A DNA stretch of 64,000 bases from Xestospongia bergquistia. Taxonomy: Eukaryota > Porifera > Demospongiae > Haplosclerida > Petrosiidae. A program made the position numbers and the translations under genes. The notes below the pieces were generated by a model. The model saw nothing but the letters and a program-made list of their open reading frames with translations. It was not told where the DNA came from and searched no databases. Each line of letters starts with the position of its first letter. Position 1 is the stretch's first letter. Positions 1 through 64,000 of this stretch are shown here, piece by piece. Location: NCBI GenBank assembly GCA_963965975.1, contig OZ014412.1, positions 3,102,501-3,166,500 of the forward strand, read 5' to 3'.

Positions 1-149
1 CTTTCTGTCACTAATCAAATTAATAGTCATAATACTGTGATAATAGTTAATGTTGTATAGAATTACATACAATTGATAGTTATAGTATACAACAGTATAG
101 ATATATTATATCACATTATAGCCATATAGCAATACTTTAAGTAATAGTA

Positions 150-880
150 TTATACTATGTGAGTCACTTGCACAAAACATTTATAGTATGAAATGTTATT
201 ATCCAATCATAGCCTGTCTTCTGTAAGGACATAATCAGTGTACACAATATTATCATAATGTACATTCATCTTTCTTTAGGTTCTCTAAATATTTGTTTTT
301 GGACAGCATCCTGTTACTAAGATAAAGAGGAGGTAGTTAGGATTTGTAACACCACAAGGATCACTCCCCAATGCCAGTGACTAATATTATGTTTACTCTT
401 TACATCCTTAGAATGTCATATAGAATATGACTCTATATGACTCTTGTTCAATAATAGATATTGAACTAATACAAGATAAGGTGCTTAAGTAGTCACTAAA
501 TTCCAATGGTGTAAACATTGCATTAGGGATTAGAACAATATTAGTATGAGTTTGCTAATGGCTGACAGTCTACACAGGAAACCTCTCCAAATAGGGGAGT
601 AGGAAGAGTTTTTCAGACAAAACTATAATATATATCTATTGCTATTCTCTGATAGTATCACCAACAGTGACAGTGATCTGGGTAAATATGCCTTAGAAAT
701 TTCTAACCACCACCCTAAATTGTTGTTCCATAGCCAAACCTTTTGATGTTGATATACCAGGGAAGATAAGGTTAAAGGAGTTTGATATCCTTAGCTCTGG
801 TACTGAATTATAAACTGATAAAGACCCAAGCAATCATAGATGTAACTATTAATAAACACATGCTGTTAGTATACATTATA
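150..880 (-). repeat. Dispersed repeat R1, copy A (inverted)
   Basis: About 0.7 kb of non-coding sequence that reappears, mostly on the other strand, at 9010-9900, 11020-11730, 23090-24095 and 25770-26740. Shared landmarks include the segment around the words TTACAGAAGACAGACTATGA and AACTCTTCCTACTCCC. No long reading frame is kept between copies, so it looks like a non-autonomous mobile or duplicated element. Its ends and target-site duplications were not resolved. Confidence 0.6.
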
Positions 881-1090
881 ACAGTCATACACATGTAAGT
901 ATGCTATATCTTTGCAGTATGAAGAAAATATTTAAAACTATGTAGTCCTATCAGTACATTAGAAGTACATGTAATCAAAATTTATTGTTCAAAGGTAGTA
1001 CACTAGAAAAAGATAGAGACAAGATATATAATACTTGTACTGTGTTCAATCCAACAAGTACATTATAATAACTTACAAATATTTTATTAT

Positions 1091-1750
1091 TTATGATATT
1101 AGTGAAACTACACTATATAATGACCTAAGTAATATTTGTAGAACATGTTACAGCTGTCATTTTAAAAAAGGAGCTATTGCTGAGGGTTGTTTTATTTCAT
1201 TAACCTCTTCTACCTACAATACTAACATATCATTGATGTGTTCTCCAGTATGTAGTAGTACAGTAATTGGATGTACATATTGTCTACCTAGTGGTATATA
1301 TAATATGTATGTATATGATATTGAAGAGGAGGATACATTATCAGATGAGTGGGCAATATCATCTACTAATATCACTATTACAGGATTGGAACCAACTTAC
1401 ACATCTTTTGAAGTGACTTGTCCTGTATGCTCTGTTTCCGTGGTTACAATATTACATACTACAGAAACATGTGACTGTATGACTAGTAAGTGAATGACTA
1501 GTACATATAATATAAATAGTAATACATCTACTAATATCACTATTACTGGATTAGAACCAAGAGACTGTCCTGTGTCATTGTCTGTCTCTATAGCTACAAT
1601 ATTAGTTACTACAGGTGTAAGTGAAACTTTAGGTATGTAGTCAATATTTTCTGTTATGTTTTTATTGTTACATGTGTAAATATTCTACAGATGGAAAAAT
1701 AAATAACTGTGAGACAGGTGGATTGGGATTAATGACAGCTGGATTGAGAG
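1091..1750 (+). pseudogene. M0: M-type receptor fragment (D4, stalk exons)
   Basis: Plus-strand remnant of an M-type receptor gene. Exon 6 (about 1091-1487) encodes domain D4 with the conserved CYSCHF, GCFISL, LPSGIYNMYVYDIE and NITITGLEP motifs. It is followed by exon 7 (1555-1632) and exon 8 (1691-1750, ending GTATGA) in the phases seen in M1-M4. The exon 6 acceptor is deleted: sequence matching M intron 5 joins straight into the exon. Exons 1-5 and the transmembrane and tail exons are absent. The orientation is opposite to M1-M4, so this is the M half of an inverted fifth gene pair, with the P half on the minus strand at 2.1-6.7 kb. It is not expected to make a receptor. Confidence 0.8.
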
Positions 1751-2165
1751 GTATGAGTCAGTATTCAATATAATGTACATTACAAACTGACAAATGAATG
1801 TAAATATTACCTCATTAATAATATTAATTGACTAATAAAATAGTGTATATTAAAATTGATATTTTTATGGTTCATTATGTCATTAACAATATTCAAGAAG
1901 ACCTCTCAAAATAAGTGACAAGTATATTTAATGATGTGTGTATTTGTCAAAAACATTCCACCTCTACCACATCAAAAATTTGTAATAATTATAAGAAAAC
2001 CAATTATAGATAAAATGTGAATCAGGACTGATTTACACAAATAATATAACATGTGTTCATGTTAAAACTACAATGACAAAAGGATATAAATTAATCATAG
2101 GAACACATCCTATGTGAATACAGATATAAACATAAATTAATTAATTATAATTAAAAAATATAGTT

Positions 2166-2290
2166 TAGATGTCTAATTGGTCAGCAAGTTCAGTTTCATT
2201 CACAGCTTGTGACCTCAATATCATTAACAATATGTCCCAGGTATATGGTCGTCTCTTAGTCTCATACTAGTGTTGGAACATCATAACTTC
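2166..2290 (-). pseudogene. Death-domain C-terminal fragment
   Basis: On the minus strand this reads as the last part of the P-type death domain: YETKRRPYTWDILLMILR followed by NETELADQLDI and a stop. An in-frame stop lies just upstream, where the intact copy has FQLW, and the rest of the domain is missing. The ETELADQLD ending is the one found at the end of P1, which helps explain the P1 tail as an internal deletion. The flank at about 2560-2760 matches intron 9 of P1 in inverted orientation. Confidence 0.7.
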
Positions 2291-2939
2291 TGTTGTTAAA
2301 TTATATTGTTCTGTTATTAATGTCTAATTTACTGCTGGATCATTATGTGATGTCTAATGTAAACATTAAATATTATAAACTTTATACAAGACATATGCAT
2401 AATGTATATTGTGATGCTGTTTGAGTACATTTGATTTGAAGTTAAAACATATCTATTAGAATAAAGATTATTTGAAGGTAAAGCAAAGCAGTAGATTTGG
2501 GGAAATGACAAAAGTAGTTGTATAGGAATACTGTATGAACAATGTGTAGCCTTTACTCAATGATCAGTCATACCATTCCTTATATTTATTGGCTATGATA
2601 ATGAAAAATGACTGAATTTTACTATAAAACTGCCTGATATACCTTGTGTAGCAGGCAGTTCTATATTTATTTTGGACCACATTTACCTGTACAAATACAG
2701 GTATATCCACTTCTATTATTGTATTCTATTGTTGTATGTTACAATTAACATTAAGCACATGTTTTAACTGCTGATGTACAATAGTGTTTAGTCAATGAAT
2801 GGAACATAATATTAACACCTCAATCATTTTTAATTGTAACTATAATTAAAGTAACAACCAGTGAAAGTAAAATGTATAGTTCATGTGTTTTTCATTAATT
2901 TAATCCATTTCCTTTTACTGTTACACTAGATTATTTTAC

Positions 2940-3120
2940 AATTAAATTTATTGACAAACATTACTGACCTGGGAGTACTATAGGAAAATGCAACTATAAG
3001 CAGTAAATGTGAACTTGAAAGATACTACAGTTGAGTGACCCCAGGCCATATGGCCATATTGTGTACATCTGATAATCCAGAGCTCTATAATTCAGTACAC
3101 AAAGGTGTCCATATAGTCAT
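2940..3120 (-). repeat. Dispersed repeat R3, partial inverted copy
   Basis: Matches, as reverse complement, part of the repeat at 21430-22060 and 46190-46820 (the block around GTGACCCCAGGCCATATGGC and CCAGAGCTCTATAATTCAG). It creates a chance plus-strand open frame at 3035-3298 that should not be taken as a gene. Confidence 0.6.
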
Positions 3121-3639
3121 AATATTGTTGCTTTTTAGTATTCTTGTTTTTAGTATTGATCGTATTAGTGACATAATTATAATGTATCCATATAAGGTCA
3201 TAAAATGTATTTTATTGTACAGGTCAAATGATCTCATTGGTAGTCACAAAGACAGTGTTGATAAAGACCCAAAGATATGCCACATGAAAAGTTACTAGTA
3301 CTACTGACTACTATCCAGAAACTCTTAATGTGCTGCTGGTCCACCTGTAATATCAAAACTACCAACTATCAGTTACAACCTAATCATAAAACATATGTAC
3401 TTTAATTTGCATGCAAGATGAGAACAGCACAATCGTATTTTGTACAAACTGTTAATAATGAACTAGTTTTTTATAAATAATCTTTTGTTAGTACAATATT
3501 GATCATATCTAGTACATTCAATAAACAAATAAACACAAATGAAGTACATTGACACGTCTTACTATATTGATCACCAACAGGGGAGGTATCAACAGTATTA
3601 CTTAACAGTTGTCTCTTACCTATAATTGAGAAGGTAATA

Positions 3640-3775
3640 TCAATGTGTGTCATATCAGAATTAGAACACACCAGTGATACCTTGATGGTTTTCCTCAATG
3701 TCATCTAGTTCAGGTGGAGTTAGTGCTAGGGCAGTACCTATCTCTCATTGTTTTGTCATTACATGTGGAGCAACA
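3640..3775 (-). pseudogene. Death-domain fragment
   Basis: The minus strand carries the middle of the P-type death domain (VAPHV, EIGTALALTPPELDDIEENHQGITGV) with an in-frame stop just before EIG and another after GVF. No flanking exons of the gene remain. It is one of several scattered death-domain pieces on this strand between 2.1 and 6.5 kb. Confidence 0.65.
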
Positions 3776-4822
3776 AAGCTCTAAATAGTCCTCCACTACT
3801 ACTGACATGAGTACTGCTAAATAAATCACTCCCCCTTTACAAGGGGCATATATTTGCCTTTATCCATGCTGTCTTTGTGACTATTAAAATGGAAAAAGTT
3901 AAATTATACACTAACTATAAATGAACCTGTCAACTAATTATATTAAATGACTGTATAAAGTTTTTATAGAATAGTTTATATATATATATATATATATTTG
4001 TCCATAGTTATGGAAGCAAGTTATAAAAGTACATATGTTGTTTTTTGTAAGGTAATGATCCTATAACCAATGAAATTAATTAATTTGATATGATAAGAGA
4101 AGTTCTATGATTTTGTTACATAGTTATCTATAGTCTTATTTTTAAAGCACAATACATTTAGGATGAACTGATGTATTAAGATGGATAGATATAATAACAT
4201 AAATCACATGTTTACATATTGTTTTCTTGTTCTATACATTGAAGATGATGTCTCTAGCAAAAAATTATTATTTCCTAATTAACAGAGGTATCCTCTATTT
4301 GATGTTATATATATTTGGTGCTTTATTTGTTACATCAAAATATGTAAATATATTAATAGCTGTTTGTTGTAGACTAATATAACATATATTATATGATTAA
4401 ATCTACACTATGTACTCTCCTTTACTTAGTCTCAAGATGATCTGACCTATCAGACATCAGAAAGATTTCAACCCTCCCTTGAAATAATATACCAACAACT
4501 TTAATGTATGCTAAGCCCTGACTAACCAGTGAGTAATTCTACTTATTGTATCAATGACACATCCTATAGTACAATATATTGTATATTATAAATATATATA
4601 TTGTTTAATCACTTTAATGTAGTACGTACATGTGGACTTATATTTTAGAGGATGTTAATCAGCTAATACAAATTTACTACAGATGAACCAGCTGCCAATG
4701 TCAACATGATCTGGCCACTCCTATGTGTTTACTTAAGTCAAGTCATACATTGGGTGTGCTGTAATTCTATGAAATTTCACATGTAATAAGTATATTCATC
4801 TGTTGTACCTTTACTGTATTTC

Positions 4823-5400
4823 TCATGTAGTGATATAGTGTAAACTGTATTTATCTGGTATGAACTTACAATGCATCTGTCTTCCTTTACTAAAACTAAA
4901 ACTAATGAAGTCATATAAAAGAAAGGATCTGAGTAATAACGGAAATTCCCAGAAGACTTTTATAATATGTGTAGTCTGACCCATTGTAAGGATTCTTAGG
5001 CCATAGTTCCAACCCATTATTTGTAAGTGAGCCATCATACCTATACCAATAAACATCAAACAACTTCCAGCTAGAGTGTGGCAGTACTATATGAGAATTG
5101 TTATCTTTCCTCTGATCCATATATTAGACTGTAAATTACTGGTCAGCTTTTAACATGACAAAATGGACCAGCACATTGGGAACTTCTGGATAAAATAGGT
5201 CAATGAGAAAGACATAGTTATAATTTCTAATCTCATCCATACTTTGTACATTATTATATACAATAGACATGTACATATTAAATGTACATATAAAAAGCCA
5301 AATGAGGTTAAGGAGTACATTGTAAAACAGAGGTGGACAGCTTCACACCATTACATATAACAATACAATTCACACACATAAATTTCAATATAGTTTGTAC
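4823..5400 (-). pseudogene. Degraded copy of the repeat-bearing tail exon
   Basis: Tandem-duplicated, diverged copy of 5560-6230. It begins on the minus strand with MDQRKDNNSHIVLPHSSWKL, has one copy of the 24-residue repeat (DGSLTNNGLELWPKNPYNGS), then diverges and carries no death domain. The duplicated flank at 5130-5340 matches 5930-6170 closely. The death-domain coding sequence was lost or never copied, so I read it as non-functional. Confidence 0.6.
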
Positions 5401-5410
5401 AAACATCAAA

Positions 5411-5922
5411 TTAATTAGCAAGTTCACCTTCATTTACAGCTGGTAACCTCAATATCATTAACAACATATCCCAGGTATATGGATGTCTCTTAGTCTCATA
5501 CCAGAGTTGGAACACACCAGTGATACCTTGATGGTTCTCTTCAATGTCATCTAGTTCAGATTGAGTTAGTGCTAGGGAAGTACCTATCTCTCGTAGTTTT
5601 GTAGTTACATATGGAGCAACATAAGTAACTAGATCTGATCCATTGTAAGGATTGATAGACAATAGATCCAACCCATTATTTGTAAGTGAGCCATCACAGC
5701 TATAGCCTGACCCATAGTAAGGATTCTTAGGCCATAAATCCAACCCATTATTGTAAGTGAGTCATCACAGCTATAGCCTGACCCATTGTAAGGATTCGTA
5801 GGCCATAGTTCCAACCCATTATTTGTAAGTGAGCCATCATAGCCATACTGATAAACATCAAACAACTTCCAGCTAGAGTGTGGCAGTACTATATGTGAAT
5901 TGTTGTCTTTCCTCTGATCCAT
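5411..5922 (-). pseudogene. 24-residue repeats joined to a complete death domain (one frameshift)
   Basis: Minus-strand coding remnant. The first part (5922 to about 5753) starts MDQRKDNNSHIVLPHSSWKL and enters tandem 24-residue repeats of the type DGSLTNNGLDLWPKNPYYGS. The last repeat runs straight into a death domain (about 5634-5411) beginning DLVTYVAPYVTTKLREIG and ending LPAVNEGELAN plus stop. The domain shows the usual features: a helix with LREIG, ALTQSELDDIEENH, LWYETKRHPYTWDMLLMILR and no catalytic residues. Death domains bind each other to build signalling platforms, and this is the only uninterrupted copy in the window. A single T is missing at about 5751 relative to sister repeats and breaks the frame between the first and later repeats. 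It could be a real lesion or a base-call error. No membrane exon can be linked to it with confidence. Confidence 0.7.
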
Positions 5923-6224
5923 ATATTAGACTGTAAATTACTGGTCAATCCAGGAGCTTTTAACATGACAAAATGAACCAGCATATTGGGAACTTCTGGA
6001 TAAAATAGGTCAATGAGAAAGACACAGCTATATTTTCTAATCTCATCCATACTTTGTACATTATTATATACAATAGACATGTACATATTAAATGTACATA
6101 TAAAAAGCCAAATGAGATTAAGGAGTACATTGTAAAACAAAGGATGGACAGCTACACACACTCACATATGACAATATAATGCACACACACAAATTTCAAT
6201 ATAGTTTGTATATGTAGTTCAAAC

Positions 6225-6650
6225 ATCAAATTGATTAGCAAGTTCAGGCTCAGGTAACCTCAATGTCATCAACAAAGTGTCCCAGGTATATGGATATCTC
6301 TTAGTTTCATACCAGTGTTAAATGTTAGAACAGACCAGTGAATACCTTGATGATTCTCTTCAATGTCATCTAGTTCGGTTGGAGTTAATGCTAGGGCAGT
6401 ACCTATCTCTCGTGGTTTTGTAGTTACATGTGGAGCAACATAAGTAACTAGATCTTTATGAGTTAACTCTAATATAATAAATATAATATAATATCTACTA
6501 TATAGTAAAGTTTACTGACCTGTTGTCTTCTTAATAGTTAATTCATCACTTGTTTTATTAGACAAAGTAGAGTACTGACTGTCAGATGATGATATATAAC
6601 TTATCATGTCACCATTAGTAGGCAGTATAAAATACGTAATCTATCCTATT
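6225..6650 (-). pseudogene. P-type tail fragment: SQYSTL exon plus broken death domain
   Basis: The minus strand shows a P-type tail exon (about 6650-6520) with LPTNGDMISYI and SDSQYSTLSNKTSDELTIKK, ending at a GTCAGT donor. A short intron follows, then the death-domain exon (ELTHKDLVTYVAPHVTTKPREIG, then ALTPTELDDIEENHQG). The death domain then loses frame near 6350 through a small insertion. The exon order and donor match P1 and P5, so this is the 3' end of the inverted fifth P-type gene. SQYSTL fits the ITIM pattern S-x-Y-x-x-L. Confidence 0.75.
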
Positions 6651-6932
6651 CCAACTCCTACTCTCCATTCTACAGTACCCTATAATACAGTAGTACATTA
6701 AACATCAATATTGGAACAATAATTATACTACCAGTGGACATATACGTTAGAACTTCCTGTAATATCAAATTAGATTATCAAATGTACACAGCTGCATTTA
6801 GCATGGCTAGAGATGAAAAGGTCTGTTATATGGCCTGGAGTTACTCCACTGTTATTATAGTATCATACATATACACAAGTTTAAGTGCTTTATTTACCAC
6901 AATGTTTTGACTTTGTGACCTGATTTGATTAG

Positions 6933-6989
6933 TAACTATCATAGTGACTATGATAGTTATAAGTATAGTCCTATACAGAACCAAGAAAA
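6933..6989 (+). pseudogene. Orphan P-like transmembrane exon
   Basis: A 57-base plus-strand segment bounded by an AG acceptor and a GTAAGT donor encodes TIIVTMIVISIVLYRTKK in the phase used by P-type membrane exons (1 in, 1 out). It resembles the P5 exon (VTVV...VLYKINK). No other exon of the same gene is recognisable within a few hundred bases on this strand. It could be a relic or an exon of an unrecognised gene. Confidence 0.4.
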
Positions 6990-8269
6990 GTAAGTTAAAT
7001 ACACTTTATTAATAATGACATTGTCATATCGATAGGTAAACAGATATCCAAATGAGACAATGGGAGTATTGGAAATATTTCAGATAAGGTTAATAAAAAA
7101 GACAGTTAATGATCATAATACTGCTCTATTGTAATATGGAGGTTGTATATAAATAGTGATGTGTCTCATTATATGTATGTGACAAATTATCTAACAGTTA
7201 TTTATCAATTATTATGTAATACAATTCAAATGGTCTTATTGTTGAATATCAATTATTAAAGTAACTATTTAGTGTGACAATTAATTAAGTAAAAGATATA
7301 CTGCAAGTTTTAATTTTTAAACTGCTAAACTGTATTTTTTTATCCATAGATATACTGTTTTTTATTGATATAACAGTGAAGATAAGGTTCCAGGACTATG
7401 ATGTCCTCAACTTTGGAATTGAATTACAAACTTTTAACACAGTAAGGGTCAATGAGATGTCACCAATATAGTATATTGTAGTTTGTGTGCATGTGTGTGT
7501 AGAAACTGACAATGTTGGTGTTTATAATCAACAATTCTTGTATAGTAACCATTCATGTTTAAAGTTTAATGACATGTTAGTCAAAATATATAGATATGGA
7601 TTCTTCATTAGTACTATAACAACTTGATAGTCTGCTTCTTTACCTAGTGTACATCAAACAAACCTAATGGTCAATACTATTGCTTCAGAAACCTTTCATA
7701 GTAACCAGAAAATCTCTTTGGGTAGACTATATCAACAGATAACTCACTGTTATGATAAGTAGTGTCCATACCCATTAACCATTATATCACTCCTTTATAT
7801 AAAATTGAATGGTGTACTATCGGATTAAGTATACGTTATGATATATAAAGTTGAGAGATAAACTATAATATATATAAAGGTCGTACAATTTATATATATT
7901 ATAATTATTAATCTTGGTACACTATTATGTCTATAATACAAGTTCAAAACAGTTCAAGTCTTCTGGTCTTTCATTTTCAATTTACAATTGACATTCTAAT
8001 ATCAAATTAATCTGTAAATGTGAGTAGGAAAATAGCAACATTACTGTATAATCAATTACAGCCTGCTTACTTCCAGAACTATCCATAATGAATAATATTA
8101 ATGCTATTATATTGTAACACAAGTATAATATTATAATGTTGTATGTTTGTTAATATTAGTGACTATCATATGATGTAATAAGTTAATAAGTTACTAATAA
8201 CATGCTGACTAAGTGGTTTCCATAGTACTATGATATGTGATGTAATTATTATAAGTTTGTCTTCATCAA
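6990..8269. other. Gene-free AT-rich stretch
   Basis: No supported exon was found. The sequence is AT-rich with short TA runs (near 7860-7900) and stop codons in all frames at short intervals. Nothing here matches the receptor exons. Confidence 0.5.
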
Positions 8270-8560
8270 AAACCTTCTTATGTTGGATGTCATTGAAGGT
8301 GAATGTAGCAATGGTAGAATGCATGACTTTCTTGTCTTTTAATAATTGAGTTAACTTATCATTACAGTCTATTTACATTGTTATTGTCAGCTCATAGTTT
8401 TTTGAAGGGTTTAATTCTCATTACATACAAACTCCTATATTAACATAAGACTTATTATGTTACTATAGTAACATATTCTTAAACTTCAAATTCATGGTAA
8501 TTGTAGTCTAGTTATATTGTGTTGTTCTTTCTACACTATATAGAAGAGTATAAATTAGAT
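8270..8560 (+). repeat. Dispersed repeat R2, copy 1
   Basis: Non-coding block also present at 11740-12190 and 24840-25380, with a partial copy near 47480-47530. Landmarks are CATTGAAGGTGAATGTAG, TTTAATAATTGAGTTAACT and the palindromic TTATGTTACTATAGTAACAT. In the first and third cases it lies next to copies of repeat R1, and in the first two it is followed by the 22-bp AT satellite, so a multi-kb block was probably copied as a unit. Confidence 0.6.
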
Positions 8561-8744
8561 TTGGTATTTATCTATTATGTTGTTGGACTAACAGTATTGG
8601 TATGTATAAAGATGTGAGTTTATATTGTGGGAATGTTTACACTAGATGTAGTTAGAGTGATAGTATGAATAAGAGACATAATTAGCCCCCAGTTAAAAGA
8701 TACAGTAATTGATATGACCTAAGTAGCCTTACTAGTGCCACACA

Positions 8745-8840
8745 ATCTCATATAATATCATATAATATCTAATATAATAATATCATATAATATCATATAA
8801 TATCTAATATAATGTCATATAATGTCTAATATAACATCAT
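8745..8840. repeat. AT-rich tandem repeat (about 22 bp unit)
   Basis: Short array of the unit ATATAATATCTAATATAATG-like, the same unit as the larger array at 12345-12612. No coding capacity. Confidence 0.75.
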
Positions 8841-9009
8841 ATTATCTTAAGTAAGTTTCTTAAGTTGTTTGTACATGTGCCATATTAGTGAAATAATAAT
8901 TAATTATTAATAGGTTTTATTTCTAAAGACAATGTCCTTCATTAATGGTACTACTTCAATATGATTTACAGTACTGTGCCAACCTATATATTTACATGTG
9001 TATGACAGT

Positions 9010-9900
9010 AATAATGTTTACTAACATATATTTATTGATAATTACATCTATGATTGTTCAGATGTTTACCAGTTTATAATTCACTACCAGAACTAAGGAT
9101 ACCAAACTTCTTTAACCTTATCTTCCCTGGTATATCAACATCAAAAGGTTTATCTGTACACACACAATTCAGTGTGGTGGTTGAATTTTCCATCTACTAA
9201 TTTCTAAGCCACAACCACTGACACTTGTTGGTGATACTATCAGAGAGCAATAAGTGTATGTTATAATTGAGTCTGAAAAACTCATCCTTCTACTTTATTT
9301 GATGAGGCTTCCCTGTTGACTGTCAGTCATTGACAAACTCATACAGATGATATTTTACTCTCTTATGCGATGTTCACACCATTGAAATTCATTGGGTTAA
9401 CTTTCAATGGCTATTTAAGTATCTTATCATTTTAGTTTGATGTCTATTCTTGACCTAGAGTCATGTATTGTTATTCTATATAACATTCCAAGGACATAAA
9501 GAGTAAACATAATATTAGTCACTGGCATGTGGGAGTGACCTTGAGATGTGTCAACCCTCACTACCTCTACTTTACTTAGTAACAGGATGTTGTCCAATAA
9601 CAGATTGTTAGAGGAGGACCTAAATAAAAGTCAATCTATATTATGATTATGTTGTATACACTGACATATGTCCTTACAGAAGACAGACTATGATTTCATA
9701 CTATAAATATGTCACACAGGTGGCTCATATAGTTTAATACTATTACCTGAAGTATTGCTATATGGCTATAATGAGATATATCTGTATTGTCACATATTAT
9801 ATCTATTGATTGTATTTAATTCTATTTAATTGTTATCAATGTTATGACTATTAATTTGATTATTGATAGAAAGATTATTATAAAATTTAAGGTTCTGATA
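9010..9900 (+). repeat. Dispersed repeat R1, copy B
   Basis: Forward copy of the repeat at 150-880. It runs from the segment with GTTTACCAGTTTATAATTCA to the segment with TTATGACTATTAATTTGAT. No gene was found in it. Confidence 0.6.
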
Positions 9901-11019
9901 TATTCAATATTGTTATTATAATTCAAATATATTTTTAAAAGTACTCTAGTCTATGCTCAACTTAGTGTGGATAGTGAACTATTTTATGTTTTACTTGTTT
10001 GCTTTATGAGTCATCTTTATGTTTTATTTATTTCTATAGAAACTTTCATACACTTAGACTATAAACTTCTAGTAAATTAGGAGCTTGTAACATGGCAGTT
10101 AGGAACTGTCCAGAACATGTATCTTGTTTATAGGATGTAGTAAGAACTTGTTGACAACTTTCATTTCATACTTAGTAATATATGTACATGTATTTGGTAT
10201 ATACATGTACATACATGGTTGTGATTAATGTTGTCAGCTGTGTTATTATGTACTCACCAATATATATATATACTATTTGAAGATATATCATATTATAGGT
10301 GTACTATATACAGTTAGATGTATTAGTAGGCCATAAACTTATAAAGTGTCCTTTAGTGTGATATTTGTATCTCCATTCTATAGAGTTAGTCAGAGCTACC
10401 AATCTGGTTAAATGTGACTAAAGCTTTTAGTCACTCCACATTGTTTATACATTAGAGCAACAACTCAATAGACAGCTAACACTGGGTATATACCATAGAG
10501 CTTTCTCTAATAAGACTTAAGCAATTAAATATAGACAGCTGCATGCAGTGTGACCAGAGAGAAAAGGCCTGTTATGTTATATGTTACCTTAGTGATACTT
10601 CATAATAATAACAGGACATTTCAATGTGAAGCACTATAATGTCATTAATACATTTATTACTATTATCCATTTATAGAGCTTTAGACTATCAGGTGTACAC
10701 AGATGCATTAAGTGTGGCCAGATGTAGAAGTGTCTGTTATGTGATAGGATTGTAGTGTACCAGAAAGATAATTTCAAATAAACAATATGAGGTTGACTTT
10801 TTAAATCTCATGATGGAATTGAATTTCACTGTTGAATTACTTGTCTCATATATTGATAACAGTTGTTTGCCAATAGGACTGAACACTGTACAAGTATTCC
10901 ACCTCTCTTTGGTATACCTTATTTAGACCATATCAGGGACACAGAAATACATATACAATACTCAGTCAATTGTAGGTGTTTAAAATACTCTTCATACTTC
11001 ACAAATATAGTATATTTCC
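9901..11019. other. Gene-free stretch between R1 copies
   Basis: I see only AT-rich sequence with short simple repeats, for example (TA)n near 10260. The open frame at 10863-11087 overlaps the next R1 copy and has no similarity to the receptor exons, so I do not call it a gene. Confidence 0.45.
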
Positions 11020-11730
11020 CCTTAGGTTTGAGGAAACCTCCTGCTGGCAGTCAGTTATTAGCAAACCCATACTATTCTACTCCATAATCTCCATTATGTA
11101 ATTTTCACACTATTGGAATTCTATTACACCTTATCTTGTTTTAGTACAATGTCTATAACCTAGAGTCATGTATTGTTATCTTGTATGACATTCCAAGAAT
11201 ATAAAGAGTTAACATAATATTAGTCAATAGTCACTGGCATAGGGACTAGCCCTTGTGATGTCATCAGCCCTTTACTCCCTCCTCTTTACCTTAATAACAG
11301 GATGCTGTCCAAAAACAGACTGTTGGAGGACCGAAATGAAGGTCAACCTACATTATAATAATGCTGTATACATTTACATATGTTCTTACAGAAGACAGAC
11401 TATGATTGGACAATATTAGTGTGTCATACAGGTGGTTCGTACACTATGATGGAAAAATAATGTATGTTACAATTCTTTTATGTACACTGACATATGTCCT
11501 TACAAAAGACAGTGTAAGATTGGATAATAGCATTTCATACTATAAGTGTGTCATATAAGTGGATCATATACCATAATACTATGACCTGATCATGAAGTAT
11601 TGCTATATGGCTATAGTGTGATATAATATATCTGTACTGTTACATACAATAACTATCTATTATATGTAATTCTACATAACATTAATTGTTATGACTATTA
11701 ATTTGATTATTGACAGAAAGATCATTATAA
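11020..11730 (+). repeat. Dispersed repeat R1, copy C
   Basis: Forward R1 copy, 5'-shortened, with an internal duplication: the segment ending in ACAGAAGACAGACTATGATT occurs at 11390 and in altered form at 11500. Confidence 0.55.
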
Positions 11731-11739
11731 ACTTTTGGC

Positions 11740-12190
11740 TTAACGAATATCTTCTTATGTGGGATGCCATTGAAAGTGAAGGATAGTAATAACAAGAGTA
11801 GAATGTATGTCTCTTCTTGCCTTTAATAATTGAGTTAACTGATCAATACATTATATTATAATATGTACTAATTAAGAATATGTAGACTATTAAGAATAAT
11901 AATATTATTATACACTATCTACAATACATATATCATCACTTGACAGTCAGTATTCTAATTTGTCTAATAAGTGATTTATAATTTTACATTTTCGTATAGT
12001 TTTCTATATAGGGTTTAATTCTCATTAATCATAGAAACTCCTATATGTTAATATAACACTTATTATGTTACTATAGTAACATATTCTTAGACTTCAAATT
12101 CATGGTAATTGTAGTCTAGTTATATTGTGTTGTTCTTTCTACATAGAAGAGTGTAAAATTAGATTAGGTATCTATCTATTGTGTTTTTGG
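11740..12190 (+). repeat. Dispersed repeat R2, copy 2
   Basis: Second copy of the block at 8270-8560, including the palindrome TTATGTTACTATAGTAACAT, followed by the AT satellite. Confidence 0.6.
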
Positions 12191-12344
12191 ACTAACAGTA
12201 TTGGTATGTATAAATATGTGAGTTTATATTGTGGGAATGTTTACACTAGATTCAGTTAGAGTGATAGTATGAATAAGAGACCCAAAGTCTACAGTTAAAA
12301 GATACAGTAATTGATATGACATAAGTAGCCTTACTAGTGCCACA

Positions 12345-12612
12345 CAATCTCATATAATATCTAATATAGTGTCATATAATATCTAATATAATGTCATATA
12401 ATATCTAATATAATAATATCATATAATATCTAATATAATATCATATAATATCTAATATAATAATATGATATAATATCTAATATAATGTCATATAATATCT
12501 AATATAATAATATCATATAATATCTAATATAATGTCATATAATATCTAATATAATAATATGATATAATATCTAATATAATTTCATATAATATCTAATATA
12601 ATGTCTAATGTC
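12345..12612. repeat. AT-rich satellite, units of about 22-25 bp
   Basis: About twelve units of ATATCTAATATAATGTCAT-like sequence, with 22-bp units mixed with longer ones holding an extra AAT. The array follows repeat R2 exactly as at 8.7 kb but is nearly three times longer, so copy number changed after duplication of the block. Confidence 0.85.
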
Positions 12613-13833
12613 TAGGTAAATATATGTAATGTTGTGCATGTCCCAATATTAGTGAATGAATAATTAATTATTAATAGGTTTTATTTCTAAAGACAATGTC
12701 CTTCATTAATGGTACTACTTCAATATGATTTACAATACTGTGCCAACCTATAATTGTTGCCTAAAACCATACAGATAGGTTTATAAACAACTGTAATTAA
12801 TTTAACTTTATATATAGACTATGTATCTACAAGATCATTAACTAGATGACACATCCTACACTATCAGTTTATTGTTTATGTAAATTGATATGAAAGAAAA
12901 TCAATAACAACAGAGCTATATGTAGTAATCAATGTTAACAGACAATCCTTTCATCCAAGAGGAAGATGTTAGTACAGGGTTCCCATTTGTTATTTCTTCT
13001 TGTCTATATTAATTAGAACAGTACAGAGTAATAGAGAAAATATATTTACTTTATTGTGCCTTGTTTTCAGGATTATATAATACTTCATTCTGATATGTTT
13101 TGTCATTGACTGTTTCTTTTATAATCATAGATAAAATTTTGACAGTATTATTCCAAATTTGAAAAATAGCCTGCCTGCAACTGTAAATTTTATCAATATA
13201 TTGTTACTCGTTGTATTTCAAAATTATTCGCCAGTGTGATTGCGTTATAAAGTTCCTTAACACATCTATTTCCTTGATTGATTTCCTCGTTTCCATAGTA
13301 ATACAAGAAGTATTAAAATTGCAAATGAGCTTATATGGCCAGGAATACAAAGCTGACATCAGCAAAGTTGAGTAGTTCGTCTTTTTTTCTTCCAGAATGA
13401 TCTCATCATGTGTTTATATAGAGACTTGTGTACGATGATGTTTAGTTCCGTCTGTTTTGTTTATTTTAATTTTTTCCCAGAAGCTCAAGTACAGGTAAGT
13501 ATATATGTAACTATTATAACTTAGAATAAATATAAACGGGATATATCTTTATATATAGATAGATAGATAGAGAAATTATGCAAAGAAATGAGCTCTAATA
13601 AAATACATTAGAAATCAAAGACTTTGAGCCCCAAGAAGGGATTCTTCTAAGTCCTGTAGTAGTCTAACATGTTCTATTAACCAAACAAATTTATAGCACC
13701 ATACTCCCAGATGTAATTATATAAGATAGCATGTATTTATCTATTATAGATTGCTTGTGTAATTGTTGTATTGTCCAGCATAACTATTAATAGCAAGCAG
13801 ATATTACAATCTGATTGTTCAATCACACTAGGT
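12613..13833. other. Non-coding stretch upstream of P1
   Basis: The first 150 bases repeat 8880-8990 (the segment with GGTTTTATTTCTAAAGACAA). After that no exon is recognised up to the proposed first exon of P1. The P1 promoter should lie in the last few hundred bases, but I cannot point to a specific element. A (GATA)n run lies at 13556-13571. Confidence 0.4.
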
Positions 13834-16800
13834 ATGTCTTTGTCCAAGATTGAACTCCTGGTTCCTATCTGTTTGATTATAGTGATGTTATGTTCCAACA
13901 CTTTATTAGGTAAGTGAACGTTCATTAAATTACTAAGTTCTATAAAGAATGCAGTCTAGTTTCTAGACATACCTACTATTTTTAGCCTACTAATAGTTCC
14001 TTCTAGCTTCTAATATCTCATCATGTTAATCTCCCAAAATTCAAAAATAAATACAAAAATTAATTCTAAAAGCCATAAGATAGTTTTTGCAAAAAATTTA
14101 TACCAGTGAAGAATTTCCACTATGGTATGTACCACTTCGTAGTAACAATCAAAAAAGAAGGTTATACTTAAAAGGTCATCCTATAATTAATTGTTATAGA
14201 AGATACTAATGTCACAATGAAACACTGACTAGAGCTACAAATATTGCATGATTTGCAGCAGTGTCAGTTGGATACTAATAGCTATAGAATGCTAGAAATA
14301 TAGAAGAACAAACTAGTGAGAAGCTTCAAGCATCGTCAGTCACACCCATCATTGTAGGTTAGGGTTAATGATTGCTATATTTGTCAGCAGTTAAAGTATA
14401 TGGTTTAATTTCATTTGTTGCTCTCAAAAGTTACATAAACAATATATTAAAATAATGAAAACAAATAAGCCTGTATATATAATTCACACATGGTCCTGTA
14501 AATAACACTGAATACCATCTGGTTATAGGGCCACCTGGCATGCATGGTGTGCAAAGTAGATGTGATTAGGTATTATAGCCACATCAGCAATAACTAGCTT
14601 GTGGTTAGGATATCAGTGCCACATAAGCAATAATTGACTTGTGTGGGGGCAGTGGGTGCTTTTGGGACCTCACAAGTATAGAATTAAAAATAGAATTGGA
14701 AGGAAGTATGTAAATCAATAATGTTGATAGCCTTTCCATATTTATTGACTTCAGATAACTATTGTAAACTGGGCACCAGAAATTTACAATTTTAGAAGCA
14801 CTTTTGCCAGGGGGTTATGCCAACAATAATATTGCTAAACTTAATTTTACAGCTGTTCATTTCATATTTACTCCATCTCCTAACATTGAAGTCTTTCAAC
14901 CAGCACATTACCAATGTTCAGTAGACGATACTGGTGTGACTGTTATTTGGTTTGTTAACGGAACAGGTTCTACTAATAATGAGATTATCCAACTTGGTAT
15001 TGTTACAAATGGAGCAGGATCACCTAACTCCAGTCTTATCATACCTGGATATCCTCAATATAACAATACAGTAGTGAAATGTAATGCTTTTGGATCTGTA
15101 GATGGTAATAATTACTTTAACTTCAGTGAATCTACTCTAAGAATACAAGGTAACACACTCTCTGATATATGTCATTATATCTCCTCTCATTAGGTGAACT
15201 AACTGCTGTCAACAATTTGATATGTCATGTACAAAGTCAGTATATAAACTGTTCCTGGTCTCCTCCTTTCTATCTGGTATCCATACCTGGTTATATCATC
15301 AATGTTACTTATGGAGGAGAACTAGTTACACAGAACACTACATCTTCTACAACATGGCAGTATTGTCCCAGTCAATTTGGTACATATACAATCAGTATAG
15401 CTGGTAATAACTCAGCTGGAGAAGGAGAGATAAATACTACATCAGTTGTAGTACCAGAAAGTAAATGATGTAGACATTTTGATTTATCAACTACTTGATA
15501 TTAATAGATACAATTACTAACTATAATGTGACTCCTAAAAGATTATTAAATGACACATATCTGATCAACTATATTGTGGAGGTATGATAGCTCTCTTATA
15601 TAAATATCATATACTTTTACATATATTCTATTTAGACTGTATATTCACTACAGCCATCATTAGTATTTATCAATATAACTAATAGTACTGGAACTTCATT
15701 TATTTTTAATGGAAGTGTAGATGATTTTGTTGGAAATAAGTTAATTGGAAATATAAGTATTGACATGACTGGTAGACAAAAATGGAGTAGTGTTTTGACA
15801 TTAAGATACAGCTGTAGATCTCTTAATTTACCAGTTAAACTATTTTGTAAGTTTGTTTAACCATATTAATTGTATTAATATTTTTATTAGCTACATTTGA
15901 TGTACAAAATGGCAGTTTAACTGATGACCCTGGACAAGTTTGTTTTACATGTCATTTTCTTGAGGGTAGTCAATCACAAGGATGTTATATTGAATATAAC
16001 TCACTTATAACAGACTAGTACAGTGGTAATATTACTATAGTGAGAACATCAATAGATACCAGTACTGCTAGTAAATGTGTGACAGGAATATATACCAGTA
16101 ACTATAATGTGACATTTTATGATATGGATTATAACAATGTACCATATACTACTGAGTATGCTGTAAAACTAACTAATCAATCAGTGACTGGACTATCTCC
16201 TCCTCCAACATCCACATTAAGAGTATCATCACCATCACCTACAATGAACACAAACTCTGGTGATTGTAAGTTCTAATAAATATTATCAGAATTGTTTATA
16301 TTGCTAACTACTATAGTTGATGATGACCATGGAGTTCGACTGGTAACAATTATTATTATTGGTATGTTTAATTTGTCTATTAATTTTGATCTCTCTTATA
16401 ATTGTTTAGCAATCATCAGTGGATTTGTTTTTGGTATGTTGATACTTGCAATTGTTATGAAGATAGTTCTGAACAGAACCAATACAAGACGACGTAAGTT
16501 TATTAATAATTATGAATTGTTTTAATAGCACACATATAGGCAATTTGATGACAATGCCTCTAGAGAGTGAGTTACTGCCAAAACCAGGACAAAAATCTGA
16601 AGAAATAGAAAATGAAGTAAAATGATTTAATTATAATAATTAATTACTTACTTAATTATTAATTAGTGTAACTATGTAAAGGATGTGATGTTGTTCTATG
16701 TAACTATAGAAAGGACAATAAAATTAAACCATGTGTGATGATTACCAAGGAGTATGTAGATTTTTAAAGGAAGAAGGATCTTACAACTTACATTCAAATA

Positions 16801-17610
16801 TGCTTCTTTATAAACAATCAAAAATGATTGAGTTGTTAATGTTGTGTTCCATTCATTGATTGAACACCTTTTTGTACCAGCAGTTAAAATATGCAACAGT
16901 AGAATAAAACAATAGAAGTGGATATACCTGTATTTGTATAGGTAAATGTGGTCCAAAACAAATATTGAACTGCTTGGTACACAAGGTATATCAGGCAGTT
17001 TTATAGTAAAATTCAGTTATTTTTCATTATCATAGCCAATAAATATAAGAAATGGTATGGCTGATTGTTAAGTAAAGGCTACACAATATTCCTATACCTC
17101 TACTTTTGTCAGTTCCCAACTCTACTATTTTACCTTCAAATAATCTTTATTATGATAAACTTATTATAATTTCAGATCTAATGTACTCAAACAATATCAT
17201 GATATATATTATACATATATCTTGTATAAAGTTTATAATATTTTTTACCTTTACATTAGACATCACTTAATGGTCCTATCCCAGCATCTGATCTCAATTC
17301 TACAGAATCACATAGTACAGAACATGATACATCAATAATGGGACAAAATAGTTTAGAAACTCAATATCAGTTATACTGTGAAGACGATAGTGGACAAGCT
17401 ACTAATGGTAATATGACAACTCATATATCATCACAGTACTCTACTTTGTCTAATAAAACAAGTGATAAATTAACTATTAAGAAGACAATAGGTCAGTAAA
17501 CATTACTATATAGTAGACATTATATTATATTTATTATATTAGAGTTAACTCATAAAGATCTAGTTACTTATGTTGATGAAACTGAACTTGCTGACCAATT
17601 AGACAACTAA
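13834..17610 (+). CDS. P1: P-type Ig-FN3 receptor, interrupted by one in-frame stop in D4
   Basis: Eleven exons: 13834-13909, 14853-15149, 15194-15460, 15508-15581, 15636-15846, 15891-16265, 16317-16361, 16410-16493, 16540-16616, 17260-17491, 17543-17610. All junctions are GT..AG and keep frame. Order: signal peptide (MSLSKIELLVPICLIIVMLC), Ig domain (HYQC...VKC), FN3 (NCSW, SVAGNNSAGEGE-type end), D3, D4 (VCFTCHF, GCYIEY), Ser/Thr/Pro stalk, membrane segment (about IIIIGAIISGFVFGMLILAI), tail. TAC becomes TAG at 16016-16018 (codon 351), so the product would stop inside D4 and be secreted unless read through or a sequencing error. The tail holds SSQYSTL (ITIM pattern) and starts a death domain (ELTHKDLVTYV), then jumps in frame to DETELADQLDN: the core of the domain is deleted. 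The first exon is joined by a long intron and is the least certain part. Role, by architecture: surface recognition receptor. Confidence 0.7.
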
Positions 17611-18125
17611 TCTATTAAATATTTTATTATAATTAATTAAATTGTGTTTATATCTGTATTCTCAAGGATGTGTTCTTTTAATTAAACTTATAACATTTGT
17701 CATTCTGATTTTAATATGAACACATCTATTGTTATATTATCATCATCATATTATTTATTGTTATATTATCTATCATATTATCATTAGTGTAAATCAATCA
17801 TTTTACTTATTAAATAAATGGTTGTCTTATAATTGTTACAATTTTGGGGGTCATGGTGATATCATATTTTTTGACACATACACACATCATCAAATATACT
17901 TGTCATTGATTTTGAGAAGTCTTCTTGAATATTATTAATGATATGATTAAGCACAATTATAATAATTATAAATTGTTTAGGTTTGCAATATTATGTGTGA
18001 GTGTATATGTTTATGCAAGAGACTACTTGATGTGTAAAGCATTACAATAACTACAGTGTCACAACATGGTATATAAACACACTAATGTAGAGCAGTAACT
18101 CTGCACACACTATTATTAACTAATG

Positions 18126-20413
18126 TCATGTCACACCATATGCAGCACATGTGTTCATCTCTAGTTCAGTAGTAGGTAGTGTATTAGTGATCATATCAAC
18201 ATTCTCATATTGAGGTAGAACTTGATGAGGGACAATATCTATTAATGGATTAATAGGAGATGGTACAGTACCTACAATGGATAATACCATTTACAAACTA
18301 TTCCCACTGTTAGTATTACCTTGTCTCAGTGACTTAGTTCTTCTTATCCAACATATCACTATATGTACTAGTACAATACATACCAGTATTAGAACTGACA
18401 CACCCGCTAGACTACCTATATATTACAATAATACAGTATACATGGAGACATTTATTAGTCAATTAATATATTTAATACTATTAATGATGCAATACTTACA
18501 CTCATCTGTTAATTGTAATGTACATTATATTGAATACTGACTCATACCTCCCAATCCAGCCGTCATCAATCCTAATCCACCTGTCTCACAATTATTTATT
18601 TTTGTATCTGTACATATTACACATTTAACAATAAAAACATGACAAAAAATATTGGTTACTTACTTAGAATTTCACTTACACTTGTAGTAACTAATATTGT
18701 AGCTATAGAGACAGAATATGATACAGAACTAGACACTAGACAAAGAGATGTGTAAGTTAGTTCTAATCCAATAATAATGATATTAGTAGATATATTACTA
18801 TATATATTATATGTAATAGTCCTTTACTTACTAGTTGTACAGTCACATCTCTCTGTAGTATGTAATACTGTAACCATGGAAACAGAACATACTGTACAAG
18901 TCCTTTCAAGAAATGGGTAAGTTGGTTCCAATCCAGTAATAGTGATATTAGTAGATGATATTGCCCAGTCATCTGATAATCTATTCTCCTCTTCAATATC
19001 ATATACATACATATTATATATACCACTAGGTAGATCATATGTACATCCAATTACTGTACTACTACATACTGGAGAACACATCAATGATATGTTACTACTG
19101 TAGGCAGAGGAGGTTAATGAAATAAGACAACCTTTAACAATAGCTCCTCTTATAAAATGACAGCTGTAACATATTCTACCAATATTACTTAGCTCATTAT
19201 ATAGGGTAGCTTCAGTAATATCATATGTACCTAATGAATGAGAAAATATTTATAAGTCATTTATAATGTACTTACTTAGTACAATTGATTCTGTTACATC
19301 AATAACAGCTCCACTTGGTAATGATAAAGTCATTCTTGTCTTCCATATTTTATTCTCAGTTATATTTACAATATAGATGGTAACAACAATAACTCCTTCA
19401 TCAGTTAGAATTATTGGATTATTTAGAAATATAGAAGAATTATCTTCATTATATATAACAACATTTAGTTGAGCTGACTCCATTGTATGTGGACATTGTT
19501 GAAGTTCCTAATATCACAAACATGAGGTATCTAGAGATATCATAATGTAACTTACCAAATCATATATTGTTATATTTAGTATCCAACTATTAACTGATCT
19601 GATAAAGGTAGTTGTTAAATTACTTATATTTACTAATATCAAAGTAATAAATTATACATTAGTAACCATAGTGATAATACCTCCTGGTACTTCTAATGAT
19701 GCAGTGTTTATCTCTCCAAGTCCAGCTGAATTATTACCAGCTACACTAATTGTATATGTACATATACCAAATTGGTTTAGGAAATAAAACCATGTTATAG
19801 AAGATGTTGTGTTCTGTGTAACTAGTTCTCCTCCATAAGTAACATTGATGATATAACCAGGTATAGATACCAAAGAGAAGGGAGGAGACCAGGAACAGTT
19901 TATATACTGACTTTGTACATGACATATCAAGTTCTTGACAGCAGCTAGTTCACCTAATGAGAAGAGATATAATGACATATATTAGTGATTGTATTACCTT
20001 GTATTCTCAGAGTAGATTCATGAAATTTGAAATAACCGCTATTGTTCACAGATCCAAAAGCATTACATCTCACTATTGTATTGTTATATTGAGGATATCC
20101 AGGTATGGTAAGACTGGAGTTAGGTGATCCTGCTCCATTTGTAATAATACCAAGTTCAACAATGTCACTATGACCTGAACCTGTTCCGTTAACAAGCCAA
20201 GTAATACCCACACCAGTATGATCCACTGAACATTGGTAATGTGCTAGTTGAAAGACTCCAATGTTAGGAGATGGAGTAAATATGAACTGAACAGCTATAT
20301 AATAAAACTAAATAAAATAGTACATTAGTTATTAATATAATCATACCTGTACATTTTAATATAATAGATACTAACATTATCAGTAGTAGCCATGTTCTCT
20401 TCATAAGATCCAT
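18126..20413 (-). CDS. M1: M-type Ig-FN3 receptor with short tyrosine tail
   Basis: Ten exons in transcript order: 20413-20347, 20294-19998, 19953-19681, 19632-19556, 19507-19276, 19230-18832, 18762-18664, 18607-18548, 18415-18320, 18271-18126; 581 residues, no interruption. Domains: signal peptide (MDLMKRTWLLLIMLVSIIL), Ig (about 23-122, HYQC...VRC), FN3 (122-213, NCSWSPPFSL and NNSAG), D3 (213-316), D4 (316-449, CYSCHF...GCLISL, LPSGIYNMYVYDIE), stalk exons 7-8 (449-502), one membrane segment (SLAGVSVLILVCIVLVHIVI) followed by WIRRTKSLRQ, and a 48-residue tail with LPQYENVDM and CAAYGV. Intron phases 1-1-1-0-1-1-1-1-1. Many N-x-S/T sites support a surface protein. YENV has the Y-x-N form bound by Grb2-type SH2 domains in other animals; use here is inference. 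It faces P1 tail to tail with about 0.5 kb between stop codons. Confidence 0.85.
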
Positions 20414-21033
20414 CTTTACAAATTATAGATATGATTTTAGTGTAATACACATTATTACATCAACTTCACTTTATCGTGTTATTTTAACACGACATGTTAT
20501 CAGTAAATTGTTATTGATATGTGCTTTTGTTCTGTTAATGTTGTTGTTAAGATATTACAATTGTAAAATGCACAGTGATCTCCACATAGCATTTATCACT
20601 ACTAGTATTAGGTTAACTTGTGAATGAGTACATCTGATAATTTGTGCAATCATAGATAAGTATAAATAGATTTTTAAAAATACTTCTACTGTACATATGG
20701 CTTTGGGAGGATTAACTATTTTAATTTAGCTCCTCCAAAGTTTACAATGATGATTCTTGACCTTCTAAATAATATATATATACTTGGTCTCAGACTCTCA
20801 CCTATATAATAAGTTTATACGTTAAGAATGTGATAATAGTTAGTTTACTACATATTGTTAACTTATATCAGGAGAGTCTACAGAATATCTTTGCAAGCAC
20901 AACAAAATAAACAAAGACATATCTCATTAGTGGTATCTAATAATATTATATTAAATATTCAATATAAACACTCAATATTGTTATATTGTTTATACTACAA
21001 TACTTGACTACAGCTAATGACTCATACTATACA
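20414..21033. other. 5' flank of M1 and gene-free sequence
   Basis: The 5' flank resembles those of M2, M3 and M4 (for example the words CATCAACTTCACTTTATC and TTGTTGTTAAGATATT) and should contain the M1 promoter, but no element can be named. A remnant of the repeat R3 start (GGAGAGTCTACAGAATATCT) lies near 20873. Confidence 0.4.
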
Positions 21034-21212
21034 CATGTGGTCTATGTACTATATTAAGTTGATGTTAATGTATAATTTCTATGTGATACTATATGGTGTA
21101 TGTACTATGTACTATATTAAGTTGAGGTTAATGTATTATTTGTATGTAATACTATATGGTGTATGTACTATATTAAGTTGATGTTAATGTATTATTTCTA
21201 TGCATAATGTAT
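21034..21212. repeat. Tandem repeat, about 2.5 units of 63-77 bp
   Basis: Successive units of the form TGTACTATATTAAGTTGATG ... TTAATGTATTATTTCTATG, differing by short internal duplications. Non-coding. Confidence 0.75.
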
Positions 21213-21429
21213 ATGCAATTATATTAGGATTGTGTATATACATGAGTAGAACAAATGGAATTTTTCAGGATCTAAGATCTCTGCTGTAGATATCATGTAT
21301 TACATACACTTATCTCTGATTTACAGTTACTCAAACATTTCATCTTGGTCTAATATAGCTATTAACTGGATCTAACAAATCTACCAATCTTCAACAAGCT
21401 ACTACATTTGTCAAGGAGGTAGTATCTAA

Positions 21430-22060
21430 TGGAGCAGAAGTTATTCACTGCATATTGTGAGCCTATACAAGGAGAGTGTCTCAGAATAAGAAACAAAGAC
21501 ATATCTCATTGGTGGTATGTAATATTATTATATTATACACTATTATATTATTATATTATTATATTATTATACTCTTACTTGGTGACATATATTATAAACC
21601 ATAATTGTAACAAACATAAGTAATGTATTACCTGAGTGTTTTAAAATATATTACTGAATTAGTGTTAATATTTATAAAGATGCCCGTTACACTGACCATG
21701 TATATGGACACCTCGTGTTTACTGAAGTATAGAACTCTAGAGTATCAAATGTACACATATTGTGACCACATGGCCTTGGGTCACTTAACTTAACTTGGGT
21801 CACTTTCATGTTCACATTTGCCTCAGTACAATTATTACTTCAAAACTAATCAAAGATATTGTGTAACAAACCTTATCTATCCTAATCATTATTACTATTG
21901 TTTATGTATTATGAATAAAACAATAGTGTAATATAATAATCTAACTAGAACTAATATACATGTTGTATAAACTTAACAGTATATTAATCTATCAGGGATC
22001 TTGTGATGTACTGATGTTTAATGGTTTCTATGGTTACCAAGAAAACATTCTGAAGCAATA
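21430..22060 (+). repeat. Dispersed repeat R3, copy 1
   Basis: Matches 46190-46820 over several blocks, including CATATCTCATTGGTGGTATG, GGACACC(A)TCGTGTTTACTG and TATTAATCTATCAGGGATCT. It probably moved with the duplicated gene pairs, because both copies lie in the DNA separating one pair from the next. Confidence 0.55.
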
Positions 22061-22674
22061 ACAATTACAAAATAAATTGTCTTATCCTTTGTCTAAAGTA
22101 GAAATCAGATACTGTTATTATACTGGGACTGTATTTTGCCAAACACATCATTAAATTGGGTTACAATGAAACACAGCCTTACCAGTGTTAAGGTTGAAGA
22201 CATCAGACACTTTTAACTTTATCTTTCCCGTATATCAAGATAAAAAGAAGTATCTAAAGATATTATACTATTATTAAATCTAAAAAAAGATAAACATGTC
22301 ATCTGTGTCAGTAAGAGGACATAGACCTAAAGATCAATGATTAAATCACACAATCCATATAATTTAAAGGATATTAATTGTAAGCAATAAATAGCTATTA
22401 TCACAACAATAATAGAACTATTACTTTTCAATATTTTGCCAGCTGTTCCACAAGTATTGTATATCTTGTCACCATCTCTTTCTGATATACTACCTTCAAA
22501 CAATAAAGGAGGAGAATACATTAATAATTTTAATAAATTTTTATCAAGAGAGTAAATTTGTACTCACTTAGAAATTGAGATATAATATCTGTTTATTAAC
22601 TTATCCCATTTATCAATTCATTTAACCATCTGCCCATTTTTTTCTTTCATAGACTTTACTTGTTCTAATTACAG

Positions 22675-22987
22675 ACACACATTTCAATTTTCAGTTGATG
22701 ATATAGATAACTCTCATATAAAGTAAATACATATTAAAAAAGGTAACTCACAGTATACGTATTATATATACCTTGTCACCATCTTTCTCTGATATCCTTT
22801 ATTGTTCAAATGTAGTATACCAGGAGAAAGATGGTGACAAGATATTCAATAGTTGTACTGTGTTCAGTCATACTAGAGAACAACTAGAAATGTAAGTGTT
22901 AATACTTTGTGTCAATATAATAAGTTAACTGTTTAATATGTATTTATTTTATCTATATCATCAACTAAAAATTGAAATGTGTGTCTT
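22675..22987. repeat. Long imperfect inverted repeat (hairpin)
   Basis: The left arm (22675-22737, with TTCAGTTGATGATATAGATA and ATACATATTAAA) is mirrored by the right arm (22932-22987). An inner pair of arms (around CTTGTCACCATCTTTCTC and GAGAAAGATGGTGACAAG) continues the symmetry. The whole 0.31 kb could fold into one long hairpin, as expected of a fold-back element. No coding potential. Confidence 0.7.
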
Positions 22988-23089
22988 GTACATGTACTTC
23001 TAATGTACTAATAGAACTGCATAGTTTAAAATATAATCTTCATACTTCACAAAATATAATATATTTACATATTTGTATGACATTTGAAG

Positions 23090-24095
23090 TTTACTAACAT
23101 TATTTATTAATAGTTTCATCTATGATCAAGTCTTTATCAGTTTATAATTCAGTACCAGAGGAAAGGATATTAATCTCTCATTAAAATGTTAATTTATAGA
23201 TGCATAATTCAATGTGGTGGTTGGATTTTGAACAATATGTGTCAGACAATTGACATTTATTGCCAACATGACCAATATGCTAGAATATTTTACAGTGACT
23301 CTTGCATATGTTACACAACTACTTGTCATGTGACCCGTTACCATATATTGGTTAATTGTTGTTATTAATGAAAGCTCTTAATTGATTTTGATCATACATC
23401 CATCTACTAATATCTGAGCCACATATATCCAAAGCCACTGACACTTGTTGGTGATACTATCAGAGAATAATAGATGTATGTTATAATTGAGTCTGAAAAA
23501 CTCTTCCTACTCCCTATTTGGAGAGGTTTTCCCTGATGACTGTTAGTTGTTATACTGATGGTATTCTACTCACCATCACACCATTGGAATTCTATGACTA
23601 CCTAAGCACCTTATCTTGTTTTTTTGTTCAATGTCTATTATTGACCTAGAGTCATGTAATGTTGTTCTATATGACATCCAAGGAAATAAAGAGTAAATAT
23701 GATATTAGTTGCTGACATGGAGAGTGACCCTTGTGATGTTATCAACTCTCATCACCTGCTCTTTACCTTAATAACAGGATGGTATCCAAAAACAGAATGT
23801 TGGAGGATCTAAATGAAGGTCAATCTACATTATGATTATGTTGTACACACTGACATATGCCCTTACAGAAGACAGACTATAATTGGATAGTAGCATTTCT
23901 TAATACAGGTGGCTCATACACTATAACACTAATATCTGAAGCATAGCTATATGGCTATAGTGTGATATAATATATCTGTACTGTTATGTATTATAACTAT
24001 CAATTGTATTTAATTATATATAACATTAATTGTTATCAATGTTATGACTATTAATTTGATTATTGACAGAAAGATTATTCTAAAATTTAAAGGCT
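23090..24095 (+). repeat. Dispersed repeat R1, copy D
   Basis: Long forward R1 copy. It starts with the segment holding CAAGTCTTTATCAGTTTATA and ends in TTGATTATTGACAGAAAGAT. No exon found. Confidence 0.6.
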
Positions 24096-24839
24096 CTAAT
24101 GTACTCATCATTATTATTACAATTAAAATACATATTTCAAAAATACTTTAGTCTCTGCTCCATTTAGTGTAGCTAGTGAACTATTTGTGTTTTAGTTAGT
24201 ACTTGTTGTTGATGATATGATGTAAGGATGATATCAAGATGCTGTTTGCTTGTTTGTATTCTATTTAATGGATTGATATCACTGAGGGCAGAATATATCA
24301 GTAGTAAAATTGCTAAACAATTCAGCTGTATAGTATGTGTTACTATTATTGCTATACATTGCTTCCTCTATTCAAGTTGACTTTGTTAAGACATGTAAGT
24401 GGTCATATGCTTACTCACTAAAATGTTATGACAGTTATCATACACATCTTAAATGTCTGCATTCTTAAATAAAATATCTAGTAAGTATTAACCTAGCTAC
24501 ATAAGATAATAAAGTTTGTGTATAATATTATGATGGTCAATACACATATATTATTTGTGTAGGAGTAAAATGTGTGTTTACATGTTCACTATAGGTCCAT
24601 AGTCTGTCATCTTTAAAGGTCACAGAAAGTTTATATAAACATTAAATATCAATCAATTGCTAGTTAGAGTATGGGAGTACTACATCTTTATTCTCTAAAT
24701 GTGTCGTATTTTAAAGAGATAATGTCATGTTATTTGTGACTTCCTTAAATATACAAGCAAAGTGTTAAATTATCATATAATGTAATAGCAGTACTATATC
24801 CTTCTGTCTATAAATATCTGGGCTATCAAAATTTAGCTA

Positions 24840-25380
24840 AACAAATACCTTCTTATGTGGGATGTTATTGAATGTGAAGGAATAGTAATAACAAGAGTAG
24901 AATGTATGTCTCTTCTTACCTTCTAACAAATAAATTAACTGATCAATACATTATATTACAGTATGTATTAGTGTAGACTATCTACAGTAGATACCATACA
25001 ATTAGTACTCTACTTTGTCTAATAAGTGATTTATCTTTGAGGTTTGAAATAGTCACATATAATAACCAACGAGAAGCCTTCCTATGTGCATTAAATTATC
25101 CATGTCTATTACGAATGGCTCTTTTGATCACCTCTTTATCTGACTTAACTAAAGATATAGTCCATTTACATTTGTTACTACTAGCTCATACTTTTCTCTA
25201 TAGAGCTTAATTCTCACAAGTCATAGAAACTCTTATATAGTAATATAAGACTTGTTATGTTACTATAGTAACATATTAAAGCTGGAATTCATGGTAGTTG
25301 TAACCTAGTCATATTGTTGTTCTTTCTACACTAATAGAGTAGTATAATTAGATTAGGTATCTATTATGATTACTACTTCA
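24840..25380 (+). repeat. Dispersed repeat R2, copy 3
   Basis: Third R2 copy with the palindrome TTATGTTACTATAGTAACAT near 25256. It lies between two R1 copies. Flanking DNA from 24096 to 24839 and 25381 to 25769 shows no supported exon. Confidence 0.55.
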
Positions 25381-25769
25381 ATATGATTTACAATACTGTG
25401 CTGACCTATAATAGTTGCTTTGATCACCCAAAACCATATAGATAAGTTTGTCATATAACATATTAATTCTATCAGTATAATACATAACTATTCATGCCAA
25501 GATATATATATATATATAGACTATATGTCTACAAGACCACTAACTAGATGACACATCCAATACTATCAGCTCATTGTGTAGATTAATATGAAAGAAAAAC
25601 AAATAGTAACAAAATTATCTATAGTAATCAATGTTAACAGACAATCCTTTTATTCAAGAGGAGGATGTTAGTTCAATGTTCTTATTTGCTGTCAAAAGAC
25701 AAGGATAATTATAGTAGACTATTAACACACAAGGGTAGTCTAGTAAATGGAACAGATTCTACTTTCTAT

Positions 25770-26740
25770 GTTTTCTAGATGTTCTCCAGGAGGATCAAAG
25801 ACCATTCATTCCTTATCTTCCAAGGTATATCAACATCAAAAATGTTTATTTGTGGACAGACGATTCAATGTGGTGGTTGTCAGACAATTAATTAACCAAC
25901 AATATAACCAATATGCTAGAATACCTTACAGTGACTCCAATAGTGCACAACTACTTGTTATATGACCTCTCACTATATAAATTGTACTTTCTTACTGTAT
26001 TGGTTGTTGCTATTGATGAAAGCTCTTAATTAATTTTGATCATACATCCATCTACTAATTTCTAAGCCATATATATCCAGGACCACTGTTGGTGATACTA
26101 TCAAAGAGCAATAGGTTTATGTTATCATTGAGTCTGAAAAACTCTTCCTACTCTCTTATTCGGACAGGTTTCCTGTGTAGACTGTCAGTTGTTGTCAAAC
26201 CCCATATTGATGATAATTTATTCCCTTATGCAATGTTCTCACCATTGGAATTCTATGACTACCTAAGCACCTTATCTTGTTTTAGTTCAATGTCTATTAT
26301 TGACCTAGTGTCATGTAACGTTGTTCTGTATGACATTCAAGGAAATAAAGAGTAAATATAATATTAGTTGCTGACATGGAGATTGACCCTTGCGATGTTA
26401 TCAACTCTCATTCCCACTATTTTCCTTAATAACAGAATGTTGGAGGACCTAAATGAAGGTCACCAACATTTTGATTATGTTGTATACACTGACATATGTC
26501 CTTACAGAAGGCAGACTATAATTGGATAGTAGCATTTCTTAATATAAGTATGTCACACAGGTGGCTCATACACTATAACACTATTATCTGAAGTATTGCT
26601 ATATGGCTATAATATATCTATACTGTTACATACTATAACTATCAATTGTATTTAATTCTATTTAATTGTTATCAATGTTATGACTATTAATTTCATTAGT
26701 GATAGAAAGATTATTATAAAATTTAAAGGTTCTGATATAT
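25770..26740 (+). repeat. Dispersed repeat R1, copy E
   Basis: Forward R1 copy. Its 3' part (about 26660-26735) is repeated again at 26815-26900 after a short AT run. Open frames at 25747-25965 and 26089-26355 lie inside this repeat, have no counterpart in sister copies and are not called as genes. Confidence 0.6.
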
Positions 26741-27345
26741 TCAATATTGTTATTATAATTCAAATATATTTAATATATATATTTAATAAAATATATATAT
26801 ATATATTTAACTATCAATTGTATTTAATTCTACATAACATAAAACTGTTATCAATGTTATGACTATTAATTTCATTAGTGACAGAAAGATACTTATAAAT
26901 TTAAGGGCTCTGATGTACTCATCATTGTTATTACAATTCAAATACATATTTCAAACTATTTATGTTCTAGTTAGTCCTTGTTGTTGATGATATGATGTAA
27001 AGATGTTATCAAGATGCTACATAATACTTTGTAATACATGTACATGTATTTGGTATACACATGTACATACATGGTTGTGATTAATATTGTCACCTGTGTT
27101 ATTATGTACTCACTAAAGTATGTAAATGTATTAATTGAAGACCTAGAGACATGTAATATTACAATGTATTTATTTGGTATTCACATGTACATAAATGGCA
27201 TAATAAAGCATTAACCAGCTGACAATTAATCACGACAGGTGTGGGTTAATTGTACCTTAATTTACATTCCTCATGACTTTTGTAGAGTTGTTCATGAAGC
27301 TATTCACTTCAGCTTCTTTTTAATGACTGATATCATTCAGGCCAG

Positions 27346-27376
<31 letters not shown>

Positions 27377-27962
27377 ATAATAGAAATGTTAAACTATACA
27401 GTTATATAGTATGTACTACTATAATTATAATACATTACATCCTCTATTCAAACATAATGTAATATCTGTACTATGTTCTTCTTTGGACTATCAAATGTAC
27501 ACGGCTGCAAAGATGCATGTTAAGCCCTCGTTGTGATCCAGGTTCATAGTACTTCATAGACTAAACGTCAAGTTGTATGATACATCCTACAATATCAGTT
27601 TATGTAGCTTTACAGTAGCAACAAAGATAGTAGTCAACTGAGAATCAATCTTTCCAGATGATAGTTAATTGTATCTAAGTCTTCATATTTACTTCTTATG
27701 ACCTTTTGAAGAGTTGATTATAAACAATCTGATTATTATTAAATTAAGCTTATTCATAGTTATGTTTGATCAAACGATAACGTCATCGCACAGCTGATAT
27801 CTTAACCACAATCACTGCAAGCCATTCTTCTTGTTGTATTCCAATTTTTTTCCAACTATAATGCTATTGCATTTCCACGATATTTCTATCTCTGTTCTAA
27901 TTCGATACAATTCTAAGTGATATTCTCTGCTACTTTACTTCCATACTTATTCAAAGTTAGTG
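26741..27962. other. AT-rich, gene-free DNA upstream of P2
   Basis: Contains an (AT)n run at 27344-27374 and short duplications. No receptor exon seen. The P2 promoter should be in the last few hundred bases; no element can be named. Confidence 0.4.
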
Positions 27963-30900
27963 ATGCTCAGGCACATTATTCTGATTGCAACATTCTTCAG
28001 TGTTTCAGGTATGGACAATACATACATTTTTTTGTTCTGGTAATTGTAATAATAAATATCAGTCAATACATTAATTTTCCATTTTAATATATATACAATG
28101 TTTGGTTGCAGGTAGGTATATGTACCATTGATCATGGCAGCAAGTAATTGATCAGTCATGACTATCAGATTAATTTTTGTAGTCAAGGCAAAGTAATTGT
28201 GGCCATAAATATGAAAATAGTACCTAACATGCAAACAATTTCAAAACAGTGGTTGCTATGGTATAAAACGCCATCTGTAACTTGCAGTGTCATATGCTAT
28301 AACTCATACGCAGTGAGTAACGTAATAGATTTTTCACTGTTTCTTTTCTCCACTCCTAAGCCTCTTGATCAGGAATTTATTAAAATTCGAAAAGTGCAAT
28401 AATTGGTCCATTGACTTCCTGCTCAAGATGGACGCTTAGCAACAGTTGATTCAAAATTTGTTTGCTCGTTAGTTACAATTTTTAGATTTATCGTCACAAT
28501 CGTAATTATTAATTGTAGTAATTGTAGTAATTGTATACAATTTGTTATAATAACGTATAATAATGAAACAAAACATTACAAATTGTATACAATTTGTTAT
28601 AATAACGTATAATAATGAAACAAAACATTACACATAGCCTACTAAACTAGTGTGACATTGTTGACCATTCTGTAAGAGAGGAAATGTCTGGGAACAAGTG
28701 CATATAGGACTTATAAAGCATGAAAAATCTTGCAGATCACAGAAATACATTATACATTTATGTATTCCTTCCTTTTGCTTAATTCTTATATCACATGAGT
28801 TGATGATGCTTAGTAAAGCCCTTGAAGCTGCTCAAAACCCTGCTATTAAAGCTGTACACAATGTAAGGCAGCACTAGTTAGTAAAAGATAGACTGTGCCT
28901 CTATTCGAAAGATCATTATCACATATTACAACAGCCATTTTGTATTTTTCACTCTCTTAACACATACTCATGTATAAGTATGCTCTACCCATATCCGCAT
29001 TCCTACCAGGCTACTATTAAATTAAACCTGTATAATATAGCAGGTAAAATAATCGTACAATTACTTCAACTCTAATCGTTATAGCTGTTCAGTTCATATT
29101 TACTCCATCTCCTAATATTGGAGTCTATCAACTAGCACATTACCAATGTTCAGTAGATCATCCTGGTGTGACTGTTATTTGGTTTACTAATGGAACAGCG
29201 TCTAATAATGATAATATCATTCAACTTGGTATTGTTACAAATGGAGCTGGATCACCTAACTCCAGTCTTACCATACCTGGATATCCTCAATATAACAATA
29301 CTGTAGTGAGATGTAATGCTTTTGGATCTGTAAATGGCAATAATTATTTCAATTTCGGTGAATCTACTCTGAGAATACAAGGTAACACACTCTCTGATAT
29401 ATTTCATTATATCTTCTCTCATTAGGTGAACTAGCTGCTGTCAACAACTTGATATGTCATGTACAAAGTCAATATATAAACTGTTCCTGATCTTCACCCT
29501 TCTCTCTGGTATCCATACATGGTTATATCATCAATGTTACTTATGGAGGAGAACTAGTTACACAGAACACTACATCTTCTACAACATGGCAGTACAACTA
29601 CTGTCCCAGTCAATTTGGTATATACATATATACAATTAGTATAGCTGGTAATAACTCAGCTGGAGAAGGAGAGATAAGTACTACATCAGTTGAAGTACTA
29701 GAAGGTAAAGAGTAGTCTAAATGATATGGGAGGTGAATAGTGTCAAAATTAATTGACACTTGTCATACTATTTTTATATTGTTCCTAGACTCCATTCCAA
29801 ACATCATAAAATCTGAAGTTTAGTAATAAGTATACATTTAATGTCTTCCACTCACTAATCACCTCTCATATATATTAGTTTGTTGTCAGAAATTAGTTAC
29901 GACTATATTTAATAATTATTGAATATTGACTACATCAAAGTGTTTTCCTAATAACTTATTAATATATTATAGTCTGTGCTTGTTAACTATAGATGAAATT
30001 ACTTCCTATAATGTGATTCCTACAATATTATCAAATGGTTCTTATTTGATCAGCTGTATTATAGAGGTATGTCATAACATAAGTTATTTTAGATTCATTT
30101 TCTCTCTTAGACTAAATATTCTATAGAGCCATCATTAATATCTCTCAAACTAACTACCAGTAATGGAACTATATTAACATATACTAGAACAGTTACTGAT
30201 ATTGTCGATAGTAAATTTAAAGGGAATATAAATATTGGTACAAATGGCAGACAAAAGTTGACTGTGTCTTTAAGTCTAATATATGATAATAACAACTCTT
30301 TAATGGATAGCTTACAAGCTAAAATTATTTGTAAGTTTATGTAATTACTTTATTTGTTGTTTATACTCTTTGTTAGCTACATTTGATGTTCAAAATGGTG
30401 GTTTAACAATCATGAACTCTACCACTGGACAAGTTTGTTTTACTTGTTATTTTCTTGAGGGTAGTCAATCACAAGGATGTTATATTGAATATAACTCACT
30501 TATAACAGACTACTACAGTGGTAATATTACCATAGTGAGAACATCAGTAGATATCAGTACTGCTAGTAAATGTGTGACAGGAATATATACCAGTAACTAT
30601 AATGTGACATTTTATGATATGGATTATAACAATATACCATATACTACTGAGTATGCTGTAAAATTGATTAATCAATTAGTGACTGGACTATCTCCTCCTC
30701 CAACATCCATATTAAGAGTATCATCACCATCACCTACAATGAACACAAACTCTGGTGATAGTAAGTTCTAATAAATATTATCAGAATTGTTTATATTGCT
30801 AACTACTATAGTTGATGATGATCATGGAGTTCCACCGGTGACAATTATTGTTGGTATGCTTAGCTTGTCTATTAATTATGATCTCTTTTATAATTATTTT

Positions 30901-31469
30901 AGCAATCATCGTAACATTTTTTATTATTATTGCTGTGGTGGTACTTGTAATTTGTATAATTTGTATCAGCAGAAGAAAACGTAAATTAATCAATAATAAT
31001 GGATTGATTTAATACCACACACTTAGGCAATTTGAAGCCGTCTGAGAGAGTTGAGCTAGTGATGCGACATGAAAGAGAAAAAATCTGAGGTGAAATAACT
31101 AAAATGATTTAATTATAATAAAGTATATAGTGCTAAGGTTATATATAATGATGTCCTATGTAACTATAGAGAGAAAAATTTAAATTAAAACGTGTGATGA
31201 TTATCAAGGATTTTATAGATTTACAAAGGAAGAAGAATCTTACATCTTAGCTATTTTTATCAAAATCATAGAACATAACTGTGTAATATCCTGTAGTATC
31301 ATATATCAGAACCATCCATATCATGATCTACATCATACATAATTATGTCTTGTATAATTCTAAGTTAATATTATTTGACCTTTACTTTAGATATCACCTA
31401 ATGGTCCTAACTCAGCTCCTGATCTCAATTCTACAGTATCACATAATACAGAACATGAGAGTATTTAAT
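27963..31469 (+). pseudogene. P2: P-type receptor, decayed
   Basis: Recognisable exons: 27963-28008 (signal peptide MLRHIILIATFFSVS), 29085-29381 (Ig), 29426-29704 (FN3), 29993-30066 and 30111-30330 (D3), 30377-30760 (D4 and stalk), 30812-30853, 30903-30980 (membrane segment IIVTFFIIIAVVVLVICIIC), about 31025-31093, and about 31392-31469. Lesions: the conserved NCSW tryptophan of FN3 is TGA at 29488-29490 (codon 136). The exon after the membrane segment runs into a stop (about 31088-31090). The last tail exon is cut short after STVSHNTEHE, losing the SQYSTL and death-domain parts. Splice signals elsewhere are intact, so loss of function is recent. The first exon is inferred from phase and signal-peptide character. 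Confidence 0.75.
28531..28634. repeat. Two direct 52-bp repeats in P2 intron 1
   Basis: Two adjacent near-perfect copies beginning TTGTATACAATTTGTTATAA and ending in AAACATTACA. They sit in the long first intron of P2 and show nothing coding. Confidence 0.85.
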
Positions 31470-31940
31470 ATTTTATTATAATCAATTTGTGCTTACATCT
31501 GTATATTTTTCTCATAGAGTGTGATCCTATAAATAAATTTATATCCCTTTATCATTCTAATTTTAATATGTACATATCTGTTGCTATAATATTTAAATAA
31601 ATTAGTCCTGAATCACATTTTATCTATTGAATAAATGGTTTTCTTATAATTGTCATAAATTTTAACAATCGTATTGGTATCATATTTTTACACATACTGA
31701 CATATCATCAAATATACTTGTCATTGATTTTGAAAGGCCTTCTTGAAATATCAATTATAATATACATTATTTTAGATTTGTTATATGTGAGAGTGTATGT
31801 TTATTAATGAGACTACTAAACGTGTAAAATAAACGCTGTCACTATTTTAGAGCAGTATCTCTACAAATGCTATTATTGACTGATGTCATATCACATCATA
31901 TATGTATAATAATATAAATAAATGTAGCATGTGTTATGTG

Positions 31941-34258
31941 TTATGTATAACAACCAATTAATAATTTTATCACACCATATACAGCACATGTGTTCATTTC
32001 TAGTTCAGTAGTAGGTAGTGTATTAGTGATCATATCAACATTCTCATATTGAGGTAGAACTTGATGAGGGATAGTATCTGTTAGTGGATTAACAGGAGAT
32101 GGTATAGTACCCACAATGGATAATACCATTTACAATCTATTCCCACTGTTAGTATTATCTTGTCTCAGTGACTTAGTTCTTTTTATCCAACATATCACTA
32201 TATGTACTAGTACAATACATACCAGTATTAGAACTGACACACCCACTAGACTACCTGTATATATTACAATAATACAGCATGCAAGGAGACATTTAGCAGT
32301 CAATTAACATCATTAATATTATTAATGAGGTAATATTTATGCTCATCTGTTAGTTTGTAATAAACATTATATTGAATACTGACTTATACCTCCCAACCCA
32401 CCTGTCATTAATCCCCATCCACCTGTCTCACAGTTACTTATTTTTGTATCTGTAGAACATTACACATGTTAACAATAAAAACATAACAGAAAATATTGGC
32501 TACTTACCTAATATTTCACTTACAGTTGTAGTAACTAATATTGTAGTTATTGAGAAAGAATATGATACAGAACTAGTCACTAGACAAAGAGTTGTGTAAG
32601 TTGATTCTAATCCAGTAATAATGATATTAGTAGATATATTACTATATATCTTATATGTACTAGTCCTTCACTTACTAGTCCTACAGTCACATGTTTCTGT
32701 AGAATATAATACTGTAACCATGGAAACAGAACATACTGGACAAATCCTTTCAAAAAATGGGTAAGATGATTTCAATCCAGTAATAGTGATATTAGTAGAT
32801 GATATTGCCCAGTCATCTGATAATTTATCCTCCTCTTCAATATCATATACATACATATTATATATACCACTAGGTAGATCATATGTACATCCAATTATTG
32901 TACTACTACATACTGGAGAACACATCAATGATATGTTACTACTGTAGGTAGAGGAGGTTAATGAAATAAGACAACCTTTAACAATAGCACCTCTTATAAA
33001 ATGACAGCTGTAACATATTCTACCAATATTACTTAGCTCATTATATAGGCTAGCTTCAGTAATATCATATGTACCTAATGAATGAGAAAATATTTGTAAG
33101 TCATTTATAATATACTTACTTAGTACAGTTGATTCTGTTACATCAATAACAACTCCATTTGGTAATGATAAAGTCATTCTTGTTTTCCATATTTTATTCT
33201 CAGTTATATTTATAATATAGATGGTAACAACAATAACTCCTTCATCAGTTAGAATTATTGGATTATTTAGAAATATAGAAGAATTATCTTCATTGTATAT
33301 AACAAGATTTAGTTGAGCTGACTCCACTGTATGTGGACATTGTTGAAGTTCCTAATATCACAAACATGAGGTATCTAGAGATATCATAATGTAACTTACC
33401 AAATCATATATTGTTATATTTAGTATCCAACTATTAACTGATCTGATAAAGGTAATCGTTAAATTACTTATATTAACTAAAATTAAAGTACCAAATTATA
33501 CATTAGTAACCATAGTGATAATACCTCCTGGTACATGTAGTGATGTAGTAGTTATCTCTCCTTCACCAGCTGAGTTAATACCAGCTACACTAGTTGTATA
33601 TGTACATATACCAAATTGGTTTAGGAAATAAAACCATGTTGTAGAAGATGTAGTATTCTGTGTAACTAGTTCTCCTCCATAAGTAACATTGATGATATAA
33701 CCAGGTATGGATACCAGAGAGAAGGGAGGAGACCAGGAACAGTTTATATACTGACTTTGTACATTACATACCAAGTTGTTGACAGTAGCTAGTTCACATA
33801 ATGAGAAGACATATAATGACATGTATCAGAGAGTGTGTTACCTTGTATTTTCAGATTAGATTCATTAAAGTTAAAAGTAATCACTTCCATCCACATATCC
33901 AAAAGCATTACATCTCACTATTGTATTGTTATATTGAGGATATCCAAGTATGGTAAGACTGGAGTTAGGTGACCCTGCTCCATTTGTAATAATACCAAGT
34001 TTAACAATGTCACTATGACCTGAACCTGTTCCATTAACAAGCCAAGTAATACTCACACCATTATGATCTACTGAACATTGGTAATGTGCTAGTTGATAGA
34101 CTCCAATGTTAGGAGATGGAGTAAATATGAATTTAATAGCTATATAATAAAACTAAATAAAATAGTACATTAGTTATTAATATAATCATACCTGTACATT
34201 TTAATATAATAGATACTAACAATATCAGTAGTAGCCATGCTGTCTTCAGAAGATCCAT
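31941..34258 (-). pseudogene. M2: M-type receptor with frameshift and lost splice sites
   Basis: Exons in transcript order: 34258-34192, 34139-33842, 33797-33525, 33476-33400, 33351-33120, 33074-32676, 32606-32508, 32449-32390, 32254-32159, then the former last exon to 31941. Compared with M1 and M3: one extra base in an A-run at 33873-33876 shifts the Ig frame just before its end. The FN3 acceptor AG is AT at 33798-33799 (a cryptic in-frame CTAG lies nine bases inside). The donor after the membrane exon is AT instead of GT (32157-32158), and the matching acceptor is GG instead of AG. Reading past the dead donor gives ten extra residues and a stop, removing the QYENV tail. D3, D4 and the membrane segment remain open, so decay is recent and centred on the Ig end and the tail. 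Confidence 0.8.
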
Positions 34259-35394
34259 CTTTACAAATTATAGTGATGATGTTAGTACAGTACACACTAT
34301 TACATCAACTTCACTTTATCTTATCACTACATGTTTTCATTAAATTGTTATTGATGTGTGCTTTTGTTTTGGTAATGTTGTTGTTAAGATATTGTAAATT
34401 ATATACATGAACACAACATGTATGAAATATGAAATTAACACAATAAAACAAATATTTTGACAGCAGACAGCTGTACTATTTAGTGTCATACTCAGTATTA
34501 CAGAATTGTGTTAGTGTTCTGATAAAATTGTTATTAAAATCATGTACATTTTTGCAATGAACACTTACAATTGCAAAATATACAGTGATCTCCATATTAT
34601 GATGCGTAAAGATTAAGTGGACTTAGCTTCTCAGAAGTTTATAGTGAAGGCTCTTGGTCTTTTAAATCAAATACCTTTGGTCTCAGACTCTCACCAATAT
34701 GATTAGCTTATACATTAAGAAGAATGTGATAATATTGTATTGATATGGGACTTGAATTAATGAAAACAGAGGATGAGTTTATAAACATATTGAAAGAAGT
34801 CAATAATAATATTATGATGATGTTATGTACATGTTATGTTAAGTATTAATAATTTCATTATTGTATAATACACACATTATATTAAAGTAGTTCAATAGCA
34901 GTTGATATGGTTACTTTTGTCTCTATCAATAGACTTCAATAATTTGCTATAAATAGTTCACATGTAATAAGAAATAATATAGTATTAAGTTTATTTTGAA
35001 CATAATTATTAACTATATCAACTGTCGATGTCTCATTAGTATGTATGATAATGGCCTAACTAGTTATGTTCATCAATAGATTTCTAGAATTATTACATTT
35101 TTAAAACTTCAATGTATTTTAAGGAAAGTACATGTTAATATGATATATAATACAATATATTATATTATATTATATTATATTATTATATTGCTATTATACA
35201 ATACTTAAATGATTACTACTTAACATAACATGTACATAACATTATAATACTATTATTGAACTCTTTCAATATTGTGGGAGTATCTGGATGAATACTACAA
35301 AGGAAATTACTGGATTTACTAGAGTATGAACAGTATATATTCATAAGGTATTTCATCATATCTGTTATCACTATATAGTTAATATAACTGAAAC
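34259..35394. other. M2 5' flank and gene-free DNA
   Basis: The first 150 bases resemble the M1 upstream region. Beyond that there is AT-rich sequence with a TATAT/TTATA run at 35150-35190 and no supported exon. Confidence 0.4.
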
Positions 35395-35720
35395 AAGTCT
35401 TTACTATAAATGTGTTATGTCATCCATGTCTTGTTTATGTGTGTACTATTAATTGTACTTTAAAATATCTATAGCTTTCCCTCTACAGCTGTTCTTACTA
35501 TTAAACATTAACTATGTTATACTCTTATATTCTACTTATATTATATTATATTATTTTATATTATATTATGTTATACTCTTTATGTGTGTACTATTAATTG
35601 TACTTTAAAATATCTATAGCTTTCCCTCTACAGCTGTTCTTACTATTAAACATTAACTACATCTTATATTGTTATTTATTGTAACTCTTTTATTTTATAA
35701 CAATACAACAAGAGTACCTC
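35395..35720 (+). repeat. Duplicated P-type 3' block
   Basis: Sequence also found downstream of P3 (40755-40940 and 41560-41720) and of P5 (52035-52220), always on the plus strand in P-type 3' regions. The word GCTTTCCCTCTACAGCTGTT and the following ACTATTAAACATTAACTAC are repeated twice here (about 35436-35515 and 35583-35659). It marks the former 3' end of a lost P-type gene. Confidence 0.6.
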
Positions 35721-35904
35721 AAATAACAACATACAATTTTCATTATAATCATGTTTCATTTAAGTATCTATAATATCCACTCTCCTATTTCCATTCTACA
35801 GTACCATATAGTACAGTAGTACATGAGACATCAATAATTGGTGTTTTGTATGTATTGGACCATCTGATGAAGAATAACCAGACGTAATAATAACTTTGGA
35901 TTAA

Positions 35905-36055
35905 CAGGAGATGGTACAGTATCTACAATGGATAATACCATATACAAACTATTCCCACTGTTAGTATTACCTTGTCTTAGTGACTTAGTTCTTCTTATCC
36001 AACATATTATTATATGTACTAGTACAGTACATACCAACTGACACAACCACTAGAC
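35905..36055 (-). pseudogene. M-type membrane and tail exon relic
   Basis: The minus strand holds part of the M membrane exon (CWIRRTKSLRQ with its GTAATAC donor, but a shortened hydrophobic part) and the first bases of the tail exon (TVPSPVNP). It then breaks off. Directly beyond it, at about 36058-36125 on the plus strand, is a scrap of the P-type tail exon. No other exon is near. Confidence 0.65.
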
Positions 36056-36464
36056 TACATGTTAGTACCCAAGTTTATGATCATACTTAATATCCCTATT
36101 CTCATACTTCAACACTCATTCCATATAATAGATATTATATTTTTACTGTCTAATTATTTATTGTTCTACAGTTAGGGCCACCAACTGTGAGTGAATCTGA
36201 CCTTGCTAACCAGATTGTACATAGTGGTATAATACTAATATTTATGTGGTATCTGGATTTAATATGTATGTATATGTATAGCTTGTTTCTTATATAACTA
36301 TATTAGCCTGTGTTCCTCTTTATATTTATATCATCATTATCTTTATTATTTTATATATTGATTTCATATCCAGATTTAACCTTAGAAACTGAGATAATAG
36401 TAGTTACACTTTTTAATATTATGTTCTTGTTTGATTTTATTATTATTATTTTATTATTATTTTC

Positions 36465-37062
36465 ACTGATATATCTAATATACTACAAGTGGACATATAC
36501 TGGTAATATTACTGATATATCTAATATACTACTAGTGGACATATACTGGTAATATTACTGATATATCTAATATACTACCAGTGGACATATACTACTAATA
36601 TAACTGATATATATAATGTACTACCGGTGGACATATACTGGTAATATTACTGATATATCTAATATACTACCAGTGGACATATACTAGTAATATTACTAAT
36701 ATATCTAATATACTACCAGTGGACATATACTGGTAACATTACTGATATATCTAATATACTACCAGTGGACATATACTGGTAATATTACTGATATATCTAA
36801 TATACTACCAGTGGACATATACTACTAATATAACTGATATATATAATGTACTACCGGTGGACATATACTGGTAATATTACTGATATATCTAATATACTAC
36901 CAGTGGACATATACTGGTAATATTACTAATATATCTAATATACTACCAGTGGACATATACTGGTAACATTACTGATATATCTAATATACTACCAGTGGAC
37001 ATATACTAGTAATATTACTGATATATATAATATACTACCAGTGGACATATACTGGTAATACA
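36465..37062. repeat. Minisatellite, 46-bp unit, about 13 copies
   Basis: Units of the type ACATATACTGGTAATATTAC + TGATATATCTAATATACTAC + CAGTGG follow without spacers. Each unit contains the inverted words ACCAGT and ACTGGT eight bases apart, so it can form small hairpins. Blocks of variant units are themselves repeated (the pattern with TACTACTAATATAACTG and TACTACCGGTGG recurs), showing growth by multi-unit duplication. A shorter array of the same unit is at 62155-62305. Confidence 0.9.
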
Positions 37063-37454
37063 AAATACTAGAACACCCTAATTAGTTCAGCTGTTCTTAT
37101 GTAGTTTGATTATAGGGTACTTTAATACATATATAATTTTGGCTAAATGTCTATCAACTTCATTAATATGACAAGACATATGCAGTGGCACACAATTGAC
37201 TGCTTGTGTGAACTACTTGATCTTTAGATGAATCAGTCAGTTAGTTGTATTTTAAGTTTAGTTAGGGAAGGTTAGTATAACGAGACAAATGCTTTACATT
37301 ATAAAAGGATGGATTGAGGCTAAAGGTTGTCTCATTTGAGAAAATTTCTCTTATTTATCGCTTTAATTAAGGGATGAGGGATGTCTATATTATTCTGTTA
37401 GTTTGCTAATATTAACATTCCAGTGTGTGTGTGTGTGTGTGGTCATTAATTATG

Positions 37455-38487
37455 CTAACGGTACAAAGCAAGTCTCGTCTACAGAAGTGTAGAGCTTCAG
37501 CTGTCTTGGGAGAGAGTTATTCTTCTACTTGATCGAGCCTAGTCTATTTGTTGACGTTTTCTCTGTTGGATATTCTCTTTAAGTTAGCAAATTTATTACA
37601 AAATTTATATTATATAATTATATAGAATTTTCCCAGGTATATAAACTAAATCTAGATAGACTAAACCCTAAACTCTTAAGTGTAGTCCTAACATTGTTAT
37701 TGAAATAAAAGTAAACAAGTCAATAATTTTTTAAAAATAATTCTATATATATTATAATTGTTTTGAAATTTCTGACTTCATAATAAACACTGACTAGAAC
37801 TACAAAGATTGTACAATTAACTGCAGTCTCAGTTAAAGACTAATAACTATAGGATGTTAGAAATGTAGACAGAGAAGTAAGCATTGTCAGCAAGCAGCTT
37901 GAAACGAATCCTGCAACATCAGGACATATAACTAATTTAACTCTACGTCTATTTCCGCCTGTAAAGTCCCCATAGCTGGTACTGGCTACTTACACACAGT
38001 GTAACAATTAAAAGGTATTAAGATGTTCTTTAAAGTTGGTTTTGTCTGTTGATGTACAATTATAATACCAATTAGTAATCCTTATTATTTTTGGTAATTA
38101 CTTAATGCATTGTCGTTCACTCACTGAGATCAATGTTGTGCGACTGGAATATTATTAGGTGGGTATATTGCTTATGTGTTATTCCAAGGTCAATAATACC
38201 AGATTATTTGACTCAACCATTATTTGGTTAGAATTGCCTAGTCAATATTAATTATGCACAACTGATCAATGTATGTTAGCATATTAGGTATAGTATTAGT
38301 TAATGGTGGTCAATGGTAATTTAGCTACTTTGATATCAAATCAGGATTTTAGTTGGTCTGAGCCTATAGCTTGACCAGTACCCATCATCATATACATATT
38401 CATTCTTGGTGCTTTATTATACTTAATTATATGACTATGACAAAAATTTTTACTCCTCAAAAATTTTAGTACCTTATAGATCTTTCC
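37455..38487 (+). repeat. Upstream block of P3, shared with P4
   Basis: Segments of this region match the DNA upstream of P4 (48005-48528), such as the block with GAGCTTCAGCTGTCTTGGGA and the last 120 bases before the start codon. Part of it (37790-37870) also matches upstream of P1 (14215-14290, AACACTGACTAGA(G)CTACAAA). These conserved pieces are the best candidates for shared P-type promoter sequence. No core element can be assigned. Confidence 0.5.
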
Positions 38488-40518
38488 ATGGTTGAACTAG
38501 CAGTCAAGCTCTTTATTCTATGTGTCGATGCTTTAGGTATGGATAATAATTTACTATTGCTCATGTACTACTACTAATGATCAATTAATCCATTAATAAT
38601 AGAATTCCATACTCTATAAAATTGTGTGCACATTTTATTTTTGTAGCTGGCACAAAATGCTATACTTAAAGTTTAAATTAATGATATATAGTTTAGTATT
38701 GCTTTCCCATTAACACATAACAAGTGGTCCAAAACAGTATGGGTATGTTCTATGTACCAGCAAAATGAATCTAAACTTTATTATTTACTATATAGCTATT
38801 GAGTTCACGTTCACTCCATCTCCTAACATTGGAGTCTATCAACTAGCACATTACCAATGTTCAGTGGATCATATTGGTGTGAACATTGCTTGGCTTGTTA
38901 ATGGAACAGGTTCTGGTCATAATGACATTGAACAACTTGGTATTGTTACAAATAAAGCAGGATCATCTAACTCCAGTCTTACCATACCTGGATATCCTCA
39001 ATATAACAATACAGAAGTGAGATGCACTGCCTCAGGATTTGTAGATGCTAATAATTATTTTAATTTCAATGAATCTACTCTGAGAATACAAGGTAACACA
39101 CACTCTGATATATGTCATTATATTTCCTCTCATTAGGTCAACTAGCTGGTGTCAATAACTTGATATGTCATGTAGAAAGTCAATATATAAACTGTTCCTG
39201 GTCTCCTCCCTTCTCTCTGGTATTCATACCTGGTTATATCATCAATGTTACTTATGGAGGAGAACTAGTTACACAGAACACTACATCTTCTACAACATGG
39301 CAGTACAACTACTGTCCCAGTCAATTTGGTATATACACATATACAATTAGTGTAGCTGGTAATAATTCAGCTGGAGAAGGAGAGGTAAGTACTACATCAG
39401 TTGTAGTACCAGAAAGTAAGTAATGAAGTTATATTCAATCTCTATTCATTAACTATATATAGATGAAATTACTTCCTATAATGTGACTCCTAAAATATTA
39501 TCAAATGGTTCTTATTTTATCAGCTGTATTATAGAGGTATGTCATAACCTAAGTTATTTCAGATTCATTTTCTCTTATAGACTACATATTCTATAAAGCC
39601 ATCATTAATATCACTCAAACTAACTACCAGTAATGGAACTTTATTAACATATACTGGAACTGTTACTGATATTGTTGATAATAAATTTAAGGGGAATATA
39701 AATATTGGTACAAATGGAAGACAAAAGTGGACTGTGTCTTTAAGTCTAATATATGAGAATAACAACACTTTAAAGAATAAGTTATCAGATAAAATAATTT
39801 GTAAGTTAATATAATTACTTGTAATTGTTATTTATAATTATTTTTAATTAGCTACATTTGATGTACAAAATGGCAGTTTAACAGAGGAGTCTGGACAGGT
39901 TTGTTTTACTTGTTATTTTCTTGAGGGTAGTCAATCACAAGGATGTTATATTGAATATAACTCACTTATAACAGACTACTACAGTGGTAATATTACCATA
40001 GCGAGAACATCAGTAGATACCAGTACTGCTAGTAAATGTGTGACAGGAATATATACCAGTAACTATAATGTGACATTTTATGATATGGATTATAACAACG
40101 TACCATATACTACTGAGTATGCTGTAAAACTAACTAATCAATTAATGATTGGACTATCTCCTAATCCTACTTTATCTACCTCATCAAGTATGTTTTTGAA
40201 TTCATCAATGGGTGTTACATCATCTCCATCACCAACACTTTGTATGGAATGTAATAGTAGTAAGTTATTATATTATTGACATAATATTCATACTGCTATT
40301 ACTACTACTATTGCTACAGAAGGTGGTTTTAATGGTAGTACACTGGTGACAACTATTGGTATGTTTGTCTATATTATATGTAGTAATATTATTGTGAGTT
40401 TTTGTTTATAGTTGTCATAGTAACTGTTATTATTATTATTGTTGGTGCGGTTGTTGTTTGTTGTTGTTTGTTGTTGTTTTTATTGTTGTTGTTGTTGTTG
40501 AGGCAACAAGAAAATTAA
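38488..40518 (+). CDS. P3: P-type Ig-FN3 receptor with almost no tail
   Basis: Eight exons: 38488-38536, 38796-39092, 39137-39415, 39463-39536, 39581-39800, 39852-40259, 40320-40358, 40412-40518; 490 residues, all GT..AG, intron phases 1-1-1-0-1-1-1. Signal peptide MVELAVKLFILCVDA; Ig about 17-115 (HYQC...VRC); FN3 116-208 (NCSWSPPFSL); D3 209-306; D4 and Ser/Thr stalk 306-442 (VCFTCYF, GCYIEY, CVTGIY, YDMDY); membrane segment from about 458, whose second half is encoded by TTG/TGT/GTT repeats (VVVCCCLLLFLLLLLLL); then RQQEN and stop. As read there is no signalling tail. In sister copies a donor follows at the matching place, and a one-base change in the T-runs would bring it into frame here. 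Relic tail exons lie downstream (41450-41560). It could work as a tail-less or decoy receptor. Confidence 0.8.
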
Positions 40519-40754
40519 GTATAAGTTTAATATTATTAACAACAATGAACATATTTCAACATCATACATATATAGACAGACATTAAAACCACAGAGGCTA
40601 GAACAAAATATTGAAGTCAATAAAACGAACAATGCTGATGTTAATAACAAACATTACTGTAATATACAGTGATATACATACATAATGAGAGTGTATTGTT
40701 GGAGTGTACTGGATGAGTACTATAAAGGAATTTCATAAATTTATTAGAGTAACT

Positions 40755-41720
40755 GAATCGAGTCTTTACTATAAAAGTATTATGTATTCCACTTCTTGTT
40801 TATATGTGTACTATTAACTGTATTTTAAACATTTATAACTTCCCTCTATAGCTGTTCATACTATTAAACATTAACTACATCTTATATTGTTATTTATTTT
40901 AACTCTTTTATTTTATAACAATACAATAAAAGTACTTCAAATAACAACATACAATTTTGTTATAATCATTTAAGTAGCTATAATATCCTTTTTTTGGTAA
41001 TTACTCAATTAAATAATTTGTTTCATTTGTAATTAAGTTGAATTACAACATTTCAATCTAATTTATTTATAATAATATGTTAGGTCAGTATGAAACAACA
41101 CGTCTGTAAACTTTACTTAACTAGATTAAATATTACATCATTGTTACCTTATTATTTAATATATTGACTTTTTTGATCCAGCTGTAAGTAACGTTAGAAA
41201 CTGAATTTTAATATTATGTTCCTATTTTATTTTTATGATGTTCTTTCTTTTATCATTATAATTTTCTTTTATTATCAATGATTTTAGACTATTAAAAATA
41301 TTAGGATTATTTAATTCTTTTAACATTTTGACTTTAACTATTAAAAATATTAGGATTATTTAACTATTAAAAATATTAGGATTATTTAATTCTTTTAACA
41401 TTTTGACTTAATGTTGTTCTTTGTTTATTTTCTTTTTACCTTATGCTATTTATTAAATTTCTATTGTTGAATGAAGAACATACCAGACTTAATCATAATA
41501 TACATGATAGTATTCAACTTTATGATCATACTCAACATGCTCACTCTCATACTTCAAGTCTTTACTATAAATGTATTATGTATTCCACTCCTGTTTATAT
41601 TTGTACTATTAACAGTACTTTAAAAATAGCTTCCCTCTATAGCTGTTCTTACTATTAAACATTAACTACATCTAATATTGTTATTTATTGTAACTTATTG
41701 TATTTTACAACGATACAATT
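40755..41720 (+). pseudogene. P3 downstream: disused tail exon and duplicated 3' blocks
   Basis: Contains two copies of the P-type 3' block (40755-40940, 41560-41720). Between them is a truncated tail exon (about 41450-41550) reading LLLNEEHTRLNHNIHDSIQL and YDHTQHAHSHTSS, after which it runs into the 3' block instead of the SQYSTL part. A short direct repeat with ACTATTAAAAATATTAGGAT occurs at 41285-41410. P3 as read stops before these, so they look disused. Confidence 0.6.
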
Positions 41721-42180
41721 AAAGTACCTCCAATATATTATAATACATTATTATTATATTATTAGTACATTATAATCATATTTCATATAAGGAGATATAG
41801 TATACTCTTTTAGTAATAACTAAATTAAATTTTTTATTTCATTTGTAATTATGTTGAACTACAACAATTCAATCTACTTTTATTTATACTATAAATTATG
41901 TCAGTATGAAACAACAGGTCAGTAAACTTTATTCAACCTACCCAGAACAATTGTAGAGTGTGTAGGTGAATGAGTGTTATTGTTTTATTATAATTATATG
42001 TTTTTCTGATTATAGAAAGGTATAGTATCACTAATGTAAAGTATTAGGATCACTTATGTCCCTCTTGTTAAAGAATAATAAAATTGGAAAAGAAATAGAG
42101 CAAATTGAATAACTAAATACTCTAATATATGCTTATAATAATGATTTTAATAACAGTATTTAAAGACACACTGTTGCTGG

Positions 42181-44475
42181 TCAATATTTTATCACACCAT
42201 ATGCTGCACACGTCTTCATCTCTAGTTCAGTAGTAGGTAGTGTATTAGTGATCATATCAACATTCTCATATTGAGGTATATCTTGATGAAGGACAGTATC
42301 TGTTAGTGGATTAACAGAAAATGGTATAGTACCTATAATGGATAATACCATTTACAAACTATTTCCACTGTTAGTATTACCTTGTCTCAGTGACTTAGTT
42401 CTTCTTATCCAACATATCACTATATGTACTAGTACAGTACATACCAGTATTAGAACTGACACACCCACTAGACTACCTATATATTACAATAATACAGTAT
42501 ACATGGAGACATTTATTAGTCAATTAATATCATTAATATTATTAATGAGGTAATATTTATACTCATCTGTTAATTATATAAATTATATTGAATACTGACT
42601 CATACCTCCCAATCCAGCTGTCATCAATCCTAATCCACCTGTCTCACAGTTATTTATTTTTGCATCTGTAGAATATTACACATGTTAACAATAAAAACAT
42701 GACAGAAAATATTGGCTACTTACCTAAAGTTTCACTTACACTTGTAGTAACTAATATTGTAGCTATAGAGACAGAATATGATACAGAACTAGTCACTTGA
42801 CAAAGAGATGTGTAAATTAGTTCTAATCCAATAATAATAATATTAGTAGATATATTACTATATATATATTATATGTAATAGTCCTTTACTTACTATTTCT
42901 ACAGTCACATGTTTCTGTAGAATATAATACTGTAACCATGGAAACAGAACATACTGGACAAGTCCTTTCAAGAAATGGGTAAGTTGGTTCCAATCCAGTA
43001 ATAGTTATGTTAGTAGATGATATTGCCCAGTCATCTGATAATCTATTCTCCTCTTCAATATCATATACATACATATTATATATACCACTAGGTAGATCAT
43101 ATGTACATCCAATTATTGTACTAGTACATACTGGAGAACACATCAATGATATGTTAGTACTGTAGGTAGAAGACGTTAATGAAATAAGACAACCTTTAAC
43201 AATAGCTCCTCTTATAAAATGACAGCTGTAACATATTCTACCAATATTACTTAGCTCATTAGATAGGGTAGCTTCAGTAATATCATATGTACCTAATGAA
43301 TAAGAGAATAGTTCTAAGCCATTTATAATGTACTTACTTAGTACAATTGATTCTGTTACATCAATAATAGCTCCACTTGGTAATGATAAACTCATTCTTG
43401 TCTTCCATATTTTATTCTCAGTTATATTTACAATATAGATGGTAACAACAATAACTTCTTCATCAGTTACAATTATTGGATTATTTAGAAATAGAGAAGA
43501 AATATCTTCATTGTATATAACAAGATTTAGTTGAGCTGACTCCACTGTATGTGGACATTGTTGAAGTTCCTAATATCACAAACATGAGGTATCTAGAGAT
43601 ATCATAATGTAACTTACCAAATCATATATTGTTATATTTAGTATCCAACTAGTAACTGATCTGATAAAGGTAGTTGTTAAATTACTTATATTAACTAAAA
43701 TTAAAGTAATAAATTATACATTAGTAACCATAGTGATAATACCTCCTGGTACTATAACTGATGTAGTAGTTATCTCTCCTTCTCCAGCTGAGTTATTACC
43801 AGCTACACTAATTGTATATGCACATATACCAAATTGGTTTAGGAAATATAGCCATGTTGTAGAAGATGTAGTGTTCTGTGTAACTAGTTCTTCTCCATAA
43901 GTAACATTGATGATATAACCAGGTATGGATACCAGAGAGAAGGGAGGAGACCAGGAACAGTTTATATACTGACTTTGTACATAACATGTCAAGTTGTTGA
44001 CAGCAGCTACTTCACCTAATGAGAGGAGATATAATGACATATATCAGAGAGTGTGTTACCTTGTATTCTCAGAGTAGATTCACTGAAGTTAAAGTAATCA
44101 TTACCATCTACAAATCCTGAAGCAATACATCTTACTATTGTATTGTTATATTGAGGATATCCAGGTATGATAAGAATGGATTTAGGTGATCCCGCTCCAT
44201 TTGTAACAATGCCAAGTTTAGTAATATCATTGTTAGTAGAACCTGTTCCATTAACAGTCCAAGTAACAGTCACACCTGTATGATCCACTGAACATTGGTA
44301 ATGTGCTAGTTGATAGACTCCAATGTTAGGAGATGGAGTAAATGTGAACTGAACAGCTATATAATAAAACTAAATAAAATAGTACATTAGTTATTAATAT
44401 AATCATACCTCTACATTTTAATATAATAGATATTAACAATATCAGTAGTAGCCATGTTGTCTTCACTAGATCCAT
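42181..44475 (-). CDS. M3: M-type Ig-FN3 receptor with short tyrosine tail
   Basis: Ten exons: 44475-44409, 44356-44060, 44015-43743, 43694-43618, 43569-43338, 43292-42894, 42822-42724, 42665-42606, 42476-42381, 42332-42181; 583 residues, no interruption. Same layout and phases as M1. Signal peptide MDLVKTTWLLLILLISIIL; Ig with WTVNGTGSTNND; FN3 with the variant WLYFLNQFGICAYTIS; D3 with ENKIWKTRM; D4 with CYSCHF, GCLISL and LPSGIYNMYVYDIE; membrane segment SLVGVSVLILVCTVLVHIVI then WIRRTKSLRQ; tail with IPQYENVDM and CAAYGVIKY. The tail ends two residues later than in M1 because the stop differs. Its FN3 protein sequence is almost the same as that of the plus-strand fragment P5 over about 80 residues, which suggests recent sequence exchange. 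Probable surface recognition receptor. Confidence 0.88.
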
Positions 44476-45818
44476 ACTGAGTTTTTTCTTTACAAAGTAT
44501 ACTTGTTAGATTGATGATTGTAGTAAACTATACACTATTTTGTCGATGTAATGGTTTTTTTTCTATCTTGTTATTTGGATGCAATATCTTTTTATTAAAT
44601 TGTTTTTGATATGTGTTAATTTTCTTGTAAAGTTGTTATTAAGATATTATAAATCATGTACACGAACACTGTAAACTCTTACAATTTCAATATGTCACAA
44701 TGATCTCTACACTATGATATGCTCACTTTTCTTATAGACATATACATATATATATTTAGTTTGTCACAGATATTATAATGTTAGTGGTTGTTTTTTTATT
44801 CACATGCTTTCTTTGGTCTCAGATTCATCCACAACTACATAATAAGCTTCTACATTTATATTGTTTAAGAATGTGACAAACTTGTATTAATAAGGGACAT
44901 GAATTAATAGAAACAGAAGATGAGTTTATAGATTACTTGAAAGAAGTCAATAACCTGATAACCCTCATATGAAATAATCCTGTTGGAGTGTTGCCCCTCA
45001 CTTCAAACCAGCCATACTTGGATTCAAGATAAGGTACGTCATTATTAAGCAGGCCAGGAATGCAACCACTATGCCTCAAAATGCTTGAAGGGAGACACCC
45101 AGCTCTATCCTACTCCGACCTGTAGGGATGCTCTTACTAGCAACCACCTCAGAGGTCATGATGGAGCAGAAGACAACACAACAGTACCTGACCTATCTTT
45201 CTCACCAGTTCTTTAATATTTACTTTATTTTTGTTGTAAAGTACTTATGGCTTGAGATTTGTAACTCAATAGCAAGTCATGAATCTCTTTAAACATGTTT
45301 AGAGTGTCATGAATATTAATAAACATTGAACTACAGTATGAAAATGCAGGCTTTGGTAACAGTTTATTTCACAAGTCTTTTGACTCAATGTATCTATAAT
45401 GCTATAAGATACATTGAGAGTTTCTTACTAAACAAAAATAAGTTTGACTACTGTTAGTATTAGGAACAGTTATATAGGCCCATTAAACTTGATATTATTG
45501 ATACGACTAACAGAACTAAATTATGTACACTATTGAGGTGTGACTCAATATTTATATTTTAGTTTTAAAATCAATAACAATACATCATACATACTCATTA
45601 TTACACATTGTTACTCATTATTACACATTGTTACTCATTATTACTCATTGTTCTACTTTACAATATTGTACATTCTCTGTTACTTCACTGATATATATTA
45701 TAGGCATCATTTTTGAGCTACATTATCACTTTATCTCTACTTTGTTTAGTAGTGGACACTAGTAGAACACACACACACATACATACAGTGGTAATAGTTA
45801 CTATTATATAATACTGAC
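44476..45818. other. M3 5' flank and gene-free DNA
   Basis: The first 250 bases resemble the M4 upstream region (TTGTTTTTGATATGTGTTAA and the following bases), a likely promoter region. A less AT-rich patch at 44990-45200 has a short open frame with GQECNHYASKC, faintly like a retroelement zinc knuckle but lacking the full Cys pattern. A 20-bp tandem repeat (TTACACATTGTTACTCATTA) lies at 45594-45650. Confidence 0.4.
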
Positions 45819-45920
45819 CTTTATATATCAAGATTATTATAACAATTAAGATAACAACTATTAGTACTAGGAAGATAATAATACTACTAATAATACCAGC
45901 AATAACTACATCATTTAGTA
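45819..45920 (-). pseudogene. Orphan transmembrane exon
   Basis: A 102-base minus-strand segment between an AG acceptor and a GTCAGT donor, phase 1 on both sides, reads LNDVVIAGIISSIIIFLVLI then VVILIVIIILIYK. This is a typical single membrane span. No Ig, FN3 or D-domain exon adjoins it on this strand. It may be the last trace of another receptor gene or belong to a gene not recognised here. Confidence 0.4.
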
Positions 45921-46189
45921 CTAGATATAAAAGAGAGATATATAATCAACAACACTAATAATGTGTATAACTTACTACTAAGCCTGCTTGCTATCTGTAG
46001 ACTGGAGACTTCTTATAGTGGGTGATGTTATTAGTTTGTTTGATAATGGTCTCACAGTTCATCAATAGACTTCTAGAATTATTACTTATTTAAGGAATGT
46101 ACCCAAGTTTGTGACTGTATTTAATGTCTTCATTCTATATAGTAAATATTATATTATATTTTCACTGTCTGTTAATATACCAGGAGAGT

Positions 46190-46820
46190 CTACAGAATAT
46201 CTTTGACAAGTACCAAAATGAACTAAGACATTCTCATTGGTAGTATGTAATATTTCTATACTATGTATTGTTTCTTATATTATTATACTATTATGCTCTT
46301 ATTTGGTGACATATATTCTAAAACATAATTATAAGGAAGCACAAGTAATGTATTATTTGCATGTTTTAAAACTGATAGATAATATATTACTCGTTTAGTA
46401 TTAATATTTTATAAAGATGTTCATTACACTAAACATAGAAGACCATGTATATGGACACCATCGTGTTTACTGAATTATAAAGCTCTGGACTATCTGATGT
46501 ACAAATAGTGTGACTACATGACCTTGGGTCACTTAACTATAATATTTTTGATGTTCAATTTGCCTCTATGCAATTATGTAATCAAAGATATTGTGAAACA
46601 AATCTTATCTAATCATTACTACTATTGTATATGTATCATGAATGAAACAGCACTATAATATAATAATCTAACTGGAACTAATATTGTCATGTGACCACAT
46701 CGTGGAGACAACAAGAATGTACATGTTGTATAAACTTAACAGTATATTAATCTATCAGAGATCTCGTGATGTACTGATGAATACATTTAATGGTTTCTAT
46801 GGTTACTAAGAAAACTTTCT
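46190..46820 (+). repeat. Dispersed repeat R3, copy 2
   Basis: Second long copy of the block at 21430-22060, placed in the equivalent spacer between gene pairs 3 and 4. No gene found in it. Confidence 0.55.
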
Positions 46821-48004
46821 AAGGCTATAAAAAGAACAAATACTAGAGCAACAACTGATAGAGACAGCTAAGAACACTGTCAATCAAATAAAATACTTAT
46901 AAAATAAGATGATATAATTTCACCAGTTGTATTGATATAATGTCTTCTAATTTTGTGTTTATAATAACTCAACAGTCTATGTATGACCCATTAAAATGTC
47001 ATTATATCTATCATAAATATCTTTCCTGTCTACATTTAAAGGGTATTTAGGGTATTTAAAGGGTATTTAGCAACATAACCTAGTCAGTAGTTACATAAGA
47101 TAATATAAAAGTTTGTGTATAATAATATTATGATTGTCAATACATTTATATTATTAGTGTAGGAGTAAAACGTGTTGGTCATTTAATAGTTTAAAAAACT
47201 CCATTGCCAACCAGAGTGCGAGAGTACGTGTCTTTTTCTCTAAGTATGTCATAACTTAATGGGACAATGTCATGATAATATGATAATGTATCTCCTCATT
47301 TTTTGACATGCTAGTAACTATTAGTTTAATATGTTAATAATAATTTATTTAAAATATGGAATATTTACTTTTTGATCAACTTTTAACATCTTACAGACAA
47401 TAAAACAATGTTGTTAAAGGAATATACCAATAAGGTAGAGACAAGATTTGCACATACAAGAGAATAGCTAGAAAAGTGAGTGTATGATCTCTTTTTGCCT
47501 TTTAATAATTGAGTTAACTGATCATTACAATATAGTATGGTATGTACTATCAATATGTAGACTGAAGATTGCCAACTTCATCATCAGTGCTATAAGTCAT
47601 TTCATAGAATAACAGTTCTAATACTTGATTATAAAACTGTTATCAACTTGTGTATCAGCTATATAACATAAATATATATAATAGAATAATAATGATAACA
47701 AATGTACTAATGATTACTTACTAGTCAAACAGTCACATGTTCCTGTAGTAATTGTAACTATGAAAACAGGACATGTTAATTAATATATAATTACTCACTT
47801 CAAGAGATGAGTAAGTTGGTTCTAATGCAGTAACAATGGTATTAGTAGATAATATTGCACAGTCATCTGATGATGCTACAAATACAGAATGACATTAATA
47901 TAAGAAGTTTGTTCATGATCTATAAGATTTAGGAAGACAACGTACTGCCCATTGAACAAAAAGTCCTGTATCATTATCACTGTAAATATTCGTTCACGAT
48001 GACA
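46821..48004. other. Gene-free spacer with receptor scraps
   Basis: Mostly AT-rich. A short R2 remnant lies at 47480-47530. Around 47720-47880 on the minus strand are scraps like the end of M exon 6 and exon 7 (donor-like CTTACTAGTC, then AACCAACTTACTCATCTCTTG), too short and broken to call an exon set. Confidence 0.4.
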
Positions 48005-48528
48005 ACTCAAGTCTCGTCCACAACAACGTAGAGTTTCAGCTGTCTTGGGAGCAAAAAGAGAGAGTTCATCTGCTACCTGATCCAGCCTAGTCTATTTGTC
48101 TTCTAAATCTGTTCTGTCAGATTCTCTTTGAAGTTAGCAAATTTATTGCAAATTTATATTGTAGCCTATAATCATAACTACGTAGAAGTAAACTAAATCT
48201 AGATAGACTAAACTCTAAACTCTTGAGTGTAGGCCTACCGTAAAATTATTTGACTCAACTATTATTCTGATAGTATTACCTAGTCAATACCAATTACACA
48301 CAATTGATCATTGATCATTGTATATATTAGGTTTTAGCGTAGATAGTATAGTTATTAGTCAATGGTGGTCAATGCTACTTTGATATCACTGAAGATTTTA
48401 AGTGATCTGGGTCTATAGTTTGACTAGTAGCCATCATCATATACATGTTTATTCTTGGAGCTTTAATTATCTGACTATAACAAAAAATTTTACTCCTCAA
48501 AGAATTTTAATACCTTATAGATCTTTCC

Positions 48529-50532
48529 ATGGTTGAACTAGCAGTCAACTTCTTCATTATTCTATGTGTCGATGCCTTAGGTATGGGATAATAATTTACT
48601 ATTGCTCATCTACTACTACTAACGATGATCAATTAATCCATTAATAATAGAATCCTATAGTCTATAAAATCATGTACACATTTTATTTTTGCAGCTGGCA
48701 CAAAATGCTATACTTAAAGTTTAAATTAATGATATATAGTTTAGTATTGCTTTCTCATTAACACATAACAAGTGGTCCAAAACAGTATGGGCATGTTATA
48801 TGTACCAGTAATTAAACTTTATTATTTACTATGTAGCTGTTCAGTTCATATTTATTCCATCTCCTAACATTGGAGTCTATCAAACAGCACATTACCAATG
48901 TTCAGTGGATGATACTGGAGTGACTATCACTTGGCTTGTTAATGGAACAGGTTCTGGTCATAATGACATTGTCAAACTTGGTATTGTTACAAATGGAGCA
49001 GGATCATCTAACTCTAGTCTTACCATACCTGGATATCCTCAATATAACAATACTGTAGTGAGATGTAATGCTTTTGGATTTGTGAATGGCAGTGGTTATG
49101 TCAATTTTAGTGAATCTACTCTGATAATACAAGGTAACACACTCTCTGATATATGTCATTATATCTCTTCTAATTAGGTCAACTAGTTGCTGTCAACAAC
49201 TTGATATGTCATGTACAAAGTCAGTATATAAACTGTTCTTGGTCTCCTCCCTTCTCTCTGATATCTATACCTGGTTATATCATCAATGTTACTTATGGAG
49301 GAGAACTAGTTATACAAAACACTACATCTTCTACAACATGGCAGTACTATCCCAGTCAATTTGGTACATATACAATTAGTGTAGCTGGTAATAACTCAGC
49401 TGGAGAAGGAAAGATAAATACTACATCAGTAACATTACCTACAGGTATTATTATTAGCATATATTTACTATTATTATGGTATCCATAGCAACCATTTCAG
49501 AATATTTTGTGTCAGCTGAAAGGGTAAATGGAAATTGGACAGCAAATTGTGTGATAAAGGTAATACATTGTACTGTTTAATACATGTGTATTATATTAGT
49601 GTATTTAGAATGTAACATTCTCAGACAACAAACCATTACATGTACACACACGCTTAACTCCTATTAATAATGATACATCTCCTGTTGATGGTCAAGGTAG
49701 TGGAGTATTTGAAGGAGATACATTTATAGGAATTGTAAATATGGGAGTCTTACCAGATAAAAAGAAATGGTTGATATCATTTAGTTTAGTATATAACAGT
49801 GGATTATATATCAATGTATCACAACCTACTGTATTTAGTAAGTTAATATATTTTACTGTATTATCATATGTATATGAAACTTGTCTACTAGCTACATTTG
49901 ATGTACAAAATGGTAGTTTAGAAGTCACAAACTCTACTATTGGAGAGGTTTGTTTTACTTGTCACTTTGTTAATGGAAGTCAATCACAAGGATGTTATAT
50001 TGAATTTAGATATCTCAAAATATATTTCAATGGAAATGTTACAATTAACAAAACATCAGTAGATACCAGTACTGCTAGTAAATGTGTGACAGGAATATAT
50101 ACCAGTAACTATAATGTGACATTTTATGATATGGATTATAACAATGTACCATATACTACTGAGTATGCTGTAAAACTAACTAATCAATTAGTGACTGGAC
50201 TATCTCCTATTCCTACTCTAACTACTGCATCAAGTGTTTCTTTTGATACATCAGTTGATGTTACATCGTCATCTCCACCACCCACACTTTGTAAGGAGTG
50301 TAATAATAGTAAGTTATTATATTATTAACATTATATTCATAATACTACTACTATTACAGATGGAGGTTTTAATGATGGTCTATTGGTGATTATTATTGGT
50401 ATGTTTGTCTATTATTATATGTAGTAATATTATTGTGAGTTCTTGTTTATAGTTGTCATAGTAACTGTTGTTATTATTATTATTGGTGCTGTTGTTGTTT
50501 GTTGTTGTTGTTGTTGTTGTTGTTTTTATTAA
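48529..50532 (+). CDS. P4: P-type Ig-FN3 receptor ending after a polycysteine membrane segment
   Basis: Eight exons: 48529-48580, 48837-49133, 49178-49444, 49489-49559, 49609-49837, 49892-50308, 50360-50398, 50453-50532; 483 residues, no interruption, phases as in P3. Signal peptide MVELAVNFFIILCVDA; Ig (HYQC, ITWLVNGTGSGHND, VRC); FN3 (NCSWSPPFSL) whose end and following intron match P5; D3 unlike the other P genes in sequence (ISEYFVSAERVNGNWTANC) but with the same two-exon form; D4 (VCFTCHF, GCYIEF, CVTGIY, YDMDY); Ser/Thr/Pro stalk with CKECNN; membrane segment VVIVTVVIIIIGAVVV followed by eight cysteines, FY and stop. The polycysteine run comes from a TGT microsatellite. No cytoplasmic tail is encoded, although a tail exon with SQYSTL survives downstream (50960-51155). 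The cysteines could be palmitoylated (inference). Confidence 0.8.
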
Positions 50533-50674
50533 GGCAGACAAGAAAATTAATTTAAGTAATTACTCAATTAAATTTTTATTCCATTTGTAATTAAGTTGAA
50601 TTACAACATTAAAATCTACCTTTATTCTATGTCAGTATGAAATAACATGTCAGCAAACCAGATGAAATATTATA

Positions 50675-50680
<6 letters not shown>

Positions 50681-50730
<50 letters not shown>

Positions 50731-50731
50731 T
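50681..50731. repeat. (ATT)n microsatellite
   Basis: About 17 perfect ATT units in the 3' region of P4, between the stop codon and the surviving tail exon. Confidence 0.9.
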
Positions 50732-50939
50732 AGTATATTGACTTTTTATCCAGGTTTAACCTTAGAAACTAAGATAACAATAGTTGCAAATTTTAATATT
50801 ATGTTTCTATTTTATTTTGATGATGTTCTTCTTTTATCTTTACTATTTTCCTTTATAAATGATCTTAGATTATTAAAATATTAGAATTATTCAATTGCTT
50901 TAACTTTTGGTTTAATAATATTTTTTGTTTTTTTTTTAC

Positions 50940-51159
50940 CTCATGCAATTTATTATATTTCTATTGTTGAATGAAAAATATACCAGACTTAATCATAATG
51001 TACATGTTAGTACCCAACTTTATGATCATACTCAACATCCTCATTCTCATACTTCAACACCTATTCCACCTATGTATTCTACACTACCTACTAATGGTAA
51101 TATGACAAGTCATATATCATCACCTGACAGTCAGTACTCTACTTTGTCTAATAAAACAA
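50940..51159 (+). pseudogene. P4 downstream tail exon with tyrosine motifs
   Basis: Open exon reading LLLNEKYTRLNHNVHVSTQL, then YDHTQHPHSHTSTPIPPMYS, then TLPTNGNMTSHISSPDSQYS and TLSNKTSE. It carries three tyrosine sites: TQLYDHT, PPMYSTL and SQYSTL; the last fits S-x-Y-x-x-L. In P1, P5 and the inverted copy the same exon continues into a donor and a death-domain exon. Here it runs without a junction into an FN3 exon (see P5). P4 as read stops before it, so it is probably disused unless an unseen splice form reaches it. Confidence 0.65.
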
Positions 51160-51173
51160 GTGAAACAGTCTTC

Positions 51174-52960
51174 ATATTTAGTCAATAACTTGATATGTCA
51201 TGTACAAATTCAGTATATAAACTGTTCCTGGTCTCCTCCCTTCTCTCTGGTATCCATACCTGGTTATATCATCAATGTTACTTATGGAGAAGAACTAGTT
51301 ACACAGAACACTACATCTTCTACAACATGGCTATATTTCCTAAACCAATTTGGTATATGTGCATATACAATTAGTGTAGCTGGTAATAACTCAGCTGGAG
51401 AAGGAGAGATAAATACTACATCAGTAACATTACCTACAGGTATTATTATTAGCATATATTTACTATTATTATGGTATCCATAGCAACCATTTTAGAATCT
51501 CCACCACCCACACTTTGTAAGGAGTGTAATAATAGTAAGTTATTACATTATTGACATAATATTCATATTACTACTACTACTATTACAGAAAGAGGATTTA
51601 ATGGTGGTCCACTGGTGATAACTATTGGTATGTTTGTTTATATTATATGTAGTAATGTTATTGTGAGTTCTTGTTTAAAGTTGTCATAGTAACTGTTGTT
51701 ATTATTATTATTATTATTATTATGGCTGTAGTATTATACAAGATAAATAAAAGTAAGTTTAATATTATTAACAATAATGAATGTGTTCCATCATCACATA
51801 CATATAGAAACAAAATGTATGTTAAAACTAAAGATGATAGAAAAATGTTGAAGTCAATAAAACAAGTAATGCTGAGGTTAATAACAAATGTTATTATAAT
51901 ACAGATATAATAATATATAGTGATAGTATAGAATGAGAGTGTGCTGGAGGAGTATACTGACTTTATTACATTATGAACTGTAATTGTAATAACAAGTTAT
52001 TACATCATATTCATCATCACTATATAGTCATTGTAACTGGAACAAGTCTTTACTACTATATATTGTAAATGTATTGTGTATACCACATCCAATTTATGTA
52101 TGTACTATTAACTGTACTTTATATAACTTCCCTCTATAGCTGTTCTTATCATTAAATACTAACTACATCTTTTATTGTTATTTATTGTAACTTGTGTATT
52201 TTAGAGTAACACAACCAGAGTACTTCAAACAACAACATAATAATAATAAGTTGTTATGTTATTATGTAACTAAGATAACAATAATTACAAATTTTAATAT
52301 GTTCCTATTTTATTTTTACAATGTTCTTTTATCATTATGATTTTCCTTCGTTAATGATCTTGGACTATTAAAAATATCAGGATTATGTAATTTTTCAACT
52401 TTTTGGCTGAATAAAGTTCTTTGTTTTTCTTTTTAACTCATACTATTCTATTTATCATATTTTTATTGTTGAATGAAGAACATATCAGACTTAATCATAA
52501 TGTACATGCTAATACCAAACTTTATGATTATACTCAATATCCTCATTCTCATACTTCAACACCTATTCCACCTATGTATTCTAGACTACCTACTAATGGT
52601 GACATGACAAGTTATATATCATCACCTGACAGTCAGTACTTTACTTTGTCTAATAAAACAAGTGATAAATTAACTATTAAGAAGATAACAGGTCAGTAAA
52701 CTTTACTATATAGTAGATATTATATTTTATTTATTATATTAATGTTAACTCATAATGATCTAGTTACTTATGTTGCTCCACATGTAACTACAAAATTACA
52801 AGAGATAGGTACTGCCCTAGCACTAACTCAATCTGAACTAGATAACATTGAAGAGAACCATCAACGTATCACTAGTATGTCCTAACTCTGAGACTAAGAG
52901 ATGTTCATATACTGGGACATATTGTTAATGAGGATAACAAGATCACTAACCAATTAATTC
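51174..52960 (+). pseudogene. P5: chimeric partial P-type gene with broken death domain
   Basis: Starts inside an FN3 exon (to about 51440) that is fused to the tail exon of P4 and lacks its normal acceptor. It keeps the NCSWSPPFSL and NNSAG motifs but has the M-type variant WLYFLNQFGICAYTIS. The following intron matches P4. The next exon joins the start of D3 to the end of D4 in frame (ATILESPPPTLCKECNN), so D3 and D4 are deleted. Then come exon 7 (about 51590-51628), a membrane exon (51681-51754, VVIVTVVIIIIIIIMAVVLY), a short exon, a tail exon (to about 52691) with PPMYSRL, SQYFTL and SNKTSDKLTIKK, and a death-domain exon (about 52764-52960). The death-domain exon starts VTYVAPHVTTKLQEIGTALA but loses frame near 52875. 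Its normal acceptor is altered, though CTAG seven codons later would keep frame. With no Ig domain or start it is a remnant. Confidence 0.7.
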
Positions 52961-53197
52961 AGTAGTGATTGTACTAATGTAAAAGTAAAATTAATGTGTG
53001 AGTGCTAATTGTTTATGTAATCATGTTTTTCTACTTATATAAAGGTTCATTTATTTTTATAGTATCACTTTACGTGCTCTTATTGCCATAACACTCAAAT
53101 GAACAAAATTTTATAACTAAAGACTTTATATCGAAACACACAATATTACAAGTCACTTTGTAAAAAATGTCCAATACCAGTATGGAGGTATTATGAA

Positions 53198-55433
53198 TTA
53201 ATATTTTATCACACCATATGCTGCACACATCTTCATCTCTAGTTCAGTAGTAGGTAGTGTATTAGTGATCATATCAACATTCTCATATTGAGATATAACT
53301 TGATGAGGTACAGTATCTGTTAGTGGATTAACAGAAGATGGTATAGTACCTACAATGGATAATAACATTTACAAACTATTCCCACTGTTAGTATTACCTT
53401 GTCTCAGTGACTTAGTTCTTCTTATCCAACATATCACTATATGTATTATTACAGTACATATCAGTATTAAAACTGACACACCCATTACACTACCTATAGG
53501 TATAACCAATGAGTATGTTACTGAAATATTTAATATCTTGTTAATAAGGTACTTTCAATTAATAGTAATATACTTCATTCAGTTCATGCATAGACATTTT
53601 TGTTCAGTGAAGTAGGAATAAGATTGAGGAGGAAATGGGCAATCAGATTGTACTCAGAACTATTTGTATGTACCTTCTTGTATGATTATTGGGCAAAGGT
53701 GGGTTGCTATCCTGCCTCCCCCTCTATTCTTACTGCACTGTTATTTATTAATTACCTTCCTGTGCAGCTGTCATACAATTTGTGTTGCTATTCAAATATT
53801 TATCTGGATAACAATTGTGATAATAAGTATTACATGTTATTGAAATTAAAATTTACTTACCCAAACAATTGTTTATACTAGCTAAGTCAGTAGGGGTAAC
53901 AACAGAACATGATACAGGACAAGTTGTTTTAAGAGATGTGTAAGTTAGTTCTAATCCAGTAATAGTGATATTAGTAGATGATATTGCCCATTCATCTGAT
54001 AATCTACCCTCCTCTTCAATATCATATACATACATATTATATATACCACTAGGTAGATCATATGTACATCCAATTACTGTACTACTACATACTGGATAAC
54101 ACATCAATGATATGTTACTACTGTAGGTAGAGGAGGTTAATGAAATAAGACAACCTTTAACAATAGCTCCTCTTATAAAATGACAGCTGTAACATGTTCT
54201 ACCCATATTACTTAGGTCATTATATAGGGTAGCTTCACTAATATCATATGTACCTAATCAATGAGAAAATATTTGTAAGTCATTTATAATCTACTTACTT
54301 AGTACAATTGATTCTGTTACATCAATAATAGCTCCACTTGCTAATGATAAACTCATTCTTGTCTTCCATATTTTATTCTCAGTTATATTTACAATATAGA
54401 TGGTAACAATAATAACTCCTTCATCAGTTAGAATTATTGGATTATTTAGAAATATAGAAGAATTATCTTCATTGTATATAACAATATTTAGTTGAGCTGA
54501 CTCCACTGTATGTGGACATTGTTGAAGTTCCTAATATCACAAACATGAGGTATCTAAAGATATCACAATGTAACTTACCAAATCATATATTGTTATATTT
54601 AGTATCCAACTATTAACTGATCTGATAAAGGTAGTTGTTAAATTACTTATATTAACTACAATGAAAGTACCAAATTATACATTAGTAACCATAGTGATAA
54701 TACCTGGTGGTACATGTAGTGATGTAGTAGTTATCTCTCCTTCTCCAGCTGAGTTATTACCAGCTACACTAATTGTATATGTACCAAATTGACTAGAACA
54801 GTACTGCCATGTTGTAGACGATGTAGTATTCTGTGTGACTAGTTCTCCTCCATAAGTAACATTGATGATATAACCAGGTATGGATACCAGAGAGAAGGGA
54901 GGAGACCAGGAACAGTTTATATACTGACTTTCTACATGACATATCAAGTTGTTAACAGAAACTAGTTCACCTAATGAGAGGAGATATAATGACATGTATC
55001 AGAGAGTGTGTTACCTTGTATTCTCAGAGTGGATTCACTGAAGTTAAAATAAGTATTACCATCTACAAATTCCAAGGCAATACATCTTACTACTGTATTG
55101 TTATATTGAGGATATCCAGGTATTGTAAGACTGGAGTTAGGTGATCCTGCTCCATTTGTAACAATATCAAGTTTGATAATATTATTGTTAGTAGAACCTG
55201 TTCCATTAACAAGCCAAGTAATAGTCACACCTGTATGATCCACTGAACATTGGTAATGTGCTAGTTGATAGACTCCAATATTAGAAGATGGAGTAAATAT
55301 AAACTGAACAGCTATATGATAAAACTAAATAAAATAATACATTAGTTATTAATATAATCATACCTGTACATTTTAATATAATAGATACTAACAATATCAG
55401 TAGTAGTAGCCATGTTGTCTTCACTAGATCCAT
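53198..55433 (-). CDS. M4: M-type receptor lacking stalk exons 7-8
   Basis: Eight exons: 55433-55364, 55311-55015, 54970-54704, 54655-54579, 54530-54299, 54253-53861, 53493-53398, 53349-53198; 527 residues, no interruption. Signal peptide MDLVKTTWLLLLILLVSIIL, Ig (WLVNGTGSTNNN, VRC), FN3 with the P-like variant WQYCSSQFGTYTIS, D3, D4 (CYSCHF, GCLISL, LPSGIYNMYVYDIE), membrane segment GVSVLILICTVIIHIVI then WIRRTKSLRQ, tail with ISQYENVDM and CAAYGVIKY. Here SQYENV fits the ITIM pattern S-x-Y-x-x-V. Exons 7 and 8 of M1-M3 are missing: exon 6 has a new 3' end (TPTDLASINNCL) with its own GTAAGT donor, in phase 1, so the frame to the membrane exon is kept. The stalk is therefore about 53 residues shorter than in M3. 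Confidence 0.85.
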
Positions 55434-55887
55434 ACTGAGTTTGTCTTTACAAAGTATAGTTGTTAGACTGTAATTCCAGTAAAGTATACACTATTTTGTT
55501 GATGTAATAGTTTTTACTCTATCTTGTTATTGAATGCAACATCTTTTTACTAAATTGTTTTTGATATGTGTTAATTTTCTTGTAAAGTTGTTATTAAGAT
55601 ATTGTAAATCATGTAAATGAACACTGAAACTCTTACAATTTCAATACGTCACAATGATCTCTACACTATGATATGTTTTGTTAGTTATAGATATATTGCT
55701 CACAGATATCATCATGAAGGTGGTTAATCTTCTAATTCACATGCTTTCTTTGAATACAGACCCATTCACACTTACGTAATAAGTTTCTACATTTTTATTA
55801 TTAATTCTAAGAATGTAATAAAATTGTGTTAATAAGGAACATAAATTAATAAATTCAGAGGATGAATTTATAGAGTAATTGAAAGGA
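55434..55887. other. M4 5' flank
   Basis: Resembles the M3 upstream region over about 400 bases, including TTGTTTTTGATATGTGTTAA and CACATGCTTTCTTTG. This makes it a likely shared promoter region. No core element can be named. Confidence 0.45.
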
Positions 55888-56056
55888 GTCAATTATATTA
55901 TAATGATGTATTGTGTCAATTATATTATAATGATGTATTGTGTCAATTATATTATAATGATGTATTGTGTTAATTATATTATAATGATGTATTGTGTTAA
56001 TTATATTATAATGATGTATTGTGTCAATTATATTATAATGATGTATTGTGTTATGT
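55888..56056. repeat. Tandem repeat, 27-bp unit, about six copies
   Basis: Units of TCAATTATATTATAATGATG + TATTGTG. Because 27 is a multiple of three the array stays open as a nine-residue repeat, which produces a false open frame at 55879-56070. Related single units occur upstream of M2 (34800-34830). Confidence 0.9.
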
Positions 56057-56532
56057 ACATGTTATGTTAACTAGTAATCATTTTACTATTGTATAAAACA
56101 CATATTATCAACTATATCAACTAATGATGTAGTTAATGTGCATAGTAATAGCATCATTAGTTATGTTCATCAATAGGCATTTATAATTATTTCATTTTAA
56201 AATTGTACAGACACACCCTCTAATAGTTACCATATATGGTATAATAATGCTACTAATAATAATTTTGACTACTATAGTTACTATCACTTCTATAGCAGTT
56301 ATGTCCTGTTCCAATGTGTCATTACTTTGTGTACTAATAGCTCAATTTGAATTAGTAGGTCAAAGATGTAGGATTCAATGGAGAGCAGGCTAGTAGTGGA
56401 CATTTCATTAATATGGTTTGATGTAACTATCATATCCTCATATTATTTATTTTAGTAATAAAAATACTACATTATAAAAAATAAAAAGTTTATTAAATGT
56501 TGTTTTTATTGTTATTACAGTAACCATTATCT
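56057..56532. other. Spacer between M4 and G1
   Basis: AT-rich. A hydrophobic open stretch on the plus strand (about 56236-56300, LLIIILTTIVTITSIAVM) lacks clear splice signals and partners, so I do not call it an exon. The 3' end and poly(A) signal of G1 are near 56449-56500 (AATAAA on the minus strand). Confidence 0.35.
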
Positions 56533-59248
56533 TCAGTATCTCCATTTATGGTTCACAGTTCCATATGCTGGACATTGTTCTACTTCTAAGTACTCAGGTA
56601 TTGGAGGAGATTCCTCATTATTAATAGCTACATTGGATATTGTATTAATAACCTCTACCATTGGTAAAGTAGTACCACCTGTAAATAGTAACTGACACAC
56701 TCATTTTGTTATTAAATAATTAGTTACCTTTTTGTCGTACTGAGATATAACATATGTACATCAGTGCTAGAGATAATGGTATTGATAATATCAGGAAAAC
56801 AAAGACACACCCACCAACTATAGTAAATTAATAATATTTCAGTGTGAAGTAAATGAAGGACATACTTTAATGTAAAATTAATAGATATAGGGTCCAAGAC
56901 TTAGAATGTATAAATTTTACAATATTAGATATAGGGTCCAACATTTAGGGTCTGGAGTTTAATATTAATTTTACAGGCATAATTATAATCCTTACCAGAC
57001 GCATCCAAAAACTAATATGGACTTTATCAATAAAATGAATGGTATACTTCTTTGTGAAATTAATAGATACAGGTTCCAGACTTAGGGTGTATTAACTTTA
57101 TAATATTAGATACAGGGTCCAACAATTAGGGTCTGAGTTTAACATTAATTTTACATTAAAGCATATGACATTTACCAGACCCAGCCGATATCAGATTATG
57201 GACTTTATCAATAAAATGCTATTAGTAGATAAATATCATGTTCTTAATTTATGGACTAATGAAAGACAAAGCCAAGTATGCATCCATTTAATCAAATCAT
57301 TGATCCATTGTACATCTATTGACATCAAAGTTTATAGTCAGCACATATTATGTAATAAATGAAATATATTAATCTTTAGTTTATACAAGTGTAGAGATTT
57401 TGAGTTTATGAAAAGGAAGAGGTTATGACAGTACATAGTTCTACCTGTTATAATAATAATAGAGTTTACATTGATAGTTGAAGAGGTTGTCACTGTAGTT
57501 GTGACAGACTGTGTCATAAAAGTTGTTTCCGTAGTAACTGAGAAATAGAGTAAAAGAGAGAGATAGTGAGGACATAAAAACAAGAACCCAAAGAACAAAG
57601 GAATTAAAATCAACAAAAAACACATTATAATAGTCCCTTATTTCTCTTACCTGGAACTACTGTTAATATACTAGACAGTACTACTGATGTCTCTGTATAT
57701 TGTAGAGTATTAGTAGATGTACTTCTAATGATATCCATTGCTTTGGTGGTAGTAGTAGGAATAATTCCAGAAACTTCTAGTGAAGTTAATATTACAGCTG
57801 GTATTTTATTATCATTAATGACTGGATCAGATTGACTCTCTAAGTCATATATGTAGAGTGTATAAGTCCCACTTGGTAAACCAGTTAGACAGGTTTCTGA
57901 TTCACAACACAATGACATATTTAGATAGATCTCCTTTGTAACATTAGTATCTGATTCATTATGTATTAGTACAATATAAGCTCCTATTGCTTTACTGTTA
58001 TAATGATATGTTAGTAATATACACACCTTTCCTCTATCAATATCAGTGACTGAAATATTTTGTATATCATGTGTATCTGATTAATGAAAGAAAAGATGAT
58101 AATAACATTGGGTAATTATAGATCTAGTATAGACTTACTTATTGTAAATAAACTTGACTCCATTTCTTGTCCATTACTGTACTGTATTACAAAACTTAAT
58201 GATAGAAATCTGTTCTCTGGTAATGATAATTTAGCTGTCATTATAACAGTAGAAGATAGTATTGTAGTATAATTGATGTATTGAGTATTATTAAGAGATA
58301 TTGTAGAACAGTTAGTGATACTTTCACAAATTTTAAACTGTGTATTCTCAATTAAACTATTAATACAAAGACTCTGTTGTATGGAATGGAAAGTGAATAG
58401 AGTACATGAAAGATCTTACTGATATGTTAAAGACAAGTTCCCATTCCTTTCCATTCCAGTAGTAGTTTTGAATTCTAGAATCATTAATATCTAACAAAAT
58501 TAAATAACAATGAGAATAATGTCTTCCATTATATATACCTTTTGAAAAAGATAAGGTTAAGGAGGTACTTTTTCCTTTTCCGGCCTCATTTACAGCTGAT
58601 ATTTCTATCTTGTAAGAGTCATTGAGCATTTGTGGAGCAAAGATGTACTCTGTAGTATTAACTACAAACCAAGAAGAAGATAGATTATTGTTTCCATAGG
58701 AAGTTGATGTGATATTATATCCTAATATTGGTACTCCTATTAGTGTATATGGAGCATTCCATGATATTTTAGTAGAACAAGGACCATTTTTATGTAACTG
58801 GACATTGTGAACTGCTCCTAGAGGGCCTGCACATTTTCATACAAATCTGTTACATTGAGTACATACCTTGAATTGATATTAATGCACTATGACCTTCCAT
58901 GATTTTTGTATTATTGATCATACCTTTGAGGTAACAGTGCACAATAATGGAAGTGACATCTTCATTTTGAATAGTTGTTGATAATGTAGAAAGTTTCCCT
59001 CCCTCTGGTAATGATATATATTTAGTCATTATATTATTACTAAAATTAGAAAACCACAAGAAAGTGAGAGAGTTGTAGTTTGTTCCACAAGTTAACTGTA
59101 CTGTTGATCCTAGTGAAACATTTTTTGACAAGGGGAGTTGACTGAATAACTCTGTTAAGGAAGATCATCAATTACTATATATATTAAGTAACTTACCATT
59201 AGTTGATACTGATATCAACAAAGAGAAGAGAGCAAGTAGAGAAAGCAT
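56533..59248 (-). CDS. G1: diverged M-like Ig-FN3 receptor
   Basis: Nine exons: 59248-59197, 59151-58867, 58826-58539, 58490-58420, 58373-58139, 58076-57651, 57537-57445, 56817-56728, 56678-56533; 561 residues, no interruption, phases 1-1-1-0-1-1-1-1. Signal peptide MLSLLALFSLLISVS; Ig about 18-112 (QLTCG, FLWFSN, VHCYL); FN3 113-209 (KISWNAPYTLIG, ISAVNEAGKG); D3 209-311 (MTAKLSLPENRFLS); D4 311-453 (VCILLTYHYNSKAIGAYIVL, CLTGLPSGTYTLYIYDLE); Thr/Ser stalk; membrane segment CVFVFLILSIPLSLALMYIC; tail with PPIPEYLEV and CPAYGTV. Its tail aligns with the M-type tail (QYENV, AYGV), so it is an older relative or single-copy cousin of the array. Intron 8 is unusually long (627 bp) and holds a tandem repeat. 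A surface receptor is likely; ligand unknown. Confidence 0.85.
56874..57219. repeat. Two tandem copies of a 180-bp unit in G1 intron 8
   Basis: Copies share AATTAATAGATA(T/C)AGG, ATTAGATA(T/C)AGGGTCCAA and GGACTTTATCAATAAAATG. Each copy itself has two related half-units around AGGGTCCAA. Located inside the intron before the membrane exon. Confidence 0.75.
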
Positions 59249-59548
59249 TGTTACATTTGATAAGACTGAATTATAATTATATTCATAAAGCAAATTATTA
59301 CATGCTATGAATTTGTTTATTAATAATATATATATTATAAACTAGTTAGTACATTCTACTATACTTTTCTTAGATCTATGAAATTGTCAATATGATCAAT
59401 TCAACTTAATTTACTAATCTTTTCAACAGTTGATGCAATTTATTGTCTATCCCCATGTAACGATATAGTGGGGGTTGAGTAACTCTCCAACTATACATAA
59501 TTATTACAAAAATTATATGTAATTATAAATAACCACTTGATGATTTAA

Positions 59549-61475
59549 TCATACCTTTGGGACACTTCCTTCTGTTTTATTTACTGGACCTAAAAGAATC
59601 CAATGCATTAAGTAAGAATATAATAATTATATACCCGTTTGAGCAGTTCCTTTGAACAAGTTATGCACTCTATTACGTATTGCTATAGATATAAAATAAA
59701 CAGACCTTCCATTAGACAACATTATTATAACTTACATCTATTTTTTTTATGCAAATTAATACAACTGCTATTCCTACTGCAAATAACATAAACAATAATT
59801 TTGCATGGAAAAAAATTACCAACACTTGCAATAATAACAAATAGAAATGAAAAGACAACTCCAATTACTATGACAATAATGTTAGCTCTCTAGAGAAGAA
59901 TACATATTACTCCATACAAATGTTGATTCTTACGTTTGGTATTGAAGGTACTGATGATGAAATTGGTACTATTTGAGATGTATCTATGGTAACATTGACA
60001 TAAATGTCCTTTAGAATTTTAGCTGGAGCTGAACATTTCAATTCTTCATTAACAACATCATAGAAATACACTGTACAAACAGTGCTCTCATTAAAAGGTC
60101 GAGTACACCATGTATCTTGACTTGAGTTAGTGATGTTATTTGGTTTGTTTTCACAATCTATAACAAAATGATAACTATTAGCTGTGCTGCCAGGTCTGTA
60201 TACTACGTTGAGGCAAAGTTTTCCATCTGTTACCTCTGCTGATGCATTGATAACATGAAATGTATCTGTAAAATAGGGTCATCATCAGAAGATATATGAT
60301 ATGAATTTACATACTAATTGTAACTGGTCTTGAGTAAAGTGTTTGATTATTATCTAGCTCAATCATTGCTATCAAAGAATATTCTATACTGTCCATCAAT
60401 TGATGAGAGGATGTAAGTTGTAATTCATCAACAGTCTGATTTTCTGTATAATTGGCATTCACACAAATCCAATTAGTCACACATATTTGGGCTGATGTAG
60501 TTGTTTTGTTTTCGCATAAAGCTGATATCTGTACATGAAGGATGAATAAAGTGTTGTAGTCTATAATAGAAGTACTCACAGGTATAGAAACTTCAATAAG
60601 CCATTGACTTTCTTTTAATAAAATGACTGCTTTAGTAAGATTGAAATGTGTATCTGAAAGAGCAATATAAGTATATTCATGATGATTGTATTCATAATAC
60701 CTATGTCTGATTTGTTTAAAATTACATTTACAGCTGGCCCAATGCTGACTATGTTTACTGCCATGATGGATAAGTTGTAACTGTTAACAGGGAGTAGAAT
60801 ATAGTTATTATTGACTGTGACATTAATTGCTTCTTCATTGAAAATGATCACATATCCATCTAATGGTTTGAGAGATTTTGGTGGGGTCCAGGATATGTTG
60901 ATTGTACAAGGATTATGAATCCCTATAGACTCATTTATCACTTTGTTTGGTTGACCTACATATATGAAACAATATCTTGTTATAGAATTCATAATTTAAT
61001 GGAATATAAGAACCTTGCACAGAAATAAGAGAAACATCACTTTTAACCGAGTCTCCATTACTGAACAGCACATGACACGTGACTTCCATTTGATTGTAAT
61101 ATGTGCTGTTTACTTCTAGCTCTAAGTGTGTTGTGGTGTTTCCAGATGTTGAATTAAAAGATCCCTTAGGGTGATATTCAAGATCAGTTTCTGGTTTAGT
61201 TGTCCATGAAAAAAAAACATCTTCTCCAGAAATAGTGCAGGTAAATACAACAGTATTCCCAACAAACACTATAGTCTCATTAGGTGTTAATAATGGTTTC
61301 TCTAGGCACAAAAAGATACTACAACTATTCATTTTAAAGTTATAACAATTATATACCTGCAACAACCTTACGAAAGCTTACAAAGAACATCAGAATGTAA
61401 AATGATCTTAACTCACTGTAAAATTACAATAAAATACCAATTCAAAAGAAATATGTATTCTTACCATATCTTCAT
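59549..61475 (-). CDS. G2: diverged Ig-FN3 receptor, frame conflict near the end
   Basis: Exons: 61475-61465, 61415-61357, 61301-61014, 60955-60701, 60653-60580, 60528-60315, 60265-59934, 59889-59820, 59776-59736, 59682-59635, 59589-59549. Signal peptide from two exons (MKICELRSFYILMFFVSFRK); Ig about 24-120 (VVFTCTISG, FSWTTKP, VTCHVL); FN3 120-205 (INISWTPPKSL, SIMAVNIVSIGPA); D3 205-301; D4 301-411 (KLCLNVVYRPGST, YHFVIDCEN, CTVYFYDV); membrane segment IIVIVIGVVFSFLFVIIASV continuing VGIAVVLICIKK. Exons 10-11 look like a tail (IRNRVHNLFKGTAQT, KTEGSVPK) only if one base is added in the A8 run at 59742-59749. As read, the protein ends ECITCSKELLKRVQ after 466 residues. The unusual split signal peptide separates it from the others. 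The shared early intron phases place it in the same family. Confidence 0.75.
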
Positions 61476-62154
61476 TTCTTTGAATGCTTTGACTTCTCTT
61501 ACTATTTACAAAGAATTGCTGAGGCACACACACATATAGGTATCACTGAATATGATTTATAAGTGCCATGTCACAAGATCATGAAAGGCTTGTGATGCTT
61601 CAACATCCACCCAGGTATGAATGTTTTTCTCATTAGAATTAGTTTGTGTGGTCTTATTCATAGTGACATTCATGAGCTTTGATTATTATTCCTCAAATTC
61701 CTCCTGCAGTGTTTCTAAAGCAACAACATTTCTAGTATTGAACAAAGAATTATTATGTAGAAATATAGCAGTTTTACTTAGTTATAAAAGTTTATGGAAT
61801 TCAGTGGCTAATTGTGAACAATCATATATTCAGTCTTGTGATTGTGCTGTACCTTAGAATAGGATACAAGAAATGTGAGCTAGAGGCTTCTTTGTCTCGG
61901 TAACTTAAATTTTCCCCTGATAATAATTATGAATACACTTAACACACTAGTAAGTATATATTAACTAAGGCCATTTTTTCTAAGAAATAGAGTATTACTG
62001 CCATAAATACATTATCTTGAAATGTAACACCTAAAGACAAGCTATATGTATCTCTGTGTAAGGAAATAGTTTCAGCTTTAACTTGTATGTACCTGTCATT
62101 ATTAAAAGACAGATATTTCCTTATTTTCTCAATAGGTACATATTACAAGTATGT
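61476..62154. other. G2 5' flank and gene-free DNA
   Basis: This should contain the G2 promoter, which is less AT-rich than the rest. The open frame at 61621-61857 has no splice context or similarity to the receptor exons and is not called. Confidence 0.4.
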
Positions 62155-62305
62155 ACAGACTATATTACTGATATATCTAATATACTATCAGTTGACATAT
62201 ACTGGTAACATTACTGATATATCTATTAATACTACCAGTGGACATATACTGGTAATATTACTGATATATCTAATATACTATCAGTGGACATATACTGGTA
62301 ATATT
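62155..62305. repeat. Minisatellite, 46-bp unit, about 3 copies
   Basis: Same unit as the array at 36465-37062 (TACTGGTAATATTACTGATA and following). Like that array it lies close to M-type receptor relics. Confidence 0.85.
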
Positions 62306-62514
62306 AAGTCATATTACACTTAATGTCACTTGATACCACACATTTAACTGTCTTTATATGAAGACCAGGAAAATACCATACAGTAATGATATAACTGATA
62401 TTCTTGGAGATCAAACACTGCTCCAGGATGACCTAGTTGAGCACAATTATATCTTGTAATGTAAACTCATGTAATTAATAATCTTACTCCTTGTAACTTT
62501 TCCCAACAATATCT

Positions 62515-62724
62515 TGCCAACACATCTCATTATTGTATTGTCATATTAATGATATCCAAGCAAAATTATTATGAAGATTAATTTACATGTAATGAAATGA
62601 GAATTTACAGCTATATAATAAAACTAAATAAAATAGTACATTAGTTAGTAATATAATCATACCTGTACATTTTAATATAATAGATACTAACAATATTAGA
62701 AGTAGCCATGTTGTCTAGATCCAT
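62515..62724 (-). pseudogene. M-type 5' relic (signal peptide exon and Ig scraps)
   Basis: The minus strand shows the M first exon (62724 to about 62663, start codon, GTATGATT donor and intron 1 nearly unchanged). Five bases are missing after the third codon, so the signal peptide frame is lost. The Ig exon is reduced to its first bases and a scrap at 62515-62565 matching the region CATCTCACTATTGTATTG. No later exons follow. Confidence 0.75.
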
Positions 62725-63018
62725 ATTGAGTTTATCATTACATCATTTTTGCATCATTACAAATCATTACTCTGTGTAACATATATATTAGTAAAAGTTA
62801 TCTTTAAGGCATTGTTAATTACAAAACTTACATTGACATCATCATAATTAAGGATATCTTTGTTCACAATGTTTATATATGCATTAAGATAAATAACCTA
62901 ATTAATACATTTTACTTAAAAAATTTTTCTTGATCATAGGACTTGACACATCCTGATGTGTTCATAAAAATCTATTCTGATCACATGCAATAAATCTAAA
63001 GATTGAGATTCATGTGAC
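62725..63018. other. Gene-free AT-rich DNA
   Basis: No supported exon or repeat beyond short AT runs. Confidence 0.4.
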
Positions 63019-63222
63019 ATATAAGGGATCACTTCTGTCAATACATTTGTGACCTAATTTATGAAAAGGGACCACTGTTAAAACACCTCAAAAAAGTTTT
63101 GTATACATACAGTTACCATGAATAGTTGCGTATACAAAAGTGTTTTTTGATATGTTTTAACAGTGGTCCCTTTTCACATATATCAGGTCCCAAATGTATT
63201 GACAGAAGCAGTCCCTTATTGC
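63019..63222. mobile_element. Fold-back (MITE-like) element
   Basis: About 200 bp forming an almost complete palindrome. The left arm has AAGGGATCACTTCTGTCAAT, ATGAAAAGGGACCACTGTTA and AAACACCTCAAAAAAG. The right arm repeats these as reverse complement (AACAGTGGTCCCTTTTCA, TGTATTGACAGAAG, TCCCTTAT). The centre holds GTATACATACAGTTACCATG. There is no coding capacity, so it would depend on a transposase encoded elsewhere. Target-site duplication was not clear by eye. Confidence 0.75.
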
Positions 63223-64000
63223 AAATCAGGTCAGATATATATATATGTTATGTATCTGTCTCTATATATATGTATCCCTTTCTGAACTGATGTACTGGCT
63301 GTAATAATTGACTTTTACCTTTTAAATCTGACCTTGCACCTCTTGACCCCAGGGTCATGAATGTTATGACAATACTTTCCAGGTATTCGGGGTCACACAA
63401 CAACTTGTTTTGATAATGGTTTCCAGGTATTATTCAATATCAGCATTATCTTCTTTCTTATTTTTTACAACGATCAACATTACATCAGCTAAATACTTCT
63501 TTACATGTACCAGCATATATATTCAGTGCTATAGTATCGGTCGTTCCATTGCAGATATCTCTCGAATAACAGATGCAGTGGACTCATTGGTGAATTTCCA
63601 AGTTAGTAAAATTTAATGTATAATTTTTACTTTGGAACATCTCGAGTCTAGCTGCATTAATTGTCATAAGCAGTTACAAGTTATTACTGAAGCTATGCTT
63701 GTTAGCGAGTTGTAAAATCTAGAATAATCTGAACTAAGCGAACAAATGCACAACTTAGGAACCATGTTGTGAACTCCAAGCTTGCATATGCTAGGGTTTT
63801 GTTAGATCAGCATGTAGGCGTCTATAAATCATGTAGTTCAAGAACTCTGGTCTAGTCAATTTTCTATCGAATCAAATTTATAGCCTAGGAAGTAAAAGTT
63901 ATTACTGAGGCTACATGTTTACTAGTGAGTTGTAAAATCTAGAATAATCTGAAACCAAGGGAACAAATACAAAAAATTACCTTAATAATTGTGCAATGTC
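63223..64000. other. Right end of window, no gene recognised
   Basis: Two similar segments, GTTATTACTGA(A/G)GCTA.. at 63680 and 63900 with the following GAGTTGTAAAATCTAGAATA, form a direct repeat about 220 bp apart. The open frame at 63410-63616 could be an exon of an unknown gene but has no recognised motif. Confidence 0.35.

Follow-up and report, generated by a model that had tools for sequence, protein, structure and literature searches.

We have identified a cluster of receptor-like genes spanning about 1.6 Mb (about 2.72-4.37 Mb of contig C2) in the genome of the sponge Xestospongia bergquistia. The cox1 sequence (447 residues) likewise points to a demosponge: it is identical to a sequence in a UniRef cluster that is labelled Demospongiae, covers several species and bears the mnemonic XESMU (taken as Xestospongia muta), and cox1 changes slowly in sponges. 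Judged from sequence, and with a probability of roughly 0.6, it is a fast-turnover cluster of recognition receptors in which one Ig repertoire is spread over several signalling bodies. The closely read genes combine a signal peptide, an Ig-like domain, an FN3-like domain, a membrane-proximal body of P or M type, a transmembrane (TM) helix and one of several tails; their products would lie at the cell surface and may signal. The window, meaning the whole 64,000-nucleotide stretch analysed, sits inside this cluster, which holds membrane-proximal domains at least 280 bases long in no fewer than 54 M and 85 P copies.

Within the window, a plus-strand P gene is followed four times in succession by a minus-strand M gene, forming tail-to-tail couples at about 13834-20413, 29087-34258, 38798-44475 and 48839-55433. 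The preliminary description had reported these couples, and they were found at all four places. Its claim of two receptor types with common outer domains also held, as P and M have Ig and FN3 exons in common, 86-91% identical in nucleotides and inverted relative to each other. The P and M membrane-proximal domains differ (27-33% identical in protein). The gene models come from reading by eye and use GT-AG introns, of which one measures 48 nt.

P1 (+) starts with a signal-peptide exon (13834..13910) followed by a GT donor. Its main exons (14855..16625) encode Ig (14855-15148), FN3 (15193-15456), pX (15645-15812), the membrane-proximal domain (15893-16201, with an in-frame TAG at 16016-16018), the TM helix (16400-16495) and a short tail read by eye (about 16540-16625). 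In a relic downstream (17269..17607, +), the tail exon has SQYSTL and the death-domain-like exon is missing most of its length. In M1 (18126..20413, -), the signal (20413-20345), Ig (20292-19999), FN3 (19954-19685), short (19633-19556), mX (19507-19277), membrane-proximal (19228-18917), TM (18416-18321) and QYENV tail (18272-18132) exons were matched, and all are open. P2 (29087..31088, +) has Ig (29087-29380), FN3 (29425-29697, with a TGA at 29488-29490), pX (30120-30284) and membrane-proximal (30379-30696) exons, then a TM helix and short tail read by eye and ending at about 31088; a signal exon was looked for and not found. M2 (31971..34258, -) has the exon set of M1, with a frameshift at about 33875 in its Ig exon. 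P3 (38798..41589, +) comprises Ig (38798-39091), FN3 (39136-39411), pX (39590-39757) and membrane-proximal (39854-40162) exons, a TM helix (about 40390-40515) and a tail fragment (41470-41589), with no match for the death-domain-like exon. M3 (42193..44475, -) runs from a signal exon (44475-44407) to a QYENV tail (42193-42333), all matched exons being open. P4 (48839..52882, +) has Ig (48839-49132), FN3 (49177-49440), pX-b (49609-49839) and membrane-proximal (49894-50208) exons, and then the tail exon twice (50970-51176 and 52472-52684) with a stray FN3 exon in between (51181-51435), and a death-domain-like exon (52745-52882) with a stop half way. M4 (53210..55433, -) has an SQYENV tail (53210-53350) and a diverged stalk, and its matched exons are all open. 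A separate FN3 exon lies at 58552-58836.

Upstream of the couples, an M-type fragment (1092..1838, +) consisting of the membrane-proximal domain and following sequence, with no Ig or FN3 exon matched upstream, faces one fragment of a P-type tail exon together with four of the death-domain-like exon (2168..6634, -); of these four, two contain stops and a frame change splits one. Open reading frames of at least 60 amino acids are listed at 1-13.5 and 20.6-28.9 kb, one of which holds a death-domain-like fragment from 2168..6634. tRNA and Rfam scans of the window gave no match.

The preliminary description took the duplicated unit to be a two-gene module. This is supported for couples 1 and 2 and for couples 3 and 4, which share intergenic DNA as well; the intergenic stretches of 13 couples fall into at least four groups. 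It had also named an assembly error as a possible source of the alternating order. No N occurs in the window, so the order of the couples does not span a scaffold gap, and none occurs in a further 200 kb of retrieved DNA. That alternate haplotypes or misjoins produced the repeated or alternating order is very improbable, given also that the aligned parts of the four couples are about 5-25% different with differing flanks and that seven further couples, chosen from the map as convergent, proved convergent in DNA as well. Two points lean towards such an artefact: the stretches at about 4.06-4.10 and 4.13-4.17 Mb are repeats of each other, offset by about 65 kb, with identical match scores for several exons, and the available text of one source describes a repetitive region of X. 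muta chromosome 2 with unknown contig order (PMC12398682), possibly in another assembly or region.

Convergence was said to hold always, and here the cluster map disagrees. Of the 100 places where a P and an M gene are neighbours, 25 are convergent, against 26.1 with shuffled labels (p=0.67), and 53 are tandem; for copies of at least 280 bases the figures are 24 of 79 against 21.2 expected (p=0.20). Convergence as a cluster-wide rule is thus ruled out. It is enriched at 2.72-3.58 Mb (22 of 61 against 16.7 expected, p=0.033; 20 of 46 against 14.0, p=0.007, for the longer copies) and absent at 3.58-3.83 Mb (0 of 18), where the genes form head-to-tail P-P-M units. Head-on couples are one local arrangement among several, and they may derive from inverted duplication in one sector, with direct duplication giving the P-P-M units in another. 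The cluster counts are lower bounds, because scoring reached 150 of 301 candidates in the M-domain search, 150 of 364 for the P domain, 150 of 155 for Ig and 150 of 205 for the QYEN tail; all candidates were scored for the death-domain-like exon (71 of 71) and its tail exon (74 of 74). Matches kept numbered 101 of 151 reported for M and 99 of 150 for P, the remainder lying on C9 or C14, belonging to the other type as cross-matches, or being only distantly related; places kept on C2 were 143 of 150 for Ig, 143 of 150 for the QYEN tail and 56 of 56 for the death-domain-like exon.

A striking observation is that, in the copies sampled, the Ig exon ignores receptor class. Its nearest relative is of the same class in 18 of 32 copies (null 0.49, p=0.28), whereas the FN3 exon follows class (29 of 32; 0 of 5000 shuffles as high). 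These samples, 32 of 38 Ig and 32 of 37 FN3 copies, are those linked to an open body domain; they cover part of the cluster, with some copies chosen by match to the M1 Ig or a death-domain-like query, and copies with a stop or below 92% coverage were excluded from all distance and selection sets. Among M genes (n=12), Ig distance is 0.161 against a body distance of 0.046, with an Ig-body correlation of 0.08, and synonymous divergence is 0.22 for Ig against 0.04-0.07 for the M body, TM and QYEN tail. The P bodies are themselves diverse (synonymous divergence 0.195, near the Ig value; Ig-body correlation 0.25, n=18), so the decoupling is clear for M only. We propose that gene conversion or recombination may have moved Ig exons between P and M genes, and such exchange would display one binding-domain repertoire on several signalling bodies. 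Recent homogenisation of the M bodies, in place of Ig exon transfer, could also yield a class-blind Ig exon.

Selection estimates bear on whether the cluster is mostly non-functional debris of inverted and direct duplication, its alternating order reflecting only the origin of the copies, which we consider unlikely. The dN/dS ratio is below 1, intervals included, for Ig (0.67, 0.48-0.90), FN3 and the P body, but is not distinguishable from 1 for the mX exon (1.27), QYEN tail (1.10) and TM (0.88), as debris would have it. YEN is retained in 26 of the 30 tail exons that were read, the match is free of stops at 80 of the 101 M-type places and 88 of the 99 P-type places, and M1, M3 and M4 are open in each exon matched; decay is nonetheless evident in the stops and frameshifts of P1, P2 and M2, the cut tail of P4 and the fragments at 1-6.6 kb. 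Convergent P genes also lack a recognised tail more often than other P genes (12 of the 20 convergent genes, 17 of the 65 others; Fisher p=0.0075, both counts being upper bounds). In the most variable stretch of the Ig domain dN/dS reaches 1.69 (0.80-3.44), an interval that includes 1, so that positive selection there is suggestive and not significant.

The preliminary description likened the couples to activating and inhibitory paired receptors. In the strict form of this idea, each couple is a functional unit whose members bind one ligand and signal in opposite ways. Duplication of couples as modules, the regional enrichment of convergence and the outer domains common to both members fit this idea, as does the SQYSTL of the death-domain-type P tail, which we take to match the ITIM consensus. 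It is nevertheless improbable. Mean Ig distance is 0.165 between the members of a couple and 0.179 to other M genes (8 couples, means given without a significance test), hardly the near-identical binding domain of a pair and no support for a ligand shared by each couple. Nor are opposed tails constant: the QYEN type, M's own, occurs on 35 of 85 P copies, and a death-domain-like tail with YxxL motifs on 21, other P tails including short ones. Across 20 close couples, the P tail is death-domain-like in 4, QYEN in 4 (hence both members QYEN), partial in 3 and unrecognised in 9, the last an upper bound because candidates were scored in part; six of these nine were looked at on retrieved or window DNA as well. 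The preponderance of tandem neighbours (53 of 100) and premature stops in P in two of the four window couples also count against pairing. The tyrosine/death-domain tail ascribed to the window's P genes is intact in none of them, since P1 and P2 have short tails without tyrosine (by eye) and longer-tail relics downstream, P3 has a fragment, and P4, one of the four close-couple genes with the death-domain-like exon, is broken.

The identity of the domains was approached by profile and fold. For the outermost domain, a conserved Cys and Trp pattern, a profile match to the DSCAM Ig region (E=0.0028) and Ig_3 in P4 (E=0.013, below the Pfam cut-off; no Pfam Ig match for M1) point weakly to the immunoglobulin superfamily. 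The FN3 exon matches fn3 at E=0.0021 in M1, under the cut-off, and over it (2.4e-7) only at 58552-58836. The modelled M body is a low-confidence beta-sandwich (pLDDT 67.7, against 33-41 for the four other models) with mostly FN3 folds as its best PDB matches (best E 0.0051), and may be called FN3-like only; by sequence neither body matched a PDB chain. Weak, unrelated Pfam matches were Head_binding for mX (0.0021) and DUF4983 for P (0.098). Death was the only Pfam family matched by the death-domain-like exon (in 5 of the 7 copies, with a best E of 0.017 that stays below the cut-off), a PDB profile search brought up two chains, both unrelated, with no death domain among them, and the all-helical, low-confidence model matched the ankyrin-1 death domain at no better than E=7.1; neither the profile nor the fold gave a significant match, and a death domain is weakly suggested. 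Among the few helices read, those of P1 and the P gene at 3.278 Mb carry a basic residue close to the inner end; in P2 and the P genes at 3.453 and 3.331 Mb there is none inside.

Vertebrate paired receptors such as KIR, LILR and SIRP are clustered Ig receptors with shared ectodomains and long or short tails, the short-tailed member of a pair having a basic residue in its membrane helix. The sponge genes likewise have common ectodomains and differing tails in a cluster, but their tail classes do not form a clean activating/inhibitory pair, orientation varies, and the helices read have basic residues close to the inner end at most. Sponge aggregation factors are secreted proteoglycan cores, unlike the membrane receptors with signalling tails predicted here; their genes are polymorphic and discussed in allorecognition, according to a reference-list entry (PMC5450542). 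The available text on Hydractinia Alr describes at least 41 loci, more than half of them clustered, of single-pass Ig-superfamily genes with many pseudogenes (PMC11067881, PMC11999971). The present cluster, also from an early animal lineage, resembles it by sequence, but joins Ig, FN3-like and a second membrane-proximal body, with two body types on one Ig pool and QYEN and death-domain-like tails; by its description, Alr has V-set and I-set domains (PMC11999971) in place of an FN3-like one. Alr genes are allorecognition genes, whereas the sponge locus is not known to be tied genetically to fusion or rejection. Sponge Ig-TIR receptors and SRCR or NLR expansions are Ig-bearing or expanded immune-type genes, as far as the available text describes them (PMC6208332, PMC4772301), and differ in architecture, no TIR, SRCR or NACHT match being found by Pfam among ten exon translations scanned. 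A limited literature search, aimed in part at sponge receptors, found no description of a clustered variable membrane-receptor family in sponges, in agreement with the initial remark that no sponge locus of this form is known to have been described.

The fast-turnover receptor cluster may act in self/non-self or microbial recognition. Sponges distinguish self from non-self, and we tentatively raise the possibility of an allorecognition or germline-diversified immune locus, with more than 100 copies and one Ig pool copied between bodies with different tails. If so, each specificity would be tried with several outputs, and the cluster would supply the membrane receptors so far missing from the picture of how sponges recognise self and non-self. 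With a mapped 1.6-Mb cluster and defined exons, the question of sponge recognition becomes testable, and an Ig exon decoupled from receptor class suggests a simple route by which one binding repertoire may serve several outputs.

We found that the window belongs to a large cluster of receptor-like genes on its contig, C2. Comparison of the window with itself shows a plus-strand P-type gene followed by a minus-strand M-type gene four times over, which bears out the alternating tail-to-tail couples (P1/M1 to P4/M4) of the preliminary description. The outer domains are indeed shared, the Ig and FN3 exons common to the P and M genes of the window being 86-91% identical in DNA, and the two types are distinguished by the membrane-proximal exon (the body; 27-33% identical between P and M) and by the exon before it (pX in P genes, mX in M genes). 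In the M model, read by eye, the exon order is signal peptide, Ig, FN3, a short exon, mX, M membrane-proximal, two stalk exons, transmembrane and tail, with a 48-base intron between the transmembrane exon and the QYENV-bearing tail exon (the QYEN tail). P1 carries a signal exon of its own, and the M-type signal exon was found in QYEN-tailed P genes elsewhere.

Pfam gives weak support to the putative domains, with Ig_3 (0.013), fn3 (0.0021) and Death (0.075) all under the cut-off. Death was matched in five of seven copies of the death-domain-like exon, an alternative P tail, with a best value of 0.017, also below the cut-off, and the Ig profile matched DSCAM at 0.0028. The M body is predicted with modest confidence to form a beta sandwich with FN3-like matches; the death-domain-like exon is predicted with low confidence to be all helices, and no significant match was found for that structure. 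On the minus strand at 57625-61377 lie receptor-like exons of a third, more diverged type: an Ig exon (Ig_2, E = 1.1e-4, under the cut-off), an FN3 exon (2.4e-7, over the cut-off) and a body distantly similar to that of M (30% identity). The window also holds the same or nearly the same 46-base tandem repeat at 36465-37060 and 62162-62306. Self-comparison revealed another repeated family in both orientations (1-902, 8988-9993, 11050-11735, 23429-24194 and 26047-26771), within which open frames are present.

When single exons were searched against the genome that contains the window (146.46 Mb in 21 contigs), nearly all of the receptor family fell on C2 at 2.72-4.37 Mb. This cluster holds 143 of 150 Ig places and 143 of 150 QYEN tail places among the matches listed, and all 56 death-domain-like places. 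At least 101 M-type and 99 P-type body places were retained, which merge into at least 96 M and 94 P copies (54 M and 85 P of 280 bases or more); the counts are lower bounds because most exon searches covered the best 150 candidates. Distant or stray members occur on C2 at 0.43-1.42 Mb, C9 at 4.03 and 5.43 Mb, C14 at 3.44 Mb and C1 at 6.45 Mb. Two copies, and part of a third, of a block of about 65 kb lie at C2 4.06-4.19 Mb; their exon matches are nearly the same and shifted by an almost constant distance, representing either a recent duplication or a retained haplotype. Relatives of the M exons are present in ENA contigs of up to 1.68 Mb, which probably represent further assemblies of this sponge or a close relative. 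Contig C21 (18,997 bases) encodes cox1, with TGA read as Trp, and matches ATP synthase subunit c; atp9 in the mitochondrial genome fits demosponges. Over 447 residues, the C21 cox1 shows 100% identity with a member of a UniRef cluster labelled Demospongiae (XESMU). At C6 3.155-3.200 Mb, disrupted matches to cox1 and subunit c lie on the two strands and may be a nuclear insertion of mitochondrial DNA.

Convergent couples had been proposed to be the invariable form of the locus, which the wider cluster contradicts. Of the 100 cases in which a P and an M copy are neighbours, 53 are tandem, 25 convergent and 22 divergent. The convergent count does not exceed that from shuffled labels (26.1, p = 0.67), and for copies of at least 280 bases the excess is not significant (24 of 79; 21.2 shuffled, p = 0.20). 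Convergence is enriched at 2.72-3.58 Mb (22 of 61 against 16.7 expected, p = 0.033; 20 of 46 against 14.0, p = 0.007, for copies of at least 280 bases). At 3.58-3.83 Mb every copy is on the plus strand, often as P-P-M or P-P-P-M, and none of 18 neighbours is convergent. Duplication of the couple as a two-gene module is upheld by intergenic DNA common to couples 1 and 2; to couples 3 and 4 and partly the 3.054 Mb couple; to the 3.453 and 3.331 Mb couples; and to those at 2.806, 2.843 and 2.876 Mb, some of these groups being more weakly linked to each other. Duplication of the module has thus happened in several lineages, yet the cluster as a whole does not follow this pattern; the convergent couples form a local and in part degenerate arrangement.

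Within the window, all matched exons are open in M1, M3 and M4, and the Ig exon of M2 is frameshifted. An in-frame TAG interrupts the membrane-proximal exon of P1, and a TGA the FN3 exon of P2; short tails were read in both, with relics of the longer tail downstream. The tail of P3 is a fragment, and that of P4 is duplicated around a stray FN3 exon, with the death-domain-like exon cut half way. The supposed contrast of death domain against QYENV is therefore intact in none of the four couples. Across the cluster, the 85 P copies of at least 280 bases carry QYEN exons (35), the death-domain-like exon (21), only its upstream tail exon (4) or neither (at most 25, given that the best 150 of 205 candidates were scored for the QYEN exon), and a QYEN exon lies downstream in 44 of 54 M copies. 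Nor do couple members keep different tails as a rule, since the P tail in 20 convergent couples within 6 kb is death-domain-like in four, QYEN in four, partial in three and neither in at most nine, six of the nine lacking both directly in the DNA. P genes without a complete recognised tail are more frequent in these couples (12 of 20) than elsewhere (17 of 65; p = 0.0075). Three of their four death-domain-like tails were read: P4 is broken, the 3.054 Mb couple has a stop in the tail exon, and the 3.075 Mb match covers only 60 of 111 residues. The 3.453 and 3.331 Mb couples have related short tails, ending by eye in ..SPFPEIKE and ..EIEEGSL. Of the 30 tail exons read, 26 retain YEN. As candidate motif labels, we take YENV to resemble a Grb2 SH2 site and SQYSTL of the death-domain-type tail to fit the ITIM consensus. 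At C2 3694-3697 kb, one P copy is followed on the same strand by five QYEN exon matches within 2.2 kb, which suggests variable numbers of tyrosine motifs.

When copies of known body type were compared, the closest relative by the Ig exon belonged to the same class in 18 of 32 (null 0.49, p = 0.28) and by the FN3 exon in 29 of 32 (a value reached in none of 5000 shuffles), in a sample possibly biased by loci fetched for matching the M1 Ig or the death-domain-like exon. Mean distances were 0.161 for Ig and 0.046 for the body in 12 M genes (correlation 0.08), and 0.195 and 0.113 in 18 P genes (correlation 0.25), the decoupling being weaker for P than for M. Synonymous divergence was 0.22 in Ig, 0.18 in FN3 and 0.195 in the P body, and 0.04-0.07 in the M body, transmembrane exon and QYEN tail. 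On the simplest reading, Ig exons would pass from one receptor class to the other, with M bodies being kept similar to one another. In eight couples, the mean P-M distance of the Ig exons (0.165) was hardly below that to other M genes (0.179), a comparison of plain means that speaks against ligand sharing particular to each couple. Positive selection on the Ig exon was not supported (dN/dS 0.67; highest stretch 1.69, interval 0.80-3.44, including 1), and mX (1.27), the QYEN tail (1.10) and the transmembrane exon (0.88) were indistinguishable from neutral.

Of the systems described, the Hydractinia allorecognition complex comes nearest; it is alike in its clustered Ig-superfamily membrane genes and has many pseudogenes (PMC11067881, PMC11999971). 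For sponges, published work describes Ig-TIR receptors, expanded SRCR and NLR families and individual genes, for example one joining Ig to CARD (PMC6208332, PMC4772301); the main text of a sponge grafting study lacks the words immunoglobulin and receptor. No description of the C2 locus was found in searches on sponge receptors, the species and Hydractinia, judged by listed titles and abstract openings from literature mostly outside subscription journals. If the window comes from a barrel sponge, it is relevant that X. testudinaria is reported to have fewer expanded immune domains than two other sponges by domain counts (PMC4772301); Pfam scores under threshold would hide the present family from such counts. 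We conclude that this large sponge cluster, whose genes would by their predicted domains encode receptors, is real, and that it adds a new form to the clustered, variable Ig receptors.
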